DNA from: Thiomicrorhabdus lithotrophica
GTDB taxonomy: Bacteria > Pseudomonadota > Gammaproteobacteria > Thiomicrospirales > Thiomicrospiraceae
Assembly: GCF_029201445.1 (NCBI RefSeq)
Contig: NZ_CP102381.1
Coordinates: 1,798,001 to 1,862,000, forward strand
Direction of reading: 5' to 3'
DNA: 64,000 bases
Positions 1 through 64,000 of the stretch are shown one piece after another; positions within the stretch are counted from its first letter, which is position 1; each line of letters starts with the position of its first letter. The notes under the pieces are model-generated. The model made no database searches and was not told the origin of the DNA. It saw nothing but the letters and a program-made list of their open reading frames with translations. The translations under genes and the position numbers were made by a program.

Positions 1-1
1 A

Positions 2-457
2 ATGGGGTATTTATTTGGTGACATCCTAAGCATCAATACTGTAGATTTAACGCTTATTCTGTTCACTAGCTTACTCATTCTGGTGTTTTACATAAAACAC
101 TGGCAATCACTTTTAAACGTTACCTTAAACCCTGAGTTGGCTCAAGTAGAAGGCGTTAATGTCAAACAAGTACAACTGCTTTTTGTTTTGTTACTTGCCT
201 TCATGATTGCGCTTTCCATGAAAATTGTCGGCGTTTTGTTAGTCACATCACTACTCATTATTCCAGCTGCAGCAGCAAGAAAACTCTCTAATTCTCCTGA
301 ACAGATGCTTGTAATTAGTATCTTTATTGGTATCTTTTCAATTGTTGCTGGCCTGATTACCTCATACTATATTGATGTACCAACAGGCCCCGCAATTGTG
401 ATGGCTGCTACTGTAGTTTTCTTATTGCTACAATTAAAACCTCAGTCAACAAGATAA
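2..457 (+). CDS. znuB: Zinc/manganese ABC transporter permease, 3' part (ZnuB-like)
   Basis: This is the C-terminal half of an ABC-3 family permease, the inner-membrane channel of a zinc or manganese uptake ABC transporter. The visible 151 residues hold about four hydrophobic segments. They include the family-typical stretch MKIVGVLLVTSLLIIPAAAA near residues 73-92 and a last helix ending in LLLQLKPQ. The gene is cut by the window edge: the ATG at base 2 falls inside the protein, so the true start lies upstream. The ATPase and binding-protein genes are not visible. The metal specificity (zinc versus manganese) cannot be settled from this fragment, so the ZnuB name rests on overall resemblance. 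The gene ends 43 bases before a hairpin terminator shared with the converging chemoreceptor gene. Confidence 0.85.
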   Translation: MGYLFGDILSINTVDLTLILFTSLLILVFYIKHWQSLLNVTLNPELAQVEGVNVKQVQLLFVLLLAFMIALSMKIVGVLLVTSLLIIPAAAARKLSNSPEQMLVISIFIGIFSIVAGLITSYYIDVPTGPAIVMAATVVFLLLQLKPQSTR

Positions 458-500
458 TCTTCTTACCTTTAGACAGCAGTTACGCTAAACCACAAACAAA

Positions 501-522
501 AAAGCCGCTAAAAAGCGGCTTT
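501..522. terminator. Bidirectional intrinsic terminator
   Basis: AAAGCCGCT and AGCGGCTTT form a perfect 9-bp stem around an AAAA loop, with further A/T runs on both sides. It lies between two converging genes, the zinc permease and the chemoreceptor, and can serve both. Confidence 0.85.
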
Positions 523-546
523 AAACAAATATCCATTAACGGTAAA

Positions 547-3027
547 TTAAGCGACTTGCTCTATCAATTGATTTAAGAGCGCGACCACTTTTTCACTTTG
601 TTGATCTACCTCCGCTAAACCTTTTTCAACTGAATCAACATCATCAATAGACTTAGCATCCATTACTGTTTTAATGCCTTGGTGCATCTGCATATGCTCA
701 TCGCCCAACTGCGTCATCAACGGTAAATGCATAAACTCCTGTCCTTCAGAGTAATACCACTTACCTAAAATACAAGCGGTATGATCTGTAGCAACATCAT
801 AACTTACACCAATATCAACCCCCTCCACAAAAGCTCGAATTTTACCTTTCCAAGCCATGTGCGCTTCAATCATTTTTTCAAACTGACTAGCGGTTTCTGA
901 ATGGATTAATTTTTCAGTACGCTGACTAACTGCTGCATCAATTGTAAACTTACTCACTTGATCTCTAAGAATATCCGCATCATCCAATAAAGCCTTACTA
1001 GACTCAGCAGCACTTTGAACAACATGAGCATTACCTTGTGTCATTTCATCCATTGAGTTAATGGCACTATTAATCTGTTCCGCTCCGCGTGCTTGTTCTT
1101 CACTTGTGCCAGAAATCTCAGTTACCATAACACTTACTTCATCCATTGAGATATTAATTTCACCTAATGCCTCACTGGTTTGACGTACATAAAGCCCACT
1201 TTCTTGGCTGATTTTGACACTGTTTTCAATCAAGCGTTTAATTTCACCCGCGGCTTCCGCAGATTTCCCAGCTAGATTTCTCACTTCACCCGCAACAACG
1301 GCAAATCCTCTACCATGCTCACCTGCTCTTGCAGCCTCTACAGCTGCATTTAAAGCCAGTAAATTGGTCTGGAAAGCAATACCATCAATCAGCGTGGTAA
1401 TTTCATTAATTTTACGATTTGCTTCTGACATTTGTTCCATAGAGCTTAGCGCCTGCTCCATAGTTTCTAAACCATTTTCAAGCTGTTTTCTTGCACTAAG
1501 CGTTTTATCTTTAGCTTGAACTGCGTTATCCGCATTGTTTCGGACAGTACTTGTCATCTCTTCCATAGAAGCTGAGGTTTCTTCGAGTGATGCAGCCTGC
1601 TCTTGAACTCGATTACTAATATCGCTATTCCCTTTTGCAAGACCTTCAACACCACTCACCACTGACTTAGCAATAGTCTCAACCTTAGCAACCATTACGG
1701 CGGTATTTCTTACTGAACTATTTAATGAATCCTTTAAAACCGCCATTTTTCCAGCATAAACACCATCTACAGTGTGGGTTAAATCACCCTCACTAATTGA
1801 TGACTGTACTCTAGCCACTTCATCAACAAAGTTTTCCAAATCATTCAGTGTAATATTTAAAGACTCTTTAAGCGGAATAAAATCACCACGCGCATCCGCT
1901 TCAGAACGGGCGGAAAAATCACCATGCGCAAGATGATTAAGGGTTTCGGCAATGGACTCAACGTTGTTTTTCATACGCACAGCAGAACGTTCTAAATCAT
2001 CTAAAACACCAGCAAACTTACCTTCAAGTTGAGTACTTTCGTCTTTATAAACTTGCAAATCTCCAGCACGGAAATTATGTGCCGTTTTTTCTAGAATACT
2101 CACTACACCACTAATTTGGTCTACTGAGGTATTTACCTCATTTTTCATTGATAAGAAGTCACCTTTCAGCTCAGACTCAACTCGATTATCAAAGTTACCT
2201 TTTGCAATATCTTTAAGCACGCCATTCACACCAAAAACCGCATGACTAATGTCATCAAGTAACAAGTTAACCGATTTGGAGGTTCTTGCTAATTCGTCAT
2301 TTCCATAGACGGTAATACGATGCTTCAACTCACCCGTTTCAACAATCTGTAGCATTGTGTTTTCCATTTCACTAATTGAACGCAGCAAGCCGCGTGTGAT
2401 AACCGTACCCACAACAGAAAACAGAATTACGCTAATGATAAGAGCTGACCACATGTAAACCTTATTCTGAGCCTCTTGATCGTAAAGCCCTTTAACCGCT
2501 TGTCTATTTTTTTCTTTTTCTAGATTTTGAAGTTTGGTGACAACTGAAGAGAATGCCTGGTATTTTGGACGGAACTCTTCATGCATAATTTCAATCGCCT
2601 CTTCCTGGAAGCCTTCACTTATAGCCGTCATAAAACTACCGAAAGCTGCGTTCGCACCACTCATGTTAGCTTTTATCTCTTCATAAATAGCTTGCTCTTC
2701 TTTAGAAAATTTCATCTCATTTAATTGATTAAAGAAGCTTGCGATAGAGGTGGCACTATCCTTCAGAACAGCTCTCTTAGCTTCCAGCTCAGTCTCATAG
2801 TTATCGGCATCTGGATTGAGTAGAGCGAGATTTAATAGCTGAATCTCACGCTTAGATGCGCTATTAGTTAAATCAGCCAATAACTCGAGTTTTTTACCAT
2901 TAACATCAACCACCGTGGAAATAGTCTGCTTGCTTTCATTCATTATCCACTGAGTGGCTAAGCTGCTTAATAAAAGAAGGGTTAATGTTGCAATGATTCC
3001 TGAGATCATCTTCATTTTTATTGACAT
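547..3027 (-). CDS. Methyl-accepting chemotaxis protein with poly-HAMP array and C-terminal CZB zinc-binding domain
   Basis: A transmembrane chemoreceptor of 826 residues. I chose the ATG at 3027 because GGAG lies just upstream and a membrane helix follows at once; an in-frame start at 3114 would add 29 residues not typical of the family. Order: TM1 (about 8-27), a four-helix-bundle-like periplasmic sensor, TM2 (about 191-214), then a HAMP domain and up to three more HAMP-like units with the motif xxGD/NFxxR...GDFxxLK (to about residue 441). Next comes the signalling hairpin ([20 protein letters not shown]). The last 120 or so residues form a CZB domain with the His and Cys zinc-ligand motifs [15 protein letters not shown] and EHMQMH. 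CZB domains bind zinc and, in known receptors, sense zinc or hypochlorous acid. The ligand here is not known. It would feed CheA/CheW, which are not in this window. Confidence 0.93.
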
Positions 3028-3156
3028 AGAGACTCCATTCAACCCAGCCAATGTCCAATGGCTGGAAGGTATTATTGATTTTGTGCACGCTATTCTATGG
3101 GAAAGGAACCCCAAGGGTGATAAGAGTTTTAAACCTTAAAATCAGTATTATTTATT

Positions 3157-3645
3157 TCAAGCTCTTTCGAGTGTCACAAAATCAAATTCAAAAGCATGAT
3201 TCTCATCTTTTTGATGATGTACTCTAGAAAGCTCATTCCATGCCACTTTTGTCCAGTCAGGGAAAAAAGTATCGCCATTAATGTCAGCATTAATTTGGGT
3301 GAGGTAGAGTTTATCAGCCTTGGGTAGCATCATATTATATAACTGACCACCTCCCATAATAATGACCTCTTCATGCTCAGAAAGTTCTTGCAGGGCTTCA
3401 TCTACTGAAGAAAAGACGGTTGCACCTATTGCAACAAAATCAGCTTGACGGCTAATAACGTAATTTGGACGATTCGGTAACGGCTTAGAACCGATAGATT
3501 CAAAGGTTTTTCTACCCATAACAACGGGTTTACCGGTGGTGGTCGCTTTAAAAAATCTCAAATCATCCGGTAGATGCCAGGGCATGTCATTATCTAAGCC
3601 AATGACTCGATTTTTTGCCATGGCGGCAATCATTGCAATCTTCAT
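3157..3645 (-). CDS. folA: Dihydrofolate reductase
   Basis: FolA reduces dihydrofolate to tetrahydrofolate with NADPH, regenerating the cofactor that ThyA oxidises. The 162-residue length equals that of typical chromosomal enzymes. Visible motifs are [20 protein letters not shown] at the N-terminus with the substrate-binding acidic residue in PDDL, the NADPH-binding GRKTFESIG, and IIMGGGQLY. The start ATG overlaps the thyA stop by four bases, so the two genes are translationally coupled. This thyA-folA order is common in bacteria. Nothing odd is seen. Confidence 0.97.
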
Positions 3646-4475
3646 ACTGATACCGTTGCCTTAATATGTGGATGAGACTCATAATCCACGATTTCAAAAT
3701 CTTCAAACTTATAGTCAAAAATACTTTCAGGCTTACGCTTTATCACCAGTTTTGGCATAGGATAGGGTTCGCGGGTCAACTGTTCTTTGGCCTGTTCTAT
3801 AGTGTTGTTATAGAGATGAACATCGCCACCAGTCCAAACAAAATCTCCTACCTCGTACCCAGTTTGTTGTGCAACCATATGCAGTAATAATGCATAACTA
3901 GCAATATTAAAAGGCACGCCCAGAAACGTATCCGCACTACGCTGATATAACTGACAAGAGACTTTGCCGTTAGCGACATAAAACTGAAAAAAGGCATGAC
4001 AAGTCGCTAATGCCATTTGACCGTTTTCAACATTGGCTTGAGGGCTAATGGATTCATCAGGCAAGTCTGCCGGATTCCAAGCGGTTACAATCATTCGACG
4101 ACTATTAGGGTTATTTTTTAAGGTTTCAATGACTTCTGCAATTTGATTAATCGTTTCACCATTCGGCTTTTGCCAGGCAACCCACTGCTTGCCGTAAAGT
4201 GGTCCTAAATCACCTGATTCAGTTGCCCATTCATCCCAAATTCGCACACCATTGTCTTTTAGATACTGAATATTCGTATCGCCAGTTAAAAACCATAACA
4301 ACTCATGCACAATAGAACGGATATGCAATTTTTTGGTCGTCACTAACGGAAAACCTTCTTGCAGATTAAAGCGCATCTGATAACCAAACACTGAACGTGT
4401 ACCGGTACCTGTTCGGTCACCTTTATCGGTACCCTCTTCTAAAATGTGACTTAATAAATCTAAATACTGTTTCAT
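3642..4475 (-). CDS. thyA: Thymidylate synthase
   Basis: ThyA methylates dUMP to dTMP using methylene-tetrahydrofolate and releases dihydrofolate for FolA. The protein is 277 residues, near the usual 264. Motifs include [12 protein letters not shown] at the N-terminus, the nucleophilic cysteine in [31 protein letters not shown], and the dUMP-binding GDVHLYNN. It is the first gene of the thyA-folA pair and follows lgt on the same strand after about 70 bases. An operon with lgt is therefore possible. Confidence 0.98.
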
Positions 4476-4545
4476 ATTAATTACGCTTTGTTTTTTATAG
4501 TTTTAGTAAATATGTTTCAAATTCCGCCTAAGAGTTAAGCTGTGG

Positions 4546-5343
4546 TTATGCAGTACCTTTATTTTGCTTATAAGCATAAGCAATCAATAAAGCTCCAACA
4601 ACAACCATCGGCAATGACAATAACTGCCCCATAGTCAGCCAGTTCCAAAGAAGATAGCCAAGCTGTGCATCAGGTACACGCCAGAACTCAACAATAAACC
4701 TAAAGACGCCATAACCAATCAAAAACACGCCAGCAATAGAGCCTGAAGGTCTTGATTTATTGGCATACCAAGCTAACAAAATAAAGAGAACAACGCCTTC
4801 TAAAAGCGCTTCAAGAAGCTGTGTAGGGTATTTTTGAACATTTTGCTGAATAACCGGATCATAGACCCACATACCTAAGGCCGAGTCAGTAGTTTTACCC
4901 CATAACTCACCATTAATAAAATTACCAATCCGACCTGTAAACAAGCCAATTGGAATCAGTGGAGCTACAAAATCTGCTACTTGAAATAGGTTTTGTTGAG
5001 TCTTTTTAGCAAAGATAAACATGGCGATGGTGACACCTAACAAACCACCGTGAAAAGACATACCACCTTGCCACACTTTGAAAACATTTAAAGGTTCAGC
5101 GATATAATTCGCTAAATCGTAGAAAAGAATATAACCAATCCGTCCACCAAGAATGACTCCCATGGCCACATAAAACAGTAAATCACCTACCATTTCAGTA
5201 CTCCAGGGCTCCCTAGTTTTTGCACGGTATACGCCATAAAGCCAACCACCTGCAAAGGCAAACAAATACATTAATCCATACCAATGGACTTGCAACACAC
5301 CCAAATCAAGGGCAACCGGATCAATCGCTGGATAAGACCACAT
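4546..5343 (-). CDS. lgt: Prolipoprotein diacylglyceryl transferase
   Basis: Lgt attaches a diacylglyceryl group from phosphatidylglycerol to the lipobox cysteine of prolipoproteins at the inner membrane. The protein has about seven membrane helices and the family signatures IDPVALDLG, VHWYGLMY, HGGLLG and the GRIGNFINGELWG block that contains essential residues. I prefer the ATG at 5343 (265 residues), which places IDPV at the position normal for the family. A GTG at 5358 would add five residues. Neither has a strong ribosome binding site. It likely acts on the LpoA-like lipoprotein encoded later in this window. Confidence 0.96.
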   Translation of the reverse strand: MWSYPAIDPVALDLGVLQVHWYGLMYLFAFAGGWLYGVYRAKTREPWSTEMVGDLLFYVAMGVILGGRIGYILFYDLANYIAEPLNVFKVWQGGMSFHGGLLGVTIAMFIFAKKTQQNLFQVADFVAPLIPIGLFTGRIGNFINGELWGKTTDSALGMWVYDPVIQQNVQKYPTQLLEALLEGVVLFILLAWYANKSRPSGSIAGVFLIGYGVFRFIVEFWRVPDAQLGYLLWNWLTMGQLLSLPMVVVGALLIAYAYKQNKGTA

Positions 5344-5493
5344 AGGAATCAATAGCACTCAAGTTTATATAATTAGAAATCTGAAGTTTAATAGACTCTG
5401 TAAAAGAGAATTTATATATCAGGCATTATATATTCCTCTATCCTAAAATATAAAGAGAATTGGTCATTTGTATTAATTCTTTTTAAACCCCAA

Positions 5494-5529
5494 AAACACA
5501 AAACGACCAGGCCTGGTCGTTTTGTGTTT
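5494..5529 (-). terminator. 36-bp perfect palindrome acting as terminator, built on ACCAGGCCTGGT
   Basis: The two 18-base arms are perfect reverse complements centred between 5511 and 5512, and the middle 12 bases are ACCAGGCCTGGT (core CCAGGCCTGG at 5507-5516). On the minus strand the hairpin lies 25 bases past the chemoreceptor stop and is followed by TTTTTGGGG. It therefore looks like that gene's intrinsic terminator. See the repeat-family finding. Confidence 0.8.
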
Positions 5530-5553
5530 AAGTTAATTCAATTCGTGAAATCA

Positions 5554-7584
5554 CTAGATTTTAAACTGATGAATCAATCCTTCTAATTTATCGGCTAAAT
5601 GTTGAAGGTTATTACCAGCTTGTTCTGTACTATTTGCACCTTGCGCCGCATTTTCAGTAACATCATGAATCTGAGATATATTTTGATTAATCTCTTGAGC
5701 CAACACGCTTTGAGTATGCGCAGCTTCAGACATCTGTTTACTCATCTGATTAATATCATCCATAAGAATAACGACAGGCTGAAGCATTTCTTTGGTTTTA
5801 GAAACCGCCTCACAACTCGCTTTAGTTGAATCTTGACCTGTCTCAACGACCTTAACAGTCGAAAGCGTTGCTTTACGAATTTTGTCGATAATTTTCTCAA
5901 TTTCAAGCGTAGATTCTTGTGTTCTATGTGCTAGTCCTCTAACCTCATCTGCAACCACAGCAAAGCCTCTACCGTGTTCTCCTGCTCGCGCCGCTTCAAT
6001 CGCCGCATTTAATGAAAGTAGATTAGTCTGCTCTGCAATTTCTCGAATTACATTGACCACCGTACCAATGGACTCACTATCTTCTCTAAGAAGCTGAACT
6101 GAAGCTGTCATATCGGCCATACCAAGAGAAAGTTTTTGAATTTGATTGGAGGTACTCACTACCATTTCACCACTTTCTTTAATACGTTCAGCGGCCTGCT
6201 GTGTCGCTCTTGAGGTGTTTTTAGAATGATCCTCAACACTTTTTGATTTTTCTGTCATATCAATCATGGTAGAGGACAAACCACCCGTAGCTGAAAGTTG
6301 TTGCTGAGCACCATCTTTTGCCTGGCGAGTAATCTCTAGTAAGTCTCTAGAAGAGGTTTCCAACTGCTCTACTGTTGAAGCAACTTGTGAAAGCATGGTG
6401 TGAATTTTACTAACGAAAGAGTTAAAGTGGCCAGCCAACTGCCCCATTTCATCTGAACTATTAACGGGTAATCTACGTGTTAAATCACCTTCACCTTCTG
6501 AGATATCCTTCAAAGCATCTGAAATTTCATTTATAGGTGACACAACTGCATTAGTCACTCTGTTAGATACCATCATTCCTAAGATTTGCCCGAAAGCTGA
6601 CACCAACAATAAAATAATAATACTGTTTAAACTAAGCTGTAATAAATCATCACTTATCTCTTCTACATCCCCAACGGCCAGATTTGAAATGTCGATCAAT
6701 TCTTTATCAAAGCTTTCAAATAAAGGTTGAATTTTGGTTGTCATCAACCAAACATCCATACGCCATTTTTCACCACCGTGAATGCCTTTCATCACCATAT
6801 AGTGTTCACGGTAATCCTCATATAGCGTCGTTAAAGTTCCAATCCCATCTTCTTCTTCAATGGTTAATTCAACCTCTGTTTGCTGATTTATTTTTTGAAT
6901 CAAAGATTCAAAACGATTCAAATAATTATCAGTCGCTTCAGCCATAGATTGATTTCTAAAACCAATGAAACCACGCAAACTACTGGTAACATTCAACCAA
7001 ACCTTTTGCAGTTCAAGCAAATCCACTAATAAAGCTTGTCGCTCTAATGAAAGCTCAGCCATCTCTGAATTAATCATTAAAGAAAGTGTTTGCTGAGTTT
7101 GAGTAGCCAAATTCAGCATATTATTGTTTACATATTCAAATGCAGGGAATTTTTTAGAACGATTTTCTTGAAAAACCTTCACCTCTTCTACAAGAGGTTG
7201 AAGTTGAATCATATGCTTTTCTAGCTGGCTATATTTTTTTAAAAGAACGGCAGAATCATCACCGTATTGTTTTAGGTTATTTTGCGCATCATCAATATTG
7301 GTTTTGACCTTTTCAATACTCGCTTGATAATTTTTTAGTAGCGCTGGATCATTTATCAAAATATACATGCTTAATGCATTCATGCTCTTCTCTAATAGAA
7401 AAGCCGATTCTTTTGCAGCGAGGGCAATAGGCTGATGCTGATAAACCATCTCTGATACGTTAGAACGCACAACAGATAAATTAATTGCCGCTTGAATCGT
7501 GATAAAGGCAAGAACTGCCCAAATCACACCAAATCCAAAGCGCATTTTTTGTTTGATTGTTAGCTTGCGTAACCAATCTTTCAT
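5554..7584 (-). CDS. Methyl-accepting chemotaxis protein
   Basis: A 676-residue transmembrane chemoreceptor. TM1 lies at about residues 15-35 ([19 protein letters not shown]). A long helical periplasmic sensor of about 290 residues follows, with no family I can name. TM2 is near residues 315-340 ([15 protein letters not shown]). A single HAMP with [13 protein letters not shown] leads into the cytoplasmic signalling hairpin [20 protein letters not shown]. The end [10 protein letters not shown] is usual for receptors without a CheR-docking pentapeptide. The length of the sensor suggests a double four-helix bundle (inference). It stands alone between lgt and the short-chain dehydrogenase, and ends in the palindromic terminator. 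Confidence 0.93.
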
Positions 7585-7685
7585 TTTACTTTCTGCTTTT
7601 TTGACATTTGGTTTAGCACTAGCAAATTAAATGCCATTAAACATTATGTTAAAAATATAAAACTTGATTAACATGAGAATATTTA

Positions 7686-7702
7686 GCCGTTTTAGCAACG
7701 GC
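7686..7702 (-). terminator. Weak hairpin after the short-chain dehydrogenase gene
   Basis: GCCGTT and AACGGC form a 6-bp stem about 15 bases beyond the dehydrogenase stop on the minus strand. No U-rich tract follows, so a terminator role is only a possibility. Confidence 0.3.
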
Positions 7703-7717
7703 AAAATAGGCTATGGA

Positions 7718-8497
7718 CTAACGTACAGGGTAGTTTCCACGGGCAATTAACCCGCCGTCAATTGTTAGGATTGAACCAGTCATCCATTGAGTGGCATCCG
7801 ACAATAAATAGGCCGTTGCTTCACCCATCTCTTCGGTCGTCCCATAGCGTCCAGTTGGCATACGTTCACACCATTTTTCAGCCATAGCAGGTTCATTAAG
7901 AATTTTATCAGTACGTTCAACCGGAACAACGCCAGGAGCAAGGCCGTTCACTCTAATTCCGTATTGCCCCCATTCTACTGCCTGCACTTTGGTGATGGCA
8001 TCTAACCCCATCTTAGAGGCTGCATAGGCAGAGAACCATTCACATGTTGCTTGGCCATGAATGCTACTGTTGTTAACAATCGCACCAGGTTGCTTGGCTT
8101 TAATACAAGCATTGGCAAACGCAGTACTCAACTGATAAGGCGCTTGTAAGTTTATGGCTAATGTTTCAGCAAATTTTTCGCCTAAAGGATCTTTAAGTGA
8201 GGTGCTTTTAGTGACAATTCCTGCATTATTTACCAAACCATCTAAACCGTCAAAGATTGACCAGGCCTGCTTAAAAAAACGGTTTAAATCAGCAAGCTGC
8301 TTAAAATCACAACGAATAACTTCCGCCTCACACCCCAAAGCCTTAACCGCTTCAAGCGTCTGCTCAATACCTGTTTGGTTGCGATTGTAATGTAAAACTA
8401 AACGGCAACCTTCTCTTGCTAAGACTTCAGCCATGCCTGCACCGATACCACTTGAAGCGCCCGTAATTAATATACGTTTGTTTTTTAAACCTTTCAT
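7718..8497 (-). CDS. Short-chain dehydrogenase/reductase (SDR) family oxidoreductase
   Basis: A 259-residue classical SDR with a Rossmann fold that uses NAD(P)(H). Visible motifs are the nucleotide-binding TGASSGIG near residue 12, NNAG, the catalytic serine in NNSSIHG, YAASK holding the catalytic Tyr and Lys, and a PG motif (APGVVP). The C-terminus MTGSILTIDGGLIARG is typical. The substrate cannot be predicted. The nucleotide motif lacks the Arg of pteridine reductases (TGxxxRxG), so a FolM role is less likely despite the nearby folA. It lies 36 bases beyond murG and may be co-transcribed with the dcw cluster. Confidence 0.85.
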   Translation of the reverse strand: MKGLKNKRILITGASSGIGAGMAEVLAREGCRLVLHYNRNQTGIEQTLEAVKALGCEAEVIRCDFKQLADLNRFFKQAWSIFDGLDGLVNNAGIVTKSTSLKDPLGEKFAETLAINLQAPYQLSTAFANACIKAKQPGAIVNNSSIHGQATCEWFSAYAASKMGLDAITKVQAVEWGQYGIRVNGLAPGVVPVERTDKILNEPAMAEKWCERMPTGRYGTTEEMGEATAYLLSDATQWMTGSILTIDGGLIARGNYPVR

Positions 8498-8533
8498 AAA
8501 TTTCTCTAGAGTGACTTGATTTGGTTTATAGAA

Positions 8534-9604
8534 TTATCGATTTATAATACGTGTCAATTCTATGACGATTCTTTCGGTTGCTTGAGTGTGCGCTTGCGCC
8601 CTTATTTTTAACGAAGCGTCTACTCGTTTTTCTGGGTTTTCACACCAGGCAGTTAATGCTTGTGCTAATCGCTCAGGGGTCAAATCTTTTTGCTGAATAA
8701 TTTCCCCTCCCTCTAAATTGACTAACGCTTGTGCATTTGCTGTTTGGTGATCGTCTACCGCATGAGGATAAGGCACCATAATTGCAGGACGAGCACATGC
8801 CATTAACTCACTTACCGTTAATGCGCCTGACCGGCATAACAACATGTCTGCACTTGCATAAGCTAACAACATATTATCAATAAACGGTACAACATCAGCT
8901 TGTATATTAGCCTCTTTATAGGCTTGCTTAGCTTGTTCTAATGTCTTTTCACCAGTTTGATGTCTAACGACTGGACGAATAGACTCATCCATTAATGCCA
9001 GAGCTTTAGGTAAGGTTTCATTTAAAGCCAAAGCACCACGACTTCCGCCCAAAACGAGTAGATGACAGGGCTGGGTATTTTCTACAGGCTCTATATCTTC
9101 TAGCCCTTGGCGTACCGGATTACCAATAGTAATCACATGTTTACCACGTATTTTATTCTGCGGGAAAGCTGCAATCACTAAATCAGCAAATCGAGCTAAA
9201 ATCTTATTAGTTAACCCTGGAATCGCGTTTTGTTCGTGTAAAACCAACGGAATCCCTAATGACTTAGCCGCCAACCCTCCTGGACCGCAAACAAAACCAC
9301 CCATACCTAAAACCAAATCAGGTTGAATTGTATGCATGATCTCTTTAGCTTGTGAACGGGCCTTAAGAATATTGAATGGCGCTTGTAACCAACCTTTTAA
9401 GCCATTACCCCTTAAGCCTTTAATTGAGATAGTATTTAAAGGAATACTGGCATTATTAACCCAAGTTGCTTCCATGCCACCTTCTGTTCCTAACCAAAAC
9501 ACCTCAACATTTTGTTTAGCTAAGGCTTCAGCCAAAGCAATGCCAGGAAACACATGCCCCCCCGTTCCACCAGCCATTATTAGTATTTTTTTAGACTCTT
9601 TCAT
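8534..9604 (-). CDS. murG: UDP-GlcNAc:undecaprenyl-PP-MurNAc-pentapeptide GlcNAc transferase
   Basis: MurG adds GlcNAc to lipid I to make lipid II at the cytoplasmic face of the inner membrane. At 356 residues it matches E. coli MurG in length. The first glycine loop GGTGGHVFPG is at about residues 12-21. A further glycine-rich loop (LVLGGSRGA) and the C-terminal UDP-GlcNAc site (RSGALTVSEL, then PYPHAVDDHQTANA) are intact. It is the last dcw gene here. In most gammaproteobacteria murC and ddl would follow, but a short-chain dehydrogenase gene comes next. Confidence 0.97.
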   Translation of the reverse strand: MKESKKILIMAGGTGGHVFPGIALAEALAKQNVEVFWLGTEGGMEATWVNNASIPLNTISIKGLRGNGLKGWLQAPFNILKARSQAKEIMHTIQPDLVLGMGGFVCGPGGLAAKSLGIPLVLHEQNAIPGLTNKILARFADLVIAAFPQNKIRGKHVITIGNPVRQGLEDIEPVENTQPCHLLVLGGSRGALALNETLPKALALMDESIRPVVRHQTGEKTLEQAKQAYKEANIQADVVPFIDNMLLAYASADMLLCRSGALTVSELMACARPAIMVPYPHAVDDHQTANAQALVNLEGGEIIQQKDLTPERLAQALTAWCENPEKRVDASLKIRAQAHTQATERIVIELTRIINR

Positions 9605-9696
9605 TTTTTACTCAGGTATCTAGTTTAGCTTTAACCAATTAGCGTATTAAATTGGTCATTTGTGTTGTATTTAATAAATAGTCGATTTAAATTAGG

Positions 9697-10950
9697 TTAA
9701 CTTCCTGCAACACCGCGAGAGGTTGCAACCTTTCTTGATCTTTTTTCTTTATTTCTAGCTGTTTTTGACTTACCTTCATCAGAAGCCTGATCTTCCTCTT
9801 CTACCTTAGCTTCTCTTGGGTAGAAACGCGTTTCATAATCCACTCTAAAAACAATCGCCAAGGCAATACTCAAGAGCAGAACACTGCTTCCTCCATAACT
9901 CATAAAGGGCAATGTCAGACCTTTAGTAGGGAAAGCACCAAGGTTCACCCCCATGTTGATGCCTGCTTGCAAAATAATCCAAATACCAATTCCATAGGCC
10001 ACCATGCCTCCAAAGAAATGGTTTGCATCAAATGCTTTTCTGCCTATACGGAATAAACGATACAAAATCGCTAAATAAAGGGCAATCAAAAAAATGACAC
10101 CAATAAAACCAAACTCTTCCCCATAGATAGAGAATAAGAAATCGGTATGCGCATCCGGTAAATATAACAACTTTTGTACGCTAGCACCTAGCCCCGCGCC
10201 AAACCACTCACCGCTTCCAGAAGCAATGAGCGCTTGTGTAAGTTGGTAACCGGCCCCAAAAGGGTCTTGCCAAGGGTCTAGAAAGCTACTGACTCGAGCC
10301 ATGCGGTATTTAGAGGTAACGACTAGCGCCACAAGAATGGTGACCATTGGCAACACCGTTAATACAAAGTAACGCCAAGGCGCACCCGCAATGAGTAACA
10401 TTCCAGTTATGATGACCGCAATAACAAAAGTACTGCCATAATCAGGCTCCATTAACAGTAAGATTGCCATAATACCAAATGGGAGAGCGAGTCTAATCAC
10501 CGCACCAAAGTCTTCCTTAACCGCTGAAGCGTGCTTATCTAAGTAACCCGCCATAAAAACTACGATGGCTAATTTCATAAACTCTGAAGGTTGAAAGTTC
10601 ATGACCACTAAAGGTAACCAACGTTTACTACCGTTAATTTCTCGACCGAATATCAATACGGCGACCAACAGAAATAGAGCAAACATAAAGATTTTGCCGC
10701 GATGGTTTTCCCAATACTTGAGTGGAACTTGAAAAAAGATATAGGCCGCAAAGGCGCCCAAACCCATTGACATAAGCTGGCGTAAAAAATAATGATCGGG
10801 ATTGCCAAAACGCATTTGGCTAATGGCGACAGAACTGGAAGCTACCATTGTTAAACCAATTACCGCCAAGAGCACAACTAAACCTAATAACCAAAAATCC
10901 ATTGGCCAGGTTTTATCTTGTTGTTTTAGCTCTTGGAGTTTAGCAAACAT
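9697..10950 (-). CDS. ftsW: SEDS peptidoglycan glycosyltransferase FtsW
   Basis: FtsW is the divisome lipid II polymerase that partners FtsI. The 417-residue protein has about ten membrane helices and SEDS motifs: NGSKRWLPL, the catalytic-loop region PEPDYGST-like (MEPDYGSTFV), GAGLGASVQKLLYLPDAHTD, and the C-terminal GLTLPFMSYGGSS. The basic C-terminal tail (RNKEKRSRKVATSRG) is cytoplasmic. It starts two bases after the murD stop, so translation is coupled. FtsW rather than RodA is supported by the dcw position. Confidence 0.96.
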   Translation of the reverse strand: MFAKLQELKQQDKTWPMDFWLLGLVVLLAVIGLTMVASSSVAISQMRFGNPDHYFLRQLMSMGLGAFAAYIFFQVPLKYWENHRGKIFMFALFLLVAVLIFGREINGSKRWLPLVVMNFQPSEFMKLAIVVFMAGYLDKHASAVKEDFGAVIRLALPFGIMAILLLMEPDYGSTFVIAVIITGMLLIAGAPWRYFVLTVLPMVTILVALVVTSKYRMARVSSFLDPWQDPFGAGYQLTQALIASGSGEWFGAGLGASVQKLLYLPDAHTDFLFSIYGEEFGFIGVIFLIALYLAILYRLFRIGRKAFDANHFFGGMVAYGIGIWIILQAGINMGVNLGAFPTKGLTLPFMSYGGSSVLLLSIALAIVFRVDYETRFYPREAKVEEEDQASDEGKSKTARNKEKRSRKVATSRGVAGS

Positions 10951-10952
10951 GT

Positions 10953-12356
10953 TTAATCTACCAGGCCTGGTTGGTTAATTGTTTGCGCTATTGATTCTTT
11001 ATCAAAACTCGCGCGAGCTTGATGAACTAACTCTACAAATGATTCACCACGTTTTACATAGTTATCAAACTGATCAAAACTGGCACAAGCAGGTGAAAAT
11101 AACACACAGTCTTGCGGCTGAGCATTTTCTAGTGCGATAGCAACCGCAGACATTAAATCTTCTACTTGAGTGATAGCAATATGATCTAGAGTTTGTGCAT
11201 TAGAACGAATATCAGCTTCAATAACCGCTTTATCTCTACCAAACAACACCACCTGCCTACAGTGCTCAACCAAAGGGGAACCTAATCCTGAAAAATCAGC
11301 ATCCTTACCTACTCCACCAGCAATTAAAATCAACTTACCTGATATTTCATTACCCAAACTTTCAATTGCAGTGATAGTTGCACCTACGTTGGTTCCTTTA
11401 GAATCGTTAATCCAAGTAATATCATTGTGCACTGCAACTAATTCAGTACGGTGAGGCAACCCAACAAATTGGGTTAATGCGATTTCAAAGTGTCGATTCT
11501 CAACATTAAAAGGGCGACATAACGCGAGCATCGCTAATGCATTTAACTGGTGATGCAATCCTTTTAATTTCATGCACTCAACAGGAACTTGTGGTTGATT
11601 GCCATGACCTAACCAGGCCTGGTTATTGTATTGAATAATTCCGTAATCTTTATCGGATTTTATAAAGCCAGGCACAGCACTAAAATGAACAACTTCACCA
11701 TGATGAATTAAACCTTGCTCACCCAGAACATCGGGAATAACCGCTAATTCGGTTTCAGAAAACACTTTGGTTTTCGCCTGAATGTACTCCTCAATTCCTA
11801 TGTATCGATCCATATGGTCTTCTGATATGTTCAAAACCGTAGAAGAAGCAGGTGTTAAAGAGTAAGTTGTTTCAAGTTGAAAACTTGAAAGCTCGAGTAC
11901 AAACACATCATATTCATTGTCATCAATCAACAGATCAAGGGCCGGTTCACCAATATTACCGCCGACTCCTACTTTATAACCCGCTTCGGCTAGGGCCATT
12001 CCGGTAATAGTCGTGACTGTACTTTTACCATTTGAACCGGTTATGGCAATCACGGGTGCACCCACTGCTCGCGCAAAAAGTTCAATGTCGCCAATAACTT
12101 GCTTACCAATTTTTTCTAATGCTACTACCCAAGGTTCAGACTTCGCTATACCAGGGCTGAGGATAATCGTTTCAAACTGAGTAAGCCATTTGGTAGGCAC
12201 TTCGCCCACAGCAAACTCACAATCTAAATAGGCTTCTTGTAATGCCGTAGTATCAAAGTTGTCACGTGTATCAAAAGCTAAGCAATTCTCACCCTGAGCC
12301 GTTAAATAACGAAGAACAGATTGTCCCGTAACACCTAATCCCGCAACTAAATACAT
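10953..12356 (-). CDS. murD: UDP-N-acetylmuramoyl-L-alanine--D-glutamate ligase
   Basis: MurD adds D-Glu to UDP-MurNAc-L-Ala using ATP. The protein is 467 residues (E. coli 438) with the Mur-ligase P-loop ITGSNGKSTVTT, the catalytic region LELSSFQLE, INDSKGTN, and a C-terminal domain with LFSPACASFDQF. Two copies of the palindromic repeat lie in the gene: one reads Gln-Ala-Trp mid-protein, the other Pro-Gly-Leu-Val directly before the final Asp and stop. The second copy therefore forms the C-terminal tail. Confidence 0.96.
   Translation of the reverse strand: MYLVAGLGVTGQSVLRYLTAQGENCLAFDTRDNFDTTALQEAYLDCEFAVGEVPTKWLTQFETIILSPGIAKSEPWVVALEKIGKQVIGDIELFARAVGAPVIAITGSNGKSTVTTITGMALAEAGYKVGVGGNIGEPALDLLIDDNEYDVFVLELSSFQLETTYSLTPASSTVLNISEDHMDRYIGIEEYIQAKTKVFSETELAVIPDVLGEQGLIHHGEVVHFSAVPGFIKSDKDYGIIQYNNQAWLGHGNQPQVPVECMKLKGLHHQLNALAMLALCRPFNVENRHFEIALTQFVGLPHRTELVAVHNDITWINDSKGTNVGATITAIESLGNEISGKLILIAGGVGKDADFSGLGSPLVEHCRQVVLFGRDKAVIEADIRSNAQTLDHIAITQVEDLMSAVAIALENAQPQDCVLFSPACASFDQFDNYVKRGESFVELVHQARASFDKESIAQTINQPGLVD
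10960..10971. repeat. Palindromic repeat ACCAGGCCTGGT at 3' end of murD
   Basis: Read as CCA GGC CTG GTA, Pro-Gly-Leu-Val, two codons before the stop. Confidence 0.9.
11612..11623. repeat. Palindromic repeat ACCAGGCCTGGT in murD
   Basis: Read as AAC CAG GCC TGG TTA, Asn-Gln-Ala-Trp-Leu. Confidence 0.9.
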
Positions 12357-12393
12357 CTCTAAAATCTCTTAATTAAGCTTTTATTAACAATGG

Positions 12394-13476
12394 TTATCTT
12401 AGTTTCAAACTCGCTAAACCGATTAATACTAAAATGATGGTAATGACCCAAAAACGAACTATAACCTGTGATTCATGCCAACCTTTTTGCTCATAATGAT
12501 GATGCAAAGGTGCCATTAAGAAAATCCGCTTACCTCGAAGCTTGAAGGAGCCAACTTGTAAAATAACCGAGACGGTTTCTGCAACAAAAATCCCCCCCAT
12601 AATAAATAGCACGAGCTCTTGTTTAACGGCAACAGCCATACCGCCCAATGCTGCACCAATCGCTAAAGAACCAACGTCACCCATAAACACTTGAGCAGGA
12701 TGGGCGTTAAACCATAAAAAGCCCAATCCGGCACCAACAAGCGCTGCGGCCAATATCGTTAGCTCTCCTACACCTGGAATGTAAGGAATATTCAGATAAT
12801 CAGAGAAATAGACATGTCCTGTTAAATAGGCAAACACACCTAAAGCACCAGAAATCATGACTGTTGGCATAATGGCCAAACCGTCTAAACCATCCGTTAA
12901 ATTAACGGCATTGGAAGTACCCACGATAACAAAATAACTCAATACAACGGTCCACGCACCTAAGTGAATAACCGTGTCTTTCATATATGGGATTAGCAAT
13001 TGTGATTCAGCAGGAACCGTTGCTAATGCAAAAAGTGTGTAAGCGGTTGCAAAACCGACAATAGATTGCCAAAGATATTTGGTGCGAGCACGCATTCCAT
13101 TCGGGTCTTTGTAGACCACTTTTTTGTAGTCATCAATAAAACCAATCACGCCAAAACCAAGCATGGATAAAGTAATCACTAATAAATAATGATTCGTTAA
13201 ATCGCCCCAAAGAATAACAGCCATGGCAACCGAAAATATAATCATGGTTCCACCCATTGTTGGGGTACCCGCTTTAATCAGATGGGTCTGTGGGCCGTCT
13301 TGGCGAATAGCCTGACCTACTTTGAGTCGTGTTAACCAACGAATCATCGCCGGCCCAACCATAAAGGATAAAATCAATGCCGTTAATACACTCATAATCG
13401 CGCGCATAGTGATGTAACTAAACACACCAAAACCTGAGATGTATTGTTGTAAATATTCTGTTAAATAAATGAGCAT
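12394..13476 (-). CDS. mraY: Phospho-N-acetylmuramoyl-pentapeptide transferase
   Basis: MraY transfers phospho-MurNAc-pentapeptide to undecaprenyl phosphate, producing lipid I. The 360-residue length and ten-helix pattern match the family. Key motifs: GTPTMGG, the aspartate pair in [28 protein letters not shown], and the HHH motif in MAPLHHHYE. It lies between murF and murD, its usual place. The undecaprenyl carrier derives from isopentenyl diphosphate, which the mevalonate operon in this window supplies. Confidence 0.98.
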
Positions 13477-13550
13477 GACTCTATATCCTATAGATGTTTT
13501 CTGATTATTTTTATGATTGTTATTTTATTAAGTTTATTTCTATTTTAAGG

Positions 13551-14966
13551 CTAACTGAACGTTTCTAAAATTTGTTGGCTAACAAGTTCCATCTGGGCAC
13601 TTCTTGAACCCTTAACCAAAACATTCATTTTTTGCTGCTTCTGCTCTGCTTTGCTCAGTTGTTTTAAAACGGTTTTTGCCATCTCTTCATGCGTTGTACA
13701 AAATTGACTGTTCTTACCAAACACTTCAGGCATTTGGCGTGCTTCTTCACCATAAACATAAAGGTGTTTAACGCCTTTATCTCGTGCAAACTCAGCAATT
13801 TCTTGGTGTGCTGAAGCCGAACCTTCTCCAATCTCTGCCATAGCACCTAAACACAAAACTGCCAGGCCTGGTAAAGAGACTAAAGCGTCAATTCCTGCTT
13901 TAACTGATTCTGGATTCGCATTATAACTGTCATCAATTAACCAACCGGTATTTATTGCGGTTTTTTGAAGCCTGCCAGACACCCCAGAAAAACTTACCAG
14001 GCCTGGTAAAATTTGTTGCCAATTTAAACCAGCTGCTTGAGATACGGCAACACAGGCTGCAGCATTCATTGCATTATGAAACCCTAACACAGGCAGACTC
14101 ACTAGATGCTTTTCATTCATTAAATTTAAGGAAAAGGTTATCCCTGAGCTTTCAGACTCCTGTACTTTAAAATCTGACACTCTAACCTGAGCTTCAGGTT
14201 GCGTACCAAAAGAAATAACCTGTTTTACACCTAATCCATCCAAACGGGATAACCAGTCTTGATAACCTGGTGAATCGGTATTAACGATTGCAACGCCCTC
14301 TTTACGACCCGCTATTTGATTTAATCCTTGATAGATTTCACCCTTAGTATCAATTACGCCTTGTAAGCTTCCAAAACCTTCCAAGTGTGCCCCTGATGCA
14401 TTATTTATCATGGCAATATCTGGTAGAGCTAAATCGGTTAAATAACCAATCTCTTTTAGGTGATTCGCTCCCATCTCAATAATGGCGTATTCGTGTTCAG
14501 GTCTTAAATTTAATAATGTTCTAGGCACACCAAGGTCATTATTTAAATTACCCTCAGTGGCTAGGGTATTACCCGCAAGTGAAAAGATATTATTAAGTAA
14601 AGTTTTTGTCGTTGTTTTACCGTTACTGCCCGTAACTGCAATCAAGGTTTTAACTGGCATTTGTAAACGATGCCAGCGTGCAAATTGCCCCAATGCGATG
14701 CGTGTATCCTCAACCTCAACACCTGGCACTACTGTATCCACATCCTCTGACACTAACACCGCTACTGCGCCTTGTTGAATTGCCTTATCTATAAAAGCGT
14801 GACCATCAAAGTTTTCGCCTTTTATGGCAATATACAAAGCACCAGGTTGCAATGTACGTGTATCAGTACTTATAGAGGTAAACTGTATGGTACTTTCTTC
14901 ACTAAGAGGTCCAATAAACTCACCATTAGTACTCTCTTTAAGTTGCTCTAATGTCCATGAGAACAT
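13551..14966 (-). CDS. murF: UDP-MurNAc-tripeptide--D-alanyl-D-alanine ligase
   Basis: MurF adds D-Ala-D-Ala to UDP-MurNAc-tripeptide. I chose the ATG at 14966 (471 residues) because AGAGG sits 8 bases upstream and the protein then begins MFSWTLEQL, as MurF proteins usually do. An ATG at 15083, overlapping the murE end, would add 39 residues of unconserved sequence. Motifs: P-loop AVTGSNGKTTTK, EMGANHLKEI, DDSYNANPESVKAG, and the C-terminal VLVKGSRSAQME. Two palindromic repeats encode Pro-Gly-Leu in the gene. Confidence 0.95.
   Translation of the reverse strand: MFSWTLEQLKESTNGEFIGPLSEESTIQFTSISTDTRTLQPGALYIAIKGENFDGHAFIDKAIQQGAVAVLVSEDVDTVVPGVEVEDTRIALGQFARWHRLQMPVKTLIAVTGSNGKTTTKTLLNNIFSLAGNTLATEGNLNNDLGVPRTLLNLRPEHEYAIIEMGANHLKEIGYLTDLALPDIAMINNASGAHLEGFGSLQGVIDTKGEIYQGLNQIAGRKEGVAIVNTDSPGYQDWLSRLDGLGVKQVISFGTQPEAQVRVSDFKVQESESSGITFSLNLMNEKHLVSLPVLGFHNAMNAAACVAVSQAAGLNWQQILPGLVSFSGVSGRLQKTAINTGWLIDDSYNANPESVKAGIDALVSLPGLAVLCLGAMAEIGEGSASAHQEIAEFARDKGVKHLYVYGEEARQMPEVFGKNSQFCTTHEEMAKTVLKQLSKAEQKQQKMNVLVKGSRSAQMELVSQQILETFS
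13862..13871. repeat. Palindromic repeat core CCAGGCCTGG in murF
   Basis: Read as TTA CCA GGC CTG GCA, Leu-Pro-Gly-Leu-Ala. Confidence 0.85.
13996..14007. repeat. Palindromic repeat ACCAGGCCTGGT in murF
   Basis: Inside TTACCAGGCCTGGTAA; read as Leu-Pro-Gly-Leu-Val, 135 bases from the copy at 13862. Confidence 0.9.
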
Positions 14967-15075
14967 AGTCAAATCCTCTGTTAATTGATTCGATTCTCGG
15001 CTTATCTGTGCCTGTAATGCCGCTACGGTTTGTTCTACGGTTTGCGCTTCTGTATTGATGACTGTTTTTTGTGTA

Positions 15076-16704
15076 TTAACCATGTTTTTTAGACTCTTTG
15101 GTTAGTAACCAATCTTGAACGACTTCCGCATCACTAAAAGGGTGTTTCACACCTGATATTTCTTGATAGTCTTCATGACCCTTGCCAGCAATAACGATAA
15201 TATCTTGTTCTTTAGCATGATCTAGAACTTGGCTAATGGCCTCTTTTCTATCAACCATACTCTGAACTGAATCGCTTTGGTTTATACCCGCTGCTATCTC
15301 TTTTATAATTTTCGCCGGCGCTTCATCTCTTGGATTATCACTGGTCAGTATCACTTTATCCGCTAGAGATTGGGCTATTGCGCCCATCAGAGGACGCTTA
15401 CCCTGATCGCGATTACCTCCACAACCAAAAACAACTTTTAGCGCTCCATTCCCATCAATAAGATGCGATCTTACCGCGGTTAACACCTGTTCTAATGCAT
15501 CTGGAGTATGTGCAAAATCTAGGATAATAGTGGGTGACTTGCCCAACACCTGCATACGTCCAGCGACGGACTGTAACAATGGTAATTTGGATTTTATTAC
15601 CTGCCATGAAAAACCATTCACCAATAAAATTGACATGGCGCACAATACATTTTCAAGATTAAACAATCCCATCAAAGCCAAGTTGATGATTTCTAAGTTG
15701 TCAGCTAATCGTTTATTATGAAAAACAGGTGTAAATTTGATACCTTGCTGGGTTAATTGCACATTATCACAACGTAAGTCAGGCAAAATTTTGTAATCTG
15801 CCGACAACGTTTTTTTAAGCTGTTCTGAGCTGTAACACCATACTGTCTCAGAATTGTTTTTCTGCAGTTTTTCATGACAAAGTTTGTTACCTAAAGCATC
15901 CGCGACATTTAATACCGAGCTTTGGGTTTCATATTCAGTAAATAAACGTGACTTTGCCTCACTATATGCTTCTTCAGTGCCGTGAAAGTCAATATGATCT
16001 CTAGTCACTTGCGTTAGTGCAACGGTCTGAAACGTTACCCCTTGAATACGACCCAAACATAAAGCGTGCGAAGAAACCTCCATCACAACCCAATCCATAC
16101 CTTGCTCAACAAATGCATTTAATAAACGCTGAACTTGAACACTATTTGGGGTAGTGTTAGCACTTTGTTGCAGGTTATCAATTTCGCCATTGCCTAAGGT
16201 GCCAATCAAGGCAACCTTATGGCCTAAATTTTTGAGTAACTGCCCTGTAAAAAAAGCGGTGGAAGTTTTACCGTTTGTGCCGGTAATCCCCACTACTTTT
16301 AACTTTTGACTGGGTCTGTCATAAAACCAAGCCGCAAAATTTCCCAACTGGCTTTGAATATCTGCCACCACCCACAATCTCACTTTTTGATTATGTGACT
16401 GGTTATGTGCATCTAACAATATTTGCTCTTGTTCCGTTAAAACTCTATCTGAAATTACCAGGCCTGGTAACTTAAGAAAAACTGATTCTAAAAAGTCTAA
16501 ACCATGGCTCTTTTCACCTTGTAACGCAATAAACAGGTCATTTGATTGAATTGCGCGCGAATCAAGTGACATCTGCTTAACAGTAACTTCTGGGTATTCA
16601 GCATCAACTTCACTCAAGTCAAACCCCTCTATAAAATTAGAGAGGTATTGGGAAATCTCTAATATGTTCTTGGGTTGTGCGCTTATTGGCTTCGCTGTAG
16701 TCAT
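15076..16704 (-). CDS. murE: UDP-MurNAc-L-Ala-D-Glu--meso-diaminopimelate ligase
   Basis: MurE adds the third stem-peptide residue. The DNPR motif (TSDNPRDE) near the C-terminus indicates meso-diaminopimelate as substrate, as expected for a Gram-negative. At 542 residues it is longer than E. coli MurE (495), with extra length at the N-terminus and in loops. Other motifs: P-loop GITGTNGKTSTA, SANTTPNS, the carbamylated-lysine region RDHIDFHGTEEAYSEAKSR, and FGCGGNRDQGKRPLMG. One palindromic repeat encodes Pro-Gly-Leu near residue 80. The ATG lies 9 bases beyond the ftsI stop. Confidence 0.97.
   Translation of the reverse strand: MTTAKPISAQPKNILEISQYLSNFIEGFDLSEVDAEYPEVTVKQMSLDSRAIQSNDLFIALQGEKSHGLDFLESVFLKLPGLVISDRVLTEQEQILLDAHNQSHNQKVRLWVVADIQSQLGNFAAWFYDRPSQKLKVVGITGTNGKTSTAFFTGQLLKNLGHKVALIGTLGNGEIDNLQQSANTTPNSVQVQRLLNAFVEQGMDWVVMEVSSHALCLGRIQGVTFQTVALTQVTRDHIDFHGTEEAYSEAKSRLFTEYETQSSVLNVADALGNKLCHEKLQKNNSETVWCYSSEQLKKTLSADYKILPDLRCDNVQLTQQGIKFTPVFHNKRLADNLEIINLALMGLFNLENVLCAMSILLVNGFSWQVIKSKLPLLQSVAGRMQVLGKSPTIILDFAHTPDALEQVLTAVRSHLIDGNGALKVVFGCGGNRDQGKRPLMGAIAQSLADKVILTSDNPRDEAPAKIIKEIAAGINQSDSVQSMVDRKEAISQVLDHAKEQDIIVIAGKGHEDYQEISGVKHPFSDAEVVQDWLLTKESKKHG
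16457..16468. repeat. Palindromic repeat ACCAGGCCTGGT in murE
   Basis: Inside TTACCAGGCCTGGTAA; read as Leu-Pro-Gly-Leu-Val. Confidence 0.9.
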
Positions 16705-16713
16705 CTCATATAC

Positions 16714-18645
16714 CTAGTGTTTTTCAGGTTCAATTTGATCTGGTGCAATGTTTCTAATTCTTAACGCTTCTTCCATCACCTCTTTAAAAGCAGGGGCTGC
16801 GACCGCACCACCGTAATAAACACCACGACTAGGTTCATCGACGACGACTGCCATAATCATATCTGGATTAGAAACTGGGACAATACCTGCAAAAAGCGCG
16901 TAGTAAGTATTCTCTTTATAACCACCACGACTTTTCGTTTTATGCACCGTACCAGTTTTACCTGCTACCCGATAACCCGGAATTTGCGCTTTAGGCGCAG
17001 TTCCACCTTTAGCAACCACGGTTTCCATCATTCTTAAGACTTCATTCGCTACTTCAGGCTTAATTAAAGCTTTGCCCTTAGGAGGTTCTGAAAGTTTAAT
17101 CAAGCTCAAGGGTAGCATCTCTCCTTGATTAGAAAATAGTAGATAGGAGTGGGCTAAATCTAATAAGTTAGTGCTAAAACCATAACCAAAAGAGGCAGAA
17201 GCCTGATCGGTGTCTGTCCATTCATGTGCTGGCTTCAAGTAACCTAAAGCCTCACCTGGAAGAAATAGACCGCTTTCTTGCCCAATACCGATTGAAGCCC
17301 AAAAATCACGTTGTTTTTCAGCCTTCATTTTTAAAGCAATTTTAGAGGTGCCCACATTACTGGATTTTTTGATCACCTCTAATGGCGTGATTGTCTTGTG
17401 GTTATGGGTATCGCTAATTCGATTACCTTGAATACGAATCCAACCAGGCGATGTATCGATTTTTGTTTCTAAATCAATTAACCCATCGTCTAATGCTTTC
17501 GCAACAATAAATGGCTTAATTGTGGATCCAGGCTCAAGTAAATCAGCAACTACACGATTTTTAACACCTTGACCACGCCTTTGACTCGGATCATTAGGAT
17601 TGAATCCAGGCAAGCTAACCATTGATAAAATCTCACCTGTCTTAGCATCCAAAATAACGCTACTTGCTCCACGAGCTTGATGTTCAATCATCACTTTTTT
17701 AAGCGCTTTATAGGCTACATATTGTAAGTTTTGATCAATACTCAAGGTCATTGGATTACCAGGCTTGGCCGCCTTGACATCTTTAACAAAATCAACCACA
17801 TGACCTGCTCTATCTTTCACAACCTGCTTTTTACCTGGCTCACCTCTTAACCAATCATTATAGGCAAGCTCAATGCCTTCTTGGCCTTGGTCATCAATAT
17901 TGGTAAAACCTATAAGGTTTGCACTGCTTTCTCCTGAAGGGAAATATCGGCGATACTCACCCTGTGTATAAACACCCGTTAAACGCATATCATCGATTTT
18001 TTCGGCAACATCAGGAATAACCCCACGCTTCAAATACAAGAAACGTCTTTTAGGATATTTGTATATTTTATTTAAGATACTGAGCCTATCTGTACCTAAT
18101 ACAGCGGCTAATCTTGACGGTGTGTAGCGATAACGGTTAATTACACGCATATCAACCCAGATAGATGGAAGCAACTTATTCACTTCAATATGATGGCTTC
18201 CATTGTCATAACTCAAACCAACATATTTAGTGTAAGTACCAGGCAGTTCGAGTTCGGCTATTTTTTCAACCAGTTTTTTATCACTCAATTGTCTAATAAA
18301 ACTGAGTTTTTTATAACGATTTTGTTTAGCTAACGCATTCAGTTGTGAATCTGTAAGCCCTAGCAAATCCAAAAACTTATGGTAGTTAGTCTCATGGGCA
18401 ATAATAACTTTTGCATCCACCCATACGGATGCCATAGGAGTACTTAAAGCTAATAATTCGCCATTACGATCGTAAATTTCTCCACGTGGAGCAGGTATTG
18501 CAATAGTACGAATTTGGCGTTTATCACCCTCTGCCTGCAGAAATTCCGTTTTCACCACTTGTACATAAAATGCACGCACACCTATTGCTACAAACCCTAA
18601 AAAGATGAGTGCAAAAACAACAGAATCACGCCTAATTTTTAGCAT
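16714..18645 (-). CDS. ftsI: Penicillin-binding protein 3, division transpeptidase FtsI
   Basis: FtsI cross-links septal peptidoglycan in the periplasm. One N-terminal membrane helix (about 8-27) precedes the pedestal (APRGEIYDRNG) and the transpeptidase domain with the active-site Ser374 in GSTIKPF, SSNVGTSK and KTGTVHK. At 643 residues it is about 55 longer than E. coli FtsI. The extra length comes from an internal duplication: residues about 73-140 and 161-228 resemble each other at a constant offset of 88 (SVWVDAKVI / SIWVDMRVI, VEKIAELELPGTYT / AEKIDDMRLTGVYT). It overlaps ftsL by 14 bases. Confidence 0.96.
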   Translation of the reverse strand: MLKIRRDSVVFALIFLGFVAIGVRAFYVQVVKTEFLQAEGDKRQIRTIAIPAPRGEIYDRNGELLALSTPMASVWVDAKVIIAHETNYHKFLDLLGLTDSQLNALAKQNRYKKLSFIRQLSDKKLVEKIAELELPGTYTKYVGLSYDNGSHHIEVNKLLPSIWVDMRVINRYRYTPSRLAAVLGTDRLSILNKIYKYPKRRFLYLKRGVIPDVAEKIDDMRLTGVYTQGEYRRYFPSGESSANLIGFTNIDDQGQEGIELAYNDWLRGEPGKKQVVKDRAGHVVDFVKDVKAAKPGNPMTLSIDQNLQYVAYKALKKVMIEHQARGASSVILDAKTGEILSMVSLPGFNPNDPSQRRGQGVKNRVVADLLEPGSTIKPFIVAKALDDGLIDLETKIDTSPGWIRIQGNRISDTHNHKTITPLEVIKKSSNVGTSKIALKMKAEKQRDFWASIGIGQESGLFLPGEALGYLKPAHEWTDTDQASASFGYGFSTNLLDLAHSYLLFSNQGEMLPLSLIKLSEPPKGKALIKPEVANEVLRMMETVVAKGGTAPKAQIPGYRVAGKTGTVHKTKSRGGYKENTYYALFAGIVPVSNPDMIMAVVVDEPSRGVYYGGAVAAPAFKEVMEEALRIRNIAPDQIEPEKH

Positions 18646-19003
18646 CTGTTTTTGCCTGCTTAGAAGTAATTGGGGACTGTTGATATCTATTTACACTATT
18701 AATGTAAATATTATGAAAGTGAGTTTTATCCAAAGTCATATCAAGTTTTTGCTTAGCGATATTTTCGACCATGGCCGGTGAGGTTAGATGTTTCTTTTCC
18801 AACATTAAACGACCCCATTCTTCTTTAGCAGTCAGGGCGTGTTTTAAAGACTGATAATATTGAGATTCAACATTACGAATTTGATGTTGTATATGAACAA
18901 TAGCCAGCAAACTTGCGCAAACAAGAGTGACTAGTAAAAATAGAAAAAACCCACGCCACTTAAAAACTTTTAAGTGAGTGGGTTCTGGGAACCGATTATG
19001 CAT
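18632..19003 (-). CDS. ftsL: Cell division protein FtsL
   Basis: FtsL is a small bitopic membrane protein that, with FtsB and FtsQ, activates FtsWI. The 123 residues hold a short cytoplasmic N-terminus, one membrane helix (about 19-38, FFLFLLVTLVCASLLAIVHI), and a periplasmic coiled coil (QHQIRNVESQYYQSLKHALT). Sequence identity in this family is low, so the call rests mainly on topology, size, and the ftsL-ftsI overlap. GGATAGG lies 5 bases before the ATG. Confidence 0.88.
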   Translation of the reverse strand: MHNRFPEPTHLKVFKWRGFFLFLLVTLVCASLLAIVHIQHQIRNVESQYYQSLKHALTAKEEWGRLMLEKKHLTSPAMVENIAKQKLDMTLDKTHFHNIYINSVNRYQQSPITSKQAKTDAKN

Positions 19004-19082
19004 ATCGACCTATCCGACAGTACAATCTTTGACTAGCTTCCTTAAGAATACTCGTTGGACTAACGAACACCCCATAACAGGA

Positions 19083-20309
19083 TTAGTCAGCTTGACGTCG
19101 TAAGAAAGCAGGGATATCTAAGTAATTAGAGCTTTCCATACTTCCAGCTGTCGCACCGTTTACAACCATTTTAGGGCGAACCACTTCAGGTTCAGGTGCT
19201 AAAATCTCAGGCTGAGCCATCTCGATTGTTGTCTGTACAGCATCTGAATTAACAACCTGAGGAGCTTCTTCAACTTCTTTAACTTCTTGTTTATTCGCTT
19301 TAACCGCTTGTAGGTTTGGCTTAACCACTTCAGGTCTACCTTCTACCGCTGCTGCTGTTTCTAAACCTGTTGCCACAACAGTTACACGAATTTCATCAGT
19401 CATTGATTCATCAACTGATGTACCGATAATAACGCGTGCATCTTGCGCTGCAACCTGATCAATAACATCACCTACTTCGTTAAACTCACCTAATGTAAAG
19501 TCCAAACCACTTGTAATGTTAACCAGCAAACCACGCGCACCAGAAACTGAAATATCTTCTAATAGTGGATTAGCAATCGCTTTTTCTGCCGCTTTGATTG
19601 CGCGATCATCACCAGTTGCATGACCGACACCCATCATTGCCATTCCGCGTTCACCCATCACCGTACGTAAATCTTCAAAATCCACGTTGATCATACCTGG
19701 ACGCGTTACTAGCTCTGAAATACCTTGAACCGCACCGAATAATACTTCATTAGCATAATCAAATGCTTTAGCTAAAACAAAATCGCGACCCAGTACTTTT
19801 AATAATTTGTCATTCGGAACCGTAATTAGAGAATCAACGTGTTCTGAAAGCTCTTCAATACCTGCTTCAGCAATGTGGTTACGGCGTTCAAAACCAAACG
19901 GCTTACTTACCACACCTACTGTTAGAATACCCATCTCACGTGCTGCTTGTGCAACAACTGGAGCTGAACCTGTTCCTGTTCCACCACCCATACCGGCAGT
20001 GATAAAGACCATATCAGCATCTTTCAGCTGTTCTTTTACAGCATCAATATCATCTTTTGCTGCTTGTCTTCCGCGCTCTGGATCAGCACCCGCACCTAAT
20101 CCACCCGCACCTAACTGAATGCAAACATCTACAGAAGCATTTTCTAATGCTTGAGCATCGGTATTGGCACACATAAACTCAACACCCTTTACATCAGAGC
20201 GTACCATGTAATCCACAGCGTTACCGCCACCTCCGCCTAAGCCAATAACTTTAATGACTGGCATACCAGGTGTCCGAACTGGTGTGACTTCTTTTCCTAT
20301 AAAATTCAT
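19083..20309 (-). CDS. ftsZ: Cell division GTPase FtsZ
   Basis: FtsZ is the tubulin-like GTPase that forms the division ring. All core motifs are present: VIGLGGGGGNAVDYM at the N-terminus, the signature GMGGGTGTGSAPVVA, the T7 loop NVDFEDLRTVM that completes the GTPase site of the next subunit, a variable linker from about residue 320, and the C-terminal peptide LDIPAFLRRQAD that binds FtsA and ZipA. AGGGGA lies 8 bases before the ATG. The odd feature is location: it lies between rsmH and ftsL, not after ftsQ-ftsA. The intact C-terminal peptide argues for a working FtsZ, not a relic. Whether a second copy exists elsewhere is unknown. Confidence 0.98.
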   Translation of the reverse strand: MNFIGKEVTPVRTPGMPVIKVIGLGGGGGNAVDYMVRSDVKGVEFMCANTDAQALENASVDVCIQLGAGGLGAGADPERGRQAAKDDIDAVKEQLKDADMVFITAGMGGGTGTGSAPVVAQAAREMGILTVGVVSKPFGFERRNHIAEAGIEELSEHVDSLITVPNDKLLKVLGRDFVLAKAFDYANEVLFGAVQGISELVTRPGMINVDFEDLRTVMGERGMAMMGVGHATGDDRAIKAAEKAIANPLLEDISVSGARGLLVNITSGLDFTLGEFNEVGDVIDQVAAQDARVIIGTSVDESMTDEIRVTVVATGLETAAAVEGRPEVVKPNLQAVKANKQEVKEVEEAPQVVNSDAVQTTIEMAQPEILAPEPEVVRPKMVVNGATAGSMESSNYLDIPAFLRRQAD

Positions 20310-20387
20310 GACGACGATTCCCCTTAATCAGCATGATAAAAATAAACGTTACTTTGATACTAATAATGTTTTTATAAACATCTATGT

Positions 20388-21338
20388 TTATAGTTTTTCT
20401 GCAATTCTTAACACCGCACTACGCGATCTTGAGTTTTGCTTGCACTCCTCTGTGCTTGGAAAGATAGGCTTTCCAACTTTCTTCAACACCGGCTCAATAA
20501 CCTCTATTAAAATCGGTGAATCTGGAAACAGGTCTTTAATCATTGATTGATCTCTTATAAACACCTTAACTATTCTGTCTTCTAGTGAATGAAAGCTAAT
20601 AACTGACAACCTTCCACCGGGTGCTAAAATCTCAACCGCAGATTCTAAAACATTCTTCAATACATCCAACTCTCTATTCACAGCAATACGAATTGCCTGA
20701 AATGTTCTGGTTGCTGGATGTTTATTCTTTTCGGTTTTTGGCGACACTTGCTTAATTAAATTCGCCAAATCTAATGTTGTTTGCAATTCATCTCGCTCGG
20801 AGGCTTCTTTAATCTCGCGAGCAATACGGCCTGAAAAACGTTCTTCACCGTAATTTTGCAAAACCAGCTTTAAGGTTTTTTCATCCACTTGCTTAAGCCA
20901 ATCTTTTGCACTCAAGCCCTCTTTAGGATTCATGCGCATATCTAAAGGACCTTCGCGCATAAAGCTAAAACCACGGTCCGCGTCATCAAGTTGTGGTGAT
21001 GAAACACCTAAATCCAATAACAAGCCATCAACCTTACCGACCAAACCACGTGCTTCACAAAATGTTTTTACATCCTCAAAGCTGCCATACTGAATTTCAA
21101 AACGCTTGTCTTTAATGTGCGTATTTGCATATTCAATCGCTTCAGGATCTTGATCAATTGCGATAAGACGACCGTTTTCACCTAATCGTTTTAACAGTGC
21201 GCGACTATGACCGCCACGACCAAACGTTCCATCAATATAAATACCATCTGGCTTTATATTCAAACCATCTAATGACTCATTTAAAAGAACTGAAAAATGT
21301 GTTTCTTGTGAATCCAATTCGCTTCCTTGCTCTAGCAC
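20388..21338 (-). CDS. rsmH: 16S rRNA m4C1402 methyltransferase RsmH (MraW)
   Basis: RsmH N4-methylates C1402 of 16S rRNA using SAM. The protein is 316 residues, typical. Motifs: [13 protein letters not shown] near the start, the SAM-binding [36 protein letters not shown], and the C-terminal [16 protein letters not shown] start at 21338 is supported by GAGG seven bases upstream. It follows mraZ by 25 bases, the standard arrangement. It is followed by ftsZ instead of ftsL. Confidence 0.97.
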
Positions 21339-21363
21339 TGGTAAACCTCGTTGCTAAAAGCCA

Positions 21364-21822
21364 TTACAGACTCAAGCTTGCAAGTGATTCAGAAATTTCA
21401 TTCGACATAGCCGTATCCAGCATATCTGGACGACTATTATCCCAAGCCTCTTGTGACCATAATTCAAACTTATTTCCCTGACCTAACAAAATAGCGGGTT
21501 TATCAATATTGGCATGTTCACGTAACAAACTTGGTAAAAGCACACGACCTTGAGAATCAATTTCCATCTCAGATGCATGACCTAATAGCAAACGCTGGTA
21601 CAATCTCGCCTGAGGATCAACATTAGGCAGAGACATTAATTTACGTTCAATGATTTCCCATTCGTCCAGGGTATAAATCAATAAACATGGGCTGTGTAAA
21701 TCAATTGTGGCAACCAATTGGTTATCGCTGGCGTCAGAAATCGAATCACGATACTTCTTAGGGATAGCCATTCTTCCCTTAGCATCGATATTGACCGAAT
21801 TGATTCCTCTAAAAAAAAGCAT
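21364..21822 (-). CDS. mraZ: Transcriptional regulator MraZ
   Basis: MraZ is a small AbrB-like DNA-binding protein that represses the dcw operon by binding tandem TGG repeats in its own promoter. I start it at the ATG at 21822 (152 residues), so it begins MLFFRGINSVNIDAKGR. A GTG nine bases upstream lies inside a regulatory repeat and gives a start atypical for the family. Two SpoVT/AbrB-like halves are visible (NIDAKGRMAIPKKYR and EIDSQGRVLLPSLLR). The gene opens the dcw cluster, with a near-consensus promoter and four MraZ boxes just upstream. Confidence 0.96.
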   Translation of the reverse strand: MLFFRGINSVNIDAKGRMAIPKKYRDSISDASDNQLVATIDLHSPCLLIYTLDEWEIIERKLMSLPNVDPQARLYQRLLLGHASEMEIDSQGRVLLPSLLREHANIDKPAILLGQGNKFELWSQEAWDNSRPDMLDTAMSNEISESLASLSL

Positions 21823-21825
21823 TTT

Positions 21826-21862
21826 TACCACTTTTCACCACTTTGCCCCACTTGTTGCCACT
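21826..21862 (-). promoter_or_regulatory. MraZ-binding repeats: four AGTGGNN units at exact 10-bp spacing
   Basis: On the minus strand the units AGTGGCA, AGTGGGG, AGTGGTG and AGTGGTA follow each other at a 10-bp period and end at the mraZ start. E. coli MraZ binds TGGGN repeats at the same spacing, so these are very likely operators. They overlap the -10 box and leader. A further AGTGGCG lies at 21883-21877, near the -35 box. Confidence 0.85.
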
Positions 21863-21888
21863 ATATGGAGTTTTGACGCCACTGTCAA
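21860..21888 (-). promoter_or_regulatory. mraZ (dcw operon) sigma-70 promoter
   Basis: On the minus strand a perfect -35 TTGACA (21888-21883) and a -10 TATAGT (21865-21860) are 17 bases apart, the ideal spacing. The predicted transcript would start near 21853 and have a leader of about 30 bases carrying the MraZ boxes. Confidence 0.75.
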
Positions 21889-22433
21889 CTGCACGAAACC
21901 GTAAATTCCATGTAATGACAACAACTTAGCGTTATTTCAGAATAAAAAAGAGCCAATCTTAAAAAATACAATCCCATTATATTTCAATAAGTTGCAAACA
22001 CTTGGCAAACTTATTTTTAACTTTTAACAACAAGGTTTTGTCTCTATTTTGGTAAAATTACATACAAAGCAGACACTTTCTAAAGCAATACATAGTGTGA
22101 ACAAGAAAACTACAGGCACCACATATAGTACCTTGAGATTTTTAATCTAAAGAAATTAAAAAAAGTGGGGAATTTTTACCTTTTTTTTAAGAAATGATAA
22201 AAAATTGGCAAATTGTGAAAGGATTGAGAAAAATTAAATTGTGGTAAAAATGAATCTATAATTCTTTAAATCGAATACATTTGTACCAATTTACCTCAAT
22301 AGACTTACCAGGCCTGGCTGTCTATTTTAAGAAAGTTAACTAGGGGTCAAACACCCACTCAATTAATCTGTAAATATTATTTTTTTGAATAAGTTAGCTT
22401 ATTTAGGGTTATATAATTTTTAATGGCTTAGCA
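21889..22433. other. 545-base AT-rich gene-free stretch upstream of the mraZ promoter
   Basis: No credible open reading frame or RNA gene is seen. On the plus strand it holds AGTGGGG (22164-22170) and GTGGTAAAAATG (22241-22252). The latter is an exact 12-base copy of the sequence at the mraZ start, which lies on the opposite strand. One copy of the palindromic repeat lies at 22308-22317. Long A and T runs may bend the DNA. Confidence 0.5.
22308..22317. repeat. Palindromic repeat core CCAGGCCTGG, intergenic
   Basis: Flanks TTA/CTG give a one-sided match to the longer consensus. It lies between the DUF2805 gene and mraZ. Confidence 0.85.
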
Positions 22434-22721
22434 TTAACGACTACGATGTTTATATTGAGTTGGACAATAGCCTCTCTTGACTTCTGAAGAGCGAAAAGCG
22501 GCATGTTTTGTTTTACGACCAGTGACACGCTCTCGCCATACCCTAAAACTTCTTGGTTTAAGCTGAGATCGCATTAACTTAATAACTTGCGGTTCGGACA
22601 AACCATAGTTAATTTCGATTGCTTCAAATGGGGTTCTATCCTCCCACGCCATTTCAATAACTCGAGACACTCTTTCTTCATTTAGTGTTTCGCCATCTAC
22701 TGGTTCAATCATTCTTCTCAT
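22434..22721 (-). CDS. DUF2805 / TIGR03643 family protein
   Basis: A 95-residue protein of unknown function. The stretch VSRVIEMAWEDRTPFEAIEI followed by a helix-turn-helix-like GLSEPQVIKLMRSQL and then FRVWRERVTGRKTKH is characteristic of the TIGR03643 (DUF2805) family. The middle region resembles a small helix-turn-helix, so DNA or RNA binding is possible but unproven. GGAG sits seven bases before the ATG. Its upstream region carries an inverted repeat that may be an operator. It is transcribed on the minus strand, separate from mraZ. Confidence 0.8.
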   Translation of the reverse strand: MRRMIEPVDGETLNEERVSRVIEMAWEDRTPFEAIEINYGLSEPQVIKLMRSQLKPRSFRVWRERVTGRKTKHAAFRSSEVKRGYCPTQYKHRSR

Positions 22722-22750
22722 GCAAACACTCCATAAAAACTAATACAATA

Positions 22751-22769
22751 CTGTATAAATAATATACAG
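22751..22769. promoter_or_regulatory. Inverted repeat CTGTATA-N5-TATACAG upstream of the DUF2805 gene
   Basis: Perfect 7-base arms about 30 bases before the start codon, inside an AT-rich promoter-like region. The half-sites recall a LexA box, but the CTGT-ACAG gap is 11 bases, not 8, so LexA binding is not supported. Confidence 0.4.
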
Positions 22770-22941
22770 ATATAATACAATAATTATACATTGCACTCTA
22801 GATAGAAAATATTAAATACGGATTCTTACCTGTAAAAGAGCTTTAAAAGACTTTTGAATTATCAATAGTGAACGAAAGTTAAAAGAGAAGCAGCGGTTAA
22901 AGATCGCTTTTAAATAAATAATACCGAAAGAAGGGAAAAAG

Positions 22942-23321
22942 AAAAAGTGGGTCTATAAGCCGGGTTCTGTACTCTTGCGAGCGACAACCATTCATCTGGA
23001 CTAAACATCACTGCTAGCCTCAAGCAACCTACCCGAAAACTCCTGCGAGCAGCAGGTTGTACCAAGCAAGCTTGATACGGTGTTTTCCTATTTGGTCTTG
23101 CACCGGATTGGGTTTTCACTGCCACTTCTGTTACCAGAAGCGCGGTGCGCTCTTACCGCACCATTTCAACCTTACCTGATCTCCGAAGAGCCATCGGCGG
23201 TATATTTTCTGCTGCACTATCCGTCAGCTTACACTGCCCAGCCGTTAGCTGGAATCCTGCTCTATGGTGCCCGGACTTTCCTCCGAAGGTAAACCTTCCG
23301 CGGTTGTCCGACCCACTTTTT
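22942..23321 (-). ncRNA. rnpB: RNase P RNA, bacterial type A
   Basis: This is the catalytic RNA of RNase P, which matures tRNA 5' ends. On the minus strand the conserved blocks appear in order: GAGGAAAGTCCGGGCACCAT, CAGCTAACGGCTGGGC, AACCGCCGATGGC-like (TACCGCCGATGGCTCTTCGG), GATCAGGTAAGG, GGTGCGGTAAGAGCGCACC, ACCAAATAGG, GGTAGGTTGCTTGAG, AGATGAATGG and CAGAACCCGGCTTATAGACC. The 5' AAAGTGGGTC and 3' GACCCACTTT pair to form helix P1, which sets the ends. A TTTTTCTTTTT tract follows. Open reading frames across it are spurious. Confidence 0.97.
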
Positions 23322-23330
23322 AGATGGCGT

Positions 23331-23336
23331 ATAGTA
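23331..23336 (-). promoter_or_regulatory. Possible rnpB -10 box
   Basis: TACTAT on the minus strand lies about eight bases before the predicted RNase P RNA 5' end, which is correct spacing. No convincing -35 box is seen. Confidence 0.4.
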
Positions 23337-23392
23337 CAGCAATCGCCCTTAAAAGGCGAACAATGGATTTGCTATCCAATTAAAAACGTTTT

Positions 23393-23404
23393 ACCAGGCC
23401 TGGT
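23393..23404. repeat. Palindromic repeat ACCAGGCCTGGT, intergenic
   Basis: It lies inside the 16-base palindrome TTACCAGGCCTGGTAA, between rnpB and the dacB-like gene, about 40 bases past the latter's stop. It may also act as a short hairpin there. Confidence 0.9.
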
Positions 23405-23442
23405 AATGCATGAATTCACTCGTGTAAAGCTCTCTATAGAAT

Positions 23443-24738
23443 TTAATAAGCTAATGCTAACTCTTTAGCGAATCTGTTTCTGAAACGGTATGGAACTTTT
23501 TGGTTAATCATCATTGCAAAAGGTAAAAAGCCTTGTTCATTTTTAATATAACCAGCTAACGTACTGACACCAATAAGAGTTCCTGATTTTGCAAAAACAC
23601 TGGCTTCTACTTCTGGAAGAAGCTTAATCCAAGGCTTAAAGGATTGTAAAACATCAATCAACTGCGATGGAGCAAGCCTATTATTGCGAGATAGTCCTGC
23701 TCCGTCTTCAATATAAAATGTTTGCCAGTTGAATTTTTCTGTTAGTAGTTTTTTATACACTAACTGCACTTTATCTTGAGAAGCTTGCCCACCTAACAAT
23801 TCCACACTCAAATTTAAGGCTAACTGATTGGCAATAAAATTTGTGGAATACTGCATCATTGGTTTCACCACTTCTGCTAATGTTCTGCTATTCAAATGTG
23901 TATATACAGGTGTAGCTGTATTATCCGTAGTGTTTTCTAGGGTTTTAAAGGTGACATTATTGGCAACTTCAATCCCTTGCTGTTTTAAAAATACACCTAA
24001 TAACTCAGCAAAATACCGTTGATTAAGCTGAGAATCAGTGCCTAAGTTAACTCGTTTGTATTTTCCAGATGGCTTAGATTTAAAGCTTGTGATAGTACGA
24101 GCGACGGCTAGTCCAGATTTAGTCATCGGAGTTTGCGGCTCTGCAGACAGAAGTCTTTTACCGCGTTTTAAAACATAAATACTATTAAAGTTAGCTGCAA
24201 TTGCTGATGGAATCGCATCATAAGGATTATCACTCAAACCCGTTCCTGGCATTACCAGGCCTGGTTGATAGTAACTCCCGTCAAGCTGAATAGTCTCTAT
24301 ATTCACAATACCTTGCTCTTCCAGCTTAGCTTTCAGACGCTTGGCAATCAGTATCAACTCCTCAGAAACTAAAAATGGATCACCATAACCCTTAACAATC
24401 AAAGTGGTTTCTTGAGCCGCATTTTGAGTCAGATAAAAATCAGTTTTAAAACGATGATTTTCACCCCAGTGTTGTAAGGCCAGATAGGCGGTAATTAATT
24501 TGGTGGTTGAGGCCGGTACATAAGCTTGTTGAGAGTTCTTTGATTCTAACGGGTGCTTATTAGAGTCCAGCAGCAAGAAGCCCGCTTGTTCTAACTTAGA
24601 GAAAAACTGCCAACTCGGACCACTTAACGTTACATTGGCGACATCAGCTTTTGCAGCCAATACCATACCTGAAACTGAAAGCAGCGCTGTACTGAATAGA
24701 ATTGATATAAAAAATACGACTTTAGTCACATTCGTCAC
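23443..24738 (-). CDS. dacB: D-alanyl-D-alanine carboxypeptidase/endopeptidase, PBP4 type (peptidase S13)
   Basis: A periplasmic penicillin-binding protein that trims or cleaves peptidoglycan stem peptides. An N-terminal signal peptide (about 1-29) precedes the active site Ser77 in PASTTK, the second motif YSTNFIAN, and the third KSGT (FAKSGTLIGVS). The protein is 431 residues, a bit shorter than E. coli PBP4 (477), so domain II is probably smaller. One palindromic repeat encodes Pro-Gly-Leu-Val. A TATAAT-like -10 box is seen on the minus strand at 24779-24774. Which of carboxypeptidase or endopeptidase activity dominates cannot be told. Confidence 0.92.
   Translation of the reverse strand: MTNVTKVVFFISILFSTALLSVSGMVLAAKADVANVTLSGPSWQFFSKLEQAGFLLLDSNKHPLESKNSQQAYVPASTTKLITAYLALQHWGENHRFKTDFYLTQNAAQETTLIVKGYGDPFLVSEELILIAKRLKAKLEEQGIVNIETIQLDGSYYQPGLVMPGTGLSDNPYDAIPSAIAANFNSIYVLKRGKRLLSAEPQTPMTKSGLAVARTITSFKSKPSGKYKRVNLGTDSQLNQRYFAELLGVFLKQQGIEVANNVTFKTLENTTDNTATPVYTHLNSRTLAEVVKPMMQYSTNFIANQLALNLSVELLGGQASQDKVQLVYKKLLTEKFNWQTFYIEDGAGLSRNNRLAPSQLIDVLQSFKPWIKLLPEVEASVFAKSGTLIGVSTLAGYIKNEQGFLPFAMMINQKVPYRFRNRFAKELALAY
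24254..24265. repeat. Palindromic repeat ACCAGGCCTGGT in dacB
   Basis: Read on the minus strand as CCA GGC CTG GTA, Pro-Gly-Leu-Val. Confidence 0.9.
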
Positions 24739-24898
24739 TTAGCGATTACGCGATTGATTAAAAACATAGGTTTATTATATGACAGTTTTAACTACTAGAT
24801 ATTCACACTTCAAATTCCATCTCGATTACTGATTTAATTTTAATTACATTCCATATCGGTTTAAGATACATCCAATTCAATTTAAACAAACCAAGACG

Positions 24899-25279
24899 AT
24901 GAATCATTCAAGCGAACAAACCTTACAGCCAATTTCTAAATTTAAACATCCACTGACTAAAACCCTTATTTTCGGATTTATTTGGACTGTAGCTTTTGCG
25001 TTATTTTTACCGCTTGGCAAGATAGAATTTTGGCAATACAGTTTTTTTGTAAGTGCAGTGCCTAGCACCCTGCTTTGGGACACCTTTAATATTCAAAATC
25101 AAATTAGTGTCATTGCGATGGCGTTATTAAATAGTTTGGTATTTCTCATACCGTACTTTTATTACCTAAAAACCAAACAACAATATTGGTGGCTTTATTT
25201 GAGCATTTCTCTTTACGGATTTATTAACGCCGCTCTTGGGTTTACCATCATTATCAGCGTTAAAGATTTTGCCCACTGA
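24899..25279 (+). CDS. Small integral membrane protein of unknown function
   Basis: I do not recognise the family. The 126 residues contain four likely membrane helices, at about 24-42, 48-60, 72-90 and 98-118 (KTLIFGFIWTVAFALFLPLG, FVSAVPSTLLW, MALLNSLVFLIPYFYYL, LYLSISLYGFINAALGFTII). The short N-terminus is probably cytoplasmic. Its stop overlaps the start region of rsmJ, so the two genes are likely co-transcribed. That gives no clear functional hint. Divergent from the dacB-like gene. Confidence 0.75.
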   Translation: MNHSSEQTLQPISKFKHPLTKTLIFGFIWTVAFALFLPLGKIEFWQYSFFVSAVPSTLLWDTFNIQNQISVIAMALLNSLVFLIPYFYYLKTKQQYWWLYLSISLYGFINAALGFTIIISVKDFAH

Positions 25280-25285
25280 TTGTCT

Positions 25286-26113
25286 ATGAGCCTATCTACA
25301 GAAACTTTTACAGATATTTGCATTGCAAATACTTACCCAGAAAAATCTCAACCGTTAAGCAAGCAGCTCAACCTCTCTATCTGCTCAGAAAGTAATATTG
25401 AACAGTGGCTGGACTGGGTCAACGATAAAAAGGACTCTACGCTTAAACTGGCTTTATGTTCAAAGAAACAAGGTCCGGTTTCAATTGATTTTTTATCCGG
25501 TAAAAAGGCCCATCGCCGTCAATTTGGTGGAGGTAAAGGCCAACCTTTAGTCAGAGCGATGGGACAACTTGAACAAGGTGTGCCAAAAATTATTGATGCT
25601 ACCGCAGGTATGGGCGGAGACAGCTATGTCTTGGCAAGCCTTGGCTTTAAAGTTCAGATGATTGAGCGTTCACCCATCGTGGCGGCTTTACTTAATGATG
25701 CTTTAACTCGAGCGATCCAATCTTTAGATGCTGACCTGCCTGCTGAACTACAAGAGAGTATTCAAAACCTATCTTTGGTTAATGCAAATAGTGCCGACTA
25801 TCTGCTCAATAACCAGCCTGATGTTGATGTCATTTATATGGATCCAATGTATCCCGAAAAAAAGAAAAAAGCCGCTGCAAAAAAAGAGATGCAAGCCTTA
25901 CAACAGTTAGTAGGCCCAGATCTAGATAGTGAAAAACTCCTAGAGGCGGCGTTAAAAACAGCAAAATACCGTGTCGTCGTCAAACGTCCAAAAGGCGCTG
26001 ATCCAGTTTATTGTGCATTAAACAATATTCAACCTAGCTCCAATATAAGTAGTCCAAATACTCGCTATGATATTTATGTCATAAAAGCATTAAAAGCCTC
26101 AGGTCAATTATAA
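25286..26113 (+). CDS. rsmJ: 16S rRNA m2G1516 methyltransferase RsmJ
   Basis: RsmJ N2-methylates G1516 of 16S rRNA. Motifs: KAHRRQFGGGKGQPLVRAMG, the SAM-binding DATAGMGGDSYVLASLGF, the catalytic-type MDPMYPEKKKKAAAKKEMQ, and VVVKRPKGADP. I use the ATG at 25286 (275 residues). A TTG two codons earlier is possible. The start lies six bases past the stop of the upstream membrane protein gene, and no separate ribosome binding site is evident, which suggests coupled translation. Confidence 0.95.
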   Translation: MSLSTETFTDICIANTYPEKSQPLSKQLNLSICSESNIEQWLDWVNDKKDSTLKLALCSKKQGPVSIDFLSGKKAHRRQFGGGKGQPLVRAMGQLEQGVPKIIDATAGMGGDSYVLASLGFKVQMIERSPIVAALLNDALTRAIQSLDADLPAELQESIQNLSLVNANSADYLLNNQPDVDVIYMDPMYPEKKKKAAAKKEMQALQQLVGPDLDSEKLLEAALKTAKYRVVVKRPKGADPVYCALNNIQPSSNISSPNTRYDIYVIKALKASGQL

Positions 26114-26184
26114 AGAGGCCTTTGCAATTTAAGTAATGCACTTTATACTGAGACCAACTTTCATTGACAGGCCTTGAAAATCAG

Positions 26185-26601
26185 ATGCTAAAAATCCTTA
26201 TCTTAGATGATGCAAAAGTCATTCGATCTCTTCTAAAACTGACCTTGGAAAGTGATGGGATTATATGTGACGAAGCTGCCACAGTTGAAAAAGCACTGCA
26301 ATATGCGCAGCAGAATGAATATGATTTAATGATCATTGACTACATGCTAGAAGATGGGCACAACGGGCTAGAGCTTGTTGAGGCTATAAAATCTAAAGGA
26401 AAAAACATAGAAACCCCTTGTATCATGTTAAGTGCCGAGGATGGTGCAAACTGTAAATCAACTGCTAAAGACTTAGGGGTAAGAGCTTGGCTTAAAAAAC
26501 CTTTCACACCAAACGGCCTGTTAAAAATTGTTTATAAAGTGCTTAACATAGACTATTCAAGTCGTAAACTCGAAAAAAATTCAATGCATCATCACGAATA
26601 A
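26185..26601 (+). CDS. Single-domain response regulator (CheY-like receiver)
   Basis: A 138-residue receiver domain with no output domain. The acidic pocket is LDDAK, the phospho-accepting aspartate is in MIIDYM, the switch residue is in MLSAED, and the conserved lysine is in LKKPF. I start at the ATG at 26185, so that the protein opens MLKILILDD. A TTG at 26164 is less likely. No histidine kinase lies nearby. With two chemoreceptors in the window it could be a CheY, but the switch position is Ser and the sequence does not settle this. Confidence 0.88.
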   Translation: MLKILILDDAKVIRSLLKLTLESDGIICDEAATVEKALQYAQQNEYDLMIIDYMLEDGHNGLELVEAIKSKGKNIETPCIMLSAEDGANCKSTAKDLGVRAWLKKPFTPNGLLKIVYKVLNIDYSSRKLEKNSMHHHE

Positions 26602-26635
26602 TTACACCTTACAAAAACAGATCAACCACTAAACC

Positions 26636-27508
26636 CTATTCTTTCAGCTCTAATACTCTTTGATAAATCGGCTTTTTCTTTTCGCCAGTCAGTTCCGCAA
26701 TAATTTCCGATATCTGCTTTACAGGTAAAGATTGTTTTAACATCACTTTAATCATTTTGTCTTGCTCTATTAAAGCTGCTTCTCCGTCTTCAGAAGATTT
26801 TATTGGCGCACCTTTAAGCATCAACACAAACTCACCACGCACCTTATCAGAATGATCAGTAAAGTAGCGGCGTACCTCTTGTAAGCTACCTGATACAAAT
26901 TGTTCAAATTTTTTGGTTAACTCGCGGGCAACCACTATTTCACGTTCATCGCCAAAAGCAGTCAACATAGATTCCAAACAATCTATTAGTCGATGCGGTG
27001 ATTCATAAAAAACTAAGGTACGAACCTCAGTAGCTAAACCTTGTAAAACCAATAAACGCTTGTTGCCTCTAGCAGGCAAAAAACCTTCATAAGTAAAACG
27101 ATCTGTTGGCAAACCAGCAGCACTCAATGCGGCAATTACAGCGCTAGGTCCGGGCAAAGGCACAACACGAATACCCTCATCTCTTAACAGCTTAACTAAA
27201 AAATAACCCGGGTCATTAATCAGTGGCGTGCCTGCATCCGAAATCAAAGCCCCGTCTTCACCATTTTTCAACTTCTCTAACAGTTGCTCACTACGTTGTT
27301 GTTCATTATGTTCATGCAGACTAATCAATGTTTGATTAATCCCTAAAGAGTGCAATAAAGGTTTACTATGACGTGTATCTTCTGCAGCAACCCAATCAAC
27401 CTTTTCAAGCGTTTCTACCGCTCTTCTAGTGATATCTCCCAAGTTTCCAATTGGTGTTGCCACAACGTAAAGCGTTCCAGATATTTGTGTTTGATTTTGA
27501 AGCGTCAT
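26636..27508 (-). CDS. rsmI: 16S rRNA 2'-O-methyltransferase RsmI (C1402)
   Basis: RsmI 2'-O-methylates C1402, the same nucleotide that RsmH N4-methylates. The 290-residue protein has the tetrapyrrole-methylase fold: YVVATPIGNLGDITRRA at the N-terminus, AEDTRHSKPLL, LISDAGTPLINDPGY and PLPGPSAVIAAL. Its C-terminal helical part ends KKKPIYQRVLELKE. It is divergent from the lpoA-like gene, the classic yraL-yraM-yraN arrangement of gammaproteobacteria. Confidence 0.97.
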   Translation of the reverse strand: MTLQNQTQISGTLYVVATPIGNLGDITRRAVETLEKVDWVAAEDTRHSKPLLHSLGINQTLISLHEHNEQQRSEQLLEKLKNGEDGALISDAGTPLINDPGYFLVKLLRDEGIRVVPLPGPSAVIAALSAAGLPTDRFTYEGFLPARGNKRLLVLQGLATEVRTLVFYESPHRLIDCLESMLTAFGDEREIVVARELTKKFEQFVSGSLQEVRRYFTDHSDKVRGEFVLMLKGAPIKSSEDGEAALIEQDKMIKVMLKQSLPVKQISEIIAELTGEKKKPIYQRVLELKE

Positions 27509-27590
27509 AATTAACCTTAGTTTTTTTGAAAAGTGTGCCGTTAAATCAAAAACATGTAAGCAAGATTACCCGATCCAATTTAGATTAAGA

Positions 27591-27596
27591 TATAAT
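27591..27596 (+). promoter_or_regulatory. Possible -10 box of the lpoA-like gene
   Basis: A perfect TATAAT lies 42 bases before the start codon in the divergent region. No good -35 match is seen. Confidence 0.4.
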
Positions 27597-27638
27597 CTTT
27601 GAACGCCATTTAACAACAAAAAGCTATTTTAAAACAAA

Positions 27639-29204
27639 ATGATGAAGACAACGCCTTTTTACTGTTCAAAGCCAATAAAAGCTTTTACGTTTACAGCCCT
27701 ATTTCTAGGTCTTACAGCTTGCGGTAACGTACCCAGCAAACCTAGTGCTGAAACAAAACCAAAAGAACTTGTCTCTAAAAAAGTGGACAGTATTCAAGCT
27801 GTTCAGGTCAAAAATTATTCTATTCAAGAATTAAAAGCTCTGCGAGCTCAAGCTTCTCAGCAGAGTCAATGGACTGACTACCTTATCTACAGCACAAAAA
27901 TCTGGCATAAATCGAACACCAACCCTGCTGTACAATCTCAAATTGAAGACCAAGCCTGGTTAATATTAAACTCCTTATCTTCTCAGCAGTTGCAAGCTAT
28001 AGAAAAAAGTACCCATGCTGATGTTCAACCCTGGATTTCGCTATTCAACACCTTTAAGGGTTCTAAATACGATGTACAAGCTAACTTAATGAACCTAACT
28101 AGCTTTGAATCGGATGCCATTTTTCACAAACACTTGTTAGCAAAATTAATTGCCCAGCAACCAAAAGCTGAGAGCATTAAACAAATTGCAGTACTCCTTC
28201 CTATAGAAGGCCGTTATAAAGTGGTTGCTAAACAGATTCGTAGCGGAATTATAAAAGCCTTCTTTGCTTCAGATCAAAGCATTACCCTTAAATTTTACGA
28301 CTCTAGCGAACTTGCCAATTTAGAAGCCATCTACACCCAAGCCAAACAAGAAGGTGCTGATAGAATTATTGGCCCACTGAGTAAAGAAGCGTTACAAGAA
28401 CTGGCAAGCTTTCGTGATGATAAGCTACTCGCTTTAAATAATATTGATGGCACCTCTTTTATACAATTTAGTTTTAAGTCCGCTGACCCTAGCCTGCAGA
28501 TGCTAAGAAAGTTTGAAACTGCTGGCTATAAACGTATTGGCATTTTAACCAATGACAATAAAAGCTCTCTAAATAGAGCATACGCACTGCAACAAACTTT
28601 AACGCAAGCTAACTACCAAGCGGTATTGAGCATTTATCCCGATGAGAAACCGCGTTTAAGAGATGCTTTAGGTGCTTTAATTCACGAAAAGCAGAGTGAT
28701 GAACGACAGAACAACCTGCGCTGGTTAATTGGTCAGAAGTTAAATTTCTTCCCTCGTACTCGCCAAGACTTAGATGCTATTGTGATTTACGACAACGCAC
28801 TTCGCATGTCAGTGTTTAGACCACAATTTGATTTTTTTGAACTGGACACACCGGTTTTTGGTGACACAGAATTAACGCCTACAAACTTTCAAGACATCAA
28901 AGAAAACCGTGATTTAAACCGTGTTAACTTCTTAACTTACCCTGCCACCTTAGATCCTATTGACTTAAAATCTAAGTTTGAAGCGTTTGGTTGGGATAGT
29001 TTTATCGTCACCACTCATATTGAAGACCTTCAAAATGGCGGCTGCTTAGCGAATGCTAAAACAGGTGTGTTAAGCCTAAATAATAATGAAATTAACCAAA
29101 AGCTGATTTGGGTACAATACAATAAAGAGGGTCAACTTATAGAAGCACCTGCCATTGAACCTAAAGAAATAAAAGAGTCCGCTAGAAATAGCGATACCGA
29201 ATAA
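27639..29204 (+). CDS. lpoA: Outer-membrane lipoprotein, LpoA-type activator of penicillin-binding proteins
   Basis: LpoA-family lipoproteins reach through the periplasm to stimulate PBP1A. The protein is 521 residues with a lipoprotein signal (LGLTAC at about 23-28), an N-terminal helical TPR-like region, and a C-terminal periplasmic-binding-protein fold opening with IAVLLPIEGRYKVVAKQIRS and EGADRIIGPLSKEAL. Gene order between rsmI and yraN supports the identity. The N-terminal part is shorter than in E. coli LpoA. Start: two ATGs in tandem (27639, 27642). Confidence 0.85.
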   Translation: MMKTTPFYCSKPIKAFTFTALFLGLTACGNVPSKPSAETKPKELVSKKVDSIQAVQVKNYSIQELKALRAQASQQSQWTDYLIYSTKIWHKSNTNPAVQSQIEDQAWLILNSLSSQQLQAIEKSTHADVQPWISLFNTFKGSKYDVQANLMNLTSFESDAIFHKHLLAKLIAQQPKAESIKQIAVLLPIEGRYKVVAKQIRSGIIKAFFASDQSITLKFYDSSELANLEAIYTQAKQEGADRIIGPLSKEALQELASFRDDKLLALNNIDGTSFIQFSFKSADPSLQMLRKFETAGYKRIGILTNDNKSSLNRAYALQQTLTQANYQAVLSIYPDEKPRLRDALGALIHEKQSDERQNNLRWLIGQKLNFFPRTRQDLDAIVIYDNALRMSVFRPQFDFFELDTPVFGDTELTPTNFQDIKENRDLNRVNFLTYPATLDPIDLKSKFEAFGWDSFIVTTHIEDLQNGGCLANAKTGVLSLNNNEINQKLIWVQYNKEGQLIEAPAIEPKEIKESARNSDTE

Positions 29205-29216
29205 CGCACTAAGTCT

Positions 29217-29588
29217 ATGTCAAAGCTTGCTACTCTTTTTTCCATCGGACATCAAAAAGAACAACAAGCTAAACATTGGCTAACTCAGCAAGGCATCAAT
29301 ATCATTGCTGAGAACTTTCGTTGTAAAGGTGGAGAAATCGATTTAATTGGTTTAGGCACTCAAAACCAACTTATCTTTTTTGAAGTCAAATACCGCAAAC
29401 AAACCAACTATGGCAACCCTGCCGAAACCGTTACCCACCAAAAACAAAAACGCATTATTAAGTGCGCACAAAATTATCTACTGAAAAACCCACAATACCA
29501 AGACTCAGCCATGCAGTTTGACGTCATCACCTTCACTGCCAAACAACAAACCCCAGAATGGATTCAAAACGCCTTTGAGGCTTTTTAG
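29217..29588 (+). CDS. yraN: UPF0102 family protein YraN
   Basis: A 123-residue member of UPF0102, a small protein with an endonuclease-like PD-(D/E)XK fold of unproven function. Visible motif: [13 protein letters not shown] followed by [13 protein letters not shown], which matches the E-x-D...E-x-K pattern of that fold, then [11 protein letters not shown]. It follows the lpoA-like gene by 12 bases. Confidence 0.93.
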
Positions 29589-29617
29589 TATTTAAGAGTT
29601 AAGGATTACAGAGAGTT

Positions 29618-29629
29618 ACCAGGCCTGGT
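29618..29629. repeat. Palindromic repeat ACCAGGCCTGGT, intergenic
   Basis: Thirty bases after the yraN stop; flanked as TTACC..GGTTA. Confidence 0.9.
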
Positions 29630-29669
29630 TAGCTTAATTTATATTCTGAAAATCCAACCACAAACGCCA

Positions 29670-29851
29670 AAACTCCCCTTGTAATAAATTGCGCAAAGCT
29701 CTTAACGAAGTGAACGATTAAAAATCCCATCTGTTTGAGCGGAGCGAGTTTTGGATTTGAGTGAATGAGTTTAGAACTTGCCAATTTATGGAGCGGGGTG
29801 CCCTTGTTGACTTACCTTATTGGGCAAGCAATAAGGTAAGGTGAAGCCTTA
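29670..29851. repeat. Composite intergenic repeat, probably a degenerate member of a dispersed gammaproteobacterial family
   Basis: The segment has GAAGTGAACGATT, TTTGAGCGGAGCGAGTTTTGG and GAGTGAATGAG in succession, then GGAGCGGGGTGCCC and a hairpin of 11-bp perfect arms (CTTACCTTATT at 29811-29821, AATAAGGTAAG at 29830-29840, loop GGGCAAGC). I recall similar GGGGYGCC-plus-GGGCAAGC hairpin elements scattered between genes in other gammaproteobacteria. This membership is from memory, not from a search. Confidence 0.5.
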
Positions 29852-29862
29852 AAAACCAAAGA

Positions 29863-29874
29863 ACCAGGCCTGGT
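29863..29874. repeat. Palindromic repeat ACCAGGCCTGGT, intergenic
   Basis: It lies 15 bases after the ppsA stop on the minus strand, inside AACCAGGCCTGGTT. Confidence 0.9.
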
Positions 29875-29889
29875 TATCCATTTTTATAC

Positions 29890-32313
29890 TTAACGACTCT
29901 CAGCTTTCAGAATCGTTGGCAAGGTACTTAATACTGAATCGGGATTTAAACTGATGGCGTCTATTCCCATCTCTATTAATAACTCTGCAAACTCAGGGTA
30001 ATCGGATGGTGCTTGGCCGCAGATGCTGATATGTTTGCCATTGCGTTTTGCTCCTTCAATCGCCATTATAACCACTTTAATTACACCAGGATCGCGCTCA
30101 TCATAATCGTAAGCGACCTTTTCTGAATCTCTATCCACCCCTAATACCAACTGGGTTAAATCATTGGTACCAATAGAAAATCCATCAAAATATTCTGAGA
30201 ACTCATCCATTAACAAGACATTATTTGGAATCTCACACATCATATAGAGCTTAAGTCCATTTACACCTCTGACTAGGCCATTTCTTGCTAAGGTTTCAAC
30301 TACGCTTTTAGCCTCTGCCACACGTCGACAGAATGGCACCATAATAATGACATTATCAAATCCCATTACCTCTCGCACCTGTTTTAACGCACGACATTCC
30401 AAAGCAAAACTCTGACTAAAATCACTATCGTTATAACGTGCCGCACCACGAAAACCAATCATCGGATTTTCTTCTTTCTGCTCAAATGCTTCACCACCAA
30501 TCAAGTTGGCATATTCATTAGACTTAAAGTCTGATAATCGAACAACAACAGGCTTAGGATAAAAACCAGCTGCTAGGGTTCCAATCCCTTCCGAAAGTTT
30601 ATGCACAAAAAATTCAGATCCGTTATCAAACCCTTCTAACAGCACGCTAATCTTTTCCCTGTCTTTTTGAGACTGGACTTTTTCTGGATTAAGTAACGCC
30701 TGAGGATGCACTTGAATCTTATTATTAATAATGAATTCCATGCGTGCCAACCCTAAACCATCATTAGGGAGTTTATTGACTCTAAACGCCATTTCTGGGT
30801 TGGCTAAGTTTATCATAATTTTAGTTTTTGGCTTCTCAATATGGGATAAATCGGTTTCAATAATTTCATATTCAACAATACCTTGGTAAACATGCCCTTC
30901 ACCCCCCTCCGCGCAAGAAACGGTTATATTTTCTTGGCTTTTGAGCATTTCGGTTCCCTTGCCTGTCCCAACCACGGCCGGAATACCCAGTTCACGAGCT
31001 ATGATGGCAGCATGACAAGTACGCCCTCCACGATTAGTTACCAAACCAGAGGCAATTTTCATAACAGGTTCCCAATCAGGCGTTGTCATATCCGAAACTA
31101 ATATCTCTCCAGCTTGAAACTCATGTAAGTGTTCAACGGACTCAATGACTCTCGCTCGTCCATAAGCAATCTTGGCTCCGACTGAACGACCACTGATTAT
31201 GGGCTGAGGTGAGGCTTCTTTTAACTGATACTGTTTTAAAACCATGCCACTGTCTTGAGAGGCAACGGTTTCAGGTCTTGCCTGAACAATAAACAATTCC
31301 CCCGTTACTCCATCTTTAGCCCACTCAATATCCATAGGTCGATGTTGTTTAGCATGTTCACTGTAATGTTGTTCAATCTTAATCGCGTATTCTGCCAACT
31401 TTTCAGCTTCTTGATTAGTAATACAAAACTGTTTTCGTTCTGAGGTTCCAGTAGGAATATTGTGAACCGCCTCTCTTTTATTGACGTCACTGGTGTAAAT
31501 CATCTTTAATTTTTTTGAACCTAAATGACGTTTGAATACACTTCTAAAACCTTTCTGAAAGGTCAGTTTATGCACATAGAATTCATCAGGGTCAACCGCT
31601 CCCTGCACCACATTCTCACCCAAACCATAAGCACCAGTAATTAAAACAACGTCTTCAAAACCCGTTTCGGTATCAATCGTAAAAATAACACCTGATGAAG
31701 CGATATCCGAACGCACCATAATTTGTACACCAATGGATAAGGCTACATCAAAATGATTAAACCCTTGGTCTACTCTGTAGTGAATCGCTCTATCCGTAAA
31801 CAAACTGGCAAAACAGTGACGACAGGCATCGATATAAGCTGCCAGGCCTGACACATTTAAGTACGTATCTTGCTGTCCAGCAAAACTGGCGGTGGGTAAA
31901 TCTTCTGCGGTTGCTGAACTTCGAACAGCTAAAGAGATATTTGAACCATACTCTGCAATCAGTTTTTCATAGGCAGATGACATTTCTTGATAGAGCATTT
32001 CAGGCAACTTAGCTTCATATACCAGTTCTCGTAACAGTGCACCATTCTTCTGCAAATCTTTTGAGTTTTCAGGGTCTAAATCATCCAGCAAGCGATGCAA
32101 TTCCGGCCAAAGGTTATTTTCTGTTAATAAAAAACGATAAGCCTCGGCGGTAATTGCAAACCCATTTGGTACAGGTACACCCTTTGGTGTTAACTCTTGA
32201 TACATTTCTCCCAAAGAAGCGTTTTTACCACCAACTAAAGGCACATCTTCAATACCAATTTCATTAAAAAAGCGTATGTATTTAGCTTGATAAGTACGAC
32301 TTTGTTCAGACAT
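29890..32313 (-). CDS. ppsA: Phosphoenolpyruvate synthase
   Basis: PpsA makes PEP from pyruvate and ATP, feeding gluconeogenesis. The 807-residue length matches the family (E. coli 792). Order: ATP-grasp-like N-terminal domain (VPLVGGKNASLGEM, AVRSSATAEDLPTASFAGQQ), the phosphohistidine domain (GGRTCHAAIIARELGIPAVVG), and the PEP/pyruvate-binding TIM barrel (GLARMEFII, CEIPNN, FDGFSIGTNDLTQLVLGVDR). A GGAGG box lies before the ATG. One near-match of the palindromic repeat is in the gene. A regulatory kinase gene (ppsR) is not adjacent. Confidence 0.97.
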   Translation of the reverse strand: MSEQSRTYQAKYIRFFNEIGIEDVPLVGGKNASLGEMYQELTPKGVPVPNGFAITAEAYRFLLTENNLWPELHRLLDDLDPENSKDLQKNGALLRELVYEAKLPEMLYQEMSSAYEKLIAEYGSNISLAVRSSATAEDLPTASFAGQQDTYLNVSGLAAYIDACRHCFASLFTDRAIHYRVDQGFNHFDVALSIGVQIMVRSDIASSGVIFTIDTETGFEDVVLITGAYGLGENVVQGAVDPDEFYVHKLTFQKGFRSVFKRHLGSKKLKMIYTSDVNKREAVHNIPTGTSERKQFCITNQEAEKLAEYAIKIEQHYSEHAKQHRPMDIEWAKDGVTGELFIVQARPETVASQDSGMVLKQYQLKEASPQPIISGRSVGAKIAYGRARVIESVEHLHEFQAGEILVSDMTTPDWEPVMKIASGLVTNRGGRTCHAAIIARELGIPAVVGTGKGTEMLKSQENITVSCAEGGEGHVYQGIVEYEIIETDLSHIEKPKTKIMINLANPEMAFRVNKLPNDGLGLARMEFIINNKIQVHPQALLNPEKVQSQKDREKISVLLEGFDNGSEFFVHKLSEGIGTLAAGFYPKPVVVRLSDFKSNEYANLIGGEAFEQKEENPMIGFRGAARYNDSDFSQSFALECRALKQVREVMGFDNVIIMVPFCRRVAEAKSVVETLARNGLVRGVNGLKLYMMCEIPNNVLLMDEFSEYFDGFSIGTNDLTQLVLGVDRDSEKVAYDYDERDPGVIKVVIMAIEGAKRNGKHISICGQAPSDYPEFAELLIEMGIDAISLNPDSVLSTLPTILKAESR

Positions 32314-32433
32314 GGACAGCCTCCAGAAAATAGTGAACTAGGATTGAATAAGTAATTTATTAAGCTTACGCTTATTGAGTTAGAAATGCTCAAGAATTTA
32401 ATTATTGATAAATAAGAAAACTAAATGAAATTA

Positions 32434-32443
32434 CCAGGCCTGG
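32434..32443. repeat. Palindromic repeat core CCAGGCCTGG, intergenic
   Basis: Upstream of ppsA; ends GGG instead of GGT. Confidence 0.85.
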
Positions 32444-32501
32444 GATATTATTTGGCGGACTATATAGTGAGCATAGGATTGCAACCGAAATTTATCAAAA
32501 A

Positions 32502-32531
32502 AAAGCCATCAAGCATTCACTTGATGGCTTT
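32502..32531 (-). terminator. Peroxiredoxin gene terminator
   Basis: AAAGCCATCAAG and CTTGATGGCTTT form a perfect 12-bp stem with a 6-base loop. On the minus strand it is followed by a run of eight T residues, counted from the stem end. Confidence 0.92.
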
Positions 32532-32560
32532 AATTTAATACTATTTTTTACGTTAAGTTT

Positions 32561-33214
32561 TTACAGTGTTTTTGTGCAGAAGTAGAAATCAACACAATCA
32601 TATTCTCCAGAAGCCATACGTGCTTTTGCTTCTTCTGCTGTTGCTGCAGGTGGAACAATCACTTTATCACCAGGCTGCCAAGCTGCTGGAGTAGCAACTT
32701 TATGCTCATCAGAAGTCTGCATTGCTTTAACAAGACGTACAAACTCATCCATTGAACGACCATTGCTCATTGGGTAATACATCATTGCACGAAGTACACC
32801 TTTATCGTCAATAATAAATGTAGCACGTACTGCAGATGTGTCTGCTGCACCAGGGTGAACCATTCCGTAATCTGTTGCTACTTTCATATCAAGGTCAGCA
32901 ATGATTGGGAATTCGATTTCCATACCCCAGTTTTGTTTAATATTTAATTCCCAAGCAATGTGAGAATGGTGAGAGTCAATAGAAAGACCTAATAACTCAC
33001 AGTTAAGCGCATCAAACTGAGGCTTACGCTCTTGGAAAGCCATAAATTCGGTTGTACAAACTGGTGTAAAGTCAGCAGGGTGAGAGAAAAGGATTAACCA
33101 CTTTCCTTTATAGTCTTCTAGCGTTTTACGACCGTGTGTTGTTACTGCATCAAATGCTGGTGCTGCTTCGTTTAAACGTGGTAATGAGATAATTTGAGAT
33201 TCTTGATTTTCCAT
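32561..33214 (-). CDS. Peroxiredoxin (AhpC/TSA family, Prx6-like)
   Basis: A thiol peroxidase that reduces hydrogen peroxide and organic peroxides. The 217-residue protein has the peroxidatic cysteine in FTPVCTTEFMAF near residue 53 and the C-terminal dimerisation domain typical of the Prx6 group (GDKVIVPPAATAEEAKARM). Two more cysteines lie at the end (EYDCVDFYFCTKTL) and could act as resolving residues, so a strict 1-Cys mechanism is not certain. AGGAA precedes the ATG. It stands as a single gene with its own terminator. Confidence 0.93.
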   Translation of the reverse strand: MENQESQIISLPRLNEAAPAFDAVTTHGRKTLEDYKGKWLILFSHPADFTPVCTTEFMAFQERKPQFDALNCELLGLSIDSHHSHIAWELNIKQNWGMEIEFPIIADLDMKVATDYGMVHPGAADTSAVRATFIIDDKGVLRAMMYYPMSNGRSMDEFVRLVKAMQTSDEHKVATPAAWQPGDKVIVPPAATAEEAKARMASGEYDCVDFYFCTKTL

Positions 33215-33411
33215 GATACTTATTCCTATGTTTAATTAATTAATTTTATAAATGCATCAATCAATATATCTAATGCTTGAGGTTACTATACCCTCTGAAT
33301 TTCGATAAATAAAATTAATTGTATTAAAGATATTAATAGTTTTTAACTATTATTAAGAAGGTAAAAGGTTTAACCAGTTGTATTTATTGGAATAACTTAT
33401 AATAGCAATAC

Positions 33412-33433
33412 ACTCTACCAGGCCTGGTAGAGT
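33412..33433. repeat. 22-bp perfect palindrome built on ACCAGGCCTGGT
   Basis: Arms of 11 bases (ACTCTACCAGG) centred between 33422 and 33423; the 12-base motif is at 33417-33428. It lies 35 bases past the methyltransferase stop on the minus strand. There it could form a hairpin, but the following sequence is not T-rich. Confidence 0.9.
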
Positions 33434-33468
33434 ATAAAATTAAGTAACTTATGAGATAAATAAAGAAT

Positions 33469-34158
33469 CTAAGCAGGCTTTTCAACCACGATACGAACAA
33501 ACCTTCCATCGCGTTGCGGGGTGTTTTCTATGATTTTAAAGCCTAACGATTTCAACATAAACAAAATATCGTCGGCATGATAACGGTTATGCTCTAGAAA
33601 ATGTTCGAAGACATCTTCAATTCGATCACGCTCAATCTCGTTATTCCACAATTCCGCATTTGGATATTTATGGGTTAAATAATCCTCTAATGGCTGGCGG
33701 ACTAAATCAATAATACAAAAACGACCACCTGGCTTTAACCATTTATAAACCGATTTAAACATATTAACTGGCTGAGGGAGTTCATGTACCAGCATATTCG
33801 CCATTACGGTAGCAACTTTACCCACACCAATATTGGCTACAGGTTCATTTAAATCATCTTTTAACATGCGTGCGTTATTAGGCAAACTCACTTGTGCAGC
33901 TAGCATGTATTCTGCTGCATCTATCCCAATAGCCGTATTATCTGGATAACGAATGGCCAAATCTTCAATAAACTGACCAATTCCAGCACCCAAATCTAAT
34001 AGACTATCACCCTTGGCAATCACAACCCCCATTTGAGCATTCCAAAACTCCCAAAATTCGATATCGTGACGGCGTTCATAACTTTGAGTAATCATCTTAC
34101 GAGCGTGATTTGCATCACCCCCATGATGGCGTAAAATTTGTGCTTGTGTCTTTTCCAT
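33469..34158 (-). CDS. Class I SAM-dependent methyltransferase
   Basis: A 229-residue methyltransferase with the SAM-binding motif LLDLGAGIGQFIEDL, then AIGIDAAEYML and LKPGGRFCIIDLVR. The N-terminus (HHGGDANHARKMITQSYERR) and C-terminus have no family feature I can use to name a substrate. It lies between the AddA-like helicase gene and the peroxiredoxin gene on the same strand, with about 80 bases to the former. No functional link is evident. Confidence 0.85.
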   Translation of the reverse strand: MEKTQAQILRHHGGDANHARKMITQSYERRHDIEFWEFWNAQMGVVIAKGDSLLDLGAGIGQFIEDLAIRYPDNTAIGIDAAEYMLAAQVSLPNNARMLKDDLNEPVANIGVGKVATVMANMLVHELPQPVNMFKSVYKWLKPGGRFCIIDLVRQPLEDYLTHKYPNAELWNNEIERDRIEDVFEHFLEHNRYHADDILFMLKSLGFKIIENTPQRDGRFVRIVVEKPA

Positions 34159-34237
34159 ATTCTTATCTCTTTTATATTGTTTTGATATTATGGCCAGTTA
34201 TCAGACTTTCTTCATTGAACTATTTTATGTTCTGACA

Positions 34238-37200
34238 TCAATTCAGTTCATGCCATACATCGAGATAACTGAAATACAAAACCCACTTTTGTGGGCGTTG
34301 CTCTATCTGGGCAAACAATTGACCATAACGCTCCAATTGAGACTGATATTTTTCTGTCTGATACGCTATAAATGTATCTACTTTTTCATCATCATTTACA
34401 CTGGTTTTGTAATCGACAATCCAGCGCACACCCTCATCATCAATAAAGGTTCGGTCAACAATATGATTGGCCACCGTATCACCTTCAATCGAGCTCAGAG
34501 GATATTCCGTAGCAGATTCAGGCAAATTACTTTGTAACGCCCAACAGACTTTTGCATTATTTAATGCATGGTTAATCGATTTTTTAACTCGGCGCATTGC
34601 CTCGGGTAAGTCTTTTTCAGGTAAACCATTTTGCAATAGCCATAACTCATAACCAGGTAACATTTTGGTGAGTTTGGCTTGGTCCCATTGCTCCATACCA
34701 TCAATCACCATCTGTTCAAAAACAGCGTGAACTAAATTTCCAACCGTCGTATTTAATAACGCATTTTGTTGATTAAACACCAGGCCTGCTGATTTATCAT
34801 CAGCCATGTCTTGTTCAATCAACTCATTAGGTAAAGACGCTTGTTGAGACTTTGTTGTTTGAGTTGCAATGAAAAGCGGTTCTACTTTAAATTTAGAAAA
34901 GCCTTTACGCTCTATAGGTAAACGGCTCACTTTTGGCCAAGGAATATCAACCTCTTGTTCTTGCCGGTCAGGCGGGTTATAACCATTAGCCAGTTGCTCA
35001 AACTCTTTCTGAGCATATGACCATAGACTTTCTAACAAGCTCTCTTTGGTAGGCGTAATGGTGTAATCACCTTTTTCTATGTTCTTTTCTGTTGGCTGAT
35101 ATTTAACCTGAGCAAATAGGTGCAATTGTTGTTTAGCGCGGGTTGCCGCGACATACAGTAATCGCCCTAGTTCATAACGCTGCTTTTCTGCTTCAAAACT
35201 TTTTAAAAGAGTACGCAAACTTGAGGTTTTTTGACCTTTTTGGTCAATCGGTGCAATCACCAATTGCTCTTCGCCGCTTTCGCCAAGGAACTGAAACCAT
35301 GAAACCAATTCGGCATCATCACCACGAGGTTTTTTACCCAGGCCTGGTAAAATAACCGTATCAAACTCTAAGCCTTTAGATTTGTGCATTGTCATCAACT
35401 CAATACGTTGACTTTCAGGCGCGCTATCTGGTCTAGCAAACAATGTTTCCATCTGTTTTTCTAGCTGTTTAATGTCTAATAATTCACCATCGCTACTAGC
35501 CAGTGTTTGGCAAAACACATCCACGTTTTCTAACGCCAAAGCATTCTCAACCGTTTGCGGTCCATCAAGTTGCAACCAGGTTTCGCGAATTAAGGTGGAA
35601 AACGCTAAACTGCCTAAACGCTTTAACGCATTGTCGATAATCGGCATAGACTTTTCTAAACGAAGCAAACCTACTTCAGAAAGGTTTTCTAAATCACTAA
35701 AGCACCAGGCCTGGTGGTTTGATTTCTTGCCATCTTTGCAACGAAAACGCTCAATCGCATACCAAGCAGTTTGAAAAGGCTTATCGCCAATTACCGCATA
35801 GATGTCTTTAAGATTTAAGCCCACTAAAGGTGAACGAAGTAACGCAATCCAAGCCGCTCTATCTGCAAGGTGCAATAAAGAACGACTTAATGCCAATACA
35901 TCTTGCACTTCCTGACGCTCTGCAAGGTTTTCTAAATCCACCGCTCTAAAACCAATTTGGTGTTGCTTTAAGAGTTGTGCAATGCCCATAAGACTGGATC
36001 GTGAACGTCCCAAAATAGCAATTTTAGAGGGCTTAGCGGGTTTTTCTAATGACGCGTTTTCAGCGTCTTGTTGAGCAAATTCCGCTAAACGTTTTTGAAT
36101 GACCTCTAAAATTTGCAAGGCTTCTTCATGTGCTGTTTGGTTCAATGCCCAGTGCGTGGTGACCGCGTGGTTTTCGTTGTTAGAAAACGCAATCGAATCA
36201 CTGTAACTCACCGCTCCTTTTTCTTTGACATCTTCTTTGGGCAAAATTTGCGCAAAGACTTGGTTTACCCAGTTAACGACCCCTGCAGTAGAACGGAAGT
36301 TAACCTTGAGGTTTAATTGATTAAGCTCAACCGTGCCAATCTTGCCCTTCCAAGCTTCTAAGAAGTTACCGACTTCTGCTTCACGAAAGCGGTAAATTGA
36401 TTGCATTGGATCTCCAACCAAAAACAGGGTTCGGCCATCATCCGGCTGCCAACCGGCAATCAACTGTTTGAGCAACTTATACTGTTCACTACTGGTATCC
36501 TGAAATTCGTCAACCAGTAAATGTTGAATTTGATAATCCAACTGTTGAGCTAAATCCGTAGGTTCTAACTCACTCCCTAACGCTTGACTAGCCGCCTGGG
36601 CAATTTCAATATAATCGGACTGGCCTGTTTGTTGAAAAACCAGCTTTAGAAAACCGGTACTAAGGGTTAATAATTGAATGAGCCACTGTAAATCTTGCCA
36701 CTGCTCATCGCTGTAATCTGGATTAGGTAAGGTTTTTAAAGTCACCAAGCCTGGTAAGATTTCAGAATGATTGGCTGCAGCCACTCGAATTTGCTTTAAA
36801 ACCTCTAAAAAGCGATCTTTTTGCTCTTTAGCTTCACCCTTTCCTGCAGGAAAACCATTTTTTATATTAACCGTTTTTCTAATTTCATCTTTGCCCGTTA
36901 ACAGCCAATCGGCTAATACTCGCCACTTTTCCACTTCTGAACTATCTTCAGCAATTGGCCAAGCACCGCATAGCGCTGCTAATTGTGGCTGATCATTTTC
37001 AACCGCATATTCAGCAATCGAACAGGCTTCCTGAAAAGCCTCTTTAAGGTAATACAGCCCTTTTAATTGTTCTGATAAGGTCTTGCTAACAATCTCTTCA
37101 ATCGCCGCTTCTAAGACTTCTCGAGCTTCATCACCTTGGTATTGAATCAAAGTACGCATCCATTGGTCACGTTTCGCTAACATGCCAATTAACAGAGATT

Positions 37201-37870
37201 CCGCTCGATTAAATCGACCATTCACTAAACGCAATAAACGCCCCACTTGCTCTTCTAACTCAGGCATTTTTAACACCTGGCGTACCGCTTCTTGGTAAGC
37301 TGGCGTGGCATCTTGCAAGAGTTGCGATTGGCCACCCATTTTAGAAAGTAGCGGCATTTGACCAACTAAATAGCTGTTTAAACCGTCAATGGTTTTAATG
37401 CGTAAACGATTTGGATTTTTTAATAATGACCAGGCCTGGTCTTTATTTCTTTGCAGTGCTTTTTGGGCTAATTTCCAGGTATTGGTTTCCACCAACGAAG
37501 CATCCGTTGGTAACGCTTTTTCACCCAACATCAAGGCTTCAACAATACGTTCACGCATCTCTGCGGCGGCCTTTTTGGTAAAGGTCATCGCCACGATTTG
37601 TTCTGGTGACTCGACTTGTGACAACAACGCTAAGAAACGTTGCGCTAACAGAGAGGTTTTTCCAGAACCCGCCGGGGCTTGAACAATAAACGAGTGATGC
37701 GGATGCACACCTTGAAAACGCGCTAAGCCATCAGGCAGGTCAGAATCAGCCTGCAATGCAAAATGCTGTTCAAGCCACTGTGTGTTAACACTACTAGAAT
37801 CTACCAGGTCTGGTAGTGGGTTTGTTTCATCAAAAGAGAGCGTGTCAGAAAACAGATTATCTTGTTGCAT
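34238..37870 (-). CDS. UvrD-type helicase/nuclease, RecB/AddA-like
   Basis: A 1210-residue superfamily 1 helicase with a C-terminal nuclease, resembling the AddA or RecB subunit of double-strand-break resection enzymes. Motifs: Walker A APAGSGKTSLLAQRF near residue 60, Walker B DEFQDTSSEQ, GDPMQSIYRFREAEV, TMHKSKGLEFDTVILPGLG, and VAATRAKQQL. The last domain contains the nuclease signature WIVDYKTS. The start codon overlaps the partner stop in TAATG, so the two are translated together. Three exact palindromic repeats lie in this gene. RecC and RecD genes are not present. Confidence 0.9.
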   Translation of the reverse strand: MQQDNLFSDTLSFDETNPLPDLVDSSSVNTQWLEQHFALQADSDLPDGLARFQGVHPHHSFIVQAPAGSGKTSLLAQRFLALLSQVESPEQIVAMTFTKKAAAEMRERIVEALMLGEKALPTDASLVETNTWKLAQKALQRNKDQAWSLLKNPNRLRIKTIDGLNSYLVGQMPLLSKMGGQSQLLQDATPAYQEAVRQVLKMPELEEQVGRLLRLVNGRFNRAESLLIGMLAKRDQWMRTLIQYQGDEAREVLEAAIEEIVSKTLSEQLKGLYYLKEAFQEACSIAEYAVENDQPQLAALCGAWPIAEDSSEVEKWRVLADWLLTGKDEIRKTVNIKNGFPAGKGEAKEQKDRFLEVLKQIRVAAANHSEILPGLVTLKTLPNPDYSDEQWQDLQWLIQLLTLSTGFLKLVFQQTGQSDYIEIAQAASQALGSELEPTDLAQQLDYQIQHLLVDEFQDTSSEQYKLLKQLIAGWQPDDGRTLFLVGDPMQSIYRFREAEVGNFLEAWKGKIGTVELNQLNLKVNFRSTAGVVNWVNQVFAQILPKEDVKEKGAVSYSDSIAFSNNENHAVTTHWALNQTAHEEALQILEVIQKRLAEFAQQDAENASLEKPAKPSKIAILGRSRSSLMGIAQLLKQHQIGFRAVDLENLAERQEVQDVLALSRSLLHLADRAAWIALLRSPLVGLNLKDIYAVIGDKPFQTAWYAIERFRCKDGKKSNHQAWCFSDLENLSEVGLLRLEKSMPIIDNALKRLGSLAFSTLIRETWLQLDGPQTVENALALENVDVFCQTLASSDGELLDIKQLEKQMETLFARPDSAPESQRIELMTMHKSKGLEFDTVILPGLGKKPRGDDAELVSWFQFLGESGEEQLVIAPIDQKGQKTSSLRTLLKSFEAEKQRYELGRLLYVAATRAKQQLHLFAQVKYQPTEKNIEKGDYTITPTKESLLESLWSYAQKEFEQLANGYNPPDRQEQEVDIPWPKVSRLPIERKGFSKFKVEPLFIATQTTKSQQASLPNELIEQDMADDKSAGLVFNQQNALLNTTVGNLVHAVFEQMVIDGMEQWDQAKLTKMLPGYELWLLQNGLPEKDLPEAMRRVKKSINHALNNAKVCWALQSNLPESATEYPLSSIEGDTVANHIVDRTFIDDEGVRWIVDYKTSVNDDEKVDTFIAYQTEKYQSQLERYGQLFAQIEQRPQKWVLYFSYLDVWHELN
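35338..35347. repeat. Palindromic repeat core CCAGGCCTGG in addA-like gene
   Basis: Read as CCA GGC CTG GGT, Pro-Gly-Leu-Gly, right after the KSKGLEFDTVIL helicase motif. Confidence 0.85.
35704..35715. repeat. Palindromic repeat ACCAGGCCTGGT in addA-like gene
   Basis: Read as CAC CAG GCC TGG TGC, His-Gln-Ala-Trp-Cys. Confidence 0.9.
37429..37440. repeat. Palindromic repeat ACCAGGCCTGGT in addA-like gene
   Basis: Read as GAC CAG GCC TGG TCA, Asp-Gln-Ala-Trp-Ser. Confidence 0.9.
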
Positions 37871-40728
37871 TATTCTGTCTCCCCTGCAAAATCACTTAGT
37901 AGATTTTCAGAATCTAGGTTTTCGAAATCCAGGTTTTCATAATCCTTACGCTGTTGCAAAACCTCAGGCACTCTTAGGGCTAATCGACCTTCGGCATACT
38001 CAATGTCAGCCAACTTATTAAAAACCATTTGCGCTTGCCCTTGCTGAATCTGTTCGGCTAATTCAATCACCTGCTGTTTCAAGCTATCCAAAAAGTCGGT
38101 CCAGGTGGTTTCAAAATAATCGCCCCCTTCTTTTTCGGCTAACTTAGCAAACACCTGAATACTTCGGTTTTTATACAACACCGCCTCCTCTTCTACAATC
38201 GCACTAATTTTAACGCCATCGTCCGAATGCAATAAAGCATAGCCAATCCCACCAACATCTTGTGTTACGGCTAACAAATAAACCGCCAACTGTGGCGCGG
38301 CAAGTGGTGTTTCATGCAGTCGATTAATTGAAGCTTTACCAGTTTTATAATCCAAAATAACCGCCTGACCTTCTACCTGGTCTACTCGGTCAATAATAAC
38401 TTTAAAATCAATGCCTGCTAAGGTAATTAAGTGCGCTTTTTCAGTCTCTAAAACGCTAAAACTATTGCGTTGTTTTTCAAGCTCAAGCCACTGTAAACAG
38501 AGCTCTAAAACACGCGCTTGCTCCACCGCTAAAATCCCTTTTGCCAGGCTGTCATGCAAACTTTCAAACGCACTGGAAATATGCGTTTTAAGTCGTTCAA
38601 CCTGTTGCTCTTCAGTTAATGTCAGTAGTGCAACTTGCGTTTTGGTTTCTTGCCAAAAGTGTTCAAGCACTTCATGAATCAAGGTACCTTGATTGGTATT
38701 TTGCAAACTGTCTTCAACTTGTTGCAAGCCATATTTTGCACCCAGACGATAATCCACATAGGCCATTAATGGACACTGACTTTGCGCTTGTAAAATTCCC
38801 GTTCCACCAGGTGACTGACTCCCTATAGGAATCTCTGCGCCGTTAAAATCTTCTTCCCATAACAAGCCATTTTGGCTATCCCTTAACTCAAATAGGGATT
38901 CGGCCAGCGTTTGATAAGGTTGGGCGACATATGCCTTCACATTTTCTGGTTGAGTAAACTCTGTTGGCAAAATAGAGCTAGGTAATAACGTCGCCTCACC
39001 CGTCTGTTTTGGATAACTCCATACTACTTTTTCTGCCGAGTTCACTAATCGCTGGCTAATTTGTAAAGCGTAAATAAGCTCTCTACTGGCGTCACTTCTT
39101 GGTAAGTGAAATTTACGTTGCAGGTGCATTGGAACAAATGGGTTTGGGCTCGGCATTCTTGGCCAAGCTTCATTGGTTAACCCCATAATCCATAAGGCAT
39201 CAAATGCTTGTCCACCTGCTTCTAACATACCCATTATCTGAATCGGTTGATGCCCAACACTTTGCGGCTGATGAACCAACTCTGTCAGATAACGTTTTAA
39301 TAGTCCTAACCATTTTGAGTGCGATTGTTTACCACCGATTTCAGCTAATTTAGAAAATTCGATTAAAGCATTTTCAAATGCGGTTTTTTGCTGAAATTCT
39401 TCTGATTGTAGTGTGCGATTTCCCGGCCAACCCAAGGTTTCTAAAAGTAACCAGGCCTGGTCAATAAATTCACTCAATGAAACAGATGACTTGTTACCCT
39501 CTTTGCTTTTTCTTAACCAGCTTTGCATTGCTTCTGCGAGAGGCTTTGGCAGACTACTTGCCCCAGAGGTTTCAATCAATTTTGGCCAATGAATATTCGC
39601 CCACTGTAAACGTCTAAACTGCGCATCGGCCTGCTGCCTTTTACTAAAGTCGCCTAGGGTATACGGTGAAATTAACCACTGACTCCAGCTTTGGTAAGGC
39701 GTTGATTTGTCAGGCTGAAAAAACAGATTAAGGGTTTGCCATGCATTTTCTATCAACGGCACATCCGAAAGAGACTCACCTAAAGAGAGGTTATACAATT
39801 TTGCCTGAGGGTTGTTTTTAACCGTTTGACTCGCTAGATTAGCTAAGCCATTAAGGTACAGCTGTTCATCCAAACACTGACTTAAAGCCGCTTTATATTC
39901 GGCCACATTGGGCGCTACTATCGCAATTTTAACCTGTTCAAAAGGCTTATTTTCTAACTGGTTTGCCAATGTTTGAATCGCCCAATTAGCCACCTGTTGA
40001 ACTTCATCAAACAGATCTTGAGCGCCATAACAGCTCAAGCTATTTACAGGTAGCTGAACATTTTCATTCACGGCTTTGGCATCATTTTCTACAACACAAC
40101 CTAAAGCCTCAACGGCAGTTTGCCACTGTTTTATATTTGGGGATAAATCATCAAAACCATGTAAACAGAAACGCTCAGGGAGCTGCTTTTTACCAATGCC
40201 ATCATTGAATAACCAGGCCAAACGTTGCTTAGATAATAAAGCATCATCTTGCCAATCTTTGGTTTCTAGACGCTTTAGGTAAAGTTGTAGAACCTCTTTA
40301 AACAAGCGTGTTTCGTCAGAAATAATGCTGTCATTTTGCCAATCTTCTGGCAACCATTCCGCACAAAGTAACCAGGCCTGGTAGAGTTGTTTTGCCGTGG
40401 TGTGAATATTTAATAAAGCAATGGATTCGGCTTGAATAGCATCCTCATTTTCAGAATGATTTGAATCTGCCTGTAGACGTTTATCTAGAACGTCTTGTAA
40501 CAGCTGTTCCCAAAGCCATTGCGCTTCAAAAGCATTCAATACTTTCTTTGGCAGAACATCAGCAGCCAACTCTCCCGATAATAGTGCGCTGGTTTGCCAT
40601 AATTGCCACCACTGCCCTAAGGTCATAACCATAGGCGTCTCAATCACACGGTTACCGGAAGAAAGAAGCGCCTTTTCTTTAATAACGGCGCTTAAACGAC
40701 TGTTAGCGGTGATATGAATGGTTTGCAT
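37870..40728 (-). CDS. PD-(D/E)XK nuclease family DNA repair protein, AddB-like (TIGR03623-type)
   Basis: A 952-residue partner of the helicase above. The N-terminal two thirds resemble an inactivated helicase, with no clear Walker A. The C-terminal nuclease domain opens AQSQCPLMAYVDYRLGA and carries the active-site VILDYKTGKASI. The cysteines of an AddB iron-sulfur cluster are not seen after the nuclease motif. The protein ends in three pentapeptide repeats (DYENL, DFENL, DSENL). I place it with the 'probable DNA repair protein' TIGR03623 group from memory. Two exact palindromic repeats lie in the gene. Confidence 0.85.
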   Translation of the reverse strand: MQTIHITANSRLSAVIKEKALLSSGNRVIETPMVMTLGQWWQLWQTSALLSGELAADVLPKKVLNAFEAQWLWEQLLQDVLDKRLQADSNHSENEDAIQAESIALLNIHTTAKQLYQAWLLCAEWLPEDWQNDSIISDETRLFKEVLQLYLKRLETKDWQDDALLSKQRLAWLFNDGIGKKQLPERFCLHGFDDLSPNIKQWQTAVEALGCVVENDAKAVNENVQLPVNSLSCYGAQDLFDEVQQVANWAIQTLANQLENKPFEQVKIAIVAPNVAEYKAALSQCLDEQLYLNGLANLASQTVKNNPQAKLYNLSLGESLSDVPLIENAWQTLNLFFQPDKSTPYQSWSQWLISPYTLGDFSKRQQADAQFRRLQWANIHWPKLIETSGASSLPKPLAEAMQSWLRKSKEGNKSSVSLSEFIDQAWLLLETLGWPGNRTLQSEEFQQKTAFENALIEFSKLAEIGGKQSHSKWLGLLKRYLTELVHQPQSVGHQPIQIMGMLEAGGQAFDALWIMGLTNEAWPRMPSPNPFVPMHLQRKFHLPRSDASRELIYALQISQRLVNSAEKVVWSYPKQTGEATLLPSSILPTEFTQPENVKAYVAQPYQTLAESLFELRDSQNGLLWEEDFNGAEIPIGSQSPGGTGILQAQSQCPLMAYVDYRLGAKYGLQQVEDSLQNTNQGTLIHEVLEHFWQETKTQVALLTLTEEQQVERLKTHISSAFESLHDSLAKGILAVEQARVLELCLQWLELEKQRNSFSVLETEKAHLITLAGIDFKVIIDRVDQVEGQAVILDYKTGKASINRLHETPLAAPQLAVYLLAVTQDVGGIGYALLHSDDGVKISAIVEEEAVLYKNRSIQVFAKLAEKEGGDYFETTWTDFLDSLKQQVIELAEQIQQGQAQMVFNKLADIEYAEGRLALRVPEVLQQRKDYENLDFENLDSENLLSDFAGETE
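37901..37945 (-). repeat. Three 15-bp tandem repeats at the 3' end of the addB-like gene
   Basis: AGATTTTCAGAATCT, AGGTTTTCGAAATCC and AGGTTTTCATAATCC follow directly on each other and encode Asp-x-Glu-Asn-Leu three times on the minus strand. Copy number could vary between strains by slippage, and it stays in frame. Confidence 0.85.
39450..39461. repeat. Palindromic repeat ACCAGGCCTGGT in addB-like gene
   Basis: Read as GAC CAG GCC TGG TTA, Asp-Gln-Ala-Trp-Leu. Confidence 0.9.
40371..40382. repeat. Palindromic repeat ACCAGGCCTGGT in addB-like gene
   Basis: Read as TAC CAG GCC TGG TTA, Tyr-Gln-Ala-Trp-Leu. Confidence 0.9.
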
Positions 40729-40765
40729 ATTATCTAATACTCTTTAAGAACAATGAAAAACTAAA

Positions 40766-41242
40766 CTACTTGTTAACAATAACTACGCCGGCAATCATGT
40801 CATGTAAACCTTGTTTCTTTTCGGTAAAAGCAATCATGATAAAACCTATGAACAATAGTAGTACAGAGAGAATTTTACTGAAAAAGCGTGCGCTGGCTCT
40901 TAAAAAGGAGATTGGCTCACCGTTTAAGCGAGTGACTTTCATACCTAATGCTAATTTACCGAAAGTAGCTTGTTTGGATGAACTTTCCATGCCTGCATAA
41001 TATAGCCAAGCAATTGCAAAAGTGAGTAAGTCCGCTCCTAAGGTTAGACCTAATAGTGCGGCTTCATTGCCCTCTTCAAAGGTTTCAGCGTTTAATAACG
41101 TACCAAAAGAAGCACTAAATACAACCAGTATTATGATGCTAATAATCGTCAGAATAATCCAATCTAGAATATAAGCGGCTAAACGCTTCCAAAAACCACC
41201 GTAACTTATCGGTGTTTGTGCAGTATTATCAATTTGTTCCAT
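40766..41242 (-). CDS. RDD family membrane protein
   Basis: A 158-residue RDD-domain protein, an inner-membrane family of mostly unknown role (some act as ion or small-molecule transporters). The N-terminal YGGFWKRLAAYILDWIILTI contains the Arg and Asp residues that name the family, followed by membrane segments near 25-45, 65-85 and 125-145. KQATFGKLALGMKVTRLNG is the conserved mid-region. It lies between the AddB-like and YgjP-like genes on the minus strand, about 20 to 40 bases from each. Confidence 0.85.
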   Translation of the reverse strand: MEQIDNTAQTPISYGGFWKRLAAYILDWIILTIISIIILVVFSASFGTLLNAETFEEGNEAALLGLTLGADLLTFAIAWLYYAGMESSSKQATFGKLALGMKVTRLNGEPISFLRASARFFSKILSVLLLFIGFIMIAFTEKKQGLHDMIAGVVIVNK

Positions 41243-41260
41243 TGTGAATATCCTCGGTTA

Positions 41261-42049
41261 TTAAAACTGTAGAAAATCAATCCAGTTGCGACCGTGTTGT
41301 CGAATAACCTGCTTTGCCTGCTTAGTTTTAGGATAATGAAGCTCTACTAATTCCCAAAAGTCTTTGGAATGATTGGCATGAACTAGATGCGCAAGTTCGT
41401 GAACGACAACATAATCAATTACCCATTTTGGTGCTTGCATTAAACGCCAGTTAAATTGAATACGTCCATCAGAATAACAGCTTCCCCAACGTGATTTGTA
41501 GCCTTTTACAGTCAGAGACCTATACGACACGCCCATCTGTTCAGCATAAAAATCTAGCTTTGGCTTTAAATAGTCCTGCGCAGTTTGTTTAAAAAACTGC
41601 TCTAATGATTGACAGCAGTAGTGGCGACATTCAAGTTCTTTCTGGTGAATGGGAAAATGAAACACGATACGATTAAGACCTGCATCTATATGAAATCCAT
41701 TTTGCTCAACACCCTCTGAAAACTGCCATGAAAGTGTCTTTTGCTCCCCCAAAAACTCAAAAGTCTCGCCTTCTACACCGTTGAATTTAGGGAGAGCATT
41801 TTCAACTAACTGCGCTACACGCTTTAACAGCCAGTTATGATTCTGCATCAAAACAGACTGTAATTGTTTAGCCGAAATTTTATGCGGGACTTCTAAAACA
41901 AAACCGCCTTTGCGCTGTTTAATAGCAATGGACTTTCTACGTGCTGATAACACCAAAGGTAAAGTGTGTTCACCGACCTGATAACTTTTAGGAAAGTCTT
42001 CTGTAGCCGTAAAAGAAGGTAATCTCATATTAAACATACTTCGCACCAT
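41261..42049 (-). CDS. YgjP/WLM-type zinc metallopeptidase-like protein (DUF45)
   Basis: A 262-residue protein of the DUF45 (YgjP) group. The zinc site is VVHELAHLVHANHSKDFW, an HExxH motif with a downstream His, preceded by SRWGSCYSDGRIQFNWRL, which is diagnostic for this family. The biological substrate is unknown. Two ATGs a few codons inside the chosen start are alternatives. It overlaps no neighbour and lies 18 bases upstream of the RDD gene. Confidence 0.88.
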   Translation of the reverse strand: MVRSMFNMRLPSFTATEDFPKSYQVGEHTLPLVLSARRKSIAIKQRKGGFVLEVPHKISAKQLQSVLMQNHNWLLKRVAQLVENALPKFNGVEGETFEFLGEQKTLSWQFSEGVEQNGFHIDAGLNRIVFHFPIHQKELECRHYCCQSLEQFFKQTAQDYLKPKLDFYAEQMGVSYRSLTVKGYKSRWGSCYSDGRIQFNWRLMQAPKWVIDYVVVHELAHLVHANHSKDFWELVELHYPKTKQAKQVIRQHGRNWIDFLQF

Positions 42050-42074
42050 ACTTTAGGCATTGGCTTAAACAAAA

Positions 42075-42101
42075 AACGCCCTGATATAACATCAGAGCGT
42101 T
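42075..42101 (-). terminator. Terminator of the EAL/HDOD gene
   Basis: AACGCCCTGAT and ATCAGAGCGTT pair with one mismatch around a 5-base loop. On the minus strand the stem runs directly into TTTTTT. Confidence 0.88.
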
Positions 42102-42129
42102 GCGCATTTGTGTAAAGCCTGTGGCATGC

Positions 42130-43344
42130 TTAAGCAGCTTCAAGACCTGCCATTGTTTTATACGCCCAAGAATTCGCACTCATATAAGCAGAAGAAACCA
42201 TCATAATATCAATACCACTGCCAACCATATCGGCATTACCTTGCTCTAGAGAGCGCACAACAAATAACGCTTTACCCATATCGCCTGAATGATCAACCAA
42301 AGCTTCTTTAACTTCTTTAGAAAGAGGTAACTGATCCACAATATCAACCATTGAGGCTTTTAAGAACGCATTTAAGGTTGAGAACATACCAGTCATGAAG
42401 TAGCGATCGGTATCGCCTGTCTTGCCTTGCTTTTCTGCCAAGACTTCCATAAATTTGGCACGTATTAAAGCTGTTGTTAACAACTCTTTAGGCACATCCG
42501 TTACTTCCGAAAGCATCATCATATTAACCCAAAACTTCAAACGCTTTAAGCCCATAAAGTTGACCGCATCTTTCAATGTTTCAATCACTTGCGGGATGTT
42601 ATTACTTGGGTGGTTAATCGCACTTAACAGCTTATGGGTTAAACCCACATCCGAACCAACGGTTGCAACAATTCTGTCAAACTCAACATCTGGTTCATTC
42701 ACCTCTGCTAACAGTTTAAGCATAGCTAACTTATTGCCAGACAGCTCTTTTTCACCTGAAATGATTGGGTTAGTAAAGAAGTAGCCCTGATAATAAGAAG
42801 CGCCAGATTTGGCATAGTCTGCAAACTGTTCTTCGGTTTCAATACCTGAAATAATAGTAGCAACATTTTGCAACTTAAGTGCGCTGACAATTGTTTTAGC
42901 TTCTTCAGCTGAAACTGATTTTGCGTCTAACTTTACAACTTTAGCAATACTGAGTAATTTTTTATAAGCGTCTGAATTTTCATATCCCAGTAGAGAGACT
43001 TTTGCGCCTGTTTTAATAATCTCTTTTAAAGATTCTAAAGCGCTCTTATTCTTTAAAACGGATAAATCAACTTCTACCGTTAATTTTGATAAATCTTCGA
43101 CCTTAGGCAACCAATCTACCGATAACACTTCAATCGGTGTTCTATAAAAAATTGGTTTTTTTGCTGTTAATGCACTCATACCATCTTGTTCTTCAATCTC
43201 TTTGCAGAACACTTTCATAACACTTTCCCAATCAACCGTAGAAGGGTCAACATCATTTACTAATTCTAATGAAAGGTGATAACCATAAAGTGCTTGATTA
43301 GAATTTAGTACAGGTTGTTTGTTTAAGAAAAGTTGAGCTTGCAT
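42130..43344 (-). CDS. EAL-like and HDOD domain signalling protein
   Basis: A 404-residue protein. The N-terminal part (LFLNKQPVLNSNQALYGYHL) resembles the EAL modules found with HDOD domains, but I see no EAL catalytic motif, so cyclic-di-GMP cleavage is unlikely. The C-terminal HDOD domain starts near residue 200 (KLLAEVNEPDVEFDRIVATV), a fold used for regulatory binding. I chose the ATG at 43344, six bases after AAGGAA, over the TTG at 43362. It has its own terminator. A role in signalling is inferred from the family. Confidence 0.87.
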   Translation of the reverse strand: MQAQLFLNKQPVLNSNQALYGYHLSLELVNDVDPSTVDWESVMKVFCKEIEEQDGMSALTAKKPIFYRTPIEVLSVDWLPKVEDLSKLTVEVDLSVLKNKSALESLKEIIKTGAKVSLLGYENSDAYKKLLSIAKVVKLDAKSVSAEEAKTIVSALKLQNVATIISGIETEEQFADYAKSGASYYQGYFFTNPIISGEKELSGNKLAMLKLLAEVNEPDVEFDRIVATVGSDVGLTHKLLSAINHPSNNIPQVIETLKDAVNFMGLKRLKFWVNMMMLSEVTDVPKELLTTALIRAKFMEVLAEKQGKTGDTDRYFMTGMFSTLNAFLKASMVDIVDQLPLSKEVKEALVDHSGDMGKALFVVRSLEQGNADMVGSGIDIMMVSSAYMSANSWAYKTMAGLEAA

Positions 43345-43562
43345 TGTGATTTCCTTGTTCAAGGTCTTAAAACGTCATTAACGAGTCATTTTACTCGGAG
43401 TTCGATAGAAAAGACCAGGTCTTCTTCGCTATATGTATTTATCAGTAATTATTGACCATTATAGAAAAATAATTCAAAAGAAAAAGTGTCGATTCTAAAA
43501 ATTACTTATAACCAAGGCATAATTTTTTTTATGACCATTACAAATCAATAACATAGACATTA

Positions 43563-43581
43563 AATCATTTTTTAAATGATT
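43563..43581. promoter_or_regulatory. Inverted repeat AATCATTT-TTT-AAATGATT in the divergent region
   Basis: Perfect 8-base arms 27 bases before the RluA-family start, possibly an operator or simply AT-rich promoter DNA. A TATACT box follows at 43596-43601. Confidence 0.3.
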
Positions 43582-43607
43582 ACGTTTTTCTCATTTATAC
43601 TACGCTT

Positions 43608-44561
43608 ATGATTCAAGAAAACTCCACATCTCAAACCTTAATCAACAATAATTCTCAGGTAAATCCTGATAATTACCTACAAGCTTCTTCTCAGCATTTT
43701 CATATTACTGGCCGGGGTAACAAAACAGCGTTAGATTTACTTGCTGAGCAAACTCCCCTAAGCAAGCAATTACTGAAAAAATACGCTCAAAAAGGTTCCG
43801 TGTGGATTCAACGTAATGCAGCTGATAATCAATCCAGTAAACCCGAGCGTTTACGACGATTAAAAAAAGTGGTAGCTGAACAAGATACATTGGATTTTTA
43901 CTACAATCCTCAATTACTCAATCAAGAGCCAGCCCCCCCAACCCTAGTGGCGGATTTTATAGATTATTCTGTGTGGATAAAACCGAGAGGAATGTTGTCT
44001 CAAGGCTCTAAATGGGCTGACCATACTGCGCTATACCGCTGGATTGAGATGAACTACCAGCCAAATGGGAAAATACGCCAGGCCTGGATAGTTCACCGCT
44101 TAGACAGAGCTACTCACGGCTTAATGTTAATAGCGCATAGCAAAAAAATCGCTGCGTCTTTAAGTCGTGCATTTGAAGAGAATCAAGTTCATAAAACTTA
44201 CCAGGCTTTGGTCTGGGGAAAATATCCTGACGAAACTCAAACCATTCAGATTCCTATTGATAAAAAACAGGCCATCAGTCATGTACGCCTTTTAAATTAT
44301 GACGCGGAACAAAATCGTTCATTAGTAGAAGTCGATATTGAAACTGGACGTAAACATCAAATTCGCCGCCATCTTTCAGAAACCGGCTATCCTATTATTG
44401 GCGATAGAATGTATGGTGTTTCAAAACTAGATGAGCAACTCGACCCAATGCCTGATCTGCAACTGACTGCCTACAAGCTCTGTTTGCCGTGCCCTATTAC
44501 CCAAACAGAGAAATGTTTTACTTTAAAAACTGAGCAACTTGATTTGTTATACCGAGAATGA
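43608..44561 (+). CDS. RluA-family rRNA/tRNA pseudouridine synthase
   Basis: A 317-residue pseudouridine synthase. The catalytic aspartate is in IVHRLDRATHGLMLIAHSK. Other family motifs are IKPRGMLSQG, NQVHKTYQALVWG, and TGRKHQIRRHLSETGYPIIG. The N-terminus TALDLLAEQTPLSKQLLKKY resembles a degenerate S4-like region. The target base cannot be assigned among RluA-type enzymes. No Shine-Dalgarno is seen. A TATACT -10-like box ends six bases before the ATG, so the message may be leaderless. It is followed after six bases by the HIRAN gene. Confidence 0.92.
   Translation: MIQENSTSQTLINNNSQVNPDNYLQASSQHFHITGRGNKTALDLLAEQTPLSKQLLKKYAQKGSVWIQRNAADNQSSKPERLRRLKKVVAEQDTLDFYYNPQLLNQEPAPPTLVADFIDYSVWIKPRGMLSQGSKWADHTALYRWIEMNYQPNGKIRQAWIVHRLDRATHGLMLIAHSKKIAASLSRAFEENQVHKTYQALVWGKYPDETQTIQIPIDKKQAISHVRLLNYDAEQNRSLVEVDIETGRKHQIRRHLSETGYPIIGDRMYGVSKLDEQLDPMPDLQLTAYKLCLPCPITQTEKCFTLKTEQLDLLYRE
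44078..44087. repeat. Palindromic repeat core CCAGGCCTGG in RluA-family gene
   Basis: Read as CGC CAG GCC TGG ATA, Arg-Gln-Ala-Trp-Ile, just before the catalytic HRLD motif. Confidence 0.85.
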
Positions 44562-44567
44562 TTATTT

Positions 44568-45026
44568 ATGAAAAGACGCATTCAATTTCCTGTTAAAGGC
44601 TCTTTTTACTATTCGGCAGATATGGCGATGGACTTGTCGTTGCTTCATCCTGATGAACCGCTCAAATTCCAACTGGAACCCGATAATATTTATGATCAAA
44701 ATGCGGTGCAAATTTGGTTACCTAAAAGTGTTCAGGCTTGCTTCGAAGTTAATGACAGTAATGAAGATGCCGTTATCTCGCATGGATTGCTTCTAGGCTA
44801 TGTACCTAGAACTCTAGCGCCCAAAATAACCTTTTATATTCGACACCAAGATTCTCTTGAAGTAACTGTTAGACGTTGCGCAAGGCTTGGCAAACAGATT
44901 GAGATTGATTGCCAAGTAACGATTAACCAGGCCTGGTTACATTATTTAAACTTGATGATTCACGCCACAATCGTGACTCAGTTACATCGTTTAAAACGTT
45001 TTAAACAGAGGTTATTTTTTAAATAA
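44568..45026 (+). CDS. Stand-alone HIRAN domain protein
   Basis: A 152-residue protein whose body matches the HIRAN domain, a DNA-end-binding module known from eukaryotic Rad5/HLTF helicases and present alone in many bacteria. Signature: VKGSFYYSADMAMDL near the start, then FQLEPDNIYDQNAVQIWL and LLGYVPRTLAP. In bacteria the role is unproven; a link to stalled-fork or damaged-DNA sensing is inferred from the family. Coupled with the RluA-family gene. One palindromic repeat encodes Asn-Gln-Ala-Trp-Leu. Confidence 0.85.
   Translation: MKRRIQFPVKGSFYYSADMAMDLSLLHPDEPLKFQLEPDNIYDQNAVQIWLPKSVQACFEVNDSNEDAVISHGLLLGYVPRTLAPKITFYIRHQDSLEVTVRRCARLGKQIEIDCQVTINQAWLHYLNLMIHATIVTQLHRLKRFKQRLFFK
44926..44937. 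repeat. Palindromic repeat ACCAGGCCTGGT in HIRAN gene
   Basis: Part of TAACCAGGCCTGGTTA; read as AAC CAG GCC TGG TTA. Confidence 0.9.
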
Positions 45027-45179
45027 GATTTAAATTAAAATGTATAAAATCAACTCTTCTTTATTCACTTTTCCTTGGTAACGCAGATAGACTGATCTCT
45101 TCTTGCTTAGCATTCATACACAGCAAACTTAATTATTGCTAAAATTCATCCAAGCCTATTAATTCTTAAAGTTAGCCCT

Positions 45180-46061
45180 ATGACTCCAACAACCGATTTA
45201 CAAAATTGCATTAACCAACTCAATCAATCTGGTGAGTACCAAGTACTCAGCAAGCTACAAGCAGCAACAGAGTTTAACCCTCCTTCTTCCGCACCCACTC
45301 ATAAGGTCTGTATTATTGATACCGAAACCACGGGGTTAGATACCGATGTTTGTGAAATTATTGAACTGGGTTATCAGATTATTGAATTTGATTCACAAGG
45401 TAACTTTTACAAAGTATTAAGTGCTCAAAACTTTTTACAAGAACCCAAAGGTGAAATTAGCGAAGAAGTCACTCAAGTCACTGGCTTAACGATGGATGAC
45501 GTCAAAGGCCATCAAATTCCTTGGCAACAAGTTGAAGCTGAAATAGCCGAAGTTCAGCTATGTGTTGCACACAATGCAAGCTTTGACCGCCCAGTTGTTG
45601 AACGCTATAGCGATGTTTTTGTTAATAAAATCTGGGGTTGTTCCGTTGCACAAATTGATTGGATGAAACAAGCTCACGTTGGCTCTAGATCACAAGAGTT
45701 TTTATGTTGGAAAGTTGGTGAGTTTTTTTACGGTGCGCACCGTGCTTTAGATGATGTGCAAGCCTTAACGCAACTTTTATCATGCAAAATTTCAGAAGAT
45801 AAAGTACCTGCATTTAGCTTTTTATTGAGTGCCGTTCGTCAAAGCAAATCTTTAGTTAAGGCTACAGGCGCGCCGTTTGATATTAAAGATGCATTACGTT
45901 CTCGTGGTTATCGTTGGAATGTCGGAGAACGTGTTTGGCAGTCTGTTATGGATGACGCCAAGCTCGAATCCGAGTTAGCTTGGTTAATCGACAACAATAC
46001 GCCAAATCCTAATGTTATTAAACTCAAAGCAACGGATAGTTTTTCTGTCCGCGCTCGCTAA
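45180..46061 (+). CDS. DnaQ-like 3'-5' exonuclease (DEDDh family)
   Basis: A 293-residue exonuclease. The three Exo motifs are CIIDTETTGLDTD (Exo I), CVAHNASFDRPVV (Exo II), and GAHRALDDVQAL (Exo III with the DEDDh histidine). A C-terminal region (LVKATGAPFDIKDALRSRGY) is present in a subgroup I cannot name. It may repair or process DNA, or degrade RNA ends. About 150 bases separate it from the HIRAN gene, and nothing distinctive is seen in that gap. Confidence 0.9.
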   Translation: MTPTTDLQNCINQLNQSGEYQVLSKLQAATEFNPPSSAPTHKVCIIDTETTGLDTDVCEIIELGYQIIEFDSQGNFYKVLSAQNFLQEPKGEISEEVTQVTGLTMDDVKGHQIPWQQVEAEIAEVQLCVAHNASFDRPVVERYSDVFVNKIWGCSVAQIDWMKQAHVGSRSQEFLCWKVGEFFYGAHRALDDVQALTQLLSCKISEDKVPAFSFLLSAVRQSKSLVKATGAPFDIKDALRSRGYRWNVGERVWQSVMDDAKLESELAWLIDNNTPNPNVIKLKATDSFSVRAR

Positions 46062-46115
46062 TTAAAAAACAAGAAAGTTAAAATCCCATTATGCCTTTCA
46101 CAAGGAAATCAAACT

Positions 46116-46583
46116 TTGATTATTGAAATACCTGGCCGTAATACATTAGAAATACAACATATTATTTTTGATTACAACGGTACCATTGCACTTGACGGTA
46201 AGGTGATTGAAGGCGTCGCAGAAAAAATACAAGCGCTTTCAGATAGGATTGATTTTCACGTTATTACGGCTGACACCTACGGTACCGCCGAAAAGGAACT
46301 TGAAGGTGTTCCTTGCCAGGTAATCAACCTTTCCAAATCTAATGAATTTAAAACAAAAACTGATTATTTAGCCTTTCTAGGCAAAGAGCATTGTCTAAGT
46401 GTTGGTAATGGTTTTAATGATAAAGCGTTACTTAAACAGAGTATTTTAGGTATTGCGCTGATTCAAGACGAAGGTGTCTGCACTGAAACTTTAATGTCAT
46501 CAGACATTGTTTGTAAATCAATCATGGACGTATTTTCATTTATTGAAAAACCGAATAGATTAAAAGCCACTTTAAGGGTTTAA
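46116..46583 (+). CDS. HAD-superfamily phosphatase, P-type ATPase-like
   Basis: A 155-residue protein resembling the isolated catalytic domain of P-type ATPases (COG4087-like). The nucleophile motif is IIFDYNGTIALDG, where the second acid position is Asn rather than Asp, usual in this group. The loop VGNGFNDKALL holds the Mg-binding aspartate. No membrane helices are present. I accept a TTG start, as AAGGA lies nine bases upstream. Its substrate is unknown. Confidence 0.85.
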   Translation: MIIEIPGRNTLEIQHIIFDYNGTIALDGKVIEGVAEKIQALSDRIDFHVITADTYGTAEKELEGVPCQVINLSKSNEFKTKTDYLAFLGKEHCLSVGNGFNDKALLKQSILGIALIQDEGVCTETLMSSDIVCKSIMDVFSFIEKPNRLKATLRV

Positions 46584-46664
46584 ACCTTTATACTTAGATG
46601 ATATTAAAAAATTAAATTCTCATCAAAGCTTGAATGATTATCAAGCAAGGATTGTTAAACTGTT

Positions 46665-46943
46665 ATGAAAAGCTTCTTCACCAAAATATTCGCTCCCATA
46701 TTAAATATTTTTGAAAATGCTGAAGGAGAATACACTTACAGTCCTTCACATAGAAAAATCCTTATAATTATGGGCGTGCTGTTTTTTGGTATTTCAGCTG
46801 TAGGGTTATATTTCTCTTTGCAGATTAATCAGATGGCAGGCTTACTTCCAGTCGTGCTATTTTCTTCAATTGGTTTCGTTTGTCTTATTGTCGCTCTCTT
46901 AGGCAGTGACAAAGCTGTATCTAAAATTTGGCGCAACAAATAA
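46665..46943 (+). CDS. Small membrane protein of unknown function
   Basis: A 92-residue protein with two likely membrane helices (about 32-52, IIMGVLFFGISAVGLYFSL, and 60-80, LLPVVLFSSIGFVCLIVALL). I do not recognise the family. The stop codon TAA is the first three bases of the palindromic repeat extension TAACCAGGCCTGGTTA. It is followed by about 95 bases of apparently non-coding DNA. Confidence 0.65.
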   Translation: MKSFFTKIFAPILNIFENAEGEYTYSPSHRKILIIMGVLFFGISAVGLYFSLQINQMAGLLPVVLFSSIGFVCLIVALLGSDKAVSKIWRNK

Positions 46944-46954
46944 CCAGGCCTGGT
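46943..46954. repeat. Palindromic repeat ACCAGGCCTGGT at a stop codon
   Basis: The extended palindrome TAACCAGGCCTGGTTA (46941-46956) begins with the TAA stop of the preceding gene. Confidence 0.9.
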
Positions 46955-47038
46955 TAAACCAGTGAGGAACCCTTTTCATTCTATATAAAACTATGATTTA
47001 ATAAAGTTAACAATTTGTACAAAGTCGTACTTGTTTAA

Positions 47039-47302
47039 ATGAGTCACTCGCTCAATAACACGGAACGGCTTAAAATGAATAATTCACAAACCTATACTCA
47101 ACTCTATGTTCTTAAAATTAGCGGACAGCATGGCTTAGTTTTTAAATGTAAACACGCGAGTCCAGAATATTTACAACAATTAGCTGATCAGCAACTTAAT
47201 TTAGATGGAACGCACTTCACTCATTACGACATACACCCGAGCAGTCATTCCAACTCTGAACTGACACAATGCGAATTGTTGCTACACTTTACGCCCGCTT
47301 AA
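47039..47302 (+). CDS. Small hypothetical protein
   Basis: An 87-residue protein with no family I recognise. An internal ATG at 47075 would give 75 residues and places QTYTQLYVLKISGQHGLVF near the N-terminus. A weak GGAACGG lies before that ATG, so it may be the true start. The sequence has no signal peptide or membrane helix. It converges on the gamma-glutamyltransferase gene with a 15-base gap. Confidence 0.5.
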   Translation: MSHSLNNTERLKMNNSQTYTQLYVLKISGQHGLVFKCKHASPEYLQQLADQQLNLDGTHFTHYDIHPSSHSNSELTQCELLLHFTPA

Positions 47303-47317
47303 AGGGATACTTCTTAA

Positions 47318-49063
47318 CTAATCTTTTACCTCAAAAACCTTAGAAACCCCTTCGCCTCTGTTATCAGATGCGGCTTGCCAACCTGATTGAGTTTTTAGAA
47401 TAAGCTGTACATCACCCATATAGTCATTCTTTTTAAGGGTGTACCCCATAACCTCTAACTCTTCTTTTACCAGGCCTGGTAGTTCTGGGTTATACGCTAT
47501 TTGGTCTTTGGGTAGAAGTTGATGATGCACTCTTGGTGCATCTACCGCTTGTTGAGCCGTCATTCCTTCTTCAACCACATTCACTATAGTCTGAAAGACT
47601 GAGGTAATAATGGTTGAACCACCAGGTGTACCAACAACCATCTCTACTTCATCATCTTTTAATACAATCGTCGGAGACATAGAAGAAAGCATACGTTTTT
47701 CTGGTGCAATCGCATTGGCGGTTCCACCTACCACCCCAAACACATTCGCTACTCCAGGCTTAGTACTGAAATCATCCATCTCATCATTCATTAAAAAACC
47801 CGCTCCCTCAATCACCACTCCACTCCCAAACGGCATATTAAGCGTGTAGGTATTTGAGACCGCATTACCATGACCGTCTACGATCGAAAAATGGGTAGTT
47901 TCAGGGCTTTCAATCTTGCCTGGTTTCATCGTTTCAGATTCTGATATTTCATCGAACAGAACCGTTTTAATTCGGGTCGCTAAATAACTGTCCGAGATAA
48001 GCTGTTTTATAGGCACGTCAATGAAATCGGAATCACCTAAATAGTGCGCTCTATCTGCGTAAACACGCTTTTCTAGTTCCGCATAAAAGTGGGTTTTAAT
48101 GGTTTGTTCTGACAGGCCTGCTTTCTTACCCTGTAAAAGAGCTTGATTCAACTTATCTGCAAGCTGTTCCTTCATCTTTAACAGTTGCACAATGGCAATA
48201 CCGCCAGAACTTGGAGGCGGTGCTGACACGACTGTTCGACCTTTCCACATACCTACCACCGGCTCTCGCCACACAGCTTGGTATTTTGCTAAGTCTTCTA
48301 AGGTAATTAGGCCGTCATGCTTTTGCATTTGCTTAACTAATAACTTTGCTGTTTGACCTTGATAAAAGTCTTTTGCGCCTAAATTAGCGATACGTGTCAG
48401 GGTCTGCGCGAGTTCAGGCTGTTTAAACACCTTTCCAGTTTTTAGACTACTGAAATAATCTTTAAAATTCAGTGGCGTTGGCGATTTATTCGCAATCCAC
48501 TCTTGAAACCATTTGGCGCGACTAGCAATCTGTGGTGAAACCTTAAAACCTTGTTTAGCAAGTTTTATAGCAGGCTGAAGAAGTTGTTGCCATGACAATG
48601 AGCCAAAGCGTTGATGAGCTTGCCAAAACCCCATCACAGTCCCCGGAACACCTGATGCCTGGTAACCAACCAAAGATTTATATGGGATGACTTGTTTGTT
48701 ATTGTCTAGGTACATATCTTGGGTCGCAGCTAATGGCGCTTTTTCACGATAATCTAAAAAATGTACGGCTAAAGTATCCGCTTCATAAGTTTGCAATGTT
48801 GGTGCGTATAAAGTCATAAAACCACCACCCCCAAGATTGCCCGCTTCAGGATAAGTAACAGCCAACACAAACGCCGATGCTACGGCTGCATCAACCGCAT
48901 TACCACCTTGTTGCAAAATTTGAGCGGCAACTTCAGCGCTATATTTATCAGGCATTGCAACGGCTGCAGTTTTAGGATCTATTGCCCAACTTGCATTGAC
49001 TGAAAACAGGCTAATACTAAATAGAAATACAGCGAATGTTTTTTGAATTTTTAATTTATACAT
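47318..49063 (-). CDS. ggt: Gamma-glutamyltransferase / glutathione hydrolase
   Basis: A periplasmic enzyme that hydrolyses glutathione or transfers its gamma-glutamyl group. The 581-residue precursor has a signal peptide (AVFLFSISLFSVNASWA) and self-cleaves before a conserved Thr, here in the block ETTHFSIVDGHGNAVSNT. Other motifs: GNAVDAAVASAFVLAVTYPEAGNLGGGGF, PPPSSGGIA, MNDEMDDFST and VVGTPGGSTIITSV. I use the ATG at 49063; a TTG six bases earlier is weaker. One palindromic repeat encodes Pro-Gly-Leu-Val. Confidence 0.95.
   Translation of the reverse strand: MYKLKIQKTFAVFLFSISLFSVNASWAIDPKTAAVAMPDKYSAEVAAQILQQGGNAVDAAVASAFVLAVTYPEAGNLGGGGFMTLYAPTLQTYEADTLAVHFLDYREKAPLAATQDMYLDNNKQVIPYKSLVGYQASGVPGTVMGFWQAHQRFGSLSWQQLLQPAIKLAKQGFKVSPQIASRAKWFQEWIANKSPTPLNFKDYFSSLKTGKVFKQPELAQTLTRIANLGAKDFYQGQTAKLLVKQMQKHDGLITLEDLAKYQAVWREPVVGMWKGRTVVSAPPPSSGGIAIVQLLKMKEQLADKLNQALLQGKKAGLSEQTIKTHFYAELEKRVYADRAHYLGDSDFIDVPIKQLISDSYLATRIKTVLFDEISESETMKPGKIESPETTHFSIVDGHGNAVSNTYTLNMPFGSGVVIEGAGFLMNDEMDDFSTKPGVANVFGVVGGTANAIAPEKRMLSSMSPTIVLKDDEVEMVVGTPGGSTIITSVFQTIVNVVEEGMTAQQAVDAPRVHHQLLPKDQIAYNPELPGLVKEELEVMGYTLKKNDYMGDVQLILKTQSGWQAASDNRGEGVSKVFEVKD
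47469..47480. repeat. Palindromic repeat ACCAGGCCTGGT in ggt
   Basis: Read as CTA CCA GGC CTG GTA, Leu-Pro-Gly-Leu-Val. Confidence 0.9.
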
Positions 49064-49077
49064 AATCAACTTTTAAA

Positions 49078-50997
49078 TTACAGGCTTAATCTTGGAATAG
49101 GTGCATTCATGGTAGCAGCAATGGCTAAAACTAACTCTTTTTCTACTTCATTCACTTGACCATCATGCTCAACACAAACAACTAATGCGGATACCACTTG
49201 GTGCTTCAGTACTTCTGAACAATACAACAGTTTTTCTGTTGCGATTCTAAATAGGTTTTGATGTGAATCATCTATCTCTATACGTTGTAGATGATTCAAG
49301 CCTAAAGCCGTAACCGCACGCTTAAAAGCTAAATCCATACTGGTTTTATTGGCCTCATCACTATTTTGGCCATAATAAGCTAAGGTCGATAGAATCAACT
49401 GCAGCTCCATAGCAATCTGTTTGGCATTTTTATAGCGAACTTTAGGTGCTTTTACCAAGCCGAAATGAACATCTAAAAAACGTGTCACTAACTGAAACAC
49501 ACTTTGTTCAAAAATACTTTGATGGCGATCTGAGTCCATCACCCCATGCAATAATTGCTTAAAGTCTTGGTATTGATTTGCAGAAAGCGTTTTTAAAGCG
49601 GGCATGGCGAGTTCAACTAACGGTAGTCTATTGGCCAAGTTAATCAGCAATATCAACTCTACTTGCTCTTTTACCATTGATTCTAAACCTTTGATGGAGC
49701 TTTCAGCCAGAAATGTTTTCCAAATAGTCTTCTCTTGCGGATTATCTGACTCTTCACATAATAAAATCGCAATTACTAATGCAATCGCTTCCAGCGGATC
49801 TTGAGCTTTGCCGACTAACTTTCCTAATGCGTTTTGTGAATTATCCGTCAATTGGTCTATCAAAACACCCGCCCCTAATAACATAGCTAATGGTTCTGGC
49901 AGGTTTTGAAACGGGGTGTTTGCTCTATCGTCCTTACCGGGTTCACTCTCCACTGGCATGACAGTTTGAGGCTTTAGAAACTCACCGTTCCAACCAGGCT
50001 GAATACGCAGAATACGCATATCAATCGGTGGGTGTGTGGCAAATAAAAAAGCTAAACGAGTATGAAAAGACTGCCCAAAAAATAGATGCGCAACTTCACT
50101 CACCTCGGTATTTTTTAAACGGGAAGTTTCTGTAACACCACCAATCACCTTTAGTGCTCCAGCTATTGCATCAGGATCACGTGTAAACTGGACAGATGAA
50201 GCATCCGCTAGAAATTCCCGCTGCCGACTAACGGCTGCCTGCAACATATTGCCAAACAAGATACCAAACCAACCAATCACCCTTAAGGCTATTCCCGCTA
50301 AAACAATTGCCCCATTACCTTTTCCTTTAGAGCGAGAACTTGAACGGCTACTCCCCCTTGAGGAAGTCATAATCCGACCAAGCAAGGCAATGAACTCAAT
50401 ACCATGTAGTAACATAATAATGCGTAAGTTCAAGCGCATATCTCCATTGAGAATATGACTAAACTCATGGCCCACAACGCCTTGTAGCTGAGTGCGTGAT
50501 AGTTTATCGATACAGCCTTGCGTTAAACCAATGACCGCATCTTGCGGGGTTTGCCCTGCCGCAAAAGCATTAATAGCGGATTCTTGACGCAACACAAAGA
50601 CTTCAGGAACAGGCATTCCTGAAGCAATCGCCATCTCTTCAACTACATTCAAGGCTTTGCGTTCATTCATATTGGAGGAGTTAGGTGACAGCTTTGAACC
50701 GCCCAAAGCTGCTGCAATAACAGCTCCTCCTTTAGCTAAATGCCGACTTTTAACAAATGAACTGATTAGAGCCCCGCCAACCACAAAAGCCCCTACCCAC
50801 AATAGAGTGGGTAAGTTTTGTTCAGTAAACAAAGTTTGCCAGAAATTGGTTGCAAGGCTTTGACCTGTCACCACTGGGAGCACTAACATTAAAACCAAGG
50901 TACTTAAAAAAGTCAGCACGATTAAAATCAAAACATACAACAAAACTAAATACTTAGTCTTCTTTTTGGCATTATCTTGAGCGGCATAAAAATTCAT
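49078..50997 (-). CDS. M48-family membrane metalloprotease with C-terminal TerB-like region
   Basis: A 639-residue inner-membrane zinc protease of the HtpX/M48 group. Two N-terminal helices (about 16-40 and 60-80) precede the zinc site GHEFSHILNGD. A third hydrophobic block follows (VLAGIALRVIGWFGILFGNM), then the third zinc ligand region REFLADASSVQF and FATHPPIDMRI. The extra C-terminal 300 residues are helical and end in VVCVEHDGQVNEVEKELV, resembling a TerB module (inference). It is downstream of lemA by 42 bases, a common M48-LemA pairing. Confidence 0.9.
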   Translation of the reverse strand: MNFYAAQDNAKKKTKYLVLLYVLILIVLTFLSTLVLMLVLPVVTGQSLATNFWQTLFTEQNLPTLLWVGAFVVGGALISSFVKSRHLAKGGAVIAAALGGSKLSPNSSNMNERKALNVVEEMAIASGMPVPEVFVLRQESAINAFAAGQTPQDAVIGLTQGCIDKLSRTQLQGVVGHEFSHILNGDMRLNLRIIMLLHGIEFIALLGRIMTSSRGSSRSSSRSKGKGNGAIVLAGIALRVIGWFGILFGNMLQAAVSRQREFLADASSVQFTRDPDAIAGALKVIGGVTETSRLKNTEVSEVAHLFFGQSFHTRLAFLFATHPPIDMRILRIQPGWNGEFLKPQTVMPVESEPGKDDRANTPFQNLPEPLAMLLGAGVLIDQLTDNSQNALGKLVGKAQDPLEAIALVIAILLCEESDNPQEKTIWKTFLAESSIKGLESMVKEQVELILLINLANRLPLVELAMPALKTLSANQYQDFKQLLHGVMDSDRHQSIFEQSVFQLVTRFLDVHFGLVKAPKVRYKNAKQIAMELQLILSTLAYYGQNSDEANKTSMDLAFKRAVTALGLNHLQRIEIDDSHQNLFRIATEKLLYCSEVLKHQVVSALVVCVEHDGQVNEVEKELVLAIAATMNAPIPRLSL

Positions 50998-51039
50998 AAC
51001 AGAGTCAGCTTAGCTTCTTTTTTAAAGAAGCTATCTTGT

Positions 51040-51636
51040 TTAAAACTGTACTTTTGGTGCGGCTTGAATCGCTTCTCTATCTTCAAACTCAAGCATTTGC
51101 GCATCCACTGGGTGACCAAACATCGCTGCAAATACCGTTTGAGGAAAGCTTTGACGATAAGTGTTATATGACATAACCGAGTCATTGAACGCTTGACGAG
51201 CAAAAGCAACTTTATTTTCTGTTGAGGTTAACTCTTCTGTTAATTGCATCATATTTTGATTCGTTTTTAAGTCAGGATAAGCCTCCATCACCATATTAAA
51301 ACGTGACATAGCACCATTTAATAGACCTTCTGCACTAGACAACTGCCCCATTAGATTTCCATCACCTGGATTTGCCGATACCGCTTTTAATAAACTAGAG
51401 GCTTCATTACGAGCAGAAATAACCGCTTCTAAAGTCTCACGTTCATGCGTCATCGCCTTTTTTGCTACTTCAATGAGGTTCGGAATCAAATCATAACGAC
51501 GCTTTAACTGTACATCAATCTGTGCAAAGGCGTTTTCAAAACGGTTTTTTAAAGCAACTAACTGGTTGTAAATATTAATTAAATAGATAATAAAAATGAC
51601 AACCACTGCTAAAAATATAATAAATCCAGTACTCAC
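51040..51636 (-). CDS. lemA: LemA family protein
   Basis: A 198-residue membrane-anchored protein with one N-terminal helix (FIIFLAVVVIFIIYLI) and the conserved LemA helix NRFENAFAQIDVQLKRRYDLIPNLIE. The GTG start is supported by AGGAGA seven bases upstream. An ATG at 51675 with 13 extra residues has no such site. LemA proteins commonly sit with M48 proteases or TPM-domain proteins; their function is not established. It heads the lemA-protease pair and is divergent from the SYLF gene. Confidence 0.93.
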   Translation of the reverse strand: MSTGFIIFLAVVVIFIIYLINIYNQLVALKNRFENAFAQIDVQLKRRYDLIPNLIEVAKKAMTHERETLEAVISARNEASSLLKAVSANPGDGNLMGQLSSAEGLLNGAMSRFNMVMEAYPDLKTNQNMMQLTEELTSTENKVAFARQAFNDSVMSYNTYRQSFPQTVFAAMFGHPVDAQMLEFEDREAIQAAPKVQF

Positions 51637-51832
51637 GCGTAATCTCCTCTGATTTACAACAATACTTTGTAACATCTTCCATTTTACACAGATAAACCCT
51701 GCTTAAAACCCGGTTAATTAAAGTTTTATGATTCTATCTTCATCTTTTTTTAAACATTGCGTTTAAATCTAACTCGGTTTGCGATTAAAATGAAATCACT
51801 TTACAGACGATTACCTATTCAAGGATATGAAC

Positions 51833-52465
51833 ATGCTTAAACCATTATTTAAAAAAGCGACTATTTTGACTTTAGCTTTATCCAGCCTAGTAGCATTTTC
51901 AACACAAACTTATGCAGATGATGAATTCAGTCCATCTGAGTCAAAAATGACCCAGGATATTACTGAAGAAGAGTTTCAAGAGACCATTGCAGCTTTCCAA
52001 AGAGCGCCGCAATCTGCAGCATTTTTTGACAATGCATACGGTTATGCGGTTTTTCCAACGATTGGTAAAGTGGGGTTTGTGATTGGTGGTGCTTATGGTC
52101 AAGGTCGTGTTTATGAGCATGGTAGACACTCTGGTAACGCTGAAATGACACAGGCTACCATTGGATTTCAATTAGGCGGTCAAGCTTTTAGCCAAATTAT
52201 CTTCTTCCAAGATCAACGCGCTTATGATGAGTTTACGGGTGGTAACTTTGAATTTGGTGCTCAGGCATCTGCGATTATCATTACAGCAGGCGCAAATGCC
52301 GAAGCTTCTACCAAAGGAACATCTGCTTCTGCCAATGCCGGCAATCAATATGTTAAAGCTGATGGCCAATACTACAAAGGAATGGCAGTATTTAGTTTAG
52401 CCAAGGGTGGCTTAATGTATGAAGCAACATTGGGTGGACAAAAATATAATTTTTATCCAAACTAA
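51833..52465 (+). CDS. Secreted SYLF/YSC84 domain protein
   Basis: A 210-residue periplasmic or outer-membrane-associated protein with a signal peptide ending near FSTQTYADD. It has the SYLF-domain pattern in YGYAVFPTIGKVGFVIGGAY, then GFQLGGQAFSQIIFF and MAVFSLAKGGLMYEATLGGQ. SYLF domains bind phosphoinositides in eukaryotes; the bacterial role is unclear. AAGGA lies seven bases before the ATG at 51833. An upstream ATG at 51827 is too close to that site. Confidence 0.9.
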   Translation: MLKPLFKKATILTLALSSLVAFSTQTYADDEFSPSESKMTQDITEEEFQETIAAFQRAPQSAAFFDNAYGYAVFPTIGKVGFVIGGAYGQGRVYEHGRHSGNAEMTQATIGFQLGGQAFSQIIFFQDQRAYDEFTGGNFEFGAQASAIIITAGANAEASTKGTSASANAGNQYVKADGQYYKGMAVFSLAKGGLMYEATLGGQKYNFYPN

Positions 52466-52488
52466 TTTAATAATCTTTAATTAGTAGT

Positions 52489-52521
52489 AAAAGTCGGTTA
52501 ATTGTCTATTAATCGGCTTTT
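52489..52521 (+). terminator. Terminator of the SYLF gene
   Basis: AAAAGTCGGTTAAT and ATTAATCGGCTTTT pair with two G-U wobbles around a short loop and run into T residues. Confidence 0.85.
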
Positions 52522-52560
52522 TTTATACTTCAACTTACCGAAAACAAAGGCAAACAAGAT

Positions 52561-52902
52561 ATGGATATTTTAGCTTGGCTCAACGACATTCTTTTACATC
52601 TTTCAAGCTGGATGAAAGGCTATTTAAATCAAATAGTGCTCTCAATGGTCGCGACATTACTGGTTATTTATGGCGACACGATTCTTAACTCTGTAAAAAA
52701 ACAAATTGGTAGTTTAAAACTTTTCTTACGTATCACTCTATTTGTTGCTTTTTGCGCCTTTGGTTTTAGCTTTATCACCTCAGTAGCATCACCTTTTATA
52801 AGTAGCTGGCTTTCACAAGCAAGCCCGGAACTGTTACCTTTTGTGGTTGTTTTAAGTTATTACTTAATCGGTTATTTAGCACAGCGTAAAGGCATGTTGT
52901 AG
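52561..52902 (+). CDS. DUF3392 family membrane protein
   Basis: A 113-residue protein with about three membrane helices (IVLSMVATLLVIYGDTIL, LFLRITLFVAFCAFGFSFI, LLPFVVVLSYYLIGYLA). The mid-region resembles DUF3392, a gammaproteobacterial family of unknown function. This assignment is from memory. It stands alone between two terminators and faces the ppiC gene. Confidence 0.75.
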   Translation: MDILAWLNDILLHLSSWMKGYLNQIVLSMVATLLVIYGDTILNSVKKQIGSLKLFLRITLFVAFCAFGFSFITSVASPFISSWLSQASPELLPFVVVLSYYLIGYLAQRKGML

Positions 52903-52927
52903 ACTTTTATCAGTAGTTAAAGCAATA

Positions 52928-52965
52928 AAAAACCCGACTTACCAGGCCTGGTAAGTCGGGTTTTT
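52928..52965. terminator. 38-bp perfect palindrome as bidirectional terminator, built on ACCAGGCCTGGT
   Basis: Two 19-base arms (AAAAACCCGACTTACCAGG and its complement) are centred between 52946 and 52947. The 12-base motif occupies 52941-52952. It lies between converging genes (DUF3392 and ppiC) and ends in A/T runs on both sides, so it can stop both transcripts. Confidence 0.85.
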
Positions 52966-52982
52966 AATATAAATGCCGTTTC

Positions 52983-53002
52983 AAAAACACTTAATTAAGT
53001 GT
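52983..53002 (-). terminator. ppiC terminator hairpin
   Basis: ACACTTAATTAAGTGT is a perfect 16-base palindrome and on the minus strand is followed by TTTTTG. It lies about 50 bases past the ppiC stop. Confidence 0.6.
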
Positions 53003-53050
53003 CTTTGTATAACAAACTAACGGTTAATCACCATTAATTTAATCACGTAT

Positions 53051-53329
53051 TTAGCTACGGCTAGTCACTTCTAATAAATGATAACCAAACTGAGTTTTAA
53101 CAGGCCCTTCAACAGAACCTACATCTGCGCTGAAAACCACTTTATCAAATTCTGGAACCATCATTCCTGGACCAAACTGACCTAAGTCACCACCGTTAGA
53201 ACCTGATGGGCAGTTAGAATTTGCTTTGGCAACATCACCAAAATCCGCTCCGTTTTCAATTTGAGCTTTTAATTCATTACATTTTTCTTCTGAATCAACC
53301 AGAATGTGACGTGCTGTTGCTAATGCCAT
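53051..53329 (-). CDS. ppiC: Parvulin-type peptidyl-prolyl cis-trans isomerase
   Basis: A 92-residue single-domain parvulin that speeds cis-trans isomerisation of prolyl bonds. It lacks a signal peptide and so is cytoplasmic. Typical parvulin motifs: ATARHILVDSEEKCNELK, FGDVAKANSNCPSGSNGGDLGQFGPGM (here in parts), and VEGPVKTQFGYHLLEV. Size and sequence match E. coli PpiC (93 residues). Divergent from the mevalonate cluster. Confidence 0.95.
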   Translation of the reverse strand: MALATARHILVDSEEKCNELKAQIENGADFGDVAKANSNCPSGSNGGDLGQFGPGMMVPEFDKVVFSADVGSVEGPVKTQFGYHLLEVTSRS

Positions 53330-53464
53330 GGATACATACCTTTACTATTTTTAAAAAACGTTTAAAAAACGTACTTGAAAACAAATATAGGGATTAAATT
53401 TTAGCTTTCAAGCCTTCAGCCAGTTTTTTTGGTATTTTCCTGTCCTTACCCAGTCTTGCTCATT

Positions 53465-53470
53465 TATAAT
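53465..53470 (+). promoter_or_regulatory. -10 box just before the HMG-CoA reductase start
   Basis: A perfect TATAAT ends seven bases before the ATG, so transcription would begin at or within one or two bases of the start codon. No ribosome binding site lies between. The -35 region has no good match. A leaderless mevalonate message is possible. Confidence 0.45.
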
Positions 53471-53477
53471 AGCGGCT

Positions 53478-54542
53478 ATGAGTACACAGACAGAAAACCT
53501 AACACAAAAATTTGCCTCCATTCCTATGCAAGCGGTCGGGCCATTTAAATTAATCGGTGATGTAGAAGTTGATGATTTAATGGTGCCCATGGCTACTTAC
53601 GAAACACCGCTTTGGCCATCAGTCGCCCGCGGTGCTCGCGTAGCCGCTCACTCTGGTGGAATTAGAGTTACCGTAGTTGATGAACGTATGACTCGCTCAG
53701 TTTTATTGCAAGCGCCTAATGCTGGCATTGCCACTTTAAGACTTAAACAAATTCAAGCTCAACATGATGAATTGCAAAAAGTGGTGGCCGAATCCAGCCG
53801 TTTTGCAAAACTCATTGATACCAACTACCAAGTCGTTGGCAACTTAATCTACCTGCGCCTAGAGTTTCAAACAGGTGATGCATCAGGTCACAACATGGTA
53901 ACCAATGCCGCAGATAAGTTGTTACCATGGATTTTAGAGCAATATAGCGATTTAAGTTACGTCTCTATCTCTGCCAACTACTGCACCGATAAAAAAGTTT
54001 CAGCCGTAAACGGCATCTTAGGTCGTGGTAAATATGTTGTGTGTGAAACCACTATCCCAAAAAAATTCTGTAAACGTTTTTTGAAAACCACGCCAGAAGC
54101 TTTGGTCGATTTACACATTAAAAAAGATTTAATCGGAAGCATTGTGTCTGGCGGTTTGCGCAGTGCCAATGCTCACGTTGCCAACATGCTTTTAGGGTTC
54201 TATTTAGCCACAGGGCAAGATGCGGCAAACATTGTTGAAGGCTCACAAGCCATTAACCATGCTGAAGTCACACCAGAAGGCGACTTATACTTTTCTAGCA
54301 CCTTACCTAATCTAATAGTCGGCACGGTCGGAAATGGCAAAGGGCTCGATTTTGTTTTAGAAAACCTAACTCTATTAGGTTGTGCGAATAATGACGCTAA
54401 ACCAGGTGAAAATGCACGCCGTTTAGCTTGTATTGCTGGTGCAACCGCTTTTTGTGGCGAACTTTCTCTACTCGCCGCCCAAACCAATCCAGGAGAACTT
54501 ATGGAAGCGCACATTAAACTTGAACGCTCTCATAAAGGTTAA
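53478..54542 (+). CDS. Hydroxymethylglutaryl-CoA reductase, class I-like
   Basis: It reduces HMG-CoA to mevalonate with NAD(P)H. The 354-residue catalytic domain carries the class I features: catalytic Glu in ATYETPLWP, SANYCTDKKVSAVNGILGRG with the catalytic Lys, the Asp in GQDAANIV, the NADPH-type GTVGNGKGLDF, and the C-terminal His in AHIKLERS. The class-typical DAMGMN is changed to DASGHN. It opens the mevalonate cluster, whose products become isopentenyl diphosphate. The start has no clear Shine-Dalgarno. The class call rests on motif comparison, not alignment. Confidence 0.93.
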   Translation: MSTQTENLTQKFASIPMQAVGPFKLIGDVEVDDLMVPMATYETPLWPSVARGARVAAHSGGIRVTVVDERMTRSVLLQAPNAGIATLRLKQIQAQHDELQKVVAESSRFAKLIDTNYQVVGNLIYLRLEFQTGDASGHNMVTNAADKLLPWILEQYSDLSYVSISANYCTDKKVSAVNGILGRGKYVVCETTIPKKFCKRFLKTTPEALVDLHIKKDLIGSIVSGGLRSANAHVANMLLGFYLATGQDAANIVEGSQAINHAEVTPEGDLYFSSTLPNLIVGTVGNGKGLDFVLENLTLLGCANNDAKPGENARRLACIAGATAFCGELSLLAAQTNPGELMEAHIKLERSHKG

Positions 54543-54557
54543 TGGTTTGTATCCAGA

Positions 54558-55601
54558 ATGAGTCACACTACCCCTGCAAACTTAGCTCAACAAGTAACTG
54601 GCAGAAAGCAAGATCATATTGATGCCGTACTTAACGACCCATTAGTTGAACGCAATACTCAAGGGTTTGAAAACATCAAACTCATGCATCGTGCCCTGCC
54701 CGAATGTAATTATGCAGAGATAGATACATCGACCACCTTTTTAAATCATAAAATCCAATTCCCATTCTTAATCGCTTCTATGACGGGCGGAGCTTCTTCA
54801 AACTTAGGAAGTATTAACCGTCACTTAGCAGAAGCTGCTGAGCACTGCAATGTACCCATGGCGGTTGGCTCTCAACGTGCAATGATTGTTGACGAAGCCG
54901 CTAAACAGAGCTTTGAACTAAGAAAGTTTGCTCCAAATGTTCCATTGATTGCCAATTTAGGTGCAGTACAACTTAATTATGGTTTTGGCTTTGATGAGGC
55001 TCGTCGTGCAATTGATGTTTTACAAGCTGATGCCTTATACCTTCATCTAAACCCACTTCAAGAAGTGGTTCAACCAGAGGGTGATACTAATTTTGCCAAC
55101 CTAGCTGAAAAAATCCATGCCTTATCAGAACAAATTGATATCCCAATCATTCTCAAAGAAGTGGGTTCTGGGCTCTCTCCTCAGGACATTGAACTAGGCC
55201 TGGCGGCAGGTATATCGCATTTCGATATTGCTGGCCGTGGCGGAACATCTTGGAGCCGAATAGAAGCGCACCGTTCAGCTAGCGATTTAGGTTTATTGTT
55301 TCAAGATTGGGGCTTAACAACATTAGAAAGCCTGCGATTAAGCCAGCCTTACCAAGAAAAAGCCCTGTTTATTGCCAGTGGTGGGATACGAAACGGAATA
55401 GACATGATAAAAGCTGTTATAATGGGCGGCCGATTGTGTGGTGTAGCCGCGCCCTTACTAGCTCCGGCTCAAGAATCAACTGAAAAAGTTGTCGCCACAA
55501 TCGAGCAATTTCAGCAAGAATTCCAAACTGCGCAATTCTTGCTCGGCATTCAAAAAACGGATGCACTGCACTTAAATACTGCTTTAATTTCACCGCTATG
55601 A
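54558..55601 (+). CDS. fni: Type 2 isopentenyl-diphosphate delta-isomerase
   Basis: This FMN- and NADPH-dependent isomerase interconverts isopentenyl and dimethylallyl diphosphate. The 347-residue protein has the N-terminal RKQDHIDAVLNDPLVER, FPFLIASMTGGASS, AVGSQRAM, LHLNPLQEVVQPEGDTNF, ILKEVGSGLSPQD, and AGRGGTSWSRIEAHR. All are signatures of type 2 enzymes, distinct from the type 1 Nudix form. It is 16 bases downstream of the reductase. A small AT-rich hairpin (55633-55651) sits after the stop. Confidence 0.96.
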   Translation: MSHTTPANLAQQVTGRKQDHIDAVLNDPLVERNTQGFENIKLMHRALPECNYAEIDTSTTFLNHKIQFPFLIASMTGGASSNLGSINRHLAEAAEHCNVPMAVGSQRAMIVDEAAKQSFELRKFAPNVPLIANLGAVQLNYGFGFDEARRAIDVLQADALYLHLNPLQEVVQPEGDTNFANLAEKIHALSEQIDIPIILKEVGSGLSPQDIELGLAAGISHFDIAGRGGTSWSRIEAHRSASDLGLLFQDWGLTTLESLRLSQPYQEKALFIASGGIRNGIDMIKAVIMGGRLCGVAAPLLAPAQESTEKVVATIEQFQQEFQTAQFLLGIQKTDALHLNTALISPL

Positions 55602-55679
55602 TTGCCAAAGAATTAAAGATGAACAACAACCCATTATTCCTTACGAATAATAAGAACTAGAACGTATCAACTTTAGATT

Positions 55680-56855
55680 ATGAAAGTAGGCATTGATTTA
55701 ATCCATTTTGCTACAGCAGATTATTACTTAGGTTTAGATACCTTTGCTGCTGAAAAGCACATAGATGTTGAAAAATTCACCATTGGAATTGGTCAGGAAA
55801 AAATGTCAATTGCACCCCCTGACGAGGATGTTGTTAGCCTAGCAGCTAAGGCTGCTGCTCCAATATTGAGACAGATTGATACTAATGAAATTAGTGCCGT
55901 TCTATTTGCAACTGAAACGGGTGTTGACCAATCTAAATCTGCTGGCGTTTTCTTACATGGTCTTTTAGGCTTACCTAATCGCTGCCGTGTCGTTGAATTT
56001 AAACACGCTTGTTATGCTGGTGCCGCTGCTCTTCAAATGGCCACTACAATGATTCGCGCAAATTCTAAAGAAAAAGTTCTAGTCATTGCTGCTGATATAG
56101 CGAAATACGATGTTGATACCTCTGGCGAAGCTACCCAAGGCTGTGGTGCCGTGGCTATGCTAATAACAGAGTCTCCTAGGATTATAGCGATTGAAGCTGG
56201 CTCCGGTTATTACACTGATGATGTCATGGATTTTTGGCGTCCTAACAACCGTACAACCGCCCTTGTTGATGGTAAGTATTCAACAAAGGTATATCTCAAT
56301 AGCTTAAAGCATGCTTGGGAACACTTTACTGAACAGACTAATCGTACCTTTAATGATATTGATTATTTCTGCTATCACATCCCTTTTACTAAAATGGCTG
56401 AAAAGGCACATAAAACCCTAATCAAAAAAACGGGAGCTGACGTTACTCAAGATCAATTTGAAGCGCAGACTTTGGCCAGTCAAATTTATAATCGTATTGT
56501 TGGGAACAGTTACAGTGCTTCACTCTTTGTAAGCTTTATCTCTTTGCTAGATAACAACCGTCAAAGTGTTGAAGGTAAACGCATTAGCTTCTTTAGTTAC
56601 GGTTCAGGCTGTGTAGCTGAATTTTTTACTGGAATCATGCAGTCAGGCTATGAAAAAGTCCTAATGACTCAAGAACACCAAAGAAAAATTGCTCAACGCA
56701 AACCATTAAGTTACCAAGAGTATTTAGATTTTTATAAACAAGCTGACTCTGTTATTGAAAATATTGTCTATCCTTTGACTAATAAAGGCCCTTATCGTTT
56801 AGCTGGCATCAAAGACCATAAACGCTATTACGAAAAAACCAATCAACTCGATTAA
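55680..56855 (+). CDS. Hydroxymethylglutaryl-CoA synthase
   Basis: It condenses acetoacetyl-CoA with acetyl-CoA to HMG-CoA. The 391-residue thiolase-fold protein has the acid residue in FATETGVDQSKSAG, the nucleophilic cysteine in EFKHACYAGAAALQ, and the histidine in CYHIPFTKMAEKAH, with SYSASLFVSF near the C-terminus. No acetoacetyl-CoA thiolase is seen in this window, so that step must be encoded elsewhere. The gene lies 78 bases after fni. Confidence 0.95.
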   Translation: MKVGIDLIHFATADYYLGLDTFAAEKHIDVEKFTIGIGQEKMSIAPPDEDVVSLAAKAAAPILRQIDTNEISAVLFATETGVDQSKSAGVFLHGLLGLPNRCRVVEFKHACYAGAAALQMATTMIRANSKEKVLVIAADIAKYDVDTSGEATQGCGAVAMLITESPRIIAIEAGSGYYTDDVMDFWRPNNRTTALVDGKYSTKVYLNSLKHAWEHFTEQTNRTFNDIDYFCYHIPFTKMAEKAHKTLIKKTGADVTQDQFEAQTLASQIYNRIVGNSYSASLFVSFISLLDNNRQSVEGKRISFFSYGSGCVAEFFTGIMQSGYEKVLMTQEHQRKIAQRKPLSYQEYLDFYKQADSVIENIVYPLTNKGPYRLAGIKDHKRYYEKTNQLD

Positions 56856-56935
56856 TAGACCTTGGTTTGATTTGAAGCCTCTTTAGTTCAAATCAATTTA
56901 AACGTGTAATCCAAGTTAACGTCTAGGAATGCTTC

Positions 56936-57964
56936 ATGCAAACGCTCTGTTCGGTTCCTGCAAAACTTATCCTTTCTGGCGAACATGCCGTTATTTATGA
57001 CTGCCCAGCCCTGAGCATGGCGGTTAAACTCTACACCCAAGTTGAATGTGGTTTCAAACCGAGCACGACACGTAGCGTAACCATTGAATTAACTGACTTT
57101 AAACAAAAGCACTGTTTTCCAAATAGAGTCTGGCAAAACATAGCGATGGGAATCGAAAGTCGTTACCAACTGTTTCTTAGCAACAATGTCGCAATTCAAA
57201 GCGTTCTTAGTCAACCTGTTGATTTGATTATCGCTACGCTTCACCACTTTGACCATTTTCATAACCTGAAACCAGGTGAATGGACCTTTAAGATTGACTC
57301 AGAAGTCCCAATTGGGCGAGGACTAGGTAGCTCTGCTGCAGTTATCATAGGATTATTAAGCAATCTTATTCACCACCATGATCTCGATATTAACAATGAG
57401 ACTTTACTGGCTTTGGCTCGAAAAATAGAGTCCCGCCAACATGGACAATCTAGTGGTATTGATCCAGCTACGATTATTTATGGTGGATTACTTGAGTTTC
57501 ATGCAAAGCACACAACCAAACAACACAAGCCTCATGAATTTAAAGGTTGGTTAATCGACACAGGGTCGCCAGAGAGCACAACCGGGCAAGCCGTCGCTCA
57601 TGTTAGTCAACATTTCTCTAAAGATAAAGAGATTTGGAAACAGTTCGAAAATACCACTCAAGAAATCATCCAGGCCTGGTCACATCAAAACACCCCAGCA
57701 CTCTATAAAGGGATTCGCCAGAACCAAGCGTTGCTTGAAAAAATAGGCGTTGTGCCTGATGAAGTAAAAACATTTGTTAAACAACTATCAATGGATTATC
57801 AAGCTGTTGCAAAAGTATGTGGTTCAGGCAGTACCAAAGGCAATCATGCGGGCATATTACTTTGTTTTTCAGAACAAGAGCCTACAACGTTATGCGCTAA
57901 ATATGGCTATAGTTGCCAAGCTATTAGCGTTGCACACCAGGGGGCTTTATGTCAGATCCTCTAA
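56936..57964 (+). CDS. mvk: Mevalonate kinase (GHMP family)
   Basis: It phosphorylates mevalonate. GHMP motifs: the N-terminal PAKLILSGEHAVIYDCPALS, the ATP-binding PIGRGLGSSAAVIIG, the catalytic-Asp loop HGQSSGIDPATIIYGGLLEF, and the C-terminal KVCGSGSTKGNHAGI. The GIDPAT loop is typical of mevalonate kinases, so I assign it here and the next gene as phosphomevalonate kinase. AGGA lies eight bases before the ATG. One palindromic repeat encodes Ile-Gln-Ala-Trp. Its last 16 bases overlap the next gene. Confidence 0.88.
   Translation: MQTLCSVPAKLILSGEHAVIYDCPALSMAVKLYTQVECGFKPSTTRSVTIELTDFKQKHCFPNRVWQNIAMGIESRYQLFLSNNVAIQSVLSQPVDLIIATLHHFDHFHNLKPGEWTFKIDSEVPIGRGLGSSAAVIIGLLSNLIHHHDLDINNETLLALARKIESRQHGQSSGIDPATIIYGGLLEFHAKHTTKQHKPHEFKGWLIDTGSPESTTGQAVAHVSQHFSKDKEIWKQFENTTQEIIQAWSHQNTPALYKGIRQNQALLEKIGVVPDEVKTFVKQLSMDYQAVAKVCGSGSTKGNHAGILLCFSEQEPTTLCAKYGYSCQAISVAHQGALCQIL
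57670..57679. repeat. Palindromic repeat core CCAGGCCTGG in mevalonate kinase gene
   Basis: Read as ATC CAG GCC TGG TCA, Ile-Gln-Ala-Trp-Ser. Confidence 0.85.
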
Positions 57965-58935
57965 ATTTCAGCCAAATGTGGCGAAGTGTTGCTCCTGCAA
58001 ACACCATGATTTTAGGTGAGCATAGCGTAGTATACGGACAGCCAGCCCTTGCCTGCGCTCTAGATCAATTTGTGACCATACATTGGCAAATTCGCAAAGA
58101 TTCAGCTATTAACATCTATTCAGCGTTGGGTGAACACCATACCCAGCTAGACAAAATCACTTCACACCCAAAACTTACTTTTGTTATTGCAGCTTTGCAG
58201 GCATTTCAAAACCATTTAACTTGTGGATTAGATATTCAGGTTGAAAGTGAATTTTCCTCGACCATTGGTCTAGGAAGCTCTGCCGCCGTTTTGGCCGCAA
58301 TGCTTTCAGGATTAAATACAATCTGCAAAACAGACTACAAGTTAATCCAACTGTTTGAGATTGGACACAGAGTAATTATTGACCTACAGGGTAGAGGCTC
58401 TGGTACGGACTTGGCGGCCAGCTTATCTGGCGGAACCATCTTCTTTCAACCAAAAACCGATTTACAGCCGATATCTAGTATTCATAAACTGAATATTCAA
58501 CTCCCTTTAGTGTTAATTTACGCGGGTTATAAAACCCCGACTTCAGACGTACTAAAACAAGTAGCTATTGCCTGGCAAGATAAACCCAATGAACTTGAAA
58601 TGCTCTACCGTTCAATGGCACAAGTAACAAAGCAAGCTTTCCAAGCCTTACAAAATCAGCAGCTTGAAACGTTTTACCAGGCCTGTAGTGACTATCAAAT
58701 ACTTATGGATAGACTCGGCGTAAATGATAAAAACATCCAAAAAATCATTGATGCTTTAATCCAATGTGAAAGTATTCACTGCGCAAAAATTTCAGGTTCA
58801 GGTTTAGGAGATTGTGTGCTTGGTATAGGCAACCTTGATAATTGTAATTCTCAAGCACTATCAGAATTAGCCGCTTACCAGTCGATTGCAATAAAAGTCA
58901 GCAATGCTGGCGCTCAGACTGAAAGCACAGAATAA
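57949..58935 (+). CDS. Probable phosphomevalonate kinase (GHMP family)
   Basis: A second GHMP kinase of 328 residues. Motifs: APANTMILGEHSVVYGQPAL, the ATP-loop STIGLGSSAAVLAA, the RGSGTDLAASLSGG loop, and KISGSGLGDCVLGI. The GSGxDLAAS loop fits phosphomevalonate kinase better than mevalonate kinase, and the pathway needs that enzyme between mevalonate kinase and the decarboxylase. The two kinases are related, so their roles could in principle be swapped. Start overlaps the preceding gene by 16 bases, implying coupling. Confidence 0.75.
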   Translation: MSDPLNFSQMWRSVAPANTMILGEHSVVYGQPALACALDQFVTIHWQIRKDSAINIYSALGEHHTQLDKITSHPKLTFVIAALQAFQNHLTCGLDIQVESEFSSTIGLGSSAAVLAAMLSGLNTICKTDYKLIQLFEIGHRVIIDLQGRGSGTDLAASLSGGTIFFQPKTDLQPISSIHKLNIQLPLVLIYAGYKTPTSDVLKQVAIAWQDKPNELEMLYRSMAQVTKQAFQALQNQQLETFYQACSDYQILMDRLGVNDKNIQKIIDALIQCESIHCAKISGSGLGDCVLGIGNLDNCNSQALSELAAYQSIAIKVSNAGAQTESTE

Positions 58936-59008
58936 TCAAACTTTAGAATAACCAAACATCAAACTAAACATGAATAGAATAAAAGCGTTTTTATCGATAG
59001 GATAATCC

Positions 59009-60037
59009 ATGTCTAAACAGTTACAACAACAATTTGTCCACCAGGTTATTGGTCATAAACCAGAACATAATCGTCTCAACGCTTCTAAATCAGTGGGAAA
59101 AGGTTCAGCTCCCGTTAATATTGCCTTAAGTAAATATTGGGGTAAAAGAGATACGATTCTAAATTTACCAACCAATGGCAGTGCCTCAATTAGCCTACCA
59201 GGCCTGGGAACGGAAACTCAAGTCAAGATAATTTCGGCAACTAAGAACCATCAAGATAAAGTTTCTTTAAACGGCGAGCTCCTTGAAGCGGAGGCCCCCT
59301 TCGCAAAACGTGTTTCAAATTTTTTAAACTACTTTAGAGGCAATTCACATACGCTATTTGAAGTCACTACCTGTAACAGTGTACCTACTGCTGCTGGTCT
59401 CGCCTCCTCTGCTTCTGGGTATGCTGCTTTAGTGTTAGCTTTAGATGATTTGTTTGAATGGAACCTGGCTGATAAAGAACTCTCTTTACTGGCTCGTTTA
59501 GGAAGTGGAAGTGCTAGCCGATCACTATTCCCAGGTTTTTCAGTATGGCATCAAGGTACACAAACGGATGGACTTGATAGTTATGCCGAAGCGATTGAAA
59601 CCCAATGGCCAGAGTTTTGTATTGGTTTACTCGAAATAGATGTTAAACAAAAACCGGTTAGCTCAACTCAGGGCATGCAAAATACGGTAGAAACTTGCGC
59701 ACTCTACCAGGCCTGGCCAGAACAAGCTAATAGAGACCTGCAAACAATATTAAATGCTATTGAAGAGAAGAACTTTTCGACGCTTGGAAAGACCGCTGAA
59801 CATAACGCTTTAACAATGCATGCGACGATGATTGCAACCTGGCCTCCGATTGTCTATTGGCAGCCAGAATCCGTTGAAGCGATGCATAAGGTTTGGCAGT
59901 TACGCGAACAAGGTGTGGAGGTCTATTTCACTATGGATGCAGGTCCAAACTTAAAGTTACTGTTTTTACAAACAGAAAAGCCTGCGATTAAGCAGGCTTT
60001 TAAAGACGTAAAAATTCTAGAACCGTTTAAGCATTAA
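59009..60037 (+). CDS. mvaD: Diphosphomevalonate decarboxylase
   Basis: It converts mevalonate diphosphate to isopentenyl diphosphate with ATP. The 342-residue GHMP-fold enzyme has SAPVNIALSKYWGKRD near residue 33, SASGYAALVLA with the phosphate loop TAAGLASSASGY, GSGSASRSLFPGFSVW carrying the catalytic Arg/Asp region, and TMDAGPNLKLLF at the C-terminus. Two palindromic repeats lie in the gene. A terminator-like hairpin lies within its last codons (59976-60001). It closes the pathway cluster. Confidence 0.95.
   Translation: MSKQLQQQFVHQVIGHKPEHNRLNASKSVGKGSAPVNIALSKYWGKRDTILNLPTNGSASISLPGLGTETQVKIISATKNHQDKVSLNGELLEAEAPFAKRVSNFLNYFRGNSHTLFEVTTCNSVPTAAGLASSASGYAALVLALDDLFEWNLADKELSLLARLGSGSASRSLFPGFSVWHQGTQTDGLDSYAEAIETQWPEFCIGLLEIDVKQKPVSSTQGMQNTVETCALYQAWPEQANRDLQTILNAIEEKNFSTLGKTAEHNALTMHATMIATWPPIVYWQPESVEAMHKVWQLREQGVEVYFTMDAGPNLKLLFLQTEKPAIKQAFKDVKILEPFKH
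59208..59217. repeat. Palindromic repeat core CCAGGCCTGG in mvaD
   Basis: Read as CTA CCA GGC CTG GGA, Leu-Pro-Gly-Leu-Gly. Confidence 0.85.
59707..59716. repeat. Palindromic repeat core CCAGGCCTGG in mvaD
   Basis: Read as TAC CAG GCC TGG CCA, Tyr-Gln-Ala-Trp-Pro. Confidence 0.85.
59976..60001. terminator. Terminator-like hairpin inside the 3' end of mvaD
   Basis: AAAAGCCTGC and GCAGGCTTTT form a perfect 10-bp stem with a 6-base loop. It ends 36 bases before the mvaD stop. On the minus strand it lies about 60 bases past the sspB stop, so it may be the sspA-sspB terminator overlapping mvaD. Confidence 0.6.
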
Positions 60038-60064
60038 CCAAGATTTTTACAAGCATCGCTCTAT

Positions 60065-60520
60065 CTATTTCACAATAGATAAAGTCGGCTTTTTCTTTTG
60101 TTTGGCTTTTTCAACTGTTTTTTCAGTACTGTCTTTTGAAGACTCTACTGTTTTTAATGCTGGCTTTTTCTCATCGCTAACGTCTTCTTCAAAACCTTCC
60201 GGATAAGGTTCAGGCGGGAAAGGCATACCTTGTCCATTTTCACGTGCAAAAACAGCTAACACCGCTTCTGGCGGAAAGTGAATCGTACGCTCTATTCCTT
60301 GAAAGCGTGCTTTAAATGAAAAATAGTCATTATCAAATGATGTTGCAAACACCGCTGATGGATGCGCATTCAATACAATCACACCATCTTGAACAAACTC
60401 CTGAGGAACATCGGTTCCAGGATAATTTGCATCAATCTGAAAATGCGGTGTCCACTCATTATCAACAATCCAGTCATAAATAGCTCGAATCAAATAGGGA
60501 CGGTTAGAAATCATATCCAT
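60065..60520 (-). CDS. sspB: ClpXP protease specificity-enhancing factor SspB
   Basis: SspB tethers ssrA-tagged proteins to ClpX for degradation. The 151 residues begin with the substrate-binding domain (RPYLIRAIYDWIVDNEWTPH, VVLNAHPSAV-like VLNAHPSAV, FSFKARFQGIERTIHFP, AVFARENGQGMPF). A flexible linker and the basic C-terminal ClpX-binding tail (KKKPTLSIVK) follow. It starts 3 bases after the sspA stop, the usual sspA-sspB operon. Confidence 0.96.
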   Translation of the reverse strand: MDMISNRPYLIRAIYDWIVDNEWTPHFQIDANYPGTDVPQEFVQDGVIVLNAHPSAVFATSFDNDYFSFKARFQGIERTIHFPPEAVLAVFARENGQGMPFPPEPYPEGFEEDVSDEKKPALKTVESSKDSTEKTVEKAKQKKKPTLSIVK

Positions 60521-60523
60521 AGA

Positions 60524-61162
60524 CTAGATGATATCTCGCATATCGATTTCATCATCGGATAAGCTCTCAACAAACATCTCACGACTTAATACTTTATCAG
60601 CATAATCAACAATCGCTTTTGCACCCTTTGGAAGTTCAATACCCAAAGACGGTAAACGCCAAAGTAGAACAGCCATACTGATATCAACCAATGAGTAATC
60701 ATCACTCATAAAATAAGGCTTATGATCAAATACAGGGATTAACTGAATTAGGCGCTCTTGTAAATTACGACGTGCTAACTTTACTTCATCGGCATCTTCG
60801 CTATTTGCAATGGTATCGATTAGTGGGTACCACTCTGTTTCAATTTGACGAAGCATCTGACGCGAACGTGCTTTAGAAATAGGGTCTACAGACATTAAAG
60901 GAGGGTGTGGGAAACGCTCATCTAAATACTCAATAATCACTTGTGGATCATAAAGCACTAGCTCTCTATCAACCAAAGTTGGTAAAGTTGCATAAGGGTT
61001 AAGCTCTAATAAATCTTCTGGAAGATTGTCTGCATCTACTTCAATCACCTCCATAGGAATATCTTTCTCTTTGGCTACTAAACGCACACGGTGACAACTT
61101 GGGCTTTTAGAGTCTGAGAATAAGACCATTACGGAACGTTTTGTGACAGGAATGTCGGACAT
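60524..61162 (-). CDS. sspA: Stringent starvation protein A
   Basis: SspA is a glutathione-S-transferase-fold protein that binds RNA polymerase and acts in the stationary-phase and acid-stress response. The 212-residue length and motifs (RSVMVLFSDSKSPSCHRVRL, YATLPTLVDRELVLYDPQVI, EYLDERFPHPPLM) match the family. GGAG lies before the ATG. First gene of the sspAB operon; divergent from the thioredoxin-like gene. Confidence 0.96.
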   Translation of the reverse strand: MSDIPVTKRSVMVLFSDSKSPSCHRVRLVAKEKDIPMEVIEVDADNLPEDLLELNPYATLPTLVDRELVLYDPQVIIEYLDERFPHPPLMSVDPISKARSRQMLRQIETEWYPLIDTIANSEDADEVKLARRNLQERLIQLIPVFDHKPYFMSDDYSLVDISMAVLLWRLPSLGIELPKGAKAIVDYADKVLSREMFVESLSDDEIDMRDII

Positions 61163-61378
61163 GGAGCTCTCCTAAAATAAAAAATAATATGCTTAAATTC
61201 AAATAATCACCTAAGCAATATGAGCAATTTAAGCATTTTGTGTCTAAAGAATTATTATACACCCCCTGTCAAGCCCTCTTAATTTCTGAAAAAAGAATAA
61301 ACCCTTACAGAATAGCTAAACAAGATGTAAAATCGGCTTACCATCATTTAAATATTCAACCTTCAAAAGTGTACGTAA

Positions 61379-62716
61379 ATGCAACCAAAGTACTTATCCT
61401 TGTTTTCTATCCTTCTCTGCTTGTTTCAGTTTCACAACAGTTATGCAGAAGAACCTATCAAAAAACTCACATATGAAGACCGAGAACAATGGATGTCTTT
61501 ACCCCAATCAGAGGTAGAAACAGGCGGTGAAAATTACCAATTAACTATCTTGCCTGCTGAAAACACTGAAAAAAATAAGCGCTTATATCTGTGGATTGGA
61601 GAGCCTGAAGCGCCTAATGATGGTGATGCTTTAGCCATTCAAGCTTTAACTGAAAGCGGGAGCATTTGGTACCTAGATACCCCTGAAGCTTTATTTGAAG
61701 ACAGAAGCCGCATGACAATGCGCAAAATGAATGGTTTGTTTGTAAAAAAACTGATGGAAAAGGCCACCTCTCTCTTTGAAGAAATTATTGTGGTCACTGC
61801 GGATGTGGGGTCTGTTCCGGTATTAAGAGGGCTGCATTTATGGCAAGAACAAGCACACGACAAATCAAGAAACCAGTTAAAAAATGTCATCCTTCTCTAC
61901 CCGAGTTTATTTGTTAATGCGCCTACCGCTGGAGAAGTGCCTGAATTTTTCCCAATTAGTTACCAAACCGCTTTACCTATCACCATATTGCAACCAGCGC
62001 AAGGTACTCAAGCTAATACAATCAAACTAACAGAAAAAGCTTTGAAAATGGGTGGTAGTTTTGTTCAAACTCAAATTGTGCCTATTGCAACTGATGGCTA
62101 CTTTAAATACCAAGATATAAGACTTATGGCTAAAGATGCGGCAAAAAGAATTCAAGAGAGCACAACAGCGCAAATACTGCGAGTAAACAAGATTAAATAT
62201 AAAGTGGCAAAACTTAGCCCTCTTGATGCCGTTATTCCTGAAAGCAAAATTATTAGCGGACTGATTAAAATTAAGACTAAGACCTTTATGCCAACCATAA
62301 AGCTTAACGCCTTAAATGGAGAAGCCATAAACATACCCGACGACTATCGTGGCAAGGCGCTGTTAATTAATTTTTGGGCCACTTGGTGCCCTCACTGCGT
62401 TGAAGAAATCCCATCAATGAACCGTGCTTTAAATTACTTAGATCCAGAACGATTTGCGATGATTTCTATCTCTTATAAAGACAGTAAAGCGATTTTAGAT
62501 GAGTTTGTAAAAAAGGTTAAAGTAGATTTTCCAATATTACTGGACAGCGATGGAAAAGTTTCAGAGCAGTGGAATATTTTTGCTTTCCCAAGTAGTTTTT
62601 TAATTGATGCTAATGGGCAAATTCATTACAGCATTAATGCCGGTAGCATCTGGGACAGCCCTGAAATGATTGATTATTTAACCGAGGTAATGGAAGTTCC
62701 TTACCAACCAAAGTAA
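61379..62716 (+). CDS. Secreted two-part protein: unknown N-terminal domain plus TlpA-like thioredoxin domain
   Basis: A 445-residue exported protein with signal peptide LSLFSILLCLFQFHNSYA. The C-terminal domain (from about 300) has a thioredoxin fold with redox motif WCPHC at residues 336-340 in INFWATWCPHCVEEIPSMN, and the cis-Pro region FAFPSSFLIDANGQI. This resembles TlpA/ResA thiol-disulfide oxidoreductases. The N-terminal 270 residues look like an alpha/beta-hydrolase-type fold (EIIVVTADVGSVPVLRGL) without a clear GxSxG nucleophile. I do not recognise that domain, and fold and role are inference. The stop abuts the epmA stop. Confidence 0.8.
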   Translation: MQPKYLSLFSILLCLFQFHNSYAEEPIKKLTYEDREQWMSLPQSEVETGGENYQLTILPAENTEKNKRLYLWIGEPEAPNDGDALAIQALTESGSIWYLDTPEALFEDRSRMTMRKMNGLFVKKLMEKATSLFEEIIVVTADVGSVPVLRGLHLWQEQAHDKSRNQLKNVILLYPSLFVNAPTAGEVPEFFPISYQTALPITILQPAQGTQANTIKLTEKALKMGGSFVQTQIVPIATDGYFKYQDIRLMAKDAAKRIQESTTAQILRVNKIKYKVAKLSPLDAVIPESKIISGLIKIKTKTFMPTIKLNALNGEAINIPDDYRGKALLINFWATWCPHCVEEIPSMNRALNYLDPERFAMISISYKDSKAILDEFVKKVKVDFPILLDSDGKVSEQWNIFAFPSSFLIDANGQIHYSINAGSIWDSPEMIDYLTEVMEVPYQPK

Positions 62717-63682
62717 TCAGGCCTGGTCAATGCCAAAAGTAATACCTTGTTGGATATTCTCAAACTCTTGCTGCAGCAAGAATAATCGGTCAAAACCTAA
62801 AGCCACACCACAACAATCGGGTAGTGGCTCTTCTGCTAAAGTATTCAAAAGCTTTTTATCTAAAGGTAGCTGCGGTAAATCAAGCTGCTTACGGTTTAAT
62901 AAAGATTCTTCAAACCGAGATCTATAAACGTCTGCATCCGCCAATTCATGATAACCGTTAGCTAACTCCATACCGTTTACAAATATCTCAAAACGCTCTG
63001 CAATCAGTGGGTTATCTTGGCAAATTTGCGCTAGAGCGGCATCTTTTGCAGGGTAATGATACATAACCGTTATCGCGTTTTTACCTAGCTGGGGCTCTAT
63101 CACTTCGGTTAGAACGAGTTGTTCCCATAAATCTTTATCATGACTATCCACTCCCACTATCTCAGGAATCTGATTCTTAGATAAGCAGGCCTGGTAATCC
63201 TGTGAAGTTGCATTAAAAACATCATCAATATGAGCATATTTTTGAAACACTTGCTGGTAGCTAAGTTTTTCTACTCTCAAAGGCTCTTCAATAATATCTT
63301 GAATTAATTCGATGACCTCATCAATTAAGCCCTGCATAGAAAAACCAATGCGATACCATTCAAGCATACTGAATTCAATTTGATGACGCGGGCTTAAATC
63401 TCCGTCACGAAATACCTTTCCTAAATAAAAAATATCGCCACTACCTTCACAAAGTAAGCGTTTCATTGGGTATTCTGGTGAAGTATGCAAATAATAGTTT
63501 TGAGGTTCTTTCAGGCCTGGAACTTGAACTTTAGTAGATAAGGACTGCAGATGAACATCGGGCGTTGCAGATTGCGATAAGATTGGAGTGTCTACCTCAA
63601 TAACTGAGTGCGCATAAAAAAACGCTCTAACTTGTTTTAATAAGTTAGAGCGTTTTTGGAGGATATTACGTCGATTTAGCAT
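62717..63682 (-). CDS. epmA: EF-P--(R)-beta-lysine ligase EpmA (PoxA/GenX)
   Basis: EpmA is a lysyl-tRNA-synthetase-like enzyme that attaches (R)-beta-lysine to a conserved lysine of elongation factor P. The 321-residue protein has class II synthetase motifs: EVDTPILSQSATPDVHLQ, HTSPEYPMKRLL, GKVFRDGDLSPRHQIEFSMLEWYR, GMELANGYHELAD and GVALGFDRLFLL, without an anticodon domain. It follows efp by 46 bases. Codons 10-23 form one side of a long perfect hairpin (see separate entry). EpmB, which makes the beta-lysine, is not in the window. Confidence 0.95.
   Translation of the reverse strand: MLNRRNILQKRSNLLKQVRAFFYAHSVIEVDTPILSQSATPDVHLQSLSTKVQVPGLKEPQNYYLHTSPEYPMKRLLCEGSGDIFYLGKVFRDGDLSPRHQIEFSMLEWYRIGFSMQGLIDEVIELIQDIIEEPLRVEKLSYQQVFQKYAHIDDVFNATSQDYQACLSKNQIPEIVGVDSHDKDLWEQLVLTEVIEPQLGKNAITVMYHYPAKDAALAQICQDNPLIAERFEIFVNGMELANGYHELADADVYRSRFEESLLNRKQLDLPQLPLDKKLLNTLAEEPLPDCCGVALGFDRLFLLQQEFENIQQGITFGIDQA
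63618..63657. terminator. Strong bidirectional terminator-like hairpin inside the 5' coding region of epmA
   Basis: AAAAACGCTCTAACTT and AAGTTAGAGCGTTTTT are perfect 16-base complements around an 8-base loop. The stem flanks are T-rich on both strands. The hairpin starts 25 bases inside epmA and about 70 bases after the efp stop. Confidence 0.7.
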
Positions 63683-63728
63683 AATTTTACAACACTACGC
63701 TGAGCACGATAAGACCTAAAATTAAGTC

Positions 63729-64000
63729 TTATTTCGCACGTGAAACGTACTCACCTTTTTCAGTGTTTACGATCACTTTTTCACCAATCTGAACAAACAA
63801 AGGCACTTGAACCACTGCGCCAGTTGACAATGTTGCAGGTTTACCACCTGTTCCAGCCGTATCACCTTTAAGACCAGGATCAGTATCAGTCACTTCAAGC
63901 GTAATCTGTTTAGGCGGAACAACAACAATAGGCTGACCGTTAAATAAGGTAACCGTACAAATATCTTGCTCAATTAACCATTTTGACACATCAGAAACGG
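63729..64000 (-). CDS. efp: Elongation factor P, 3' part
   Basis: EF-P relieves ribosome stalling at polyproline. Only the C-terminal half is in the window ([74 protein letters not shown]). An apparent GTG start at 63989 is internal, as the frame stays open to the edge. The modified lysine lies upstream of the window and cannot be checked. Its neighbour epmA supports beta-lysylation. Confidence 0.95.

Follow-up and report, generated by a model that had tools for sequence, protein, structure and literature searches.

Described systems of iterated motifs

DNA uptake sequences are described as known from the Neisseriaceae and the Pasteurellaceae alone (PMC12616744), and as non-palindromic and without bias downstream of coding sequences (PMC1939737). 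In the Neisseriaceae the uptake sequence (DUS; consensus ATGCCGTCTGAA, PMC5031613) occurs as several dialects within one family that share an inner core, with about 1900 copies in Neisseria and five genomes without an obvious DUS (PMC3630211), and its receptor ComP is known. The Pasteurellaceae have two types of uptake sequence (USS; PMC12616744), with the core AAGTGCGGT or ACAAGCGGT; these are not palindromic, and the corresponding uptake preference is proven. The many dispersed USS copies combine a strong core with AT-rich segments beside it, their forms differ by subclade and the sites are described as arising by mutation and not by copying (PMC1626085). Co-evolution with the dialect has been reported for the protein ComN (PMC12616744). 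In cyanobacteria HIP1 is a highly iterated GC-rich palindrome for which other palindromes substitute in some relatives, and both HIP1 and these alternate HIPs accompany a matching methyltransferase (PMC4390886).

Copies of the motif in the window

In the 64-kb window the palindrome CCAGGCCTGG is present in 26 exact copies, compared with a mean of 0.03 in dinucleotide shuffles, none of 100 of which reached 26. Our recount agrees with the first-pass annotation in this number, in the 18 of 26 copies that correspond to the 12-mer ACCAGGCCTGGT and in the nine that are intergenic (outside ORFs of at least 120 aa). Its coordinates are correct for 25 of the 26 copies, the start placed at 59208 being at 59198. 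It had counted about ten one-mismatch copies where there are 12, overlooking those at 17759 and 27950, and the one assigned to 62718 starts at 62717. From the genome mean 13.5 copies would be expected, so that the density in the window is roughly double that of the genome.

Several intergenic copies are situated closely behind a gene. The copy at 5507..5516 lies 37 bp past a stop codon and within the longer palindrome ACAAAACGACCAGGCCTGGTCGTTTTGT, those at 23394..23403 and 33418..33427 lie 39 and 41 bp past a stop codon, respectively, and two are found between convergent genes, 30 bp (29619..29628) and 16 bp (29864..29873) past a stop codon. The copy at 22308..22317 is located in the spacer that separates ORF 21364-21831 from the RNase P RNA, those at 32434..32443 and 46944..46953 are likewise intergenic, and 52942..52951 forms the centre of a terminator-like structure, an almost perfect palindrome of 44 bp (52925-52968) accompanied by a T-run.

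Within genes, the copy at 10961..10970 is at the stop-codon end of ORF 10953-12356 (murD-like, named by reading), which also contains 11613..11622, a position at which arctica, WV30_bin5, NP51 and chilensis have the core CAGGCCTG as well. The murF-like ORF 13551-15083 harbours 13862..13871 and 13997..14006, the latter having AACAGGCCGGGT at the orthologous position in T. cannonii, and ORF 15076-16704 (murE-like, named by reading) harbours 16458..16467. Single copies are present in ORFs 23443-24738 (24255..24264), 43608-44561 (44078..44087), 44568-45026 (44927..44936), 47318-49069 (47470..47479) and 56936-57964 (57670..57679), and two in ORF 59009-60037 (59198..59207 and 59707..59716). The ORF of a UvrD-type helicase (34238-37870) contains 35338..35347, 35705..35714 and 37430..37439, and that of a PD-(D/E)XK nuclease (37870-40728) contains 39451..39460 and 40372..40381.

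The helicase and nuclease ORFs are in an AddAB-like arrangement, and with a density near one per 5 kb the motif could be a Chi-like recombination hotspot for this window-encoded nuclease. Chi is short, polar and read as a single strand, which the motif does not match: its consensus spans about 20 bp, the form in this genome is palindromic and the directional forms of relatives use both strands inside single loci. We regard a Chi-like function as highly improbable.

Abundance in the genome and the family

The 2.516-Mb genome contains 531 copies of CCAGGCCTGG (one per 4.7 kb) and none of the reversed-pattern control, so that the initial description as highly iterated is appropriate and the enrichment is not confined to the window. 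In a 464-kb sample consisting of the window and 20 evenly placed 20-kb stretches, 109 copies were found where an order-3 Markov model predicts 0.37; in a list of the 12 10-bp palindromes with the highest enrichment, none of the others exceeds eight copies. DUS and USS are dispersed in hundreds to thousands of copies, many more than chance would give, and the motif shares this feature, at a lower density than the DUS of Neisseria. The first 100 sites are spaced almost at random (CV 1.11). Three long gaps without the motif, within the first 0.5 Mb, are occupied by the rpo/ribosomal protein cluster, by repetitive ORFs and by ordinary genes containing near-matches (names by reading), and an interpretation as foreign DNA was therefore rejected.

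Among 62 genomes of the family, from seven genera, 31 contain 409-1173 copies of CAGGCCTG. Outside the family, CCAGGCCTGG reaches at most 46 copies in 365 genomes of the class. No motif was detected in samples of 60-118 kb from G005, G008, G009, G010, G022, G030 and G031 or of 40 kb from G020 and G048. Weak dialects could escape such samples, which come from a part of the low-count genomes (g2, G045 and G047 are among those outside them). Genomes without an obvious motif are a likeness to the Neisseriaceae.

Placement relative to genes

Although ORFs cover 89% of the bases in the 464-kb sample, 57 of the 109 sites lie outside them, and 63% of these 57 are at most 60 bp after a stop codon, compared with 33% of control positions. 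A non-coding excess is also a property of DUS and USS; it is weak in the g6 genomes sampled (6/43). The concentration just after stop codons differs from what PMC1939737 describes for published uptake sequences.

This excess, together with the stem and T-run structures formed by some copies, is what would be expected of intrinsic terminators or REP-like extragenic repeats. However, the other 52 of the 109 sites are within ORFs, with flanks much like those of the non-coding sites, and conservation fades over the roughly 7 bp next to the 10-bp core. The motif is therefore not a mobile repeat, and it does not show the combination of extragenic location, greater length and conserved flanks of REP or MITE elements. 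It is extremely doubtful that the copies are terminators or REP-like repeats, and any use as terminators looks secondary.

Consensus and dialects

The fuller consensus is approximately AAnTTACCAGGCCTGGTAAnTT, both inside genes and in intergenic DNA. The extent that was annotated initially is too short, as the consensus reaches further, to a preference for A roughly a helical turn away from the centre (about 9.5-12.5 bp) in the genus of the source bacterium, Thiomicrorhabdus, and in g3. Because both directions enter the profile of a palindromic core, such profiles are symmetric by construction; the sides were then scored separately. The A preference is present in 0.31-0.58 of sides in the palindromic sets, against a background of 0.10 in the source genome, and the two sides are independent (both in 23, one in 63 and neither in 89 of 175 own sites). 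The g6 genomes that were sampled do not have it (3/86 sides, under background).

Six or more forms of the motif exist in the family, including AACAGGCCGGGT, TACCGGCCGGTA, AAAATCTGCCAGGYTGGG and AAAAATCGCCAGGGGTGGT, the last of these taken from a single locus. They follow a common plan with a CAGG or CCGG core, CAGG being present in all forms found except that of G007 (CCGG). Dialects of related species thus share an inner core, as in the Neisseriaceae but with an unrelated sequence, and as in the Pasteurellaceae a strong core is flanked by AT-rich segments and the forms differ between relatives, although more forms occur here than the two USS types and the cores are unrelated. The two CCWGG sites and the AGGCCT to which the first-pass annotation drew attention are not an essential part, because AACAGGCCGGGT and TACCGGCCGGTA are without them.

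Unlike known DUS and USS, the motif is palindromic here and in several relatives; it is non-palindromic in G003, T. cannonii, G038, G039, G044 and S010_36, some of the non-palindromic dialects being about 18-20 bp long. The one-sided AACAGGCCGGGT dialect is specific, with 33 copies in 156 kb in which AACAGGCCTGTT and ACCCGGCCGGGT do not occur at all. CCAGGYTGGG has 331 copies in G038, 371 in G039 and 403 in G044, where its reversed control has 1, 4 and 3, respectively, compared with 4-15 in the other nine genomes searched. Both AACAGGCCGGGT and AAAATCTGCCAGGYTGGG use both strands. Directional forms are found on both strands also within single loci (13, 12, 11, 33 and 15 sites in five genomes), and over whole genomes the strands divide 143/188, 169/202 and 196/207 in G038, G039 and G044, respectively.

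Conservation and rewriting of sites

Conservation in orthologous genes, which had been proposed as a check, is evident: 22 of 33 orthologous sites are kept (about 2.5 expected), as are six of seven (0.5 expected) in a second comparison. Of 32 sites, none is kept by relatives without the motif (1.7 expected). In two relatives whose dialect is AACAGGCCGGGT, this form occupies the same positions in 17 of 43 cases (10/27 and 7/16; about 0.6 expected) and in neither is there an unchanged site of the form found here, so that sites have been switched in place between these two dialects. A strict in-place switch to the G007 form was seen at none of ten sites.

Conservation at orthologous positions, dyad symmetry with a flank preference, and a non-coding bias with an excess after stop codons could also be explained by a DNA-binding protein, regulatory or chromosome-organising, in co-evolution with the motif, and the absence of sites in motif-less relatives would likewise follow if any binding protein were lost. 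Yet within one genus relatives differ in hundreds of sites at once, about half of the sites in the source genome are within genes, some dialects are one-sided and none was found in several relatives. The SlmA, Noc and MatP systems have fewer and better conserved sites than the motif. On balance, a binding protein of this kind is unlikely.

Methyltransferases

A palindrome with a GGCC centre, as in HIP1 and the alternate HIPs (PMC4390886), in a genome with two PF00145 genes is consistent with a HIP1-like element, where a DNA methyltransferase would mark the palindrome and methyl-directed repair would ratchet the copies up. High iteration, GC-richness and replacement by other palindromes in some relatives are further likenesses. 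However, a link to methyltransferases was rejected: neither PF00145 (32 genomes) nor PF01555 (62 genomes) tracks the motif, in contrast to the matching enzymes of HIP1, and six of the 14 motif-rich genomes of the genus (G002, G004, G006, G026, G028, which is 86% complete, and G029) contain neither family, the search comprising these two families. An origin of the HIP/methylase type is therefore very unlikely. The two PF00145 genes adjoin integrase-like or mobilisation-like ORFs (names by reading), and the two stretches around them, 28 kb, contain four sites, none of them between the methyltransferase and the integrase-like ORF. The analogy with HIP1 and methylation drawn in the first-pass annotation fits poorly also in that some sister forms are non-palindromic and about 18-20 bp long.

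Probable uptake role and competence genes

By analogy with DUS and USS, the motif is probably (we estimate about 0.7) a DNA-uptake-sequence-like self tag of the family Thiomicrospiraceae; among the roles suggested at the outset, that of an uptake signal fits. We judge it to be a putative third, partly palindromic system of the DUS/USS kind. It also seems fairly probable that this is a third family with its own self-specific uptake code, the words of which would switch between species of one genus, with sites rewritten in place, one-sided and palindromic forms interchanging and a receptor reading the palindrome from either side.

Whereas for USS the uptake preference is proven, here we infer sequence-biased uptake, a receptor and a drive from the genomes. 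Within the pilus/ComEC competence machinery, a DNA receptor at the cell surface would prefer motif-bearing fragments. Copies would arise by point mutation, and would be spread and kept by molecular drive because incoming fragments are enriched in the motif and recombine into the chromosome. If the preference of the receptor shifts, existing sites would be rewritten in place, giving rise to dialects. The preferred core of this genome, ACCAGGCCTGGT, being a palindrome, could be read in either direction, while in some relatives the core is one-sided.

The source genome has a ComEC/Rec2 match over the cut-off and a pilus of the MSHA type (MshE/MshL). Type IV pilus and ComEC genes are thus present as in the known systems but do not discriminate, as ComEC is matched in all 31 motif-rich genomes and also in 25 of 31 lower-count genomes and hence does not predict the motif. 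An identification as pilB was rejected, as no genome exceeds the cut-off of that model and the gene in the source genome is of the MSHA type. In contrast to the Neisseriaceae, ComP_DUS (PF16732) is over the cut-off in none of the 62 family genomes, G031 having one sub-threshold match. GspH/FimT-type pilins were discarded as receptor, PF12019 being found in three of 62 genomes, all low-count (G020, G022 and G031). In 14 genomes, the two small prepilins of a single prepilin gene cluster were compared; they are 29-37% and 39-65% identical to the proteins of the source genome and not consistently closer within a dialect, so that no receptor candidate is named. We found no paper with uptake data for these bacteria.

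If the uptake reading is correct, DNA self-recognition in transformation would extend to a third family, one of environmental bacteria, with six or more forms and an unrelated core. Tests could then address how a receptor can adopt a new word and not leave the genome stranded, whether the sites persist through drive or through benefit, and which protein the receptor is. The right tag could also offer a transformation route for chemoautotrophs; the source bacterium is probably a sulfur-oxidiser.

As a separate observation, TTACCAGGCCTGGTAA is present in four viral contigs.

Abundance and consensus of the palindrome

The window contains 26 exact copies of the 10 bp palindrome CCAGGCCTGG, the number already given in the first-pass annotation. 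One-mismatch copies are also present as claimed there, but number 12 rather than about ten. Enrichment holds across the genome: the whole sequence (a single contig of 2,516,205 bases) carries 531 copies of CCAGGCCTGG and none of the reversed control. In a 464 kb genome sample 109 copies are found against 0.37 expected from an order-3 Markov model, and the 12-mer extension ACCAGGCCTGGT occurs 89 times against 0.05 expected from the same model. Over 108 sites, the consensus extends beyond the core with A at position -1 (0.90), T at -2 and -3 (0.60 and 0.63) and A at -5 and -6 (0.60 and 0.62). The other side shows the mirror image because the palindrome is counted in both directions. One-mismatch variants of ACCAGGCCTGGT number 48 at the two outer positions versus 8 at the four inner ones.

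An A-tract, called by a simple rule of three A in four bases, lies ∼9.5–12.5 bp from the motif centre, near one helical turn. It is present on 31% of sides in this genome (background 10%), on 34–58% in the other palindromic sets of the genus and of g3, another genus of the family, and on 3% in genus g6. The two sides behave independently, with 23 of 175 sites in this genome carrying both tracts, 63 one and 89 neither. Genic and non-ORF sites alike show the tract in every set of the genus and g3 for which each class had at least six sites. The non-coding excess in g6 is weak (6 of 43 sites in a 100 kb sample), and together with the low A-tract share this counts against full uniformity.

Genomic placement

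ORFs of at least 80 amino acids cover 89% of bases, and 57 of 109 sites in this genome fall outside them. Of these 57, 63% lie at most 60 bp after a stop codon, compared with 33% of control positions. Among the genic sites, 51 of 52 use two of the three reading frames. Close inverted motif pairs sometimes form a hairpin with a T-run, and one window copy is the centre of a 44 bp near-palindrome.

RNase P RNA (RF00010) is located at 22940–23319 (-) of the window, in an ORF-free stretch between ORFs 21364–21831 and 23443–24738. At 34238–40728 (-), a UvrD-type helicase ORF adjoins a PD-(D/E)XK nuclease ORF, a pair that is AddAB-like by arrangement and contains five motif copies. The ORF run at 53478–60037 resembles a mevalonate pathway, with names assigned from reading the translations. 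Elsewhere in the genome, repetitive ORFs span ∼24 kb (locus L222 1817 to L223 7126), and this stretch is motif-free.

Distribution and dialects

CCAGGCCTGG reaches at least 100 copies in ten of the 32 genomes of the genus, with 0–44 in the remaining 22. Outside the family, none of the 365 genomes examined from the same class has more than 46. The inner 8-mer CAGGCCTG exceeds 400 copies in 31 of 62 family genomes (14/32 in the genus, 7/11 in g3, 9/9 in g6 and 1/1 in g7) and in no genome of g2, g4 or g5.

Some genomes without the palindrome carry a sister form. Genome G003 and T. cannonii use the one-sided AACAGGCCGGGT (33 copies in 156 kb, where symmetric 12-mers number 0 and 0), and its A-tract is restricted to one side. 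G007 uses TACCGGCCGGTA; G004, G026 and G027 use CAGGCCTG with looser outer bases; G038 uses AAAATCTGCCAGGCTGGG; G039 and G044 use AAAATCTGCCAGGTTGGG. In G036 and G046 CCAGGCCTGG is flanked by A-tracts. A MAG labelled Hydrogenovibrio S010_36 has AAAAATCGCCAGGGGTGGT, its core occurring four times in the single 21 kb locus sampled. Directional forms are found on both strands in five genomes. CCAGGYTGGG totals 331, 371 and 403 copies in G038, G039 and G044, split by strand as 143/188, 169/202 and 196/207, a mild imbalance in G038; nine further genomes searched have 4–15 copies.

Four motif-free loci from Thiomicrorhabdus-type MAGs (L009, L011, L015 and L117) contain many G runs of length at least 8, possibly phase-variable tracts or another repeat system. 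In 40 kb samples of two g3 genomes (L200; L206 or L207), short repeats occur in 18–34 copies and are perhaps repetitive genes.

Conservation and switching in place

Sites were compared in ungapped alignments, with expectations for unchanged sites derived from mean identity. Between the cell-division region of the window and five same-dialect loci, 22 of 33 sites are unchanged (2.5 expected), as are six of seven in the pilin region (0.5 expected). Control 8-mers rich in GC show 5–16% conservation. Going from the same-dialect loci to T. cannonii, the one-sided form stands at 10 of 27 sites (0.35 expected), and in G003 at 7 of 16 (0.26 expected); no palindrome is unchanged at the aligned sites of either. 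A switch to the G007 form is seen at 0 of 10 sites under strict ungapped alignment and at 2 of 13 when gaps and a one-base shift are allowed. Five motif-less genomes retain 0 of 32 sites (1.7 expected). None of these counts is made up of independent comparisons, as individual sites are scored again in more than one relative.

In a midpoint-rooted tree of 14 genomes built from two proteins (6 of 11 inner branches well supported), the palindrome appears on two branches, the one-sided form is nested within the CAGGCCTG group and G007 groups with the five motif-less genomes.

Comparison with uptake sequences

The motif behaves like the DNA uptake sequence (DUS) of Neisseriaceae and the uptake signal sequence (USS) of Pasteurellaceae: its copies are scattered, occur on both strands and favour non-coding DNA, its form differs by dialect and is exchanged at existing sites, and its occurrence does not follow either of the two methyltransferase families tested. 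Bakkali (PMC1939737) describes DUS and USS as originating gradually by point mutation, enriched in non-coding DNA, unbiased in orientation and inverted repeats in ∼10% of cases. They are also described there as non-palindromic and not favouring positions downstream of genes; in contrast to that account, the present motif is palindromic and biased to such positions. Within a literature coverage that leaves out most subscription journals and bioRxiv preprints, nothing was found on an uptake sequence in Thiomicrospira/Hydrogenovibrio, on natural transformation in Thiomicrorhabdus or on the 12-mer, and a broader search was likewise negative. Among the matches listed for the CCAGGCCTGG string, the titles concern other subjects.

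Competence machinery

ComEC/Rec2 is encoded in this genome, with a match of 330 bits against a cut-off of 190, as are two pilus secretins of the MSHA type. ComEC is found in 56 of 62 family genomes, including all 31 motif-rich ones and 25 of the 31 others. ComP_DUS, the neisserial receptor family, gives no match over cut-off in these 62 genomes. Among the small prepilins that were compared, none tracks the dialects. Larger prepilin-type ORFs are present at L180 8143–12894 and in the same region of 13 relatives. Their identity to those of this genome is 35–55% in G001, G007, G009 and G012 and 27–37% in the other relatives, and does not agree with dialect across the 13; cassette exchange is a possible origin of this pattern.
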